Shown here: in pieces, positions 1 through 64,000 of the stretch | Layout: each line of letters starts with the position of its first letter | Numbering within the stretch: the first letter of the stretch is position 1 | Source of the DNA: Branchiostoma floridae | Lineage: Eukaryota > Chordata > Leptocardii > Amphioxiformes > Branchiostomatidae | Reading direction: 5' to 3' | Assembly (NCBI RefSeq): GCF_000003815.2 | Contig: NC_049984.1 | Coordinates: forward strand, 5,791,258 to 5,855,257 | Length of the DNA stretch: 64,000 nucleotides | Notes under the pieces: model-generated | The model's database searches: none | What the model was told of the DNA's origin: nothing | What the model saw: only the letters and a program-made list of their open reading frames with translations | Position numbers and translations under genes: made by a program

Positions 1-2664
1 AACAATTCAGATCACATGTCTACATTAGTTGGTATGTCATTTCAAAGAAAAAAGTGTACAAAAAATGATATGACTCCACAATATCACACATCTATGACTG
101 TACAGTAAGTATCCCATGCACAGAGCAGCTAGGCAAGTGTTACCGTCTCAGCACCGACTAGGAACATCCTTACACATTACTACTGATACTTCCAGATCTA
201 AGGATGGCATACCAAAGCAGCGGCCCGTGTAATGATTAAGTCCCTAATTATTTAAGTCTTTACATGTAATTTGGTCGTTAATCAATGATTTGATGAGAGG
301 AACACATTACATTAAATAGCAAGTCCATTACAAATGCACGAAGGCAATTTCAAGCATTTGAGCTACAAAACTGCAATAGTGCAATAGCATGTCTGCAACA
401 CACCACAGTGTAGTATTTGCTGATTGCGAGCTGTGTTCTCAAGTTACAAAATTTGAAAAAGCATTGTAGGCATCAAAATTTACCAGTTCAAAAAGAGAGA
501 GATCTTTGGCTCTATCTATAAAATGTACAAAGTATAGCGGTGCTCTCAAATATTTGTCTTAACTTACAGTCAATAACTGGTAACATGATACATTATTTTT
601 AAGTTGAGACACGGCTCAATCACACAACTGAAAGTAACAAATCAGCAACAAGAAAACATCAGATAGAACTTACACCTTACTGGGAAGCTACAAACACTGG
701 CCATTGTAGTTTGCACACACAAAAAGCACAGCACAGAGTACTACTAGCCTCCGAGGCTACACAGATAGACCATAGAATGATAGATGTACATCTCCCCACA
801 CACTTCGCTGTCCATACAACTGCAGGTCTTACAAGTCTGCTTGACGTGTTAGATGGTACGTGTACCTTTTTTAAAGGAAAATTAAGACAGGCAATGCTAA
901 GCACAAATGTAACACAATCATTAAGTATGTCGGTTCACTTCTTTAACTTAGAAAAATTTCTTTCTGGACAAATTTTTGGCAGATAACATAACATAAAATA
1001 CATTTATATGACAAAAGACACACAGTACGTCTGTCCGTCAAGATTTGTGATATGCCTACGGGACACTAAAATGTCAAACTCTGACGCCCCCAAACCCTTT
1101 TGTCTTTGCCCAACAACTGTATTGGTTAGTTCTACCTTTCTTGATAACCTTTCAATCAGGAAAAACCACCTTGCACAGTTTTGCCTTCATCCTGTTTTTT
1201 GTTATGACTTGTGCTGAAGATGATATTCTTGATTGGAAAATCATTATATCTACTGACAGCTTATTTGATGGGCAAATTTTATCACAGTTTGACAAATCAG
1301 GTCTGTTTTGGACTTGGACTAGCACATACACGTATGTCCTTGATAAAAAATACAGAAACTCTTTGGATATTTCTCATCAACTTAATAACTGATATAGTAA
1401 ACAAGGTAAACCATTAAATCTAAATGATAATGAATATTTACACAGCTCCAAACATATCCAAAGAAATGTGGTGTTAATTAAATGATCCATAATCGCAGCT
1501 GCCCGAGAAGATCATATGTTTTTAGCACTCTTTGATTTGACTTTCAACAATGCATCAGTAAGATTTATCCCAAGCCACACATCATCAAACACTATACAAA
1601 CATTAGGTACACTTGAATAATAAGAAAAAAAAGTACTTATGTGCAAAAGTACAGCCCCGCCTTACCATTGCTGATCTCCAAACAGTGCCTGGCCTTTGCT
1701 TTGAAGGTCTTTATATGTTTATCTTGGGGTCTACTTTTTTCCCCTCCCCCCGACATATAAAAAGCCTTAAAAACACATGTGAAACACCGAGCGAGACACT
1801 GCTTCTGCTTGGAGACTTATAATTGTTGTTTAGCTTTCATTATGTTGCAGATGAGGACAGGATGAGATGCCCAAGTCTTAGCTTTTCATGACCAGTGAGC
1901 CTGGCATCTACAAATGTGTCTGACTAGCTGAATCAACCTGCCATGAGAAGCCTCAAGAAACCCATTTCACTTTTGGACCACCGCTTCTTCTTCACAGACG
2001 CGTTTGTAACTTAAACTGGTGGATAACTGCAGTACAGTGTACATTATGCAATACTGTTTTGTTGCACATCGAAATAATGTTACGTCAAATGACCTAAGAT
2101 AAACAGATGCAGTTGTAACTTAAACTAGTGGACTAGTACCACAGTACAATGTGCATTATGCAATACTGTTACATCAAATGTCTTATGATAAACAGAGGTA
2201 TCTCAGAACTAATGACGGGAGAAGTTTCAAGCTTGGGCCACCTTTGAAAGGTAGCCTGGACAGGGCTGGAACTGTAAAATGCCCGTGGGAGGTGCAAGCC
2301 TGGCTCGACATTTTCAGGCATTTCTTGGTGACGGACAAGATTTAACTTACTGCAGTTTAACTTATAGCAGCCTGCTTCTAGTTTTACATGGACTCACTTT
2401 GGCTTCCCACGATCCTCTGTGCAACCCCCAGAAGACTGTGGATCATTCGTCTACATTTGGCTAGCCTTACAATCAGAGATATAACTTATACAAGAACAAC
2501 ACGTCACAGCTTTCATCCTTTTCACATAGGTATAAAGGGCATCAAAAAATGTCTCAGTAAATTTTCGTCATGCGCCCTCCTCGTATACCAGGCCTGGGGG
2601 TTCAAGCACAGAGGACCGCGGGACGACCTTGAAGTTTAGAATGTAGCGCCCCCCTCCCCCTGTG
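1..2664. other. 3' flank of the B4GALT gene, no gene recognised
   Basis: I see no conserved coding region on either strand. The open frames here are short, overlap each other on both strands and resemble nothing I know. The part next to 2664 is presumably 3' UTR of the minus-strand galactosyltransferase. The only structure I can point to is the duplicated segment near 2002-2203. Confidence 0.6.
2002..2203. repeat. Two-copy tandem duplication of about 100 bp
   Basis: Two adjacent units share, in order, a 'gtaacttaaact' block, a 'cagtacaatgtgcattatgc'-like block with 'aatactgtt', and a 'tcaaatg...gataaacag' end. Unit one is roughly 2002-2111 and unit two 2112-2203. The second lacks about 20 bp in the middle. 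It lies downstream of the B4GALT stop codon and has no coding content. Confidence 0.7.
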
Positions 2665-5600
2665 CTAGCTCTCCTCCTCGGGATAGTCCACATCCATGGG
2701 CTGTAGATCCACCGTGATGTTGACGTATAAGGGGTGCACGGTGATGAGGGGGTCGTACACGATGTTGTTCAGACCGTCCAAGAAGTTCCTTGTTTTGGAC
2801 TGCTTCAGAAGGCCCCACCTTAGAAGAGGAATGAATATAAGATGTCAACTTGTTGTTTGGTTTGTTATGATACGGATCTCAATTAGTGACTGATATGTAT
2901 GTTAGTACTCAGATCGGTGACATGGCACGTTTTGAAATTTTTGGAAATATTTGAAGCCACTTATCATGCCCACACCCTAACTCACCTTCCCAGGAACTGT
3001 GCCTCCCCTCTGTGATGATGGGGGATGGACTTGTACTTCCCTACATCTCCAGGGGGTCGGGACACCTCGTATCCAGCATTTGCAACTCTGGGGACAAAGT
3101 CGGCAAATGGAGGTAAACAGAAAATACATTCCAAAAGCTGGTAGCGTGCCAAGATAAGGGTACGTTTTATGATGGATAGACCATTACCAAATCTTCTGTC
3201 CCAACCACTCACACACACACCTTCACTATTCAGTTTATCGTCTGTTGTTCTTGTTTCATGTTAGGGTTAGATGTGCCAGGGGACTGCCAGCACATATATC
3301 ATATATATACACACAATCATATATACAAGATATCATGTCATGATGGGTAACACATGTGGGTAACACACTGTGTAGTTGTTGAGGTGTAAGTCTTTCCGAC
3401 GATGTCAATCAATGTATACATCTTCCGTGAAATACAAGATGTTCACATCTAAGTAAATTCAAAACTTCTTACCTTGCCCAGAGGTCATCGTCCTCCCCTC
3501 CCCAGCCCCAGAATGCATTGGGAAAGCCGTTAATTTTCTTGAACTGCTCTGTGGTCAGCCCGCTAACGCCTCCGAAGAACTCGTCATAAGGTAGTCTGGT
3601 GGGATAAAATAATAAAAGACATGGTCATTACAAGACTAGTACAATATGAAAAACGATTTGGTCCTCAATATCTTAAAACAGCATCAAGTTCATTCTACCA
3701 TTAAAATTAGGTACAATTATCAAAATTAAGTACCGACAGAAACATTTCTTCCTCTGTTACGCTCAAAGTGTAATGCTTGGGACAAAGCTTAATTAAAAAT
3801 GGATAGTGTAATGCAGCTTTGCTGTCGCTAGCTTTATTAGAATAGCCCTTACCCTTTTCATAAGTGTGTTCGCTTCTTTTATGTTCAGAGGACTGATGCC
3901 TGAGGCTAATGCCTGAAGCCCCCTCATACACTGTTAACTTTACCATCTACCACTAATTACCATCAGAAATGATACAACACCGTCTCCTACCTGTACATGT
4001 ACTTGTCCAGCTTGACTGCGAAGTGTCTGGGCATCTGTCCACAGCCGTAGTAGTTTCTGTTGTTCTCAGGAATGTGGTCCACGTCCTGGAAGACGAAGCA
4101 GTCCCAGGGGTAGCGCTTCATGGCTTCCTTGAACCCCACGTTGAAAAGCATCGCTCTGTTGAACGGGTTGGTCCCAGCCTGAGGGGAGGGAAGAGGGAAA
4201 CAGAGTTAGTCTGCTCTTTTATGTCATACCTAGGCCGCGATAATGTTTGATACGGATGTTCCAGACCGGATGAAAATCAAGGACAGTAGTCAAAATGTCA
4301 TCACAAAGTTTACAGATAATTAAATACCTTTGGTTGTGTAGCTTAGAAAACAGGGTATAGTGCTCTTTGTATAAAGTGATGATGTATAAGGGAGAAGGGA
4401 CAAGGGAGAAGCATTTTAAGCAGCAATACACCCCATCAAATGATTTTGCTCGTTGCACTATATATATATTGACATCCTACTTCTTAGCTTTTTCGCAAAA
4501 TTATAACATATTGCAATGCATCAGTCTTGTCGTGTTCAAAACAAAACTTGAGGTTTCTAATACAAAACCTCAACAACAAGGGGACTTGGGTGGGTAAAGA
4601 AAATTCAGGTACTGTACAGGTACGGTCCACTGATTTTTATCAGGCTCGTTTTTCCGGACCGTTCCAACAAGGAAAACTGATTTTGTACTGGTACCCACCC
4701 CTACAATGTGCTGTTGAACTATATTGTTCTATTTTCTCTGTAGCAGTAGGACAGAAATTGTCTCCTTACTTGCTCTATGAAGTAGAAGCCGAACTCCAGT
4801 TTCTGTCGGCGCAGCATTGGAATGAGGTGGCGATACAGGATGGGGATGTGCTCCTCTCTGTTCCGATACGGGACTAAGATCGCAACCTGACAGGACGCAA
4901 ACATCACTCAGTAAAAGAGATATATCATTACGTGTAAAAAAAACTGACATAGTTACATGTAATCTGAAACATTTCCAAAGATTGCAGTTTAAAACCTTTA
5001 ATCACTTGCTTTCCATACACATACAGCCAATGTACTTGGTCTTATCGATTAAAAAGTCTGTATGAAAAGCATTTCTTGAAACTTGGTGAAATGATTTGGA
5101 ATTTTGGGCAACTAAAATTTGGTTTGGGTCAGCGGAAATGAAAACATACTAGCCACAGTTCACTTGTCCAAACAGGACATTATGCACCATGAATTACCGT
5201 TCATTCCTGCGAGTTGCAAGTGTTAGAGAGAGCAGGGCTCGAAATTCATTTTTGAAATTAGGTGCACTCAAGTGCGTGCACCCAGCCTAAAAAATTGGGT
5301 GCACCAGAAAAGTTGCAACCACCAAAAAAATTGGGTGCCAAGCTCCAATTTTAGGTGCACCAAGGTGCACATGCACCCAGTATTTTGAGGCCTGCATAGT
5401 CATACAAAACTCGTCCTCCCACCTTGTATTTAGCTTTACAATCTGTCGGTGTCCAGTGCCCCCCAGGCTTGATGGGTCCTTCCTGGAGAATTTCATTCAT
5501 GACTGTGGTCAGGTTTACCTCTGTCATGTTCACCTCGATCTCTCCCGCTGGAACATAAAACATACAATGTAATATTACTATTTGATTATACTGGGGTCCC

Positions 5601-8600
5601 TGACACAGGGTAGGCAGCAGTCGGCTAGTCATCACACCACGCTTCCATGTGACTCTGTCCAGTGGGCTCACCCTTGTTAGACCGCACACCTTGTCTCCCC
5701 TAACATATTCCAACCAGGTCTCTCCGACATCTGTTGCCTGACAATTTCAATTTGGTGATGGTATTGATGCAGTCACTAGATCTTTCAACATTAAAAAAAA
5801 GTCATACGTCACCACGAAAAGCCAACATTTCCTGATTACATACTGGTATTATTCAATAGACAAAGACCTTTGTGCAAAATACAAACCCTTTGATGTTGTT
5901 CATCAAATCTTAAAAATCATACTTCTGAATCTTGATTCCTACCATTGGGTAATAAAATTAATTTCTGCTCATGTCATAGTAAACACGGCAGCTTATTTAG
6001 AGCCTGGTATCACAATTCACGAAAAACATTAAATTTTCTTTTATAAGCAGGAAAGCAAACATAAGAAACCTTGCAGTTGTACATACTATACAATGGTTAT
6101 GCACAGTTTGTTGATCAAAAGAGCTTTTTTGCAAGTCTCCATGTCAGGCTCTGAACAGGCAGAGAATTCCGGATTTTGAATTCTGTTACTGTACTGCATC
6201 GTAGGAGGGATTTTGAGCAGATATATAATTCAGCCAACTACAACCTACAGAGACACGGAGCTGAAAACTGGGTTTAGTGCAAACCTAATTCTGGAACATG
6301 ACGTCAAAGCAACAGCTTATAGCATCAAATAGAAAGAGGGTCACTGGCCTTTGTGCCATTCTGCATTTGACAATTCATACCCTCTTCATCATTTATTATG
6401 CAGCAATTGCTCTATTATGCTTCTATAGTGGCCGAAAATATCTTGCTATTTGGTTGAATCAGATTTTTTCAACTGATAATTGAAACAGATAATTCTGTTG
6501 GTCAATCTGTATGTGTAATGTAATAAAATGTAACATCTAATTTGTTGATGGGAGTCTTGTGTATTTGTTATAGAAAAGGAATCTTTGTATTGCTAAAGTG
6601 TGTAAACATACAGAAAGGGCTTTCTAATATTCATGTATTGATAAGTCTGTTTTTATCAAGGTCAGGAACATGAAGGCACCCTTTTAAAATTAAAAAAACA
6701 AAACAAAAAACAGATATTATTGTATATCATTTTAAAGATAATATGTAATGTATAATAAGTTATAACTTTGCAAAGACAAGGACAGAAAATTACACATTTC
6801 TGAAGTCATTTTCCGATTTTCAGGATATCAATTATGAGGAAAATCAATAAAAAAAGCAATACTCACTCATCGATGGTAATCTCTCTGGACAGAGCTCATT
6901 CTCATGCAGCACCAGGTTGGGGGGTGCGAATGTGGTGCTCACTTCGTTCCACCTGGACAGGTTTCTCTTGTACTCTTCCAGCAGATATTCTGTAAGGTTA
7001 CACAAGGTCAACTGATGCTGAATACTGTAAATGCAAAAACTTTCGCGGTGGTTTAATGTTTGTGGTTTTCACAGTGGCCACTTCAACGCAAACTTAAAAC
7101 CACCGCGAACATTTTTCCATGGCAGTAAGAGACTACAGTGCATGGTGCTGCCGCGAAATTAAAAGTAAAACCACAGCGAAAAGTCATTTTTCCCGCTACC
7201 GCGAAATTAAATCCCCGCGAACTTAAATGCATTTTCAGTACTTTGCTAGAGCTTCTCTTAGAAAGGTATTCAGCGGTAAATTCTGCAGAGAAAGCTTGAG
7301 ATACGCATCAGTGCAGGTAGCTATGGGACTGTGTAAACAAGTGTCAGGTTCCTGTGTGGGAGCTCTAATATGATTTACAGTACAATCAATTCTCATTTAT
7401 GAGCTTTCCATACAATTCTGAGCTTTAGACTTTTGACAGAGGTTTGTGTAATGACCCGGGGATAGAATAATGATTATCATAATCCATTTAAGTGGTTAAT
7501 GCGCATTCTAAAATAGAGAGATAATCTGATCTGAATCTTTTCTTCCATGATGTACATGTATCAAGACCATGTCTGCAAAAGAGAACACTGAGGCCATGAA
7601 GAAATCAAGCAGAGATGACCCTATAGACTGATGATGGCATTAAAAGAATTTAAACAAAAAATGACTATACAACATCTAATACTACACTGTCCAGGCAATT
7701 GCAAATGTCTCGAAATAACTTTGTAGAAATTTTGCAGAAAAATCCGAGCAAGGATGTGTGATCATCAATGTACTCTCAAGGATTCACTGTCAACCTATTG
7801 TCCAAGTAGACGTTAGGTAGAAAATTGTAACATGCCAGCTTTTCTACCCTGACATTTGCTTGGAGATTAGAAAGCCAGGCCCATCAAGGCCAGACATGTA
7901 AAAGTGTGCCCAAACACAATACTGCATATATGACTACAAGGTCGGGCGCTCACAGAATTCACCACACTAACACTGATTGAATTGGGTGTGCTGTAACTTG
8001 TTCGGGAGCCAGTGAGGTAGATGAAATCTCTTAGCCGGACTGCCGAGGATCAACAGGGCTTGAAATACTTTTTTCTGCATACAATGTACCTGCACTGGTG
8101 CAGGTAACATTGAAAATAACCTGCACCAGACAAATTTTACCTGCACCACTATGAATTTAGGAAGCATGGATCATACTAAAATTGTTCAGGAACCATTGCT
8201 ATTTTTTCTTTACACTTAAAAGGCTTTAACAGTCAATGCAGCTAAAAACAATCCATATACACCTACATCATATGACGTTTATGTATAAAACCCAGTACAC
8301 ACACCAGTGCAGGTAGACACCAGAAATACTTGCACAGGTTCAATTTTACCTGCACTAACCTACATATGCAGGTGGTATTTCAAGCCCTGATCAATCTGTT
8401 CTCACCACAGATCAGCGCTTCCTGTGCTTATCACCTGTGGTCTGTGTGTGGGTTGCTCTGGGCTGATAGCGATCTGCATGTTTTCATTACACAGAGTGTT
8501 CCACAAGCCAGAATGTTATTATACCTGTCTGGTGATATTACCTGAACTATGGGCGATGGATGGAGGTTAGCCTGATTAAATCCTGCCCTAGAGCGACCTT

Positions 8601-11600
8601 CCAAAAGGTCCTCTAAACGCCTGAAGGCAAGTACTGGCATGTCAGTCTAGCCCAGGAATTGGACCTACTATAAGTTATATGGCTCAAGTTAACATCAACT
8701 GATACAAATATTCCAGAATGTGCGCTTACGGCTCCTATGGGTTGTATGTTGTTGTTCTGTACGAAATTTTTCTGTTTTTTCTGTTTCGTGCAAGAGACGC
8801 CTATCTTGGCCTCTTGTTGCAATTCTTTTGAAATGTACCTGAATTAGAGATGTGTGTCCAAAGCCTCTGCAGGAAACTATTATTAGAGACTACTGCTGTA
8901 ACATGTCTTTTGCATTTCATATTTTCATGTTCACATACTCTGCAAGGGGCACTGAACAGTGGAACTTTTTGCTACAAGGGCCAAAGATGGGAAGGCCTAT
9001 CATCTGTTGTGATTAAGCGGACTGCTTTCAGCCCATAGCTGATCGAAGTGTGCCACAAGCCATTACGTGGAGTGTGCCACAAGCCCATGGGTTATAAATA
9101 TTACAAAAAAATATTATCAAAGTTTGCAGGGATTTGATTTCGTTGCTGCAGCAAAAAGGATAGTTCACTGCGGTTGAGTTCATGGCAGCACTATACACAT
9201 ACTGCATGTAGTCACATACTGTAATGGAAAAATGTTCGCGGTGGTTTTGAGTTCGCGGTGAAGCGGCCTTGCAAAAACTGCAAACACAAAACCGCCACGA
9301 ATATTTCTGCATTTACAGTATACCCAGCAGTTTCTTGCAATTGTCATCAGTTTCTTGTCATCAGTGGACAATAGTTGGACCACTTCAAGCTGATAGCAAT
9401 CTCTGAAATTCTCATTTCATGGAGGGTTGCACAGCCTCTCTCCAACTGGTCCAAGTGGTGTAATGCCTTTCTCTTGAGATTGCGTTCAATATAAGAGTTT
9501 GGAATATCACTTGCATATGCAGGTAGAATTTTAGTGCAGGTAAAATTGGAGCTCAGTGCAGTTATTTCTGCTGATGTCTAGAGGTGGACTCTCACTGCAC
9601 TTGGGGCACCGGTGTGGCACTGCTGGGTTGGTTCGCTGTGGCACTGTTTTGTTATTTTCACAATTTTTAATAATTTAGGTACTGTGTGATACGTAAAAGC
9701 ATGACTTTGAAGGCAATAAAATAAACAAAATGGAAGAACATCTGTTCTTTATCTCTGAAATCTTTATCTCTGGTGCCCCAAGTGCAGTGAGAGTCCACCT
9801 TAACTGCACCTGTCATTCTTCTGGGTTCATGCTATAGCAGATTTTTGCCTTTTTTGCACATTTTTCTGGAGCAGGTGGTTTTCAATGTTACCTGCACTAG
9901 CAGGATTTTTCCCAGCACAGTTGAACATAGGAGTTGTGATTTGGAACTCTAGATATGCTATGTTTCAACCAGAATAGGCGGCTTTTGTAACAAAAACAAA
10001 AGGACTTTTTTGGCCCTCAAACTGTAGAAAATAGTGTTCCTGAGTAGTTTTCTACTTCAAATAATGTGGCCCTTGTGGAAAAAAATACAGTTTAACAGCA
10101 CTGTCTCATATGAAAGTTTTGACAACAAAAGTCACATACCTCTACTTCACAGGGGGAGGTTCAACAACTATTTACAGAGTAGCAGGTATTAACAGGGAGT
10201 TGGCAGTGTAAACACCAAACCCACTGGGCATATTAAGTTCTGTCTGTGACCCAAAACTTTGGAGTGAACTTTGGACATCTGACAACATTGAAAATATTTG
10301 TATGACCATGAACTTTATACACATGTTCCTTTTCTCACAACAAAATGACAGGTGTGTTTACAGCTCCGTATTTGGTGTGTCCACAGCAGCTACAGTCCAT
10401 ATTTGATGGCCAAAAGCTCCATATTTGGTGGGTCTACAGTTCCATATTTGGTGGGTCTACAGTTCCATATTTGGTAGGTCTACAATTCCATATTTGGTGG
10501 GTCTACAGTTCCATATTTGGTGTGTCCACAGCTCCATATTTGGTGAGACACAGGTGGTTCCATTGGATAAGGGCTATCAAGTAATATATGGAAGTCCAGA
10601 AATGCTAAATATGACCCAAACAATTCTAAAATATCTTCCACATAATTCTACTCTGGTCACAAAGCTGGTAAAATGGTACAATAACTGGTAAAATAAAAAC
10701 ATTTTTATAGCAAAATGGATAGTCATTAACTTCTATTTGCAATGTATGAAAGAGTACGCACATCCAACCATGCGTAAGCATGAAGTTATAACTTGTTCTT
10801 TATTGTGTGTGTTTTTTTTTATTTGGCAAAGTCAACAATTCTATATATATATGTAGTTTAACAGTTATGACTATTTGTGTATTGTCTGTTGTATGTATAT
10901 GTACATGTATCATGTTGCAATTGTTTTACAACCCCCTTTAGATTGACCCCAAATAGGAGAAGTAAAGGGAATCATCATTCAGGAAAAATCATTCAACAAA
11001 TAAAACCTTACCATAGGAAATGTTGTTCTTCTGCATGAGTGCCCACTGCTCTGGGGGTATGACTATACTGTCACTCACTAAGGCATCCTTCCAGCTCACG
11101 ATCTTCTCTGCGATGTCCTTGTTGAAGGCTAGGTACGTGAACCACAGGGTGTTTGCTGTGGAATAACAGAGAAGGTCACGTTTCTGCTGTGAATAGTTTC
11201 TTCAGGTTTGTACATATAGTAACATGTACAAGTGCCCACCTCTACATAAGGACCACCTGGCTATTGTCACCACTTTTTGGTGATCAAATGTTTTCCATTG
11301 ATACTTGAAGAATTTAAGAGTCCTGTCCAAAATAGACCATATTTTCTTGGTCCTGAGTGGTTTTATTAGGTTTGATTGTACATGTTAATGGATAGCACAG
11401 TTCTTTGTTGACCAACCAACATGACTTGAGCCAATGCTTTTGTAGTCCTTCTGCTACCTAGCAGTAGGAAGTAAAAGCACTTGAAACAGTCAGCATTGCC
11501 CTATGGAAGGTAGCACTCAAGGAAGACATTGAACATTGGCAGGTAAACAATGAACTATGCTGATGAGGTCATGTTTCTTCATTTGAAGACGTAACTGAAT

Positions 11601-14600
11601 CAACATGTAAAGAAAGACAACAGAAAACAGTAACTGTGTCAGATTTACTCCTAATCAACTTGAATAAAAGGCACAGTAGAGACAACAACAACAACGGCAG
11701 AACATTTGAAACACCGCCTGTCTGAATGTGTTTAACTGTTCTCTGGATATGATTATCACAGAAAACTTGAAAAATGTTAAAACATGAACACAGTATTTGT
11801 GTATGCAACCTTTTTTAAATAAAAAACAACAAGTTAGTAAATATCGCAGTTGGACTAAAACATACAAAACAAAAAGTCAACAGTAATAACTTAAAGAAGT
11901 TCATGATGAACAAACTCAAGTCAAGGGAGACAAAAATATTTACACAGAGCAAAGTAAACACTAACTTGTTCACAAACAGGTGCCACAATGTAATAAGTGT
12001 GGGTGGAATTCATGGCATGAAGCATAATTTGGAGTATATCACATAATGACCATAAAACATCAACAAAACAGACCGATCTCCAAGCAGACATTGGAAGGCA
12101 AAATCTTAATGTTTTTGTCACAAACAGCCCTCCACACGTTAGGAAGGCTGTTTATAACAAAAACTGGAAGCTAGAAAAAATATAATTTGACTTCCACAAT
12201 CTCTGCCTTGAGATTACCCAAAAACCCTGTATCCGTTTCCTGTCATAAATTCCTGAACAAAGATATTTCGGGCAATTAGTAGAAGTAATATGAACCTTCC
12301 TTATCCTGTAACCAATACCGCTAACACAACAGGAAAAGGGGTAAATACATGACTGTGTAGTAGTACATGAACAATAGGTTAGCAAAAAATCCAACTGGAT
12401 TCTGTATTTTACTCTCTCTCTAGCCTACATGCACATTCTTCACTGAATAGAGCCCTTCACGTCAGTTGGTAAGAGTCTCTTCTACACGATGCTCTTCGCT
12501 TCTTGACCTACTTCTCCATGAGGCTGGCGCTGGAAAACAAACCATATAATCTGATATGGTATTTGCAGACGTTGGGCTGAAAGGTCAGCCTAGAGTTTAG
12601 TTTACGATATGCTTTATGGCGGTTATGGGTGACAGGCATGACTAGTCACATTCAGGGGTCATTGCATAGGGATGTTTTCAGTTCCGTTATAATCTCACTG
12701 TACCTTCCTGTTTCATTGTGTACAACACCAACATGTCTCTCAAAACCAAATGCAATGAAATGCAAAGGCTTTCTTGCCCCCAGAAATCTAACTGAAGTGA
12801 AAGTCTAGCAGGTGAGGAGGGATCTGTTTTCACCCGATGATACCCCATACAATGCACTGAAACGTCCTATTTGTCCAACTGGATATTTGAGAACTAGTTA
12901 CTAGTATCTGAGAGATACTCATCTGTAACCTGCCTCTTGCACAAAAAGAAATTGAGGTTGAATAAAGAAACTATAATATTAACAGTTCGCAATTTGAAAA
13001 ACTACATGTACATGAGCATAGGCATCGCATTCTACATATCATATTTATATTGCAAAAATAGATTCTGAAATAAAAACATTTGCCGTCCTGATGTAGGCTA
13101 TGTGCCATCTATTTTCAGCTCCCTCACTGGAGACAAATGCGGCGTCACAGACATGCAAATCACGCTTCGTCCTCCAAAAGCTTGTCAATAACAGTGAAGG
13201 ATATAAACGAGCAACTCTAACCTTGCCAGCGCCTGAGTGTCTAAATCCGGACCACGCTAAACTTGGCAATGAAATCTGAGATGAAAATCACATTACTGAT
13301 GGGTCAGTAGCCTAGTTCTACTTGCATTACATTTTCATATTGATAAGGACAGGAACATATCAACTGACAGATTACAGTGCTGTGAGTGCATTACCAATAG
13401 AAATACGTTAATGTTCATAGGACAGATATAAATCATGCATATGCACATATGCAGACAATGAAACAGATACCATCCTAACTCATTATCGCACATACGTACA
13501 GGGATGGGGGTAGGATGTTATATAATTGTTTATTCATTTCTGATAATGAAAACTAAATATATGCATATGTAATATTATGTATATTGGTATAGTCTAGACA
13601 ATGATAACCAAACCTATTATTACATAGCTTCCGTGTCCCTTTTCGGAGAGGATGAAAAAGACCTGGCTGCTTTAATATAGGGTTGGAAACCAGGCTAATT
13701 TAGATATGAACACCTGACTAAACACAGGCAATATCCAGACCACTTTAAGTTTAACCATATGACATTTACGGTAGACCTTTCATTTTCCTACTCCCGTTCA
13801 TCTAGAATGTTCTCCTGGCTATCAAATTGAAAATGTAGCCTTTGTACAGGTTAATCTATTCAAGCCGGCCATTACACCACGACTCTGACCCGAATAACAT
13901 ACATCAACCTAACAAATCAGATTACCATCATTCAAATCTGGCGCATGACATTTTTCACATTCATATTCCCAGGTTTAAATTGGGAACATTAATGTCCTGG
14001 AGACCCGAAACAATTAATTTCCTCTGGGATCAGCGATCTCTCATGTCGGAGGACAGGTCCGTTTATTGCGTGTGTTTGTAGACTGTTTACTATGTCCTTG
14101 ACATTGTAGGGTAGATGTGGTACCATCTGTTTAAAAATCTTACAAATAATGGCAAAAAATCAACAAAGAGCTGCTTACACTACGGATTAATAAGCTCTAT
14201 GGCAGGTATAACGGCCCTTTGATGTAACACACCAGCTCTGCAGCTGGTTATATTACACTGAACGACTTGTCATATCTAACCTTTGCACATCTGACTGCAG
14301 GTGTTGTTTTAAGCTATCTAATAAAGATTCTCCTACTGTACTTGGTGGAAACGATATCGGTGGAATGTTTCATTAAAGCAGGTGCATGATTTCCCATAGA
14401 CCAGTCTCATTTTGGAGGGGGGATAACGGACTTATCTATTGGAACCAATCAGAGAGCAGACATTGAATACTAATGAGTCCTGTATCGATGGTGTAGTGAT
14501 GACGTCGATGTATGTTTCCCAAACAGTTCATGGACCTGGTTAGAGGTTTGTTGTTGCATGCACGTGTACCTTGAATAATGATATGTTTTTCAAAATGAAT

Positions 14601-17600
14601 AGAAATCTAGATTAGACCGTTTTGTTTCCACTTTCATCAATATCAGCGTCAGTTGCTTACAAATTCTGATCGGCCTTGATGACTGATCGGTAAGGGGGTA
14701 AAAAATTGACCAGCGAGACTTCTATGACAGCCCCTATCCTTGAGTTGAAGGACTGACTGTGTCAGAAAATCTGGCTAATCAGAAGACGTCACATTCTTCC
14801 ATCCCAAACATCAGTTTATATTGGTGATCGTGACCTGTTTCCTGTTGCCGGATTGAGGACAATCATTTTGCACAACCAAGGACGTTGGCACAACCAATCC
14901 TTCAATCAGATCAATCTCGGTCATTTGGCAAATAAAACTTTACAACATTGGGTTTGGCTACATATCCATTGCCCCCAATTTCTCAATTTCTGATTCCTGT
15001 TTTATACCACAGATGCCTATAACAGATATTGATTAGAAAGGGCTTGTATCAGATGTAGTGACTAGACAAGTATCAGGTCAGGATGTCCATGGGTATAACA
15101 CTAAATCCTGCTACAGCACTAATAACACTGCAGTATGGCTCACTGGTAAGGATGGGCAAATCACCAAACTGGGTCCTAAAAAAACTCCTATACTCCGTTG
15201 TGACTGCTAGCTCAATCTCCTTGTTGACTAACCCGCCAGCAAAAAGATTGAGTCAGTGGCATAAATACGGAGAACATGACCCGGCTAGGAATCACAAGTA
15301 GGGGTAGGTGGCTAGCTGAAAGGTCTGCATGTGTACGTTTAATTTTTTGAGCTCAAAAAGGAAAAAAAATCCATCAACAACTTCTCTTAGTTTTTAAGTC
15401 ATGTTGTTTACAAAGAAACACACACAAACAGCACCCAAAGCATAAACTACTTGGCGAAGGTAAGAACAGCATAGAATTTATGCATACTGTTTATTTCAAA
15501 GGGAATGACCTGATGATCTGCCATCAAGACATCACATCTATGTGCAAGCACGTCTAACCCCTGCGTGACGGGGAACAACAGACATGAAACCAGTGACTGG
15601 ATGAGTGTGTGATGGCAAAACATAGCACTGTTTCCCTTGAAACTGTTTCCCCATAAACAATCTTTATACTTTTATAACAAAAGAACATGTGAAAATATTC
15701 CAAACATCCCACTGTACATTTACAATCCGACATTGTCAAACTACATACATATAGCGACAGCATGATACGGCCCTGACTGTAGCTTGGTATAGTTTTGGGA
15801 CTTAAGAGCTATTACAAGCATTTAAACCAGCTCAAGGACATGCTGGGAAAAGATCTGCTATGTCTGTTATTCTTGTAGAGGCCTTTCATCGCTAATCTCC
15901 AAGCAGATGATGCAGGTCGACATCTGCTGGGAGATTAACTTAATTTTCTTATCATTGTGATAGCAAAATATGCTGGGAAACTGGGTCGTATTAACATAAG
16001 CTAGAGTACATCTTTACTCTTTTACAGCAAGCAGGTAGCTGTACATGAACACTTCAAATATCTTAACAATGATGGGATCCACTGGTGTATTATGGCCTGG
16101 AGTTCAGCCATTGCTTTAGAAGGTCGCTACCTGGGTATTTACTGCTCTTGGGACATGTTTCAATCATTAACTTTATGGTATTGTAACGTTCATTACATAA
16201 CACTTACATAGCCAACGGTTACATAGCCAAAATGAATACATCTTCCAAGACCACACAAAAAACTGTATTCAACAAAGGATGTCAGGCAACATATGCTACA
16301 AGGTTTACTTTCCAATTTAAGTCTACAAAATTGTAAACTAAGTACAAATCAATATATGACTTGCCTATGAGTATGACTATGAATGTGATTTTGCGCAAAT
16401 TACCAAAGGGTTTTCTCTACATTTCGAATGCCAACAATTTTTTATGGTGGGAGTTGCATGTGGTTCTGCCTTGAGCCGAGGTCCATGGGTGACACACTCC
16501 AGACCAGAGGTTAATACAACACAGGAAAAACACTTGTACAGTATGGAGTCTTTTGGCAAGGCATGGCCTACAGCTGTAATAACCATTACTTATGGCAGCT
16601 CACTTCACATGTCCTGTTCCACACAGCTTGACAGTAAGAGGATTGGTGTTCATACTTCAGATGTTTATCTATGTTTGTATGCCACACCCCCTAACTTCCA
16701 AATGGTTGTTGTTCTACTTTTAGACAAAATCTTCCTTTTGTCAACAGTTAATTAAGATTGTCAGTTCTCATAGATGCTTGTGTGATATGATGGTAAATGT
16801 TTTGTTTTTTCTGGAAAAAATAAGCTATGAGGCCATGACAGCAATCCAAGGGACAGCAGTCAAGCCTGGGAATGGAATAAAATGCAGAAGGGAGTGTTCA
16901 AAGGTCTTGTAGACAGACTGAGGATGAAACTAGGGTCATAAAGTCACCTGTAATGGTCGGTTATGGTCACTGGTCAGTTCTAGCAAGGCCCTCTTTTCAA
17001 CTAGCCTGATTAAATCTCGCTTATAGCAGCCCGCCAAACATCTGCCGGCCCGCGGGGAGGGGCCAGTTAGAGCCCTGGACAGCGGAGTTTGTGTTACACA
17101 GACTACTTTTCAACCTTTTGTCAAAATCTGCTCCAGGCCTACAGTAAGGATAGGGACATTCTGCCCTTGTATGGAAAAAAATCCTGCCTTCAATGATGTG
17201 AAATAAAATGATTTATTTTTTGTCTTGAATGTATGTTTGCTTCTGTTCCTAGTTGCAAACTAACATTGTACGCATGAGAAGAGATGTTTGGCCAACCTGT
17301 CTATTTATTTATCTATTCTTGTATCTATCTATCTATCTATTGGTTTGGTAATGAAGGAAAATTTCGGTAGAAAACAAACATCACTAGGGTATCTAACTGG
17401 TTCTTTGTGATGTAAAAAAAATCATCAGAATTGGTTGCAAAGCAAACTTATGTGTCAAGGACCTGAGAACACCGCCCACACAACACAGGGGTGTAAATTA
17501 CATTATCCAGTAGAGGGATAAAATTACGATTCAAAATACAACAGCTTTCTAAACAAATTTGTCCATTAATAAGTTCCATGGACCCAGCTGCGTGGGGCAG

Positions 17601-18271
17601 TCTCTTGGGATATTTTTTTCTGGTCCGTTGGATGTTAGAAAATTATGTCCCTTACATGTGTACACTAGCGCTATGATGTCAGTGTAATAAATTACATTCA
17701 ATCAAGAGCATCAGACAATGGCTTCAACCGTTGGTAGTCTGCGTTGGCAGGGGGAATACCACAGGCGTCCACCCTTCTCAAATACGTACGTAAATTTGAA
17801 TTTGGCACACGTGTGACCATGCTAAAAGGACTTATCTAAAGTATAAACACTCGGGGGCGTGATTTTTGGCGGCAACGTGGGGGTGAAACCGGGGACAACG
17901 GAAGCACCTCGCCGCTAAAACACGCCCTGCGAACCCACACCGCTTCGCGTATCGTCCCGTATTTTGAAAATTACAGTAACTACGCAAATCTGAAAGGGTA
18001 ATCCAATTATTCTCAACCCAAACAGACGCAGTTTGATCCCGTAATGTTGTGAAGTAGACGTCCCGTCGTCTCGGGGCAGCTCTGACCACGGGGAGCCTGC
18101 AAGGTGTAACAAACTATGGAAATGGAAATGAGGATTTTGCGACGGGCACTCACCTTCGCCAGGGGCGCCATAGATGTAGTACATCACCGAACACAGGACG
18201 GAGAAGAGCATCAGCGCCGCGAACAGCGCCCGCAGTTTTATCCTCATTCTATTGTACATATGTCTCGCCAT
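2665..18271 (-). CDS. B4GALT5: Beta-1,4-galactosyltransferase, B4GALT5/6 type (lactosylceramide synthase family)
   Basis: Type II Golgi glycosyltransferase that transfers galactose from UDP-galactose in beta-1,4 linkage; B4GALT5/6 make lactosylceramide. Coding exons in transcript order: 18271-18154, 11155-11012, 6989-6867, 5547-5423, 4886-4770, 4178-3991, 3595-3473, 3087-2986, 2818-2665. All junctions are GT-AG, the phases agree, and they sum to 1194 nt (397 aa; human B4GALT5 is 388). Visible: a short basic cytosolic tail, a membrane anchor at about residues 15-35, a stem, the VAILVPYRNREEH block, an NPFNRA motif, the metal-binding DVD (241-243), WGWGGEDDD (301-309), and a KYKSIPHHHRGE block followed by DGLNNIVY, which is the B4GALT5/6 rather than B4GALT1 style. 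The start has an AAGATGGCG context. It is divergent from the exchanger gene 579 bp away. Introns carry many transposon remnants. Confidence 0.93.
4587..4713. repeat. Decayed, internally deleted copy of the GGGCTGGGTACCGG hAT MITE
   Basis: It keeps 'agaaaattcaggtac' on the left and 'tttttccggaccgttccaac' plus 'gtactggtacccacccct' on the right, matching the two ends of the elements at 22935, 37928 and 58142. The middle is missing and no clean target-site duplication is seen. It sits in a B4GALT intron. Confidence 0.6.
5234..5395. repeat. Fragment related to the CAGGGCTCGAAAT element family
   Basis: It begins with 'gcagggctcgaaattc' and carries repeated 'ggtgcac' and 'attgggtgca' blocks on both strands. 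The right end ('tattttgaggcctgc') is a poor match to the inverted terminus. It lies just downstream of B4GALT exon 4 in the intron. Confidence 0.5.
7023..7240. mobile_element. MITE with TACTGTAAATGCA termini (TA-target, mariner-like)
   Basis: Imperfect inverted ends 'tactgtaaatgc...ttcgcggtgg' and 'cgcgaacttaaatgcattttcagta' bound by TA. Related copies are at 9217-9320, 28129-28300 and 29911-30046. No coding capacity. Assignment to a TA-inserting superfamily is inferred from the flanking TA only. Confidence 0.75.
8054..8389. mobile_element. hAT-like MITE with CAGGGCTTGAAATAC inverted ends
   Basis: The left end CAGGGCTTGAAATAC and right end GTATTTCAAGCCCTG are exact inverted copies. GATCAA occurs immediately outside both ends, consistent with a 7-8 bp target duplication of slightly shifted extent. 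The interior repeats 'acctgcac' blocks. Relatives are at 46003-46762 and 51438-51811. Confidence 0.8.
9217..9320. mobile_element. Short copy of the TACTGTAAATGCA MITE
   Basis: About 104 bp with 'tactgtaatggaaaaatgttcgcggtgg'-type left arm (compare 7023) and 'gaatatttctgcatttacagta' right arm, bounded by TA. It lies in B4GALT intron 2. Confidence 0.7.
9582..9800. mobile_element. MITE with AGGTGGACTCTCACTGCAC inverted ends
   Basis: The left terminus AGGTGGACTCTCACTGCAC and right terminus GTGCAGTGAGAGTCCACCT are perfect inverted copies, and the match extends inward to 'ttggggcacc'. The element is 219 bp. It appears nested inside a decayed 'acctgcac' repeat of the CAGGGCTTGAAAT family (about 9500-9910). 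The target duplication is not clear. Confidence 0.75.
10366..10550. repeat. Minisatellite, 23-bp period
   Basis: The unit is close to 'ttccatatttggtgggtctacag'. 'atatttgg' recurs at 10421, 10444, 10467, 10490, 10513 and 10536, exactly 23 bp apart, with more diverged units on the left side. It lies in B4GALT intron 2. The reading frame through it only translates the repeat and is not a gene. Confidence 0.9.
15893..15937. repeat. 45-bp palindromic remnant of the TAATCTCCAAGCAG family
   Basis: TAATCTCCAAGCAGAT at the left and ATCTGCTGGGAGATTA at the right are near-perfect inverted copies around a short core. Longer members with 9-bp target duplications are at 48764-48898 and 54554-54700. Confidence 0.6.
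17002..17105. mobile_element. 104-bp element with TAGCCTG end and 9-bp target duplication
   Basis: The element starts TAGCCTGATTAAATC and ends TTACACAGACTA. The 9-mer CTTTTCAAC occurs directly on both sides (16993-17001 and 17106-17114). The same 104-bp length and TAGCCTG start recur at 54811-54914. A 9-bp duplication is typical of Mutator-like elements, but I cannot assign the superfamily firmly. Confidence 0.75.
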
Positions 18272-18850
18272 CTTCCCGACCCATCGGCGCTAACTACTGG
18301 GTCTCGGCGAAGCGTTGCTGTAGGTTTTTCTTCCCCTCTCTCTCCCGGACTTGGTGCTCGCTCGCCGCTAGTGGTTCACCATGTTCACCTTCCTTCCGCC
18401 ATGCCGGGATTCTGACGACCCCGGAAACGATCACTTTTATGGGTGGGGCTTCGTCCCAGCACGAGATATACTAAACCGCTAAATTATTGACTGAGAACGT
18501 TTGTAATTTCTCGATGCTGATCTTTGAGACCTAAAACTCGAACTACGCGAAGTCCCAAGCTTGGAATGTTGTTAAGGCGATACAAAAAGAGGATGACTCA
18601 CTGACCTACCGGAAACATTACTAATCAGGCCAAAGGTCACGCTGCGTCACGACTCGATGATATGGTAATGATCACAAGGACAGTTGAAGAGGCCGGAATT
18701 CCACATTTATTTTCTGTTTCTGGAGTATTCCCTCCAGGATATGGTGACCCTCGGCAGCTGGCGGTACCGTTACACAGGAACTCGGTGCAGATAGGGCGGG
18801 ATTTTGCTAGAGATTAGCGCAAGGAATCGTGCGGAAGGGATTTCCTAAAG
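18272..18850. promoter_or_regulatory. Divergent promoter interval between B4GALT5 and SLC9A8
   Basis: The 579 bp between the two start codons must hold both 5' UTRs and core promoters unless non-coding first exons lie elsewhere. It is GC-richer than the surrounding introns and has no obvious TATA box. CCGGAAAC occurs at 18421-18428 and 18609-18616 (ETS-like sites), and TGCGTCAC near 18641 resembles a CRE. The AAGATGGCG around the B4GALT start also resembles a YY1 site. Motif functions are inferred from known consensus only. Confidence 0.65.
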
Positions 18851-21800
18851 ATGGGGGAGGACTCGGTGGCTGATCTGTCAGCAACTTTGCTACACATACT
18901 CGCGAACGACAGGTGGGCGTTTTAAACTGAAGATGCACAAACACGTATCTGATCGTGTTTGTAGCACTTAGATGTTATCTTTTTCACAGGAATGCTTTAA
19001 TAGCGTTAACGACAGCCTTTCCTCAACCTGAGGTATCGTCAATTTAGACATAACATATGGTTGATAATGGTATATTTTGACTATGCCTATTACATGTAAA
19101 CATGTAACGTTAAGGATCTAAAAAAAATATAATGCAATATAGTACAATAGCATATGTTTAATTTTTGGGCGTGCCAGAATAAGCATTTCGCAAGTTCAAC
19201 AGCTGTTCAGGACATATAAAACGTAAACACACCTGCCTTCTGTATGAAATCAGCGTTTTGTTGAAACTTGTTTGTATTTGGCAGGTTGAATGAATAGATT
19301 TACGATGACATCAAGGATGTATTTATGGCAACTACGTAAGAAGCCCATGACGGTCAAAACAAGGAGCTTTTTGGTCAAAACAAAGTCATTTTTCATCATA
19401 CTGTAATTTCATTCACATTTTTGGTGGTTTTATTTTGAAGTAGGAGGAAAGCCGCAATGATGATGATGATGAGGAAAGACTTTTTCACTGTTATAAATTC
19501 ACGATTGAAACAAATCTTTGGTAATATAATACTAAAGATTTGTTTCAATACTTACTTGTCCTTTGCAGCAACTGCAGTGAATACTGCAAAACTGAAATCA
19601 CCGCAAATTTCACGATATAACGTTGTGCACAGTATACAGTGATCAGATGCAAAATTCACATACTGTGCGCCTGACCGTAACCTCTGCTTGGAGAACACAC
19701 AAACCCCAAATCATTGAGTTCCCCCCCCCCCCCCAAAAAAAGGGGTTCACGAAACCCAACACCATGTGAAACAAAATGATACATTGTACATGCACACCAG
19801 CGTTCCCGCCAGGCATACGTCTTTACGTCTTTGGACGCATCTTTTTCTGGAAAGACGCACTCGGCTCAGCTGAATGCGTCCATAAAAAATTCTGAAAGAA
19901 AGGCTGACCTGTACCACCAGTGTACAAAATGTATCTGGAATCTTTTTAAAAAATCTGTCTTTATAAGAAGGAATCCTACCTTTACAATTTATACTTCAAA
20001 TTCTTCACTTTCCGGTCATCCCAGTAGTCTCAGCATGGGGCGGAGGGCGGCACGTTTTACAACTAGTTAGCGAATCCATGTGCAACACACCCTGCCACGC
20101 GCCAGTCTGAGCCGTCCGTTGCGCAATGTAATTTTTTGTAGTCCGTGAAATACATCTGTCAGTCAGCATTCTTTAACACTCGAAGAAATCTTATGCAGAT
20201 TTTATATTCTGATATTAACATAATACTAACTTGTCCTCATTTTCACGTATTTGTTAAAGATTTGTGGGCAATACAAGTATTGAACGAACAAACTGTTCTG
20301 CGCGAGTGCTGCACATCTCAACAAAAGTTCTCACGCTGTGGGCAGATGATTGGCAGTCGGTATTTTTGACAATAGGCCGCCGGCGCCATGCAGTCCAGAT
20401 TGGCCACCAGGTCCAAATCCAATCATCTTAATAACCAATCAGCATTCGAAAAATGTAATGTTACACTCTGTCATTGGTCACCGGGAAAAAAAGTTGCCGA
20501 CTATTAGCGCACGTGATGTTGGTAGCCGCCCGTGTCGTCTGGCAACTTGTGTTTCTTCCCTAGCTGCTAACAATTTAAAGTTTCCCCATTTATCCAAGTT
20601 AAAAAACGTGCGCGGTAAATAAGTGAAGAATTCAAAACTATACACTTTATTTCTTATTTACAAAATTCCTTTTGTTTCAAAAAGACAAAATTTGCCGCAG
20701 AAAAGGGGCCGCAATATTGTTGTCAGGCGTCGATCGAGTCGGTTGTGCACTAGCATTGGCCTCCGTGGCACATGGCGCGGCACGCCCCCCTCCCCAGATG
20801 GATCGTCGATCGCAGCGTCCAGCACGCTGAGACGTCTTTCTGGCTACTCCTTCAAGGCTACACCGGCACTGATCACTGCCAAAGAGGCAACAGATCGTCC
20901 TCCTTCGAGTAATGTATAACGTCCTTGGTCTATTTAAAAAGAAATCCAACCAAAGATTTCTCTCCGAAAACGGGGTTACCTGAGGTCAAAGGAAACAAAC
21001 GCACGCTCGTAGAAAATGACGGCGCGGCCTTGTAAAACCCCACCGATTCGAAAAATTTGAGTAAAATCATCGGGCAAAATAGAAAAAAACACAAATTGTG
21101 ATGGCGCCGTTATTTTATCGTCTCGGAAAACTACTGTATTTGATGCGGGAGGGCGCAACATCGATCGCAGGAGGTAGACATTTTTTTTTATTCAATGACG
21201 GAAAAAAATTGGCAGAGTGTGGTCGTCGATAACTGAAAATGGGAGTAAAAGAGGCAACCGACGTCCAATCTTAAGTGCATGATTATCCTCTCAAATTGCA
21301 GGAAATTGTGTTTTAGAGGGTTTGAAAATTCAAATTTTCCCGGGGGAGCATGCCCCCGGACCCCCCTAGAATGCGAGCGCCTGCGGCGCTCGTCTCGCGC
21401 CTCCGGCGCTCATTACGCCCCTCCCAAATATTTGGACGCATACTTTCAAGAACCTGGCGGGAACGCTGATGCACACATATAATGTTACATGTTTGACAGA
21501 ATGACAAAAACTAGGAAGAGCAACTTAATTGTAAACTGTTAGTAAGTGTTACAAGTGTAACTTGTTACAGTACATGTACATGTAGGATAACCATCAGATG
21601 ATTTATAGAATATACTCTTAGTAGGAATACTTTGATCTGGTATCAGGTCATATCAGATAACCTCCTTATCTAGGTACATATGGCGTATGAAAAATTGATA
21701 TATCTTTATTTTTCTATACAGGGCGTTATCTAAAAATCTACCCGCCCAAATTTTTATATGGACACTATTGAATTAAGTTTCGCCAACAAGGACAAATGCT

Positions 21801-24800
21801 AATGGATGAGTCAAATTTTAAAAAGAATCTTCGGAAACGATTTTGATAACAAATTAATTCTGACTGCAATTTTACTGTTCTTTCTTGAGTAGCAATCAAA
21901 ATACCCCATTTTCATGTCATTTTACAAGAAGATCACAATACCCATCAGGTCCACGACATGTTTTCCACTATATACATAAAAAGATTTACTTGCAGGTATC
22001 CCATTTTGCATCTATAGTACATGTAATATTAATCCTATATTTCTAGTTCCCCCAGCATAGTTCATTTCACTTCCCTCAGGACACATTTTGCACAGGTGGC
22101 CCATTCCTTTCACATCAGAATTCATTTGTAGATAACATCCTGCCAGAACATGTGCATATGACCTACTAGCCTAGGGCGTAACAACAGACTATGGTATGGT
22201 GCTTCTTTGTCCTTGTGATGGCCTTAGATATTAACAACACCTGCTACCTCATCTTATTGTGATGTCGGATTAATGTTGAGTATTGAAATGTCTTGAAGCA
22301 AAAAAAAAATTCTGAAGAATTCATTTGTCATCAACTTGTAAATTCCTTAGATGTAGCATGAAACATTTTATTGTCCAACATGCCCTTTGCAATTGTGTAT
22401 TTGGCATTATAGTTGCTGAAAACTCTAACAGCAACTCTATTGCTTTTCACCACATATACCTGTCAATTAGACTCCTTAGATAATATACCTATTTGTATGC
22501 CTTAAGTTCATTGTACTTTAGCTTAGTTAGATATGGTTTGTATCCACAATATATGGATTACCATGCTGTAACAGTTAATGTTAATCTTTCACACAATTTT
22601 CAATCATGCAGTGGCATTAGTCTATTTTGTATAATTTACATGTTGAATTAGATAGAGATATATACATATGTATATACACATATACATATACATATACATA
22701 TGCTTGTGTGTTGCTAAGGATTTCAATAATAGATTGGACCTTATGTTTTATTGATTGTTTGAAATAGATTGCTTAACTGTAATTTACTATATGGCACTAC
22801 ATGGAATCATGAGAGTTGATGTTACTGCTCAAGAGACTTACTTAGTATTTTTACCTGCATGTATGCAGGTATGGTTTTGATGCTGGTGGGAACTTTTCGG
22901 TAGCCGGGGATGTAGGGCGCTGTATCTCGTGAACTAGGGCTGGGTACCGGTACAGAAAATTCAGGTCCAGGTCCGGTTCAGGTCCAGAGCATCAGGTCCA
23001 GGTCCGGACCTGAACCTGGACCTGATTCAGTATGACTCATACCAATGGTCCATTTCACTACAAAGAAATCTGTTTGGTGGAGTATGAGACTTACACGGGC
23101 GTTTTAAACTCCTACAACGCTAACTGTACGATTGGCTGTAAAACTTGGTACACATTACTATAAACTCTACTCTACTTCACTATTGTTATTTTCTTCCACC
23201 TACAAGCGCCAAAACGTGTGAATGCCTTACAAAATAATCTCTTAATTTTCTAATCGGTCCAACGTCCGGTCCACCCCATTTTTTCAGGTCCGGTTTTTCT
23301 GGACCGGTCCAATAAGAAAAACCGGTTTTGTACCGGTACGCTGTACCGATACCCAGCCCTATCGTGAACGGATGGTGCGAGCACGACGATTTTTGGTACG
23401 TGGGTTGGGGGTGGTAGGCTAACACTCAGGTTTGATTTTGGGCCTCCTGGCGTTTGAACTTGACATTGCAGGTGGCATTTTTGGTGTTTTTGGGGCACTT
23501 TTGGCGCTGTGTGTCCGGAACGATACCCGCGATTGCGACGATTTTTGGTGCATGGGTGGGGGGTTGTTGCCTGTTGCCTAGGATTGACTTTGGGCCTTGT
23601 CGCGTTTTAACTTGACCCGGCAGGTCGAATTTTGTGTCCGGGAGGGGTGTTTCCGGAGTTATATCTTCTGAACGGCTGGTGCTGGCGCGATGATATTTGG
23701 CACATGTGTCGGCGGTGGCTGAATAATGCTCAATTTTGATTTTGGCGCCCTTGGTGCTTGAACTTGACATTTTAGGTTACCTTTTGTGCGGGCACGGGGC
23801 GTGCGCTGTATCTCCGGAACGCAAGGTACCATTGTGTTGCTATTTGGTACGTGAGTTGTTTGTGGTGTCCTGGTGGTCAGGTTTGATTTTGGGCCTCCTA
23901 GTGCTTGAACTTGATACTGTATAGGTTGACCCTGTTTTTGTGTGGTTGGGGCATCCTCCCAATATCTGCTTGGTTTTAAAAACAGATTATGGTTGGGTGT
24001 AGAACCATCATCTGGCCTGGGCCACCTTCAATGTATCAGGTTACTTAGTGGCACTGACAGTTTGCCAGATGACGGGAGTGTACAAGATTATATATCTGTT
24101 GGTCAGGTATAATTGGAGTTTGCTTATTACTCTTTGTGGTGTTTCTAGAGCTGTATAGTACTGAGTTTTAAGTTTCGGTACAAGTTCCTTTACCCTGTTG
24201 GCAATCATGGTTGAACTTGAACTTAAACAGAAGAAGATGCAATTTTCTAATGTGGAGGAGAACTGTATAGAGTGTGGGCATAAGAGAAAGGTATGTGTAT
24301 GATTTGTCCTGTGTTTCTTTTTGTTTCTTTGGTAATGCCATTTCCATACTGTATACAGGTAATTTGTTGTTTTGGGCTAGTCATATTCGCTTGGTTTTTG
24401 GGCCTGCTTAATCTATGGTACAGGCAGGGTTAAGTGGTGGAGGCTTAGCTTTGTTCTGTTTTAAATTCAGTATCGTTTGTTGCATTTTGTCGCGGCAAAT
24501 ATATGATGAAATTCCCCTTCTAAGCAACTGCTCATTCGTTTGCGGGGATGTTTGCTGGGTGTTTGCTCTGACTACAACAGCTTCTGAACTTTTCAAAGCT
24601 TCCATTGCCAGCAGCTTGCCATCTATAAATGGGATTGACAAGGACATTTTTCATAGTAAATTATGCTGTTAAATTTGGCTTAGACACTACAGGAGATTTA
24701 GGTTGGGTTGAATGAAAATATCATACCACCCTGGGGACTAACTGTTGCTGCTGCATGGGGGCTACCACTATTCATATTGTCTAATGTCTATGGAACTACA

Positions 24801-27800
24801 GATAAAAGTATCATTGGTCAAATTATGCAAGTAACATTCCGATGTCAAGTGAATAACACCCCAGAAATAAATCTTTAATGAATATCATTGGAAGAACACA
24901 AACCAAGGAGACTTAGCAGCTGCATTAGGTCAGTACATTGAAATAGGAAGATATTAGTATATCATGTGACAGAGTAACTACATGTGCATGGGCCATCTGA
25001 GACAAAAAAAGGTAGCGTCTCAACAACTTCAAAGTACTGTGGTTGGTTACATACTTAAGAAATCCAAAATAAATAATGTTCATCCATGTCCAAACTTACA
25101 AATTCAGAAAATGGAATTTCAGAGTCAGACTTTTGCATGGTGCACAACCAACACGGTAAAAAGCTCATTTTTCCAACCACGTACCACAGACAAAAAGGCA
25201 AAAATACACAATAGGTCTACAGAAACCCAATACATTTCATGCAGGCCTGAGGTCTACGAACTCTTGTTTATAAAGCTTTTAATACGAACACATGTAATCA
25301 ATTAATATGTGCATTACGTTTCATTACTATAAATCTTGTTTCTGAGAGGGAGCCATGAAAAGCTGCATAGGCTTCTGTTCCCCTCGCATGTTTTCCTTTC
25401 ATTCTGTATTGTCATTTGATTTTAATTGTTGAATATGAGGTGAAATAAATGAAATCAAATGAAAAATTTGGATACACCCGATCCCTCGATCTCGTAAGTT
25501 AAGCAACGCGTAGTCTGGTCAGTTCTTGGATGAGAGTGCCCCAACCAAGGGGGTCCATATGCTGTAGTTTCATGAACCTTTCCACGAAATTGTCTTCCGG
25601 GAAGGACGTAAAACAGGGGTCCCATGTTCGAGGAGGTGCCTCGACCATGTTAATCAGCCTCATTACTCATTGGTTACTACTGGCTGGCGAAACACACCAG
25701 ATGCTTATTATTACATGTATTATTAAGAATTGATTGAAACATTACGTTTTGTATTCTAGCCTCTCCAACCTGACCCAGTCCAACTACACCAATGTGTCCA
25801 GCACCACGCCGAAGCCCCCGCCCCCTGCCCCCACCCTCCCGGGGGTGCCAGAAGACGAGGCCTCGGGGCTGGAGCAGTCCATGAGCATGACCATATTCTT
25901 CATCTGTATCATGTTAGGTGGGGATTTTATTACCTCCATCACTAGCGTCTGTGTGTCACTGTGTGTGTGTCTGGGAACAAGATAACTCAAGAATGGTTTG
26001 TTGGTTTGAATGTTAAAAACAGAAGATTATAACAAAATTAAGATATATAGCATGTCCCAACTCATACATATTAACCTCAATGCATTAAGAAAATTGAAAT
26101 GAGACAAGCAGACAACAATCAAATCAGAGCAAGTTACTTCCCTTTTTAGGTGAGCTACTGGCACCTCAGAGTCTGAGCTTTGTCTGTTTTTACTTTCAAA
26201 TTGATGTCTAGCAAAGTATTAAGATAAAAGTTACGACTTTCTATACCTGACTTTAAGCTTTCTGGTGGTCTGTGTTTTAAACATTCCTCTCCCCTTAAGA
26301 CCACTAGACAGTGGTATCAAAACTGTGAAAAAATCACAAAGAAATGATAACCTTTGGAAACAAGCAGCAAGATATAAATCATCACTGGCAATTATATTAC
26401 ATATCATTTATTTATACCTTTTTATATCATTACAATGAAAAGTCTAAAAAACCCACTGATAGATAGACAGGTCGTGGAGTTCTATTAATATTAAAAGGCT
26501 TTTACCATTCAACTTGGAGATGTATTACGTCAAGTATGTATTATTGATAATGTTAAACATATGTCTCCTGCAAGTTGTCATGAAGGCTTAGAATGTAATG
26601 TCTGTCCCTCCCGTGCCAGTTTGTGAACTTCCATTTCAAAGCACTTTCAGTAGGTTCTTTTTGTGTTTCAAACACTGGAACTTAATACCTTGGTTTGTTT
26701 ACAGGTGTTTTGTTTTGTGTTTTGTTACGTATATTGTAATTGGGTGGGGTGAGCTGTGTTGCCATAATAGTATGTAAACTCAAGTAGTTTCTCCTTAGTG
26801 ATTTCACCTGTAACAATATTACAACAAATACAAGCCCTGAGAATAGCTTTGTTGGATTGTTCGGCCGTTGGAAAACCAAACATCTTTTTTCTTTTGCCCA
26901 TTGCATTTACCACATTCTTGTAGCATAATGTAGTCTGCCCTTAAATAACCTACATAGATAGAATCTAAAAGAAGTAAATGATGCTATGAATATGAGCTTG
27001 ATATGTACTTCCTCAAATACCACCTGCATATACAGATAAAGCACCAAGGTAAAATTGGCGGTAATAACACCTATAACCTGCACTGGCCCAGGTGCATGTA
27101 CTTACATGAGTCTAGTACAGAAAATTTAGTTTGCTGTACTAATACTTAAGACTTGCAAGAGACAGGGTAGGGAAAGAAATGTAGCTAGTACAATTGTTGG
27201 TTCGGATGATGTTGACCAGTGCAGGCATACAAAAAAAAAAATGTCAACCTGTGTATGTACTAGTGTAGTGAAACGTTTACTGAGTATAAAAATTAAAATC
27301 ATTGAAATCCTTTTTGTTCCAGCCCTGTGTATCATGCTTGTTCACCTTCTCATCAAGACCAAGTTCCACTATTTACCAGAAAGTGTGGCTATTGTGTTCT
27401 TGGGTAAGTCTCAGTGGAAAGTTTACTGTCTTCGACATAGAAAAGTACCCATTCTTAGCATCATATTAAACCTTTCACATTATACCACTTTAAGGCCACA
27501 GCAAGTAAATTTTATGGATGACATCCGCATGCTCATTAATTTTCGACAGATTTCAGGAAAAAAAAAAATAAGACAGTTTTTCTTCTTTGGAGGTGGTCAA
27601 TATGACAAAAATTTCATAATGATTGTCCTGTAGAAGTGACACTACTGAGGCAGCCATGACTGTAGTTGTAGAAGTGAAACTTGTTGGATAGTTTTAAAAG
27701 TGGTACCAATACGGAAGCCATGAGTGTAGTTACCTCACTATTTTATAGTCTGTTGAGGATGTCATCCATAAAATTAAATTTACTTTCTGTGGCCTAACGG

Positions 27801-30800
27801 CCTAGTGATTATAGTGCTCACCTTGTATATAGAATTTCACGGCTTTGATAGCCGACCGTATCATATGCGCAAAACCTCAGGTACATGCTGCTTAGCATTC
27901 AGTACATGTACATGACTGTGCCAAGTTTTGCAGTCTAACACACCACTTCAAGTAGAATAGCCATCTAGAACTGCTGTAGTGCTTGCACAGCTGTGCGGTT
28001 CATGGGTTAACAAGCTAAAGCTTTCCACAAACTAATTGAAAATGAAAGCATCACCTTGGTACAGTAGGATTTGTAGTGGGTGGCAGGTTGAAAGCAGTAA
28101 CTCAAAGGTAAAAATCAAGAACTGTACTGCACTGTAAATGCAGAAATTTTCACAGTGATTTTATGTTAGCAGTTTTTGCGTTGCCAATTCACCGCAAACT
28201 TAAAATCACCAAAGACATTTTACCATGGTAGTAAGAGACAACAGTCCTTTTCCTGGTACCCTGAAATTAAGTCCCTGTGAACTAAAATGTATTTACAGTA
28301 CTATGTCTTTTTATTTTTCAGGTGCTGTTGTAGGGTTAATAATCAAACTGATGAACAAGCTGGAGCTGGGAAACTGGACTGTAAGAGTCAACTTCATTGG
28401 AAAATACCATAGCAAAGACATGAAGATGTTTTCATTTTTACAAACCCCTGGCAGTCTAACTCACCCGCACACCAATATCGGATTATCAAAAAGAGTATTT
28501 GATATTATGATAACAACAATATCTGAATATGCAATGTGACAATGGATGCTATATCACATCCATGAATAACACCTATGAATATCCAGCAGTAAAGATTGAT
28601 CTAACTACATGTGCATTGTACTTGATTTAACTACATTCTGGATGACTAGTCTGCTCATCTATCAAATTCAATGTTGTTTGTCCATCAGTCGTGAGGACCG
28701 CATTCGTCATCTGTGAATAAACCATACACAAAACAAAACTTTAAAGTTACTGTTTGTAACACAAATTATCTTTGCCCTATATACAGAGAGAAGAGGCCTT
28801 CCACCCAACCACGTTTTTCCTGGTCATGTTACCACCAATCATCTTTGAGTCAGGGTATTCTCTTCATAAGGTATATTCATATACATTGTATTACTGATAT
28901 TTTGTCTGCTAGTTTTTGGGACTGTAGTCAATTGTTCAGTTCTGTCTGAATATCTTTTTTCTTTCCAAGGGATACAAGAGAGTTTGCTCTTTTCTTTGCC
29001 CATACTCTTTTGTATACTCATGATCATATTCCAAAATTAGATATTCTCATTTGATTATATGACCTTTTGCTTATAGTCATGTGATGAATATATGTACAAT
29101 GTACATGTATGATTAATTTTTTATACTAGTGTGCAGGAATAGGGATATTAGATGTCTGATACAATTAAGATTGACGCATTTCGATCCTGGAATTCTTCAT
29201 GGAATTCAGCAGAGATTTCCACTCACTTATCAACTTCTAATCCAATTCTGTCTTGCAGGGTAACTTCTTCCAGAACATGGGTTCCATCATGCTGTTTGCT
29301 GTGATAGGAACCATCCTGTCCTCCCTGGTCATCGGTGGGGGCATCTATCTGCTGGGGAAGGTACTGCAGGACAAATTGTCTTTAGTTTATTTATCATGAT
29401 CACATTCAAAGTTGAATGTCTTCTATAGCTATAAGGTCAAGAGATGGGTATAGAATTGAAACTTAAAGAATATACAAAAGAAAATTTCTGCATGTCTTCA
29501 TCGTAGATATCGATATGCACATCTACAATACAAAGTTGAGTTAAGTTTGAAATGTATTCATGATATGTTTTTAAAGATATGTTTGTATTCTTGCAGGCTG
29601 GTGTGGCCTTTGAGTTGACCCTTGGTGAAAGGTATGTACCTAACTTGTAGTCCATACCTTTTGGGGATACCGTATTTAATTCACATAGTATACAAAATCC
29701 CTATAAGGACCCCCCTCTCACGGCTTGTGTTATGTACATTTATGATTTTTTAAATAAGTAGATGTTCCTCTCTCCAGCAACAGTAAAACCATCCACCAGA
29801 GCCACAACCTATAGCAAAAAATGGGCCTTAAAAGTGATCAAAATTTGCGGTGATAAAAGTTCTTGTATTTTAGTGTATTGCTTTGGGTGTCATAACCCTT
29901 ATCACCAAGTTACTGTAAATGCAGAAACTTTCGCGGTGGAGAGACTACAGTGCATGGTGCTACCATGAAATTAAAACCACTGCGAAAAGTCCATTTTCCC
30001 GCAACCGCGAAATTAAATCTCCGCAAACTTAAATGCATTTACATTATATGATGATAATCTCTTAAATATCCACCTTTTCTTCCTCCCAGTTTTGCGTTTG
30101 GTTCCCTAATATCTGCCATTGATCCTGTGGCAACCATCGCCATCTTCCATGCACTCGGTGTGGACCCGATCCTCAACATGTTGGTGTTCGGAGAGAGCAT
30201 CCTCAATGATGCTGTGTCCATCGTTCTTGCCAAGTAAGTTTTTTACCTGTATCCAACACGGGAGAAAGATGACTCACTGAATTTTCGGCTGTGTCCATCA
30301 GCCTTTATCAGGGATATACAGTGTATACTTGTTCTTAGCTACACAACCGAGTGATTTTATCAGTGCCAAAGTTTTGGTAACTTTGTAAGCACATTTGGGA
30401 CTATATCATTTTCGTTACCGCATCACAATGCAGGAAGGAGAAGTGGTGTTCATTAAGCCCTAAGGAACGTAGCAGGGAAATTATCAAAATGTTGGCAGAT
30501 AAGGTAGCTTAAATAGTTTGTATAGCCAGCATATATATACGAGCCAACCTGATGTAACTATTGATTGGTTAACTATAATCAATATTTGACAGCATTGTAA
30601 ACCAGATTTTGATGAATGAATGAATGTCAATGAATGAATGATTGAAGACCTTTATTGTATGTTTCTGCTCTCACAATCTAAGTACAGGACATAATGATAA
30701 AATCTGAGTATTTCTTGAATAGATTAATGTTAAATTTGACCTTTTCCAGTACTGTGATCATGCTGACGAAGCCCTCCATGGCAGACGTGGACTCCACCAC

Positions 30801-33800
30801 CGCATTCTTCCTCATGGTGGGGAACTTCCTCAAGATGTTCTTTGCCTCGGCAGCCATCGGGGTTTCGTTTGCCGTCATCAGCGCCCTGGTATCCTTTCTG
30901 TGGGCTGTGGTGGAGAGGAAGTTTCAACGTGATGTCTAATGTTAATGTCAGTGTGCACTCTCGGAAACTATACTCCAGTGCTATGTGCACTTAAAAAGTC
31001 TCTATGGCCTCTGTCAGCCACTACTACCATGGTCTTTAAGTTCATATCTACATAATACCATGGCTAAAGCCTAAACAGTACTACTTGCGAATTGTAGTCT
31101 CACATACTGTAAGTCACATCTCTCGGATGACTCAGATCCATATGAGCGCAACAAAATTGCATCAGTTTAGCTTCTGTCAATTTGAGGTGTTTGGCCAGTA
31201 TGTATCTCCTTCTGAAATGGTCATCAGTAATCCATGTCAGTCTAAAGAACCATGATGCAGGTAATCCATGTCCATATTTTAAGGTTAGAGATGCCTAGAT
31301 AAACTGAACTGAACACAATAAATCATATGTTAGATATCTTAATTGCTGCAGTGTAAAATGTATCTAATGTTTATGTTATCAGTGTGAAACATTCCCTTGA
31401 CATAATGCAAGTTACTAAAACACATAAATCTGCAGCGGACGCCATCATTGGAGTTCAGCATTATGATGATATTTGCCTACACGCCATACGTTTTAGCTGA
31501 GGGACTTAAGTTATCAGGTATTTGATGGAGATATATATAGGCTATACCTTGTACGTTTGCAAATTTTAAAGAAAATGTTCTTTTGTTGTCATTCACCTGT
31601 CTGCAAGATTGTTGTTTTGTGCTCTTTTAAAAATGTAAGCATTTTTCTTGAGGTTGATATTCTAAATTCTTATTCAACATTTGCTCTGTTGCTAGGCTAG
31701 ATTTTATTTGTGCCAATATTTGCAATAAAATCATACCCTGTGAATTGTCCTTGTTTTCCCTGCAGGAATTATGGCTATCCTGTTCTGTGGGATTGTGATG
31801 TCCCACTACACCCACTACAACCTCTCCCCCATCACACAGATTACCATACAGCAGACCTTCAGGACCATGGCTTTCCTAGCAGGTCAGTTCCCAAATCGAA
31901 CTCTATCAAACGCTGTTCACCTTTATCCACAGGGTAACCTATCTTCGTTTACCAACATGGTACTAAGGGATATCAACTGGACCGACAGTGGTTTCACGTT
32001 GTAATATGTTTAAAATATTGTAGTTTGAAAGTACCGTCCGTCGACTTCATATCCCTAAATACCCATTGCTGAAAGCAACGGATATAGGTTACCCCGCGGA
32101 TAAAGGTGAACTAGCATTACCTTTCCTAAAACCGGCTCTGACTCTGAGGATGGATGTTGCCCTATCATCATTACATGCCAGGACTATTGTATTCCTGTAC
32201 AACTACAAGTAATTGCATTGTCAAACCTTTGACAGTTTTAAGATTTGTCTGCCAAATTTTGCAATGAATCTTTAAATTTCGTTATCAGCTGTTGTTTACT
32301 CACAACTACACTTCTCCAGATAGAAATGGTAGAAAAAAAATGATCTCAAAACTGTTTTTTCTCTTTTCCAGAAACCTGTGTGTTTGCCTACCTTGGTCTG
32401 GCTATCTTCAGCTTTAGACACAACTTCAAACCAGCTTTCGTAGTCTGGAGCATCGTAAGTTGGTCTTTCAGTTCTTTGATCATAATATTGTATTGTTGGT
32501 TTCGAAGATGAATGGGAGGGGGGATGTACTAGAGTAATCTGTCTTTTTCATGACTCAGATGGTGATTGAATGTCATAAGTGTCAAATGCTCCATTTTGTC
32601 AAAATGCCTACTAAAGGTCAAGATTTATAATTAATGCTACAGTTTATCTGTTGACTATGACCATGAATAATGATATGACTATTGTTATTGTTATTGTTGC
32701 AGGTTCTTTGTTTACTTGGTCGTGCTGTCAACATCTTCCCGCTGTCCTACATCGTAAACATCTTCAGAGATCACAAAATCACCAAAAAGATGCAGTTTGT
32801 CATGTGGTTTAGTGGTAAGGTTCACATTTCTGCTTATGTTTTCCTGTCAATTATTGAACCATCTTTTAAAGGAAAAGTTCCATTCATTATCTTGCATTTT
32901 ATTGGTGGTGACGATTGGTATCATCAACAAAAAGCCATGCATGTAAATTATTCATTGGGTAATTCAGCATACATTATGTAGTTGATCTAAGTTGTGTACC
33001 TAAGCTAGGAAAGGTAAAAAATTTCTAATGTACACTGACACATAGACCCAGTACATTGACCGTTGTAGGTAAGGAGAAGGTAAACAATAAAAATACCTAA
33101 TAGATGTCTTCACTTTTACAGACAATGACCTCCATAAAAAAAAGACCATATGCAGGCAGTATTTTGAGCTCTAACTTCATGTATGCAACAGTAACCATAA
33201 TGATAATTGTGTGCATTCTGCCATGACTAGCTTTGCGAGGTGGTATTGCCTACTGTAAGTTCATTTATGTTCGCGAGCACTTAATTTCGCGAGTTTGAGC
33301 AAATCAGGCGTTCGCGAGATCTTTGAGTTCGCGAGCGGGTGTTTCAATTATTTTTCACAAGTTACGATCCGGTACTATGACGGCAGCAAGTGCCCCCCTC
33401 CCACCCATACCGCAACACCAGTCATGCCGTCAAAGGCGGCATTTACGCCTTGAAATTCATAGTTCCCCTTCAAACAATGTCTAAAGTTGATGTACTCAAT
33501 AAAGAATGTGTTTCTACCGAGCCACTGTCTCATTGTTGAGCTCATTTCGGCCGTGATTTGACGACAGCGCACGGAACGCAACAGGGATAATGACCTCTGA
33601 TAGTGATATGTCGCAATCACATTTTCCGCACAGGCTGTCAGGATACCCCAAGCCAAGCGACGCGGGCGCCATTTTGAAATTTTTTCAGTGTGAAAGACGG
33701 CGCTAAGTTTTAAACTTTCAGCGTAATTTGTGGACACAAGTTGTACACAAGAACTTGAAGAAGGTGAAGAGCTTATCTCTCCCATATTTACAGTAGTTCT

Positions 33801-36460
33801 AACTCAGAATTATGAAACGAACGTCTTATTTTCGGCATGTAAGCGGAGTTGTGTTTGCCACGTTTCTAGTCATGAAAATTCCCCGCTATTATTGTTGTAA
33901 ACCTGCTGTAATTCCATAGCTTTTCTTGTATTTGTAAAGACGAGTACTACTCAGTTTTAATTTTTGCTTCATTCATAACTTGTAGAAATCTAGTAAGAAA
34001 TGTAAGTTAAGTAAATCGCAGCCACGGCGTGCACGTACTACTGAACAAAGCCGACATGTTTATTTTTTCTCCGTTCGCCAGTGGCACATATCTACACAAA
34101 TAATGACTCCATGTATCGTTGATATGTTGAATTAACTTTTATTTCGGTTTGAAAAGAATAAATGGTCTGTTATCAATTGAGTCTTGTCATTGGTATAAGT
34201 TGCTATCCTAGTAACGTTACACACGTAGTTGAGACTGAATTTTTGGACGGAAGGTGTGGGGAGGGGGACTATGTTGAACATGCATGTTCGCGAGTTGATG
34301 ACTTCGCGAAGAGAAGGTCTCAGCGAAATACGCGAACTTAAAAATCTCGCGAACTTAAATGAACTTACAGTATGTAATTGTTAGCTAATGATTTTTGTGT
34401 GTTTCTGTTGTTGCCAGGTTTGCGAGGTGCCATTGCGTACGCGCTGAGTCTCCATCTGGAGCTGGAGGGTGAGAAGAGACATGTCATCATCACTACTACA
34501 CTCATCATTGTGCTGTTCACCATCCTCTTCCTAGGGGGCTCTACTATGCCACTCATGAAGGTAAGGCATGGACTCATTGTAGCAGTAGACATTGTGGGAC
34601 ATTGGAGTGCAAATTTTGTTCAGCTTGCAGCTTGCCACAGTTGTTAGTGAGCAACTGTGCTGCTTTGCCAAATCAAATTATGCAAATCCAAAGGGAAGAT
34701 ATGTACAGGGAAGATACGCCAAATACTGACTACTCAAGCAACTGGACCGTTTCCAAAATCATATCCAGTTGCTTGAGTAATTCCTATTTGGCATACCAAA
34801 GGGAAGCTCTAGCACTGTGTGGGCTTGTATTAGTCCTTTCCGATTAAGCCACCGGCCCTGTACATGTGTTTTGGGGAAGCTTTAGGCATAAGGCTCATTC
34901 TTCAAAGGCCATGCCTCTTCACATGAAAGATCCTAACATACTTATCGAGAGGAGTAGGAGTAGGTGTGATTGGCAAAAGCATGAGCCGTAGGAGTAGGTG
35001 TGTTTGGCCAAAAGCATGAGCCGTAGCAGTCACATTGCACTAGCTACTTGAAAAGGAAGCATGCTTCACCTAAGTTGAGGATGACTGTTTTACCATTAGC
35101 TCACATGTTCTCCTTTTTTTCCCTGTACAGTTGATAAAAGTGGACAGCAGACAAAAGGTCACCAAAGAGGTCACGCTCAGTAAAACAGAGGAGTTGGTGA
35201 GTGACAATGCTTCATACTTGTTTCCTTTGAATATAGTATAGCTTATGTATATACCCAGTGTATATAATAATAATAATACTTATGTATAATCTTTTGTCGT
35301 CAAGTTCTTTTGCTTAGTTTGTCATAGTCTGGATAGACTGACTGACAGAGGGAAAGAGAGAGATGTACATGTATATATATGATGTATATGTATGATTGAC
35401 ATATCTTGAAAACAAGTTTCAGGTGGAATTAACACCTTGCTTGGGCAGTGTCTATACTTCATTTGCTAAATGAAGACCTTGCTGTTCTTTTTTTTTTTAC
35501 CCTAATGTGTACTGGAATATTGAATAGTAGGCTGTTTTTTCATATTTGTTAACTGATAGATTAAGGGACTTAACTTACAAAGATATGCATTTCTTAAAGT
35601 GTAAACTTGCTTTTTGATGTTGCCATTAAAGCCTTTCTGCTGTGTTCCCAGGGTGCTGCTATAGAGTCTGAACACCTGTCAGAGCTCACTGAGGAGGAAT
35701 ATGAAGTGAATTTTGTTAAACCAAACCTGAAGGGTTTCATGAGGTTAGATGCCAAGTACCTGGTGCCTTCTCTTACAAGACGGTTCACACACCAGGTGAG
35801 GGGACATCAGTGCTCGAAATACTTTTTTCAGCCAGGTTGCCCAGGTGGCAAGCTGAGTGAAAAGCCAGGTTGCGCCATCAACATTTTAGGATGCCCCACT
35901 TCCAAGTTATTAGTTTCCTCAAATCAGCTAGTTCTTGTCCACTATCTTTTTTTTTAAAGTGCTTCCTGCAAGAAGAAAATTTTCAAAATGAATATTCATG
36001 AAAGTTATTGATTGTCATGTCTCACAACTGTTCATCATACTTGTCAATCATATGTTAAGACTTTTGGACCAAGTGCTTTTATATTGAAAATATTAGCACT
36101 TTTGGAAAAGTGGAATTCCAAACTTTAAGTGGAGACTGTTAAAAGCTTATGCACAAATGTGGTGAAAAACGTAGTTCCAACTTCAAAATTTCAGGTTGCG
36201 GACTGTGCTACCTGGGTTTGAAATAAAGTTGCACCAAGCAAAATATGGTTGCATTTGCAAGTGTACAAAATCAAACAAACAAAACAAACAAACTAAACAT
36301 GCTGTGCTGTTGTGTCCTTCAGGAGATGCGTGAAGGTCAGACCCACATGAAACAGCTGACCAACCAGTGGTACCAGGAGGTCAGAGGTCCCGCCATAGAG
36401 TCTGATGAGGAGGTCGAGAGCGCAGAGACAGACAGGCTCACAGCGACCACACAGTTTTAA
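18851..36460 (+). CDS. SLC9A8: Sodium/proton exchanger, NHE8 type
   Basis: Electroneutral Na+(K+)/H+ antiporter; NHE8 works in Golgi, endosomes and apical membrane. Exons: 18851-18912, 25760-25917, 27323-27403, 28322-28380, 28787-28870, 29259-29360, 29597-29631, 30090-30233, 30750-30888, 31436-31517, 31766-31882, 32372-32454, 32703-32814, 34418-34560, 35131-35196, 35652-35795, 36323-36460; phases agree, 1749 nt, 582 aa (human 581). Visible: glycosylatable N-terminus (NLT, NYT, NVS), first membrane segment about 62-85, [11 protein letters not shown] (130-140), [18 protein letters not shown] (203-220), catalytic GESILNDA (228-235), [24 protein letters not shown], and cytosolic [14 protein letters not shown] as in vertebrate NHE8. 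The first-exon join (AG+C, Ser) is phase-consistent but lies across a 6.8-kb intron. About 8 residues expected after ISAL (exon 9) are missing from this model. Confidence 0.92.
19504..19549. repeat. Perfect 16-bp inverted repeat (hairpin)
   Basis: ATTGAAACAAATCTTT at 19504-19519 and its exact reverse complement at 19534-19549, separated by 14 AT-rich bases. It sits in a diverged stretch (about 19394-19640) that resembles the TACTGTAAATGCA MITE family at its ends. Confidence 0.75.
19798..21468. mobile_element. 1.67-kb non-autonomous hAT-type element
   Basis: Ends are CAGCGTTCCCGCCAGG and CCTGGCGGGAACGCTG, exact inverted copies. The 8-bp direct repeat ATGCACAC flanks it at 19790-19797 and 21469-21476. 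Terminus sequence and 8-bp duplication fit hAT transposons. Related 'tttggacgcat' sub-terminal blocks occur near both ends. Open frames inside are short and I recognise no transposase or BED finger, so it seems non-autonomous. It sits in SLC9A8 intron 1. Confidence 0.88.
22657..22703. repeat. ACATAT-type microsatellite
   Basis: Runs of 'tatacatatg/acatat' over about 45 bp in SLC9A8 intron 1. Confidence 0.8.
22850..23935. repeat. Tandem array of about four 155-165 bp units, interrupted by a MITE
   Basis: Each unit carries, in order, 'gctgtatct..ggaac', 'gacgatttttggtacgtg', 'gattttgggcctcct' and 'cttgaacttgacatt..aggt'. Units are roughly 22850-23480 (split by the 427-bp element at 22935), 23500-23640, 23650-23780 and 23800-23935. 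Divergence between units is moderate. No coding function is apparent. Confidence 0.8.
22935..23361. mobile_element. hAT MITE, copy A (TAGGGCTGGGTACCGG ends)
   Basis: 427 bp starting TAGGGCTGGGTACCGG and ending TACCCAGCCCTA. The target TCGTGAAC is duplicated exactly at 22927-22934 and 23362-23369. The interior has repeated 'caggtccaggtccgg' blocks at one end and 'ggaccggtcc' at the other. Sister copies are at 37928-38360 and 58142-58588. Confidence 0.92.
25322..25475 (+). repeat. Possible LINE 3' tail
   Basis: The segment ends in short imperfect repeats of 'gaaatcaaatgaaa' after 'tgaggtgaaataaat', the kind of simple-repeat tail seen on CR1-type LINEs. No reverse-transcriptase coding is attached. 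This is a weak call. Confidence 0.35.
25476..25733 (+). repeat. 5S-rRNA-derived SINE
   Basis: The head ('acacccgatccctcgatctcg...agttaagcaacgcgtag...ctggtcagttcttggatgagag') lines up with the internal half of 5S rRNA, including the A-box and C-box promoter region. A central block with 'gtcttccgggaaggacgtaa' and 'tcgaggaggtgcctcgacc' follows. The 5' third of the 5S part is missing. It ends only about 27 bp before SLC9A8 exon 2, same strand as the gene. Confidence 0.75.
27494..27794. mobile_element. Harbinger-like MITE, TAA target
   Basis: 301 bp with ends GGCCACAG and CTGTGGCC. The arms extend inward through 'taaattttatggatgacatcc' and its reverse complement with one gap. TAA is present directly outside both ends (27491-27493, 27795-27797). 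GG termini and TWA targets fit PIF/Harbinger. It lies just after SLC9A8 exon 3. Confidence 0.78.
27786..27960 (+). repeat. Degenerate tRNA-derived SINE head
   Basis: 'cctagtgattatagtgctcacc' resembles a tRNA A-box region and 'ggctttgatagcc' a decayed B-box, at normal spacing. No intact tRNA fold or 3' tail can be defined, so this is a retroposon remnant rather than a tRNA gene. Confidence 0.45.
28129..28300. mobile_element. Copy of the TACTGTAAATGCA MITE
   Basis: 'cactgtaaatgcagaaattttcac' on the left and 'aaaatgtatttacagta' on the right as inverted ends. It ends 22 bp before SLC9A8 exon 4, so the element occupies the 3' end of that intron. Confidence 0.7.
29911..30046. mobile_element. Left-arm-deleted copy of the TACTGTAAATGCA MITE
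   Basis: 'tactgtaaatgcagaaac' followed directly by the middle 'gagactacagtgcatggtgc' block of the copy at 7023, then the right arm ending 'aaatgcatttacatta'. About 80 bp of the left half are missing. It ends 43 bp before SLC9A8 exon 8. Confidence 0.65.
30607..30670 (-). repeat. Simple-repeat end of a retroposon (GAATGAAT)
   Basis: 'gaatgaatgaatgtcaatgaatgaatgattgaagacctttattg' looks like the reversed 3' tail of a CR1-like LINE. A similar short tail is at 44096-44125. Only tails are present. Confidence 0.35.
31908..32119. mobile_element. MITE with AACGCTAGTTCACCTTTAT ends, copy 1
   Basis: The left 'aacgctgttcacctttatccacagggtaacc' and right 'ggttaccccgcggataaaggtgaactagcatta' arms are inverted copies. 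A second copy is at 61326-61543. It begins 25 bp after SLC9A8 exon 11. Target duplication unclear. Confidence 0.7.
33251..34372. mobile_element. 1.12-kb element with TACTGTAAGTTCATTTATG ends
   Basis: Left TACTGTAAGTTCATTTATG then 'ttcgcgag'; right 'ctcgcgaactt' then AAATGAACTTACAGTA. The ends are inverted copies bounded by TA. The outer part resembles the small TACTGTAAATGCA elements, so it may be a longer relative. It contains a 136-codon minus-strand frame (33375-33785) that I do not recognise as a transposase. It fills much of SLC9A8 intron 13. Confidence 0.75.
34718..34792. repeat. 75-bp hairpin element (GCCAAATA ... TATTTGGC)
   Basis: GCCAAATACTGACTACTCAA and TTGAGTAATTCCTATTTGGC pair, as do the inner CAACTGGA and TCCAGTTG. 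It is nearly a perfect stem. A longer relative is at 37706-37900. Confidence 0.7.
34948..35036. repeat. Two-copy tandem repeat, about 36 bp
   Basis: 'gtaggagtaggtgtg' + 'ttggc' + 'aaaagcatgagcc' is present twice in direct orientation in SLC9A8 intron 14. Confidence 0.7.
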
Positions 36461-36800
36461 CCTCCTTCCTTCTGAGAGAGCAGATTCACAGCCATTAATA
36501 TAGAAAGTTTTAAATTTCTCTCCTCTGAGAGAGCTCTGAAATCAATCTCCTCACATACATCATACAGTTTTCAACTTCCCCCTTCTGAAAGGGCACTAAA
36601 TCCAACCCTCTCGCATCCATCATACAGTTTAAACCTCTCCCTTCTGAGAGACTGCTGAAACCAAGCTCCTCACAGCCAACACACATTTTTAACCCATTCC
36701 CTTGCTGGGGACTGACTTACAGAAACTGTCTTACCAGTAACTGTCTCCACACTAAGACAGGCTCACAGCCATTACACAGTTTCAACTTTCTCCCTACTGT
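36430..36800 (+). repeat. Degenerate tandem repeat over the SLC9A8 stop codon and 3' UTR
   Basis: Units of about 60 bp contain 'cacagccat..cacagttttaacctcc' then 'ccttctgagagagc'. Five to six copies run from the last codons of SLC9A8 into the 3' UTR. The end of the coding sequence itself (TATTQF and stop) lies in the first unit. Confidence 0.75.
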
Positions 36801-37705
36801 GGTAGACTTTTTGGCCCCCAATCTGTATTTATTGGAAGAGTTTCTAGCAGAAAGAAGGTTGATTGAGTCTGTGAAAGGGAGACTGTTGTTTTCTTTTGCA
36901 AGACTTTGATTTTCTATCGGTGTCAACCTATCATGTTTACAATGAATTGTGTACACATAAGGCGTCCAAGCGTTATGTGATATTCCATATATGCTGCAAA
37001 TATGCCTTTTTTGCCTTATACATGTATAATTCAAATATCAGTTGTTAGAAATAGATTTCAGACCAAAAGGCTGAATAGTTAAATAGGTTATCAAGCCATC
37101 ACTGAATGAAGTGTATGCGTGCTGCACTTTGAATATCTTTCTTCAGATTGAAGGTTGATATGAGAGCCTGTTTTTTGAGGCTTGCTTTTCACATGCACTC
37201 ACTTCTTTTGGCTGTGAGTATTTTGAATTGCAAATTGGTAGTTGTTTAATGAAATAAGCCAAAGGCTCTCCTGTTATTTATTTCCTGTGCTTGTGACAAT
37301 CCAAGATATCTAAAAATTGTGTCCATGACAGCAACAGAAATAACTTCTATATAGTTTATCGTTTATCACACTTTTGGAACCACATTGGCCATATTTCTTT
37401 TCAATAGAGTTTTTGTAATTGTAAAGTGTTTCATTGTCATCATTCTTATTATGGGAATCCAGTCGGGACTAAATTCACTTTACTTTTTAATGCCAAAAAC
37501 ATTGCTATAATGTTATATAGTACCAAATTCAAGATGTTTGTGCGATTGTTTGGTGTCTATTGTATTATCAAGTTGACAATTCAATATGATAGTAAATGGG
37601 AAAAGAGAGGGCCAAAATGGATTTTGTGGCCATTGTGAAGAACACATTCAAAGGAAAGTAGTCTGTAAATTGTTTGTGTGTGAATTTGTACATTAAATGT
37701 GGTGT

Positions 37706-37900
37706 GCCAAATACAACATGTAGCAGTTACTCAAATAACTCGATATGATTTTTACAAATAGACGCTTCAGATAGCATCCACTGTCTTTTGTCAATGACAC
37801 TTAGGATATCTTGTTGTCAGTGACAAAGATAGTGGATCTATCTGGAACGTCTGACCGTTTCCAAAATCATGGAAAGTTTCTTGAGTAACTACTATTTGGC
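37706..37900. mobile_element. 195-bp inverted-repeat element (GCCAAATA ends)
   Basis: GCCAAATA...GTTACTCAA on the left pairs with TTGAGTAACTACTATTTGGC on the right, and inner blocks around 'agatagcatccactgtctttt' pair with 'aaagatagtggatctatct'. Same family as the short hairpin at 34718-34792. Confidence 0.65.
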
Positions 37901-37927
37901 ATATCTTATCACCTGAATGTCTAATAA

Positions 37928-38360
37928 TAGGGCTGGGTATCGGTACAGCGTACCGGTACAAAACCGGTTTTTCCTATTGGACCGGTCCAGAAAAACCGGA
38001 CCTGAAAAAATTAGGTGGACCGGATGTTGGACCGATTAGAAAATTAACAGAATATTTTATCAGGCATTCACACGTTTTGGCGCTTGCAGGTGGAAGAAAA
38101 TAACAAGAGTGAAGTAGAGTAGAGTTTATAGTAATTTCTAACAAGTTTTACAGCCAATCGTACAGGTGCAGTTAGCGTTGTGGGATTTTAAAACGCCAGT
38201 GTAAGTCTAATACTCCACCAAACAGATTTCTTTGTAGTGAAATGGACCATTGGTATGAGTCATAATGCATCAGGTCCAGGTTCAGGTCCGGACCTGGACC
38301 TGATCCTCTGGACCTGAACCGGACCTGGACCTGAATTTTCTGTACCGGTACCCAGCCCTA
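37928..38360. mobile_element. hAT MITE, copy B (TAGGGCTGGGTATCGG ends)
   Basis: 433 bp, opposite orientation to copies A and C. The target TCTAATAA is duplicated exactly at 37920-37927 and 38361-38368. Inner blocks match copy A closely, including 'gtgaagtagagtagagttta' and 'aatggaccattggtatgagt' in reverse. Confidence 0.92.
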
Positions 38361-38661
38361 TCTAATAACCTTCATCAATGTATAAAATGTGATGATTGCC
38401 AAACCTTTTGAAATACAACTATTGCGATTAACAGCCCCATTGATGTTAAATAGGCAACAAGGTTGCCTAAATTGTGTCAAATCTGTCAAGGCTTTCTTGT
38501 GAACATTATTTGACTTCAATGCAAGGCAAAAGAGAAATTATGCATTGATAATGAATTATGTAACTTTGTTGATCAATTGCTGTTTGCATCAGTGCTAAGC
38601 ATGTAAAATGACAGCTTAAAAAATAGTGTATATAAGATTTTATTGGTCTAGAAGTAAAGTA

Positions 38662-38839
38662 CAGTCAAACCTGTATTAGGGGCCACCTCTACAGAGGGGC
38701 CACCTGTCCATAGTGGCCACTTTTTGTCTGTCCCTTGGGTATTTTATCTACAAGTTGCCACCTCTATACAGAGGCCACCTGTCTATAGTGGCCAAATTTG
38801 TCCGGTCCCTTGAGTGGCCGCTATAGACAGGTTTGACTG
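38662..38839. mobile_element. Pogo/Tigger-like MITE, TA target
   Basis: 178 bp with CAGTCAAACCTGT and ACAGGTTTGACTG termini, bounded by TA on both sides. The interior repeats 'ggccacctctatacagaggc' blocks. The CAGTCAAACC terminus is typical of pogo-like elements. Confidence 0.75.
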
Positions 38840-40302
38840 TAGTTAATGTTTCATATATGTTATTGCTGTAAGTATAATAGATAACTTAATGTTAAAGTTA
38901 AGTAACTTTAAACAACTTTCTTGTCATCCTGTCGAATGTTTGCAGATGATGTTAAAATCACTCTGCTAATTGTTACAATGCACCAATGAATGAAAATGCA
39001 GATTCTAAAGCTGCTGCTTTGTCTTATTTACATGTAACGTTAACGTTAGATGTTTGCAATCACAGAAGAAATCGTCAATAACATGTATAAGATTTCCAGA
39101 CCCATGTTACAGGTGCTTTGGTAATACCTGTAACGTTATAAGGTTACTATCACATGAATGCAAGAGCAATGCAATATAGCGGTATGACAATTGTGTTGTG
39201 AAGATATTTATTCCATTTTATGTGTAACGTTAAAGTCACTAAATGTTTGTGTTTTGCTTGTATCATTAAAAGAATCAATAAATGATACTCTGCTGTAACG
39301 TCATGTTCAGTTCTCTTGTGGATCTTTCCTGATTTCCTGGTTAACGAGACCAGAAGTGACAAAAGCAATTCCAACTTAAGGATACTTGCATGTTAGAATC
39401 TTTGAAAATAGGGAATTTGAAAGAGCTTCAGCAATGCAACAAAGGAGCATAATGTATAGCAATAATAAATGTGTAATCAGCAACTAAAAACTTTTTTTTT
39501 TAATGATGATGTGCCTGGAATGCAAAGCTTGTAAGGTTAGAGTCTTAGCACGCTTTACATGCATGTTCAAAAACACTTGTACTCGCATTTTTGAAAAACG
39601 CTTTGGAGACGTAGTTTCAAAAACATCCGAATTGCATGTAATGAGGATTCAAAAACGCATCTCTGAAGGTATATTTCTGATAACGCGCGTGAGAAAGTGT
39701 TTTTGGAAATGCATGGTTGTGGCAAGATAACCTCCTTGGTTGTGTCAATAAGAAGAGAAGAAGCCAAGAACGTTCGAAATGACTGGTAGAACCTTGCGTT
39801 TCTAAGTTCCACTGTTCTATGACTTCTGTTTTCGGAACGTTGACTTTTCAAGATCTTTTTATAAATCGCTCAGCAAACAGTGCCAGGCTTTTTAGACGAG
39901 ACTTGACAGACATAGGAAGCTAAGGTCACGGGAATCTGAAGTCGACATAGTCCCTGGCAAAGTGGGCCGTAAGGATTTGAGACGTCAGGCATTCCATCGT
40001 GGACAGGTGCGATTTTCTTCAAGTTTTAACCCGTTTTTTTTTCAACGAACGAACGAACGAAGGTAAAGGTATCAAGTCTGCTTTTGTCACTCTTTCAATG
40101 TGATTTTTTATAGACAGAAAACACTGCAAGTCTGCAAGCTTGAAAGGATCACAAAGGAAAAGGTATCAACTTATTTTGCGTTTGTGACTCTTTCCAACCT
40201 GATTATATATTGAAAGAAAACGATGCAACCCGAACTTTCAAAGTTCGTTTTCTTAAGTTTTTCTTGAACTTTCTTTGGAAGTCCTTGAAACGTCCTTGAA
40301 GG

Positions 40303-40426
40303 ATGAGCCGTTCGCCCGAGGAGTCGGATTCGCGGGGCATGCTGGGAAGCGGAAGTCGTTCCCGGCGCATGCGCACGATGAGAGGCAGCGGCGCCCAAAC
40401 CGTTCGTGATCCGCGGAACAACATGG
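40303..40426 (+). CDS. Possible alternative first coding exon of the septin gene
   Basis: An ATG opens 41 codons rich in Arg, Ser and Gly and ends ATGG|GTAAGT, a strong donor leaving phase 1. The region is CpG-richer than its surroundings, as expected of a promoter exon. The next septin exon that I can identify (43947) needs phase 0, so this exon cannot join it directly; an unseen intermediate exon would be required. It could also be the start of an unrelated or non-coding transcript. I do not recognise the peptide. Confidence 0.35.
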
Positions 40427-43400
40427 GTAAGTTCTGCCTTCTAAATCATCTCCCAGGGGCTGGAACTGTCTCTCACAGACACACACACCTTATACAGCCC
40501 ATAAAGAACCCGTCCGTCTCCATTGTCCAGCGGTTTGTGGGGTTTTAGCCGGGCTGGGAGGGTAGGACCAGCGGGGTGCAGCTAGCGGCCAAACGTTACA
40601 AGGCGGGGCAGTAATGACAGGACAGGACCATTTCCCGTCTGGAGAAATTATCTTTCCCCAGCCAGATCACAAAAACACTCGCAGATTGTCATCTAATTAT
40701 CTGGCACCTACAGGCCTGTCAGATTGCCGCAGTGCCAGGACATCGGGTGTTCGTTTTGCAGCTGGAGTATTAGAAATTCAAACCCCCATACTGACTGACT
40801 GAAAAAGGCTAACGTCACTTGAACCAAGGTTGCTTGAACAGAATTTTGTTGGTGTTTGTATTTTGTGACAGTTTGACATGTGAACTTGAAGTTTTGCAAC
40901 TTTACATGTAATTTTTGAATGGCATGAATCTATTTTGGCATGTTGAATACTTTTGCACTGTCAGTTGCAAGGCTGAATTCTTCTTTTTTCAACGATAATT
41001 TGTATAACAACAGTCTGCTATAATTATTCTCTTGATTGATATTTGTTGGATGGACAATCGAACTTAATTATGTGATTAACTAAGATTGACATTAGGTTTT
41101 GTTGGGGTTTTTGGCTACAAACTGAACCTATTTCATGAAAAATGTCCACCAAGGTCACTGAGTGAGAATTTGAGATTTTTGCAAAATGATATATGTGTGC
41201 CAGATGGTCAATTATACAGAACTGGACTTACATGTATTGTTTCACAGTCTGCTGTTATAGATCACATGGTGACAGGTTGAAAACACTGCATAACCGATTC
41301 TTATGCTGTAGCCTAGGGTTTTAATTCTTGACCTGTGTGTCAAGGACAAGCTGTTTACAACAGTGGGCTTACTAGCTTTAGTTTCCATCATTGCTGAATG
41401 AAATTAATGCTCATCAGTCATCAATAAAAAGAGTCGTCTAAAGCCGGGGCTAGGGCAAGGGGCAGCGCCAGGGTTGTAGCCAGCCTGAAATCATTTTCAG
41501 TCCCCTCGATTTTGAGTGGGATTCCTATCGAGCACCGAAGGCATGGCATGGTGTTGCGCGTCATTTCTAGGGGGTCTGGGTCCCAGAAAATGTTGAAACC
41601 TAGACCCTCTGAAACACTATTTCCTGCATTTTGAGGTGCAAATTTTGCTTGTAGACTAAGCTGTTCAATGTCATCTGTTTTAGTGAGGAAGGACACATGG
41701 GTTTCAGTTTTTTTATATCTTTACATATCAATTTTTTTCCCTGGGGACGGAATGAGGAAAACTTTTTTCAGTCCCCAGCTGCAAAATTCCTTCAAAGGAC
41801 TGAAGGACAGGTGCTGGCTACAACCCTGGGCAGCGCAATATAGAGGAGCAAGGGGCCAATGGCTGACATAGGCACTTAGGCAACCGGTACAGTACTACTG
41901 AAGTAGGCAATCGAATGATAAAACTTCAAAATCCGTGTGATGAAAAATGAAAGCACAATAACGTCTTTGTGGAACAATAGTCTGTTTGGATTGGCATAGA
42001 AACTCAGAAACTGAAAATGAAATTCAAGGACTTTTGACTTAAATGCCTGCCAGCCTCTCTAAATTTGTGAAATGTTTTAACTCATGTTTCAAGTATAGAA
42101 CAAAGGAAGTCATTCAGTTCACCAGGGTTATGATTGTTGTCACTATACAATTTAATTACAAATCTCTTGCCTTATGTTCATCATGCTCACGATGTTTCTT
42201 TCTTTAATTAATTATATCACTCGTTTGATGTGGTGATGCATTAGAAGCCTAAAGGTGTATAGAACTGTTGAAGATACACTCAAAAAGGGGACAATATGGA
42301 AGCCCTTCTGCACAACTTAGCATTGAGGCTTGTAACTTCAGTGTGAGATCCATAGCTTATACAAGTTACAGTTTCATGGAGATAAATCTTCAGGAAGGAA
42401 ACAATGGTGGAATGATTAATGTTGTCATAATGAAAACAGAAGATCAATGTTTCATTCAAATTTCCAAGCAGATGGAGAGGTGGACAATTGTTAAGGTCAG
42501 GTCAGTCAAGAAACTTTACAACTGTCTCTCCCAACATCTGCTTGGAAATTAGTAACATTCCAGTGTGTCAAATTGAGGTGAGGAAGACAAGCTTTAGTTC
42601 CTTCCGTTCGTGCCAGCTTACAGCTTTGACTCAACATGGACCCCTACAATGATTTGTAGCCAGGATTAAGGTCGATCAAACATTGTTTAACACGCTTCAC
42701 TTTCAGTACACAGAAAGTTGACAGGAATGTGGACAAATGTGGTTTCACATGCAGTGCACAATGTACTGCCTCCTGGCAGGCAACATTTCGACATTGAATA
42801 AGAAGAAAACAATGAAATCTCCATGTAATTCTTTCCAATAAATGTAGGTTGTTTTCTCTCAAGAGACACCACAGGGTTTGACCTGAGTAGAAATTCCTGG
42901 GGTGCCTGGCACATATTCAGGTCTTGTTGTAAAAGCAAACAAAGTGCTTGATTGAAGACAAATCTCCTGGCTGAGGCTATTCCTTATGTAGAAACACACA
43001 ACAGTCTAAGGGGAGATGGGTAAAGACTTCTGACTTACTGTACATGAAATACTGTATACGTCATGTTCACTAAGTTGGGCTTTTAGTTAAAAAAACAATG
43101 AAACTGGAAGAAAAAATAAGACATCTCAGCTTTTACATTATACAATCTTTCTATTTACTATATTTCCTCTTGAAGTCAAAAACCATCCTAAGCATTCCTA
43201 ATATTTTCAGGCTAAGTAAGATTACTAAGAATCCTGTGAAGTCTATACATTTTCCGTTTGTGTTCACCAGTGATGTGTAAGTTAGAGTAAATGTTTGGTA
43301 AACCCTGTCAGTGCGTGTGTCTTACACTGTCCAGTCGTATGTAGAGCCTGTCTGCTGTAGTATCTTAATCTGGCGCAGATAGCTCCACTGTAGGGATGAT

Positions 43401-43538
43401 AGCAGATGTTTGAGGACGGATTAGCCCCAGGTAGACATTCCCTGCATCCCCTGTGTGTGTGGATGATCTGGAAGACCCTAACTCACAAATACTTTCTATT
43501 TACTTCTGGGGACATCTGGAATCCTGCCATCCTCATCC
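40427..43538. other. Region between the two candidate septin first exons
   Basis: I see no supported gene. Apart from the hAT MITE at 41469-41828 it is AT-rich sequence without recognised features. If the 40303 exon belongs to the septin gene, this is its first intron. Confidence 0.5.
41469..41828. mobile_element. hAT MITE with CAGGGTTGTAGCCAG ends
   Basis: 360 bp, termini CAGGGTTGTAGCCAG and CTGGCTACAACCCTG. The 8-mer GGCAGCGC flanks it exactly at 41461-41468 and 41829-41836. This is the expected hAT signature. No coding capacity. Confidence 0.92.
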
Positions 43539-46500
43539 ATGGACAACGTTGTTTTTCCCATCACAGCCGTAAGTGTTTTATGTTTCCTTGAGTAGAAGAA
43601 CTATATGCAGATATGCCTTTCGTCTGATGCTTTATAAAGGAATGTGAATAAAAGAAAAATAAGTTGTGAATCAACTATCTTTGATGCAGACTGAATGTCA
43701 TGATGTAGCTGGTACAGTATTAAATTTTCTACTTCAGAATGTCTCCACACTTTGATTGTGAACTGTATCCTGCAATTACAAAGATTTGAATACTAGTAAA
43801 TTAGAGATCTACTATTGATGACATGTCAGTGAGTACATGTAAGTGACTGATTTGGTTGTAAAGGTTTGACTGAAGTATCTAATAATATTAATTTTTTTTG
43901 CGCGTTTACCAGGGATGATTTTTAAACTCTTTTGTTACTTCCACAGTCGTATGTTGGCTTTGCCAACCTCCCCAACCAGGTCTACAGGAAGGCTGTGAAG
44001 AGGGGTTTTGAGTTTACCCTTATGGTTGTAGGTAAGTAAGAGGCTATTACAAGTTGAAAATGCTGTTGAACTAGACAACTAGTTTAGTTTTTTAATGACA
44101 ATGACAATGAAGTTTATTGCCCCATTGGAGCTAAAAGCAGTCAGTTTGGTATAAGACGTAGTAAAGGAAAAGTTATACATATACTATAGTTTACATACTT
44201 CTTCTCTCTTCTTAAAACATGACAGAGATTTTCTAGTATGTTGTTCATGTCACTAAAACTTAAACACAATTTTGTTTCAGGTGAATCTGGCCTGGGCAAG
44301 TCCACCCTAGTGAATTCCCTGTTCATAACTGACCTGTATTCCCCGTCTGAGTATCCAGGCCCCTCACAACGGATCACCAAAACTGTCAAGGTAAACACTC
44401 AGTAAAACTAGCATCAGTTCAATGGAAGTACAGTAGAGCCAGTTAATTGCACAATAGAGGCCAGTTAATTGCACAACGGATTACTGCACACTTCTGTTCA
44501 TTGCACTGAATCCCCAAATCCCAAACTGGTGCAGTCCAGCTGGATAACCTAGCAATATTGCACCACCTGGATAATTGCACGAAATACGCCAGCATATTGG
44601 TTGTACAATTAAATGGATTCTACTGTACTTTTGAAAGTTTGATCATAAGCTTATACTCAAGTGTATCTTATCACATTCTATCGTCATGACCTAAGTAAAC
44701 ACTTTTGATAAACTTTAGTAGTAGTGTAATTTTAACTACTTGAGTGTGGCTCCAAGCAATGACACATTTTTACACTACATGGTCTAGTGCTATGTGAAAC
44801 TTGATATATTTACAACCTTTGAAGATACGATGTCTTTCAAACAACAATCTTTATTTCTGCCAACTTATTCATTCAATCAAATAAGTGTTTTTTAATCCTT
44901 CATTTTTTGGAACATAGGTTGTCTTATGAAGTGTGGTTGATGTTGTGGATGTATGTTTCATGTACCAAGATATCACGGATCATTTCGAAGTAATCTTTAA
45001 TGCAAGTACTACAATTTTTCTCTCAGATAGACTCTGAATTTGAACTGTTTATCCTGGTGGTATTGTTAGATTGTCTGTTCTTTGTGCCCATCAGGTTGAA
45101 ACATCACGGGTGCTGGTTAAGGAAGGAGGGGTTCAGCTACAGTTGACCATTGTGGACACACCAGGGTTTGGGGATGCCGTGGACAACAGTAACTGGTGAG
45201 AGACATTTACAGACATGCAGTCAATGACTACCGGTTACAATGTCTTCTGGTGATGGCAGGCAAAATATGTTTTTGTGTTTATCAAAACATTGCAAAAATA
45301 TTATACTAGAAATATAGTGGTAACTTACACAAAAACTGGTGTTCAATTCCTTTGGATTTACGAGTCAGTTGCAAGACTATATATAAATCCTGAGATATTT
45401 TAGTTTTTAGGCGTTTGGTTACCCAATGTCATCCCTGCACAGGGGAAACTTGAAATGCTCACAAATTTTTTGTACCTACACCTGACATTTTTTTGTCAGC
45501 AAAACTCAACCAAGGACAAGTAACACTTAACATTATTTACATGTGATTTTCTAAAGGAAAATATTACTGTTTTTCCCTAGTCAGTAACACAGTTCTGATG
45601 TTCTGTTCCCCTTAGTTGGAAGCCCATCACAGACCACATTGAGCAGAGGTTTGAGGACTACCTGAACTCAGAGTCCCGCGTGAACCGCCGGACCATGCCA
45701 GACAACAGGGTCCACGCCTGCCTGTACTTCATCGGCCCAACTGGACACGGGTACGTCTCCATTTTTAAAAAACAAAGAATAAAAATTGACATTGAGGTTT
45801 TGAGCTTCAAGACTTTGAAATAATGAATAATAATAATGAATGGTTTATTTGACAAAGAGACATAGAAATTACAACAAAACATCACCCTTGCAGTCATACG
45901 ACTGAATTGCGGTGAGAATGTACAATTTTAACACACACTACAACATGGTATAAAAGGTATAAAACTTAAAAGTGGGAAATTATCGCAATGTTGTTTACAA
46001 TACAGGGCTCGAAATACCACATGCATATGCAAGTTTGTGCAGGTAAAATTGGTGTGGTGCAAGTAAGTTTAGACCAAACTTGCACCAGTGCAAGTTACTT
46101 TTGTCCTCTAATACCTGACATTAGAAAAAGCTTACACACACCGAGAATATTGTCTGTCATTGAAAGGTAAAAGAAAATAACACTGAATAAAAAAAAGCCT
46201 AAATTTGTTATTTCTAAATTTGGTTAGACATCCAGGTAAACTATTTTTTTAGACAAATCCATCTCTACAATGCTAATGATTCCTATGGTGCTGTCTTACC
46301 TTGATTTGCATATGAGTTACATTTGCATACTAATTAGTTCAATTGGTTTTTCCAGTTATATGTATTGTATTGAGTTGTTCTACCACTTCATTCTGGAGAT
46401 GATTAAGACTAGTTACTGTGATGGATGTCACTGGATGAGTCCAGAAGAAATCTATGGATCTTATCGAGTTGTAGACATTGAATTGTCTTTAATTGAGCCT

Positions 46501-49500
46501 AAATTCACAGTTTTTATGAAACAGTTTGTACAACTTCAAACCAAAAATAAAATACGCTACGGAAAAACAAATATCCAAACATGTGGTCTTTACCGGTATG
46601 TATCCCCATTTACTCACGTACATTTGCAAATTTTCAGAAGAGGAGATAAGGGGTTAACAGTTCACTATTTTGGGTTGTGCAAGTAAGTTTCCTTTGGTGC
46701 AAGTTACCTTTGGCTTAACTTGCACAGGTGCAAGTTGACTGAAAAGTGCATTTCGAGCCCTGCAATAAGATTAAAAACTAATAAAGTAAAGTGATTGATG
46801 ATGATTATCAATATTGCACTTAAGTTAAGATATTGCACGTCAATATTGCACGAGAAGAGAAATCCAACAATTCAGAAATTCTTAGAAATGCACTTTTGAA
46901 GGAGATGGAAAAGGGCCTGGTCACTGCGTTGTACGATCATTGATTGTAGGATCACAAATTTAGGGCTGTCTGTCTATAGTCATTCATTTGTCATACGAAA
47001 TTCCATTGTCTTCTTACAGAAAAACCTGTCTACGATCCTTGTTGGCAGTTGGTACTGTCTCAGCCTGCTTGAAAATTCTGTAACATCAGAATCATACAAC
47101 GATCTATGTTGAATGTGACCACACCACAAGGAATTACAAGATGCAAATGAGAAAGGCTTGAATGACATTTTTTACCTTTGGCATTCCCATGAATGTGACA
47201 CGTTTGTCTTCTCTATTGTTCCTGTAGGTTGAAGCCCCTCGATATAGAATTCATGAAAAGATTACATGACAAGGTCAACATCATTCCTCTCATCGCCAAA
47301 GCCGACACAATGACTCCAGAGGAATGCACACAGTTCAAGAAAAAGGTGAGGACTTCATCTAAAACACATGCACTTTAATTGAATACCTGTTGGTTTATCT
47401 AAATTCTAATGTTGTCCCTCATCTCATGAGGGCTAAACAGGCTTGCACATAGATTCTATGGCATGATGGCAGAGTGCCACGTGTCTCTGTCCTCAACTCA
47501 GTATTTAACTAACAAAAGAAAAAGATCCCCAAAACTTTGAAGATCAACTCAGTATTGATGTGTTGAAAAATTCATTTTACTAGAAGTTATATTATGTTGT
47601 AGAGTGAAACCCATTACCAAATAGTACAAAAGGAGTATTCTGACTAGATAGCTTGAAAAATGCTTTTAGTTAGTTGGATGTGCAAATGAAAGTTAGCTGT
47701 GAATATAACCAGCTACTGCATTGGTACGTGCTTGCAAAGCTCATGTGTTGCACCAAATGGTAAGTGTTGCGGCCAAAAAGATACAAATGCCTCACTGTCA
47801 TAGTCATTGAAATGTTTGTTGTGTCAATAACACATTGCCTTTTTTCCTTCCTGTCTAGATTTTACAGGAAATCAAAGAAAACAAGATTCAGATCTACGAG
47901 TTCCCAGAGGGAGAGGATGAAGAGGACAACAAACTCAACAAGAAACTCAGGGTAGGGAGTTAGTATTACAGTCAATCCTGTATAAAAACACAAAAGTGCA
48001 AACATTTGACCGACATTGGTTGAAGCAATAATTGCCTTGCTGTCATCGGATGAAGGGCTAATTGTGATGTACAGTCAGGATCAGTCTATAGAAAAGGCTC
48101 TTAATGTTTGGTTCAATGGGAAAAGTAATCTAAGGGACCACCAAAAAGTTCAGCAGAGATGGTCACTTGTGCAGAGTTGACTGTAACTTCATTCTTTCAT
48201 CACCTTTGATGAAAGAGCAAACTAACTTTGAACCTACCTGCTCACTAGTACAAGTTTGATTGCATATGATATTTTATTGTAATTTTCATAAAAATAATAA
48301 TTGTTCACTGCAAAATTTAAAACTTTTGTCCAATTTTGAGGCAACTCAAAGGAGTGTCTGTTCTGTGGTGCTGATCACCTGTGTTACCATGGTAACAGGA
48401 GAGGATTCCCTTTGCTGTGGTTGGCAGCAACACGCTTCTGGAGATCAACGGGAGGAAAGTGCGTGGTCGGCAGTACCCCTGGGGCGTCGCAGAAGGTATA
48501 GTGTTACTTTTCCTGTATGTACATGTCTCATACTGTACTCATGTTGTACTGATGTTGTATGATGTATTGTACTGCACAAGTGCTTTCCTGCCTGCTGGAA
48601 GAATAGCTTGCTGAAAGATGCAGCTAAAAGTAGATTGAAATAAACTCACCTCAAGCCGGACAAGTTATCTTTGAAATAAACTCACCTCAAGCCGGACAAG
48701 AAATCTTGTGTGGTTGTTGAAAGTTTATGAAGCAGGACCGCATGATGGGTTTTACATTAGGCCTAATCTCCAAGCAGGTCCTGCGTGTTATAAGACAGTA
48801 ACATAAGCTGGGGAGGGAGTTTAGCCAGCAGAGGAGTAAAAGCTCCTTCCCTAGCTTATGTTACTGTCTTATACCACGCAGGATCTGCTTGGAGATTACA
48901 TTAGGTCTGCTCATACCTTGCTATGTACAGTAACAGTACATATATGTAATGAATTTCTGTTGCTTCAATTTCAGTGGAGAACATGGACCACTGTGACTTC
49001 ATCACACTAAGGAACATGTTGATCAGGTAGGAAAAAAGGACTTACGAAAACTAATAGTAGTAATAATATTCTTTTACCAGTCACCTTTGTCAGGTTAAGA
49101 ACGTAATATGCCATAAAAATCTTCATTTTGATAGTGGATACAGGCTTCAATCAATGGTGGCTTTGTTATGAGTGTGTTGAATTTTTCTGTCTTGTAGGAC
49201 CCATATGCAGGACTTGAAAGACGTAACAAATAACGTTCACTACGAGAACTACCGCTGTCAGAAGCTGGCCGGCATCACAGCGACCAATGGTACCGAGAAA
49301 GGCAAACCGGCCGGTGGCAAGTATGTACCCTTATTGCTTTCTACTAGCAACCAAACAGCTTCTTATCATGATATTGTAAGCTGAAATCAAATAGACAAGG
49401 TAGTTGCTTCTTACATAAATACAGGTGTCCTGGCAGTTGATTTTCAAATGAAGTAAATGTTAACCTGTGGTATGCTAAGTTACTGGGGTACTGATAAAAT

Positions 49501-51328
49501 TGTGGTGAAGGAGGCACATGGAATATGGTGGGGGTTAAACATATGCTCTGCCTGTGTTAAGTCTTGGTGTTACACTTTCTCAAAAAAGCCTTTAACAGTT
49601 TGTCAACTAATCATAACGAGTTCTCATTCTGAACACAGTCCAAGCGTAGCCTCCACTTTAAGTGTTTCATGTACAACTCTGAGAGATTTTCCAAGTGTTC
49701 TATGTCTTGCCTCTTGGGTGTTGGTTCTTGAGTGTGCTGTTGGACCTGTCTTGAAGACTCGCTGTGCTGTGGGTGAGTGTGTACACGCGGATGTTGCCAG
49801 TGTTTTACTCCAGCATGTGCATGTTTTGGTCCTGAAACCTCAGCCCCTCCCATAACCCTGCCTCCAGAAACCCCCTGGCACAGATGGAGGAGGAGAAGAG
49901 AGAACATGTGGCCAAGATGAAGAAGATGGAGATGGAGATGGAACAGGTCTTTGAGATGAAGGTCAAGGAGAAGCGCCAGAAGCTCAAGGACTCAGAAGCA
50001 GACGTAAGATTTGATTCTTGTCCTTAGGGCTCATGCACTGATTTGGGCGATAGCTAGTTATGATTACCGTGTATTTATTGGAACAACTCAAAATAAGATT
50101 GTCCAAAAATATTGCAGTGTGAGTTGTCAACAAGGCTATCTAAGTAGAACTGATTCAGAAGCTTTTGGAGACACTGAATATTATCATGATCAAGTTGTGT
50201 TGTAGCAATTTTCTGTGGCCTACAGTGTCTCCATGGAATTTACATCCTACCATCATTGTCTTATAACAGAGGCCATTACAACACAATTGTATGCATCAAT
50301 CCAATAATTACTGAATCTTTGACTGTAACTACTGTCTTGTACAATTTTGTGTGACTATCAGTGTCTTACCATGGAAGCTAAATCTTCCCAGCATTGTTTT
50401 CACATCCGTCAATCCAATGATTAGTGAATTTTCAGAAATACTTTTGTGATGTGACCTTACCAACTGTTGTGCCCCCCTCCCACAGCTTCAGCGTCGGCAT
50501 GAGCAGATGAAGAAGAAGCTGGAGCAGGAGTACAAGGAGCTGGACGAGAAACGCAGTCTGTTCGAGAAGGAAAAGCTGTCCTTCGAGGAGAGCCAACGGC
50601 AACTGGAAGAGCAACGAAAAATGGATGCCACAAAGTAAGTGTCTTGTTGGTGTTCTATCTCATAAGACAGTGGATTTCGCACGGTGTTCTGGTCAGTTCA
50701 GGTTGTAATTGGGTTGCAGTGCCTGGTGTGACTGTAGAGGCCAATCCTGGAGTGACAGACTCTGTTGCAGTTGACACAGGTGAATTCCATGCCTGGCTGT
50801 GTGAGGGCTGGTGCTGGCTTTCTTTTCTCCTCCCATTTGTCTTCTCTCCTCTTACAGTGTGGTTTATACTGTATGTTCCTTTATTTTTGAAGGGACCTAA
50901 TTTCACAGTAGGATGTCATTGCACTGCTTGAAGTTTGTGGTGTAAGCAATTGTGTAGTGTAATGATTAAAAAAAAAGATAATTCCACAATGAAGATGTCA
51001 GTAGTTTTTCATCTATAACATCTAGAATTTGTCATACACTGTACATCAATTTGATAATAATTTGAGTTCCTTTATCTACTCAACCTGAGGGATTTTATCT
51101 GCAAATGATTTGGTATCCTTTGAGCTGCCCTCCATGGCTTTATTGAACCACTCCTTGCCTCATGTTGGAAAGTATGGAGAAGAAATAGATTTTTCTCTTT
51201 GGTAACCCTACTGTAAAAGACATAAAGGTTGTTTGCAATGTCTAAGAAAGACTAACGGTATTCTTTCCTCTTCTTCCCCCAGATCCCTCGACAACAAGAA
51301 GAAGAAGGAGAAGAAGTCGCTCTTCTAA
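43539..51328 (+). CDS. SEPTIN7: Septin, SEPT7 type
   Basis: Filament-forming GTPase; SEPT7 is the obligate end subunit type of septin hetero-oligomers, acting in cytokinesis and cortical scaffolding. Exons: 43539-43568, 43947-44031, 44281-44390, 45095-45195, 45616-45750, 47228-47345, 47859-47951, 48399-48495, 48975-49026, 49198-49320, 49868-50003, 50486-50634, 51283-51328; phases agree, 1275 nt, 424 aa (human 437). Visible: [20 protein letters not shown]-loop GESGLGKST (39-47), switch [17 protein letters not shown] (96-), AKAD (177-180), VVGSN, septin-unique [34 protein letters not shown], then a Lys/Glu-rich coiled coil (about 315-415). The diagnostic blocks match SEPT7, not the SEPT2, 3 or 6 groups. 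The first 30-bp exon ([10 protein letters not shown]) is a phase-consistent guess; an acceptor-like CAG overlaps its end. Confidence 0.92.
44431..44625. mobile_element. Pogo/Tigger-like MITE, TA target
   Basis: 195 bp with CAGTAGAGCCAGTTAATTGCAC at the left and 'gtacaattaaatggattctactg' at the right (imperfect inverted copies), bounded by TA on both sides. The interior repeats 'aattgcac'. It is in septin intron 3. Confidence 0.7.
46003..46762. mobile_element. 760-bp element with CAGGGCTCGAAAT ends
   Basis: Ends CAGGGCTCGAAAT and ATTTCGAGCCCTG are inverted copies. CAATA lies directly outside both ends, suggesting a 7-8 bp duplication. Sub-terminal 'gtgcaagt' repeats resemble the 8054 copy. 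An internal 138-codon plus frame (46270-46686) has no recognisable transposase motif. It sits in a septin intron. Confidence 0.75.
48637..48706. repeat. Two-copy tandem repeat, 36-bp period
   Basis: 'tgaaataaactcacctcaag' + 'ccggacaag' occurs twice in direct orientation with a short spacer, in the septin intron after exon 8. Confidence 0.8.
48764..48898. mobile_element. MITE with TAATCTCCAAGCAG ends, 9-bp target duplication
   Basis: 135 bp. TAATCTCCAAGCAGGTCCTG and the right arm 'caggatctgcttggagatta' pair, and inner arms 'gttataagacagtaacataagct' pair too, giving a near-complete hairpin. CATTAGGCC precedes it and CATTAGGTC follows it: a 9-bp duplication with one mismatch. Confidence 0.85.
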
Positions 51329-51437
51329 GTGTTACAAGAATTCCAGCGCCATCACACAGCTTGTAGCCAGGCAGAAGGCTTCCCATGCCAGCGTACATTA
51401 CATAGAGTACTGGGGACGCTCTCAAAGCCTTCCCCCA

Positions 51438-51811
51438 CAGGGCTCGAAATACTTATTCTGTTTACCTGCACGGGTACAGGTAACATGCAACATTACCTGC
51501 ACCAGACAAATTCTACCTGCATCTACTCAAAAATAATGTTTGGGAAAATTCGTTGCTCCTAGTAGGACCATTTTGAATCTGTTATCTGTATATCTGTAAC
51601 TGCCCTTTGGCATGATACCCCATGACCCAGCTTATTTGCTGTATTCAAGTATATTTTCTATTATGAGGATTACAGTACCAGGTATTTTTGAGTCGCAGTC
51701 ACCTATATGTAAGTCTAGTGTAGTAGACTGCTTTCTTTCTGAAACAGTTCAGGTAGGCATCATTCCTGTACAGAACAGAATATGCAGGTAGTACTAGTAT
51801 TTCGAGTCCTG
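51438..51811. mobile_element. Copy of the CAGGGCTCGAAATAC MITE in the septin 3' UTR region
   Basis: 374 bp, CAGGGCTCGAAATAC at the left and 'gtatttcgagtcctg' at the right, one mismatch. 'acctgcac' repeats inside as in the 8054 copy. No clear target duplication. It starts 110 bp after the septin stop codon. Confidence 0.75.
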
Positions 51812-52594
51812 TCTCGTTTTAAGTAGAGCTACACCTAGGGTTACGGGGGAAGCATTTCCACATGGCTAAGGGTTCTGCCAACAGTATTGATAGTCTATTT
51901 TTTAACAAAGTTGTTTTGGAGAATGGGGAAGATGGGGTTAGGAAGGAGATAGACAAGTTGTGAAATATGCAGAAGTGAATATTTTCATCTTGCAGAGAAA
52001 TGGTCAATAAGGTACAAAAATGTAGTTACAATTTCCTTTCAGGGTCTTGCTTTTTTTTTAATATAGTCAATATAGAAGAAGCCATTTAAAATTGCTTATT
52101 ATCTTGGCATTATTGTTGTGGGATAGGTTTTGCACTAAACAGTGGAAGTTTTACTTGAATTGGTATGTCTGGAATCACATGCATGTCTTGCAAAATTATG
52201 TCTCAGATTGAAGTAAGTTAATTTTTTTTTCAACAAAGTTCATGTACGTGTAAAAGATTAGCCTACATATTACGTCAGTTTGCACTCAGTAAAAAGGATT
52301 GAAAATACTTTTTTTTCCTGATCTGTATACAAAATACAAAATACAAAATGCACTCTGTATTTTATTGATGTACACTTATTACAGGAATCTTGATTTTTAT
52401 CCCTTGAAGTACATTGTATAACACACAATATTTAAAAGTGTTACCTAACTGCAAAGTGTGTATTAGTGGAATTCTATATCAGCTGAAATTATCTTCCCAG
52501 CAGTTGTTTTGAGTGTTGACTTATTGACTCATAAAGATGGTAAAAAAAAAACTAGTTTCACTTTCTCTGTAAGTCCCTGTATTCACCAATGTTA

Positions 52595-52953
52595 GGCCAC
52601 ACCAATTTGATTTCTTGGTTCACAGATTCGCTCCTATTTTATGGAGAAAAAAAATAAAAATAAAAATTACCACTCAGCAAATTTTCACCATTAATGAAGC
52701 CATTCACCAACTTTCTGGTGTAGCAAATTGGCCTTTATATTATAAGCTCCTTAAAGTGTGGGTACAGGTGCTGTTACTGTACAATAATAGTGTTTTTGTA
52801 CTTTTTTCAAGCTGAAAACTTTTTTTCTTTATGTTTTGGATTAGTCTTTACCTTTTCCCCAACCATTTTACAATTTTTATTTTTATTTCGCCCTCTCGCT
52901 CCATATTTTTTATGGAAAAAATCTGTGAACCAAGAAATTAAATTGGTGTGGCC
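52595..52953. mobile_element. Harbinger-like MITE, TTA target
   Basis: 359 bp. GGCCACACCAATTTGATTTC and GAAATTAAATTGGTGTGGCC are inverted ends and the arms continue through 'ttggttcacagatt'. TTA lies directly outside both ends (52592-52594, 52954-52956), fitting the TWA targets of PIF/Harbinger. Confidence 0.82.
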
Positions 52954-54480
52954 TTATCAAAGGCAAATGAAATGTAAAATGGTCTGGCTATGTAGGGTTA
53001 GGCTTACTATTTTGTGGCTACCGGTGTTCTTACTATACCATAGAGCAATACTGATATCAATGTAAAGTCATCTTGTTTTTATACTGATACAAAGTGATAC
53101 CAGTACTTTTGGTACATGTATGAGGCTACATCTCTTTATGTTAAACTCCAAACCTTTGAACCATTGCAAACCATTGAATCCCACTGTAACCATTCTTTTG
53201 TACAGTGCAAGTAACGTTACATACTGGACAATGAAACTGCATCTCACTAAGTCTCAAGAAGCGATACTTGTGTTTTGCTCTTCTCGAAGGCAATAGTATA
53301 AAAAGAATTAAAGAAATATACTGTATTATAGATGCTCCCTAATCAAACACTGCAGAAACCTGAATGTTGCTCTCCTGTTACCAGTAAACTCACTGAGTCT
53401 TCAGTACATGATGCCATTAAGAAATTAAACCAATGCAAGATGTTCTATCCACAATTTTTCCTGTTGTCGTCCAGAAATGACTGACATTACTTTTTAATAT
53501 CTTATAGATTTAGTCTTAGTGCCCAAGACACAATGCCTACACTATAGTCTGGAAATTGCAATGGGACATGTACATTTCTTTCAATTCTTAACTTGAAGGC
53601 TAAAGGGCTTCTTGGTTAATTGAGAAGTAATCATATACTTGTTATTGGCCAAGATTATTGCAAGGGTATACCTATTGTGTCAATTTGAACACTTGGCTAT
53701 TTAGGCTGGCAAAATATGTATTTACTGAAGCCGGCATTCACAGTAACAAAGCTACCTGCATTATGTTTGTAGAATTTTAACTTCAGTCTATGAAAGGAGA
53801 CACGATGTGTTATCTTTGCTTTGATGTCATTTATATCAGGTAGTATTATGTTCACAGTACTTTACCTGCCAAGTGATCTCCGTCATCCTTAATTTGTGTG
53901 TGATAGTTTTCACTGTTAAATCAACGAAAGGGGACTTACCAGTGCCGGTAGTACCCTATGGCCAGCTTGTCAGAAAAGCTGTTTTAATACTTGGCACAAA
54001 GCTTTTTTTGATATAGGAAACATGTTTTTCTTCCGCTATCTCTCTCAATACTCACCAGTTATCCTATTTATTTTGCATGGAGTATTTATGCTGTACTCTT
54101 CAATGTCATGCTCAATCATTGCTGCATAATTTTTTTTTTACCTTTTGTGAAACAATAGATGTGATTGTATCATGCACCTCAGGTAGTCTGCCAATGGTTT
54201 TGTCTCTTTTTTGTTTATTATACCTTCCTTCAATGTGAATGAAACCAATTTGTGTCTACCTCTGAAGTGATTATTTGTAACCTACAGTCATGCATGTTCT
54301 AGTACTGTACTTCTTTTGGATGGCAGAATGCAATTGTTCAAAGTCACTTACTAGCACTTAACATTTAAAGATGCTTGCTTCTCATGTTTAGCATGAAAAA
54401 GCTTTTGAAAATGTTGAAAACAAACAGGCCTAATAAAACGGGTGACCACTTTTCACTGTGACCAGTGTCAATGTATTGTT

Positions 54481-54760
54481 CGTCAAATGACCCCGTTGTT
54501 GCAATAATCAATGTACCCGCAAGGTGTCGCTAAGCTATTTCGACTGTCCACGTTAATTTCCAAGCAGATCCTATGGTAGCATAAGGTAGTATCAAAAGCT
54601 GGCAGAGGAGCGAAGACGGCTTAGGAGTGTGTTTCGCTACATGGCAAATGTACATCTCTTGGAACTATATTATGCCATTGTAGGATCTGCTTGGAGATTA
54701 TGTCGGTCCACATGAGAGACAGACTCACACGTGAAAATTTACGGATTCATACCTGTGTTC
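54481..54760 (+). repeat. Copy of the PWP1 upstream region, split by a MITE
   Basis: 'tgcaataatcaatgtacccgcaaggtgtcgc', 'aagctatttcg', 'ctgtccacg' and 'ctcacacgtgaaaatttacggatt' follow in the same order as at 63522-63663 upstream of PWP1 (some blocks with small changes and one deletion). A 147-bp element at 54554-54700 interrupts it. It is either a duplicated segment or a repeat family present at both sites. Confidence 0.6.
54554..54700. mobile_element. MITE with TAATTTCCAAGCAGATCC ends
   Basis: 147 bp, left TAATTTCCAAGCAGATCCTA and right TAGGATCTGCTTGGAGATTA are inverted copies. The flanks TGTCCACGT and TGTCGGTCCACAT resemble a damaged 9-bp duplication. The uninterrupted form of the site is seen at about 63616 (tgtccacgtgagg). 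Confidence 0.75.
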
Positions 54761-54764
54761 GGGA

Positions 54765-54945
54765 CAGACAGCGGATAACTGGAGCGCTCTCCTTTGGTGC
54801 AATTTCAGCTTAGCCTGGAATCCAGCCGTGTTGTGCTTTAGTCGCTCCCCAGAGGCACGTCGTGTTGGCAGGAAGCAGAGCGACCAAAGCACAACACGGC
54901 TGGATTTCAGGCTAATTTCAGCTGCCCTCAGAGTGGGTATCCAGT
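54765..54945 (+). pseudogene. Broken copy of MFSD2 exon 11, ending at an assembly gap
   Basis: 'cagcggataac.ggagcg' ... 'tttggtgcaatttcagct' and then, after a 104-bp insertion, 'atttcagctgccctcagagtgggtatccagt' match the end of the MFSD2-like exon at 62047-62184 and the first bases of its intron. Only the last third of the exon is present. It is interrupted by the element at 54811-54914, so it cannot encode the protein. The sequence then runs into 100 Ns, so whether more of a second copy exists is unknown. Confidence 0.75.
54811..54914. mobile_element. 104-bp TAGCCTG element inside the broken exon
   Basis: TAGCCTGGAATCCAGCCGTG and CACGGCTGGATTTCAGGCTA are inverted ends (one gap). The 9-mer ATTTCAGCT lies directly on both sides (54802-54810, 54915-54923). 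Same length and terminus as 17002-17105. Confidence 0.88.
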
Positions 54946-55045
54946 NNNNNNNNNNNNNNNNNNNNNNNNNNNNNNNNNNNNNNNNNNNNNNNNNNNNNNN
55001 NNNNNNNNNNNNNNNNNNNNNNNNNNNNNNNNNNNNNNNNNNNNN
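54946..55045. other. Assembly gap, exactly 100 N
   Basis: A run of exactly 100 Ns, the convention for a gap of unknown size. The true distance here is unknown. Confidence 0.99.
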
Positions 55046-56334
55046 GAAGAACTGTCCCCACTAACGTTACCACTACGGGAAATGTTATGCTTTAGATATT
55101 TACTGAGCTCAAGGCGTCACAGAAAAAAATGCTTTAGTATATTTTCTGCACGTCTATCTGTTGCAATTTGTTGACATAACGGAACAATCATTCTTCACGC
55201 ATGTTACAACATAGCTTGGTCTTGTGCCGCGTACGTCATGTTGTTACCATTCACAACCAACGTTGTGTAACGTTATAGTCAACGTGTTTTTCTCGCTCAG
55301 CCAAGGTTCGTCTGTCATATCAGGTCATCAACGCCCCGGGGGTCCCCCAACTAAACTCCCTTCTTCTACATATTGGCCGGTTAACGTCTTTCACAAGAGC
55401 CAGAATCAGACTTGGGTGAGTGTTTCTTTAAGAAGAGGGATTGCCTGTAAAGATGGTGTCAATGTTTAATTCGGTACTGTTACCTGTCTCCAAATAGTTG
55501 TCTGTTATAGAATGCTTCATCTAGAATTCTCTTTGAACTGTTTCTAGTGTGCTAAACTGTGCACTAAGCTGTAAGTCTTAATTCTCATAGTCTTCATAAT
55601 CATCGCTCAGCTCACAGCAAAGCCTGAGTGAGTAGGTATGTCGGTTTACTCAGGTACCTACACCACATAAATGTATGATTATAATTCGAGGCACCTTCAC
55701 TTTCCACCACAAATGTTCTAGCAATAGTAGCATGGCGATAAAACACTTCATCAGGTACGTCTGTGGGAGGGTTGCAACGTGACCTTAAGCTTGAATTCAC
55801 AAATTTACCCAAAATCATATTTACATCGCTACGTTTGGTCATTACATATTTTTTACGTTGGATGCGCATGTTGTGAGTAGAAAAATACATGTACACGAAT
55901 GTAGCGAACTAACAAGATGATTCGGCTAATTTGTAATAAGAAAATCTGGTGACATGGCTGTTGCTGGGCCGGTGAGCCCGGGTGTGCTTAATTGGGCCTC
56001 TGGGGTTTTTGGACATGTTAAACAACAGAAACACGACAAAGATTTGGCCATGCTACAGTTTCCCATGTTTGTGTGGAAGTGCTCGGCATGTCAGAAATCT
56101 GTGCACGCTGTACCCCGCACGATCGCTACAAGGTACATGTATCAGCTCGTTTTTACCATGTCTGATTTGTTTTTCTTTAAAGTGGCCTGCACTAGAAGGA
56201 GAAAGCCTCAATGTGCCTCAGACCTCACTATAAGATATGTTCGCCTTTCGTTAGACAGGCAGAGAAAAGGTTGCATAACACACACCAAGATAGAATCCAT
56301 TATTCTATTTTGCATTTCACTATTCAGTGCATAG

Positions 56335-59300
56335 ATGGCAACCACAGCGTTTAAGAAAGATCGCCCGTCCACGGCGGAGAAGGTGTGCTACGGCATCGGC
56401 GCCCTGTCGTACATGACCACTCGACACGTGTTGAACTTCTACCTGAACTACTTCTTAGTAACGGTGGCCCAGGTAAAGTACATTCTACAACATGCAACAG
56501 CTTGGAAATGTTTGGAACTAGAGTTCGGCAACCTCATACGTCCATGAAATACTTAGAGTTTTTGTAGATGATATTAGTGGCATACACATTAACGTGAGTT
56601 ATGCACGGTGGTGTTCATCATTGATAAGCTTACACATGTATTCATCCATCCATTCATTCATTTGTAACAAGTAAAAAATCCCATCATTTATCATTAAGTG
56701 CAATGCCATTTTTGCATTAATTATGCAAATTAGTTCCTCATTTGCATGTTCGGTATCTGTTTATGTTCCACCAATCATGAATTACATGTGTTACATTTAC
56801 TGAAGTCCAGTTATGGAAACAATGGGATTATATAAGTTCCTCATTAATCATGTAAATTGAGTTTTTGCATAACATTCATATCATTGAGTACATCTTTCAC
56901 TAAGCTAACTGCATTTGTAAGTTAGGTAGAGATCAGACCGTTGAAATTCAATGCAATTCCACAAAATTACTTATTTCATGTTTCCAACTCCATCTTTCCT
57001 GTGTTTCCAATATAAATGGTGCCTTATTGGTTTATCCGCCTGTATTTTACAAGGTTCCTCCCCTTGGCATCCTCTTGGTCGGAGTTCTCGGTCGAGCATC
57101 AGAAATCTTGTCCTTTCCTGTACTGACATCTCTCATCACAAGAACCAACACAAGATGGGGGCAACTCAAACCATGGTGAGTAGTATACTGTACTACAATT
57201 ACAATTACAATTATGTATTATTCAGTAAAACCACGAGGGGGGGGGGCAAAAAGCAATGACAATGTCATTACTTTTTGCATCCCCCTCGTACCACCCGACG
57301 AGTCTCAAAACAAGTAGTCAACCTCATCATTGTCTTTTGCAAACTCTCTCTCTCACTCATGACAGGGTATTGCCGCTCTCTCTCAAATATGTCGTTTGCA
57401 TACACGACATACTATATTTTCCCATGTCTTCCATTTACCTGCAGGGTATAAACCTTGTCTGTCTTTATATATACAGGATTCTTGGCTGTACCCTGGCCAC
57501 GGTTCTCTTGTACATGCTGTTGTGGTATGTCCCAGACGTGACGCCAGGTCTCAAGATCGCGTACTTCGTGGCACTTTTTATCATGGAGAGTGTTCTTGAA
57601 TCGGTATGTACATATTTCAAGCAAAAACTCATGCAGAATTTAATGTAAATTAAACTTTGTGCATTGTCGGGATAAGCTAGGCAGACCTCTTACGTTAGCT
57701 GTATCCCGATTCCAACGGTTCCTGGGGTAGCAACCATTTTAAGCGGACTAAAACTAACAGGTCTGGATTCCAAGCTAGGTCTAACGCATACTAATGGTAA
57801 CAGTCTTATGTTATAGGACGTTCTGTTGGCCACCGATCTGGTTTTTATCCATCGGCCCTCCTACATCGTTTGATAACCAAATTCACCCCCCCCCCCCCCG
57901 CATGAACATTGTTATACCAGCTTTCTTCCCCACCTAGGGCCTCACTCTGGCTCACAAAACCCTTGTGATGCACATCAGCGACGACTGCAGTGACAGGGAA
58001 TCAGCCATTGCATTCAGTAAGTAACCGGCGAAAGGCTTAAAATTGATCTAGTTTATCAAGTCTGCTACAACGTATTTTTGAAGAACGCGAAGTATAAACA
58101 AACCATGGGAATGAGTAAACTTACATAGAAATGGTATGGACTAGGGGTGGGTACCGGTACAGAAAATTCAGGTCCAGGTCCGGTTCAGGTCCAGAAGATC
58201 AGGTCCGGGTCCGGACCTGACCCTGGACCTGATTCAGTATGTGAACACATGTGAATGGACGATAACCAAAACAATGGTCCATTTCGCCGCAAAGAAATCT
58301 TTATTGTGGAGTATTCGACACCCACTGGCGTTTTAAAATCCTACGAGGCTATCCGCCCCTGTACGATTGGCAGTAAAACTTGGTAGAAATGACTCTAGAC
58401 TCTACTCTACTTCGCTCTTGTTATTTCCTTCAACGGGTAAGCCCTAAAACGTGTGAATTCTTGATATATTAGTAATCTGTTCATTTTCCAATCGGTCCAA
58501 CATCCGATTCACCAAATTTTTTCAGGTCCGGGTTTTCCGGACCGGTCCAATGAGAAACACCTGTACACCGTACCGGTACCCATCCCTAGTATGGGCTCAA
58601 TGAAGTACTACTAGCTATGATAGGGACTTAAGCTATTGTTTCTCAACTATGAAGGATCTGCAGCTGGGCTTATCGGTTTGGTCCTTGGTGTCGCCATTGA
58701 AGGCCAGGTCGTCGCGGCCTTCGGCGGGTCCCTGTCCGGTACCTGTAATCATGGCAACGACACTATCAACGGTACGGGCAGTAACTACACAATCACTCCT
58801 CAGACAGGTAAACAGGTACGACTGTTGTTCCCATCTGTGTTGGTCAAAGACATCTTGATCGTAGGACCAAGTTAAGAACGTTATATAACGTCATTGGTGG
58901 TGGTCTCATGTGGACTGGCTTTACATTGTTGGATTTAATGTTTAATCTTACCACATCTAATCATTAAAATCTTCGAAGGTTTGAAAGAAAACCAGGCTTG
59001 AATCAATTGAGTCGGTGTCGTTGCATAAAACATGCCTTGAAATAGTAATTTTCCTTCATGTGTTTCTCTATTACCACAGGAGGCCGGTTACCTGGTGGCG
59101 GCGGGAATCATCTGTCTCTTGGCTCTGATCTTCATCACTGTGACATTGACAATGGTCAAGGAACGGACAGGTAGTCTCGAGAGTTTATGGTTGACAAATG
59201 CATTTACTTCTTCTGTACCATCAGGAAGACCAGCTGCGTTGCGTCGAAATGCCACCTGATCACTGTCCTAAAAGTATTTATGATATCTTCCAGCATCCTC

Positions 59301-60142
59301 CAACCTTAGCCTGACTAAAATCGCACCCCTAGCGGCCGGTCCTACGATTGCCTAGGGAGGGGGTAATTAACTCCAGCCAGCGAGAGCTTTGAATGTGTAA
59401 ACACAGGCTACTTCCAACCTTAGCCTGAGCTCAAACAAATAGTGCTTTCAGTGGAGAACTATTAATCAATTTTTTCATTATAAATTTCAAGTTTACATCT
59501 TTTATTCAGTTTCTTTGTTATCTTAGTCTAAATTCATATTGTTTGGATACCCAGCATTCCAACAGGAAAAGACCAATGAACCGCTGAGAAGCAGTCTGAA
59601 GCGAGTGATGACACACAAACCCTCCGTGTGCGCACTTCTTCTGCTTCTCTTCTGCATCACAGCCGGCTCTGTAAGTTGATGTAAATTTAATTTGTTTCCT
59701 CTACCAGGAAATGCTCGATGTAATTCGGTTTGATCAATTGAGGAACTTATCGTTTGGTTTAATATTTGCCGCAACATACTAAATACATATATAAAAATAT
59801 CATGGAAATCCATCATTCCTATGTTCCATTATGCTTCTTGGAAGATTTTGACAAAAATTCTCCTGCAGTTCCAGAGCAAGCTGCTAGGGGGAGGGGGGGG
59901 GGCGCAAACATACACCACTTCTTCCTTACATCAAAAGCTATCAAAAGAAATCAAGACCATAGCACGTCCAGGTAAAAAGATACAAAAAAATTGAAGTTCT
60001 GCTGCAGTACTAAGGTCACACACCAGGGGGCCCAAAAAATTGACCTTGACCTTCGTCTTCCCAACCCCTACCCACATACCAAATATCATTGTAGTCTATC
60101 AAGAGGTTCTCAAGTTATTATGTCCACAAATATCCGGAAACA

Positions 60143-60188
<46 letters not shown>

Positions 60189-62970
60189 GACACACTCAAA
60201 ACTATACCTACATTTTTCATGGAGGTAAACATCCATCGATCATTAGCACACCCATTTCTGTACGATTATAAGTAAAGCAATAGTAGACTCTGAAGTCTTA
60301 ACTCATTTTCAATGTCTTAAACAATCATTAGGTCACTTTACCCAGGTTTTTCAACAAAGCGTGGCGCTCTATGTTCAGTATTCCCTGGGCCTTGGAGGTC
60401 AGGTGCAGAACTGTCTTCTGGTCCTTGTGGTAAATATCAACTCTGTACTTCAGTAAGAGTTCTGTATTGAGATTGAACTATCTATCTTTTGTTCACCATT
60501 TTATGAGAGAATGGGTTAATGATCAGTTCCTCTAAATCTGACCCACTTAAATTACTGTAGAAAGTAGAAATTACACATGTATTATCACAAATGTCTCTAT
60601 AAATTACATTCTAATTTTCATTTCTTAATATACCTCCGATGGTTCCTTGTTTACAGCTGCTGGAATGGACTAAGCTGTGATTTAGAGCCAGTCGGGATTA
60701 TAGCCGAATTCGTGATTTGTTGATTTAAAGTTTTTGTAGCAATGTAGAAAATGGTAAAAAAAAACGAACCTTGACTAAGTCGTTAACTATTTAAAGGTCA
60801 AGAAGTGTGCTAAGTTTAATTTATTTCTCTTCTTCTCAAGCACAAGACTTATCTAAGACCAGAAATCATGCTTCTGTTTTATTTTCTGCGATGTTGATAC
60901 GTACTAATTCTGTTTCAGCCACTTTTCTAACTGTATACTGCACTACTACTATGCTGCAGGTTTATGGCATATCGACTGAAAAGCAAAATAATCAACTACC
61001 CCGTTAAGTGGTCGATAAAGATTTTTATACGTTTGGATTTTCAGGGATGCTGTCTGATAGGCATTCCTGTTGTTATGTTGCTGATGACCAAGTTTGGTAA
61101 GAAGCCTGTGGCAGTCGGGAACATTCTGGTAAGATAATTCGCTTTATCGGAGACAAAATGATTGCACCGGGTGTAACTAAACGGGATTAATCAACATTTT
61201 CTCGCATCTTGGTCTGTTATATTTGTTTTCATTACTTAAACTGTTTTTAAAATCGTGTCAGACCGATGAATAAAATCGTTTTGTGTAGCGTTTTGTTGTA
61301 TCAATAGTCACACATTTCAATTAGGTAACGCTAGTTCACCTTTATTCGCGGGGTAACCTTTATCCGCTGCATTCAAGACTAGGGCATTTAGAGATATTGA
61401 AACAACGGACGGTGGTTTCCAACTGCAATACCTAACAAAAATGCAATTTGAAACCACTGTCTATCGACGTGATATCCCTAAAGTCCCTGTTTGTAAGTAG
61501 AACGGATATAGGTTACCTCTCGGTTACTGGTGAACTAGCGTTATGTATACAAACGAGTCTGGACAACATTAGAATAGATAAACTATTTTCTTATCGTCTC
61601 TATATGTTTTCCTGCCAGATATTAATGCCTATCGTGTTAGGACTCCTGTTCGTGCCCGGAAATCTTGTTGCCGTTCTACTCATATTCGCGGCTTATGGAA
61701 TGGCATATGCTTTGCCTTTCATTGTGCCATGGTACGTCATATGTATATAGATTACTGCAAACATGTCCTGAGCAAATGAGCATTTAAGTTTGATCTTATA
61801 ACGATTATATCAACTCAGTTTAATCGTCATTTTCTCACATGTATATTCATTCACTTTATGCTTGTACACTATCATTAAATGCATTAATTGCTGTTCACTT
61901 AGCAATTGGCCCTTTGTTATCTGCAATAAATTTTTACATAGCTTGATGATGGTAGAAAAAACTGTCGCGATAGTAATTGTCAAAAACAACGTCTATCTAT
62001 GACTGCTTTCAGTCCTTCTGTTTCTGGCTCTCTACGATATATACAGGATGATGTTATCCGACGTGTCAGACCTTCTGAAGCTCCAGACGGGCAGAAGTTA
62101 CGACACGGTGCTGCACGGCGTCTTTATCACCTCCCAGCGGATAACAGGAGCGATCGGCTTTGGTGCCATTTCAGCTGCACTGGAGTGGGTATCAGTTTAC
62201 TAGCATCATTGCTACCTCTTCTATTCGCCAACGATGTATTTAGAATGAAAACAACAACAACAGAGTGCTTCCACACTCTAATTAACAAGCACAGCTATCG
62301 TCACAGCTATCCTTCACCTGAGTAGACAGGTGTAACTTAGTGCCTTTCCCATACCAAGGGACTTGCACCTGGCAGGGATTTAAACACTTTCAGATTCTAA
62401 GTCTAACTCTAACCACAAGACAACGTTGTTCTTTTTTTTAGTTTTAAGAAGTTTTGCATAAAAACCTAAATGTTTACAGAATCGGCGGCTACAAGAGCGG
62501 AGTCTGTGATCAGCCAGAGTCAGTAGGTAGAGCTATCCGCTGGAACGTCACAGTGCTGCCAATGCTGTCCCTTGTGCTGAGCCTGGTGGTCCTGTGGCAG
62601 TATCCGGTCACGGAGGAGATGAGACAAAGGACTAAGGAAGCTCTGGAACAGATAAGGTTATAAGAATTGGCTTTTGAACATCACTTAAAATACTGCAATT
62701 TGTCCGTATGTATCAGTTCGATTGTGTCCCGATATTTTGACCAAAGAGGGTTATTGATATTCCAACTAAAGGAGTCATTTTTATTACCTTTTCATTCTGC
62801 AAATAGATGTTGACAAAATCCATTCAAATTTTCACAGGAAAGCAAGTGAAGAGGGATCGCGGCAACAGAGGAAGACAAAACATGACGGATACATGGCAGA
62901 TAAAGTTGTTGTGGATGTGCGAGGAAAAGAAAATGAAAATGGAGTAGAGAATATGGGCTTCTCTACTTAG
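56335..62970 (+). CDS. MFSD2A: MFSD2-like major facilitator transporter
   Basis: Member of the glycoside-pentoside-hexuronide MFS family nearest to MFSD2A/B (MFSD2A imports lysophosphatidylcholine with Na+). Exons: 56335-56472, 57054-57175, 57477-57603, 57938-58016, 58655-58815, 59080-59170, 59555-59670, 60346-60429, 61045-61128, 61619-61731, 62047-62184, 62480-62656, 62838-62970; phases agree, 1563 nt, 520 aa (human MFSD2A 543). Matching blocks: EKVCYGIGALSY, VAQ, LKPW, SDRESAIAFR, GLVLGVAIEGQVV, a luminal loop with NDT, NGT and NYT glycosylation sites, EAGYLVAAG, MLSDVSDLLKL, and YPVTEEMRQRTKEALEQIR. TAG directly precedes the ATG in frame, fixing the start unless an upstream exon exists. 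AATAAA at 63035-63040 is 65 bp past the stop. The paired aspartates of the family cation site are absent (see findings). True orthology to MFSD2A is uncertain. Confidence 0.85.
57233..57289. repeat. Palindrome around a G-run
   Basis: 'cgagggggggggg' + 'caaaaagcaatgac' pairs with 'gtcattactttttgcatccccctcg', a stem of about 25 bp with few mismatches. It lies just after MFSD2 exon 2 in the intron. Confidence 0.7.
58142..58588. mobile_element. hAT MITE, copy C (TAGGGGTGGGTACCGG ends)
   Basis: 447 bp, termini TAGGGGTGGGTACCGG and CCGGTACCCATCCCTA. GTATGGAC precedes it (58134-58141) and GTATGGGC follows (58589-58596), an 8-bp duplication with one change. It is in MFSD2 intron 4, ending 66 bp before exon 5. 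Confidence 0.9.
59307..59407. mobile_element. Probable member of the 104-bp TAGCCTG family
   Basis: It starts TAGCCTGACTAAAATCGC and ends 'gtgtaaacacaggcta'. CCTCCAACCT precedes and CTTCCAACCT follows it, a near-exact direct repeat. It lies in MFSD2 intron 6. Confidence 0.6.
59828..60236 (+). repeat. Interspersed repeat with CA microsatellite and hairpin end
   Basis: 'caagaccatagcacgtccagg', 'ttgaccttgacctt', 'accaaatatcattgtagt', a (CA)n run at about 60140-60195 and a terminal 'catttttcatggaggta'. The last block recurs at 63128-63145. This layout looks like a SINE or short LINE tail. It is in MFSD2 intron 7. Confidence 0.5.
61326..61543. mobile_element. MITE with TAACGCTAGTTCACC ends, copy 2
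   Basis: 218 bp. TAACGCTAGTTCACC and GGTGAACTAGCGTTA are exact inverted ends. The arms continue with 'ggggtaacct' and 'aggttacct'. Related to 31908-32119. Confidence 0.8.
62215..62440 (-). repeat. tRNA-type SINE on the minus strand
   Basis: On the minus strand: 'gtcttgtggttagagttaga' (A-box-like), 'gtttaaatccctgcc' (decayed B-box), then 'gcaagtcccttggtatggga' and 'aaggcactaagtt'. The order matches widespread marine tRNA-SINE bodies. It is in MFSD2 intron 11. Confidence 0.55.
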
Positions 62971-63695
62971 TGGTCGGTGTGGTCTAGCCATTAACCCAAA
63001 AGGCATTCTAATACTAGTAAGTACAATGTATTTCAATAAAGTTGACTCCCTGACATCAATTGCTACCCCACTCTGAGTGAGAGAGAGAAACACCCACACG
63101 AACGCATCTACGTAAGGAATATAACCACCATTTTTCATGGAGGTACTAGTAATAAAAAGAGGTTGGCCACTTTGAAAATACCACTATTGTTACAATAATC
63201 TCAGTGTTAAACTCCGTGACCGTATTCCGAATGAGGAAATCATAGCTAGACTGGGAATAGAACACTCTATTGTCGATGCCATCTGGCTTAGAAGACTAAG
63301 GTCCGGACATGTAGTAAGAAGACCACCAAACACATACATGTAAGTCCGAAAGCCAAGGCCCGGTGGGGCAGACCCCCGAAGCGCTGGAAGGATCAAATAG
63401 CAAAGGATATTGGACGGAGTATCAAGTTTGCGGAGACAAGTGCAAAGGACCGTGCAACCTGGAGACTTCTCACGGAGAGGAGCAAGGGGCCAGTCCCTGG
63501 CCTTAAGAAGATAGGCAGGTTACAATAATCAATCTAACCGCTAGGTGTCGCCACCGAGCGTGCACACTATTATTGCAACGTTGGTGTGAGACCGCACTCA
63601 AGCTATTTCGTCGTCTGTCCACGTGAGGGACGGGCTCACACGTGTAAATTTACGGATTGATACCCTGTACATACCTGCGATCAAGACAGGCAACG
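62971..63695. other. MFSD2 3' end and upstream region of PWP1
   Basis: The first 70 bases hold the MFSD2 3' UTR with AATAAA at 63035-63040. Then come a copy of the 'tttttcatggaggta' repeat (63100-63145), a LINE fragment (63209-63515), and about 170 bp before the PWP1 start that should hold its promoter and 5' UTR. Confidence 0.65.
63209..63515 (+). pseudogene. Degenerate LINE reverse-transcriptase C-terminal fragment
   Basis: In frame: KLRDRIPNEEIIARLGIEH and LRRLRSGHVVRRP, then a stop, then in another register WGRPPKRWKDQIAKDIG and AKDRATWRLL. This 'L.R.GHV.R ... GRP.KRW.D....A.DR..WR' pattern is typical of the end of non-LTR retrotransposon polymerase proteins. TTACAATAATC occurs at 63190-63200 and 63520-63530, so the fragment may be flanked by an 11-bp target duplication. 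Confidence 0.75.
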
Positions 63696-63764
63696 ATGAC
63701 CAGCAGTGTGGTGACTTGTCTGGCCTGGGTGCCGAGAGGTGTGGCTAAGGCTGTGCCGGACAAG
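63696..63764 (+). CDS. PWP1: PWP1-like WD-repeat protein, first coding exon (partial)
   Basis: ATG then 23 codons ending at AAG|GTGAGA, phase 0. The peptide carries VTCLAWVPRGVAK followed by PDK, which matches the start of animal PWP1 (human has VTCVAWVRCGVAK and a PDKVEL continuation). PWP1 is a nuclear/nucleolar WD40 protein involved in ribosome biogenesis and chromatin. ACG precedes the ATG, a good start context. No further exon is found before the window ends at 64000. Only 23 residues support the call. Confidence 0.75.
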
Positions 63765-64000
63765 GTGAGAGGGTAGCAGTTTCTTGTCGCCCCCCTCCCC
63801 CTGAGCGAGAGCTGTCCATATGATATAACGTTTACGCCCCTCTCCCTCTGCATGATAGAAGTAGCCCTGGTCGTTGTATTTGACGTTAGACAAATCAAAT
63901 TAGGCTTCTAGCAACTCTTTCACTGGTCAGGCCCCTATAGGAGGTGATGGGGCCCAACCAGACCCTGACAGCGAGAGATTTGTGGTCGCTTCAAAAGGAA

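Follow-up and report, generated by a model that had tools for sequence, protein, structure and literature searches.

The window analysed here, that is, the whole 64,000-nucleotide stretch of Branchiostoma floridae DNA (C6:5791258-5855257, in an assembly of 513 Mb and 431 contigs), holds a galactosyltransferase gene of the B4GALT5/B4GALT6 type on the minus strand and the Na+/H+ exchanger gene SLC9A8 on the plus strand. Exons were located by tblastn searches with the human proteins, and a splice-consistent model with a full open frame was obtained for both genes (Table 1): the former runs from 18271 to 2665 in 9 coding exons (397 aa), and the latter from 18851 to 36460 in 16 coding exons (570 aa, a single open frame), with all 15 of its introns GT-AG and in frame; this model possibly lacks one further short exon in the interval from 34560 to 35652. 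The two start codons are separated by 579 bases (18272-18850), a figure that is measured from ATG to ATG rather than between transcription start sites, both first exons being predicted from sequence. An earlier sequence-only reading had described the starts as head to head at this distance and had given 2665 and 36460, where the stop codons end, as its outer limits, and on each of these points it was exact.

The probable second exon of the galactosyltransferase gene is the best splice-compatible candidate in intron 1 and bears a weak resemblance to the human stem; the same intron contains a tandem repeat (10390-10545, 6.9 copies of a 23-bp unit). The N terminus of the exchanger, MGE, presumably agrees with MGE in human. 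An alternative first exon for SLC9A8 within intron 1 was also considered. Among seven splice-compatible candidates, only that at 21501-21541 has a purine at -3, and it is less likely than ATG 18851, as it begins 33 bp beyond a young CpG-rich repeat that mimics a promoter.

Table 1. Positions of gene parts and other features in the window
Feature	Position	Strand	Remarks
B4GALT5/6 last coding exon	2665..2818	-	TAG
B4GALT5/6 exon 8	2986..3087	-	
B4GALT5/6 exon 7	3473..3595	-	WGWGGEDDD motif
B4GALT5/6 exon 6	3991..4178	-	FNRA and DVD motifs
B4GALT5/6 exon 5	4770..4886	-	
B4GALT5/6 exon 4	5423..5547	-	
B4GALT5/6 exon 3	6867..6989	-	
B4GALT5/6 probable exon 2	11012..11155	-	stem; phase 1 in and out; from coding score and phase
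B4GALT5/6 coding exon 1	18154..18271	-	ATG at 18271; signal anchor; donor GTGAGT
AAGATGGCG	18266..18274	-	across B4GALT start codon
SLC9A8 coding exon 1	18851..18912	+	ATG 18851; donor GTGGGC; phase 2
Young high-copy DNA-transposon-like insertion	19798..21468		SLC9A8 intron 1; extent judged by eye
SLC9A8 exon 2	25760..25917	+	in-frame join with exon 1
SLC9A8 exon 3	27323..27403	+	
SLC9A8 exon 4	28322..28380	+	
SLC9A8 exon 5	28787..28870	+	
SLC9A8 exon 6	29259..29360	+	
SLC9A8 exon 7	29874..29914	+	
SLC9A8 exon 8	30090..30233	+	
SLC9A8 exon 9	30750..30888	+	
SLC9A8 exon 10	31412..31517	+	
SLC9A8 exon 11	31766..31882	+	
SLC9A8 exon 12	32372..32454	+	
SLC9A8 exon 13	32703..32814	+	
SLC9A8 exon 14	34418..34560	+	
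SLC9A8 exon 15	35652..35795	+	
SLC9A8 exon 16	36323..36460	+	

Orthology of the two genes

When compared with the human proteins, the galactosyltransferase displays 58% identity to B4GALT5 over 357 aa (68% over 283 aa in a second comparison) and 55% identity to B4GALT6 over 379 aa, and it has the WGWGGEDDD and DVD motifs in common with both of these lactosylceramide synthases. In a tree of 10 rows, made with human B4GALT5/B4GALT6, B4GALT1 and six intronless amphioxus genes (B4GALT2-4 and 7 were excluded), it joins B4GALT5 and B4GALT6 with a support of 100/99, apart from B4GALT1 and the intronless relatives. The gene had earlier been called B4GALT5, a name that is right as to the family and too narrow as to the member: since it groups with both human genes it is orthologous to both, a single gene dating from before vertebrates acquired B4GALT5 and B4GALT6 as separate copies. 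Whereas vertebrates have two genes, amphioxus would thus have the single pre-duplication gene, the function of which is predicted here.

The genome holds 26 matches to the Glyco_transf_7C profile, eight of which represent the loci compared and 18 of which lie outside the comparison. Among the eight, the seven loci other than our own are about 39-44% identical to the window protein or, for one of them (L008), 56-63% identical over 40-43 aa, and the two best window exons, at 80-90% identity, stand above all seven. Four intronless B4GALT-like genes (L001, L002, L003 and L006) lie within about 21 kb at C8:2.263-2.285 Mb, with more intronless copies on C8 and C1; the C8 genes suggest a lineage-specific expansion or a cluster of retrogenes.

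The second gene had been named SLC9A8, and this identification is borne out by 61% identity to human SLC9A8 (NHE8) over 546 aa, as well as by a C-terminal 14-residue segment of NHE8 that is also matched in the window protein. Na+/H+ exchangers give 11 matches at five places in the genome, and human NHE8 scores the window locus best, the other exchanger loci (C6:23.1 Mb, C12:0.54, C12:12.6 and C4:6.0) showing 31-52% identity over short pieces where they are matched at all. The exchanger core is of the CPA1 type (NCBIfam TIGR00840, 361 bits against a cut-off of 251). The closest solved structures in the PDB are those of NHE9, which is the best, and NHE6, with NHE1 and NHE3 matched as well; among the matches listed there are only relatives of this kind and none is NHE8 itself.

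The intergenic region

By the convention found in the passages covered, divergent starts that lie under about 1 kb apart form a bidirectional pair, and at 579 bp the present gap falls within this limit, with the make-up of a broad or ubiquitous promoter (CpG-rich, TATA-less, YY1-like). Its GC content is 0.50 and its CpG observed/expected ratio 1.04, against 0.40 and 0.53 for the whole window; among 1256 sliding windows of the size of the gap, 25 reach its GC content and 76 its CpG ratio. The gap is single copy in the genome. TATAWA, CCAAT and NRF1 motifs are absent from 18100-18950, and ATGGCGG occurs once in the gap, on the minus strand at 18396. We take AAGATGGCG, at the galactosyltransferase start codon, to be a YY1-like motif. 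The ETS-type motif CCGGAA is found three times in the gap (18421, 18609 and 18693) where 0.49 occurrences are expected (P 0.015, first-order resampling), a modest enrichment of matches that are not to be equated with function. Neither ACGTGGC nor TGACGTGG, which we assume to be the motifs of Golgi-stress elements, is present in the gap. The window gives no Rfam match at the gathering threshold and no tRNA. The true transcription start sites may lie further apart than the predicted start codons.

The young repeat inserted in SLC9A8 intron 1 explains another stretch of high CpG content, at 20.0-21.5 kb. This insertion has 16-bp terminal inverted repeats and an 8-bp target duplication, ATGCACAC (both judged by eye), and it presumably represents an element resembling hAT. 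The repeat has at least 66 matches in the genome, 40 of 1308 candidates having been scored, and among these best-scored matches are 13 further near-full-length copies of 20600-21450 with 89-98% identity. As the downstream block is repetitive, the 579 bp are the sole single-copy promoter-like stretch found near both starts.

Adjacency and linkage in amphioxus and mammals

In human, we take the two genes to be divergent, B4GALT5 on the minus and SLC9A8 on the plus strand, with about 100 kb between them. In the passages covered, the human gene list reads KCNB1, PTGIS, B4GALT5, SLC9A8, SPATA2, RNF114, SNAI1 (PMC3635907), and sheep has the same order with B4GALT5 beside SLC9A8 (PMC11591336); the adjacency of the two orthologs in mammals is borne out by both lists. 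On C6, which makes up 28.1 of the 513.4 Mb of the assembly, three more genes from the human or mouse neighbourhood have homologues, namely TRAPPC8 at 12.24 Mb, an RNF114-type gene at 12.50 Mb (with the RNF114 protein as query) and SPATA2 at 12.61 Mb. They sit 6.4-6.8 Mb from the pair (6.7-6.8 Mb for SPATA2 and the RNF114-type gene) and constitute three of the five markers that were placed, the remaining two being CSE1L on C2 and a Staufen homologue on C17. Because the three lie within 376 kb of one another, they are to be treated as a single event, and the support for chromosome-level linkage is accordingly moderate. CSE1L and Staufen are both near B4GALT5 in human, so that their positions on other amphioxus chromosomes indicate that human 20q13 is a mosaic. 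The PF18574 profile has no match in this genome, nor in the controls, and the Kv2channel profile, used for KCNB1, has none in any genome searched.

The immediate neighbours are of a different kind. Downstream of the pair are a septin gene at 44200-50650 (Pfam Septin, SEPT7-like by eye) and then an MFSD2-like transporter at 56335-62660 (recognised by eye, without a Pfam match); past the right end of the window follow a PWP1-like gene (by eye), SAMHD1, CCDC113 and CK2 alpha, and the upstream flank holds an F-box gene and rotatin. The septin- and MFSD2-like genes differ from the neighbours in human 20q13, and locally only the two-gene unit is conserved. With the pair intact and the surrounding order broken, the pair has outlived its wider neighbourhood. 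The proposal of microsynteny older than the vertebrates therefore stands in part: the adjacency of the pair and the linkage of three human or mouse neighbours on C6 are in keeping with it, while the wider gene order is not conserved locally.

The 376-kb block at C6:12.24-12.61 Mb also unites genes that are now divided between human 18q12 and 20q13. In the passages covered, mouse chromosome 18 has B4galt6, Ttr, Trappc8, Rnf125 and Rnf138 listed together (PMC12342377), and human TRAPPC8 and RNF125/RNF138 are placed near MEP1B (PMC4545420). It is possible that this block affords a view of the arrangement that preceded the duplications.

Origin of the pair and other divergent pairs nearby

Amphioxus is rich in closely spaced divergent genes: according to the passages covered of PMC6292497, 25% of its neighbouring genes (3,950/15,884) belong to bidirectional promoters, a share that is 12.83% for mouse and 7.84% for zebrafish; a spacing of 579 bp is for this reason ordinary when taken alone. 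The same passages describe 372 bidirectional promoters as putatively ancestral, most of which were lost in vertebrates through "disentanglement" (PMC6292497). It is against this background that the conserved adjacency has to be explained. It is highly improbable that the two genes shared no more than an ancestral chromosome and came to be adjacent independently in each lineage. C6 holds the pair along with other human 20q13/18q12-type genes, and order within the chromosome has accordingly been scrambled, which speaks for such a history; however, with complete scrambling only 0.4 to 6.6 divergent re-adjacencies are expected genome-wide by chance (a rough figure on our own assumptions, which takes amphioxus to have 1,975 bidirectional pairs and the vertebrate segment to hold 150-600 genes), against the 372 putatively ancestral (PMC6292497, passages covered), so that chance is an unlikely explanation for any single pair. 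By this rough estimate, the adjacency of the same two orthologs in mammals is above chance.

We consider it probable that the two genes are an ancestral chordate divergent pair which shares a broad-type promoter in amphioxus and was disentangled in vertebrates, the ancestry of the adjacency being judged from two lineages, amphioxus and mammals. Before the genome duplications, the chordate ancestor would have had one B4GALT5/6-type gene and one SLC9A8, arranged head to head. In amphioxus, a short CpG-rich, TATA-less region of ubiquitous type, with ETS and YY1-like motifs, would be common to both genes, and polymerase would start from it in both directions. A break between the genes would harm both promoters, and as such rearrangements that split the pair would be selected against while the pair as a whole was free to move. 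In vertebrates, the 20q13 copy would have preserved the order as the gap grew to about 100 kb and the two promoters came apart, and the B4GALT6 copy would have been left without an SLC9A8 partner. The suggestion that shared regulatory DNA kept the genes together is thus plausible for amphioxus, given the promoter-like gap, but it cannot hold in the same form in human because of the spacing of about 100 kb.

An old adjacency could also have been retained by drift, with independent promoters and short inherited blocks that survived by chance. This we regard as unlikely. In its favour, selection is unnecessary for the survival of single pairs, the dispersal on C6 of the block of SPATA2, the RNF114-type gene and TRAPPC8 would be ordinary scrambling, and the human genes are still neighbours though, at the spacing given above, the short shared promoter is gone. 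Against drift are the persistence of the pair where the surrounding order failed and the promoter-like character of the gap over its full width. The pair may also be a selected regulatory unit older than the chordates, in which the synthesis of lactosylceramide and the exchange of cations for protons in organelles are coupled through one core promoter, which moved as a block while SPATA2, the RNF114-type gene and TRAPPC8 were scattered, and which vertebrates, once the shared promoter was lost, still co-regulate over some 100 kb by a shared enhancer; we hold this to be a long shot. A long-range regulatory block, whether a distant enhancer or a bystander arrangement, that still links the genes in vertebrates in place of a shared core promoter would account for a vertebrate order kept across about 100 kb, and it too seems very improbable, neither gene being a typical developmental regulator. 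Blocks of this sort are known for ancient microsynteny in the literature as far as its passages go, and both genes are co-listed in two human blood co-expression studies (PMC8507255, Blue module of Table 1; PMC6819563); however, these lists, in the parts covered, are long and driven by white-cell mixture, and are weak evidence. Lists of a supplementary kind in PMC5985982 and PMC10684194 likewise include both genes, and no common pattern is shown for them in the parts covered.

A functional reason for the pairing had been sought in the Golgi, where NHE8 would set the luminal pH and B4GALT5/6 would carry out galactosylation, the two being adjusted jointly through the shared promoter. Lactosylceramide is made by B4GALT5/6 (PMC10049619, passages covered), and overexpression of NHE8 raised Golgi pH in work cited by a review that also describes glycosylation as pH-sensitive (PMC6584808, passages covered), but in the same review NHE8 seems more endosomal than Golgi and its role uncertain, and the gap lacks both ACGTGGC and TGACGTGG. 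Furthermore, bidirectional promoters join housekeeping genes generally (PMC6292497, passages covered), which makes a shared function unnecessary. Co-regulation of this kind is therefore scarcely credible as the cause, our confidence in the rationale that links Golgi pH and galactosylation is low, weakly founded as it is, and the pair so far tells us little about Golgi biology.

The pair resembles the ancestral bidirectional promoters of amphioxus, as the passages covered describe them (PMC6292497), in being composed of divergent neighbours with a short gap, no TATA and a YY1-like motif. The pairs of Marletaz et al. 2018 lie far apart 5' to 5' in vertebrates, in the parts of that work covered, and the present genes would do so too, given the human orientation and spacing assumed above; those pairs were defined by CAGE in B. 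lanceolatum, whereas ours is defined from sequence alone (PMC6292497). The phenomenon itself has already been published genome-wide for amphioxus in that work, as its passages indicate, and the present pair is a further example of it. In the passages found on amphioxus bidirectional promoters and microsynteny, a search outside of which the list of 372 lies, the pair is unnamed, and the papers that name both genes contain no discussion of synteny beyond mammals in the passages covered. As an ancestral divergent pair it offers a clean and testable case of how bidirectional promoters of the chordate ancestor may separate in vertebrates after genome duplication. As the pair persisted without a wider block, and only one vertebrate duplicate retained its partner, it can be asked of it what binds neighbours once a shared promoter is gone.

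Two further divergent arrangements were observed close by. To the left, an N-terminal exon of rotatin (L031:3797-3994, minus) and a single-exon F-box gene (L031:6258-7421, plus) are divergent at a distance of about 2.3 kb. To the right of the window, at about 5.897 Mb on C6 (L036:1825-2738), lies a second divergent pair, in which the predicted ATG of a CCDC113-like gene (1825, minus) and that of CK2 alpha (2738, plus) have 912 bp between them. We take the human CSNK2A2/CCDC113 orientation to be divergent as well. These human genes form one locus (PMC11245064, passages covered), their amphioxus homologues are head to head, and the two may constitute another old pair of this type.
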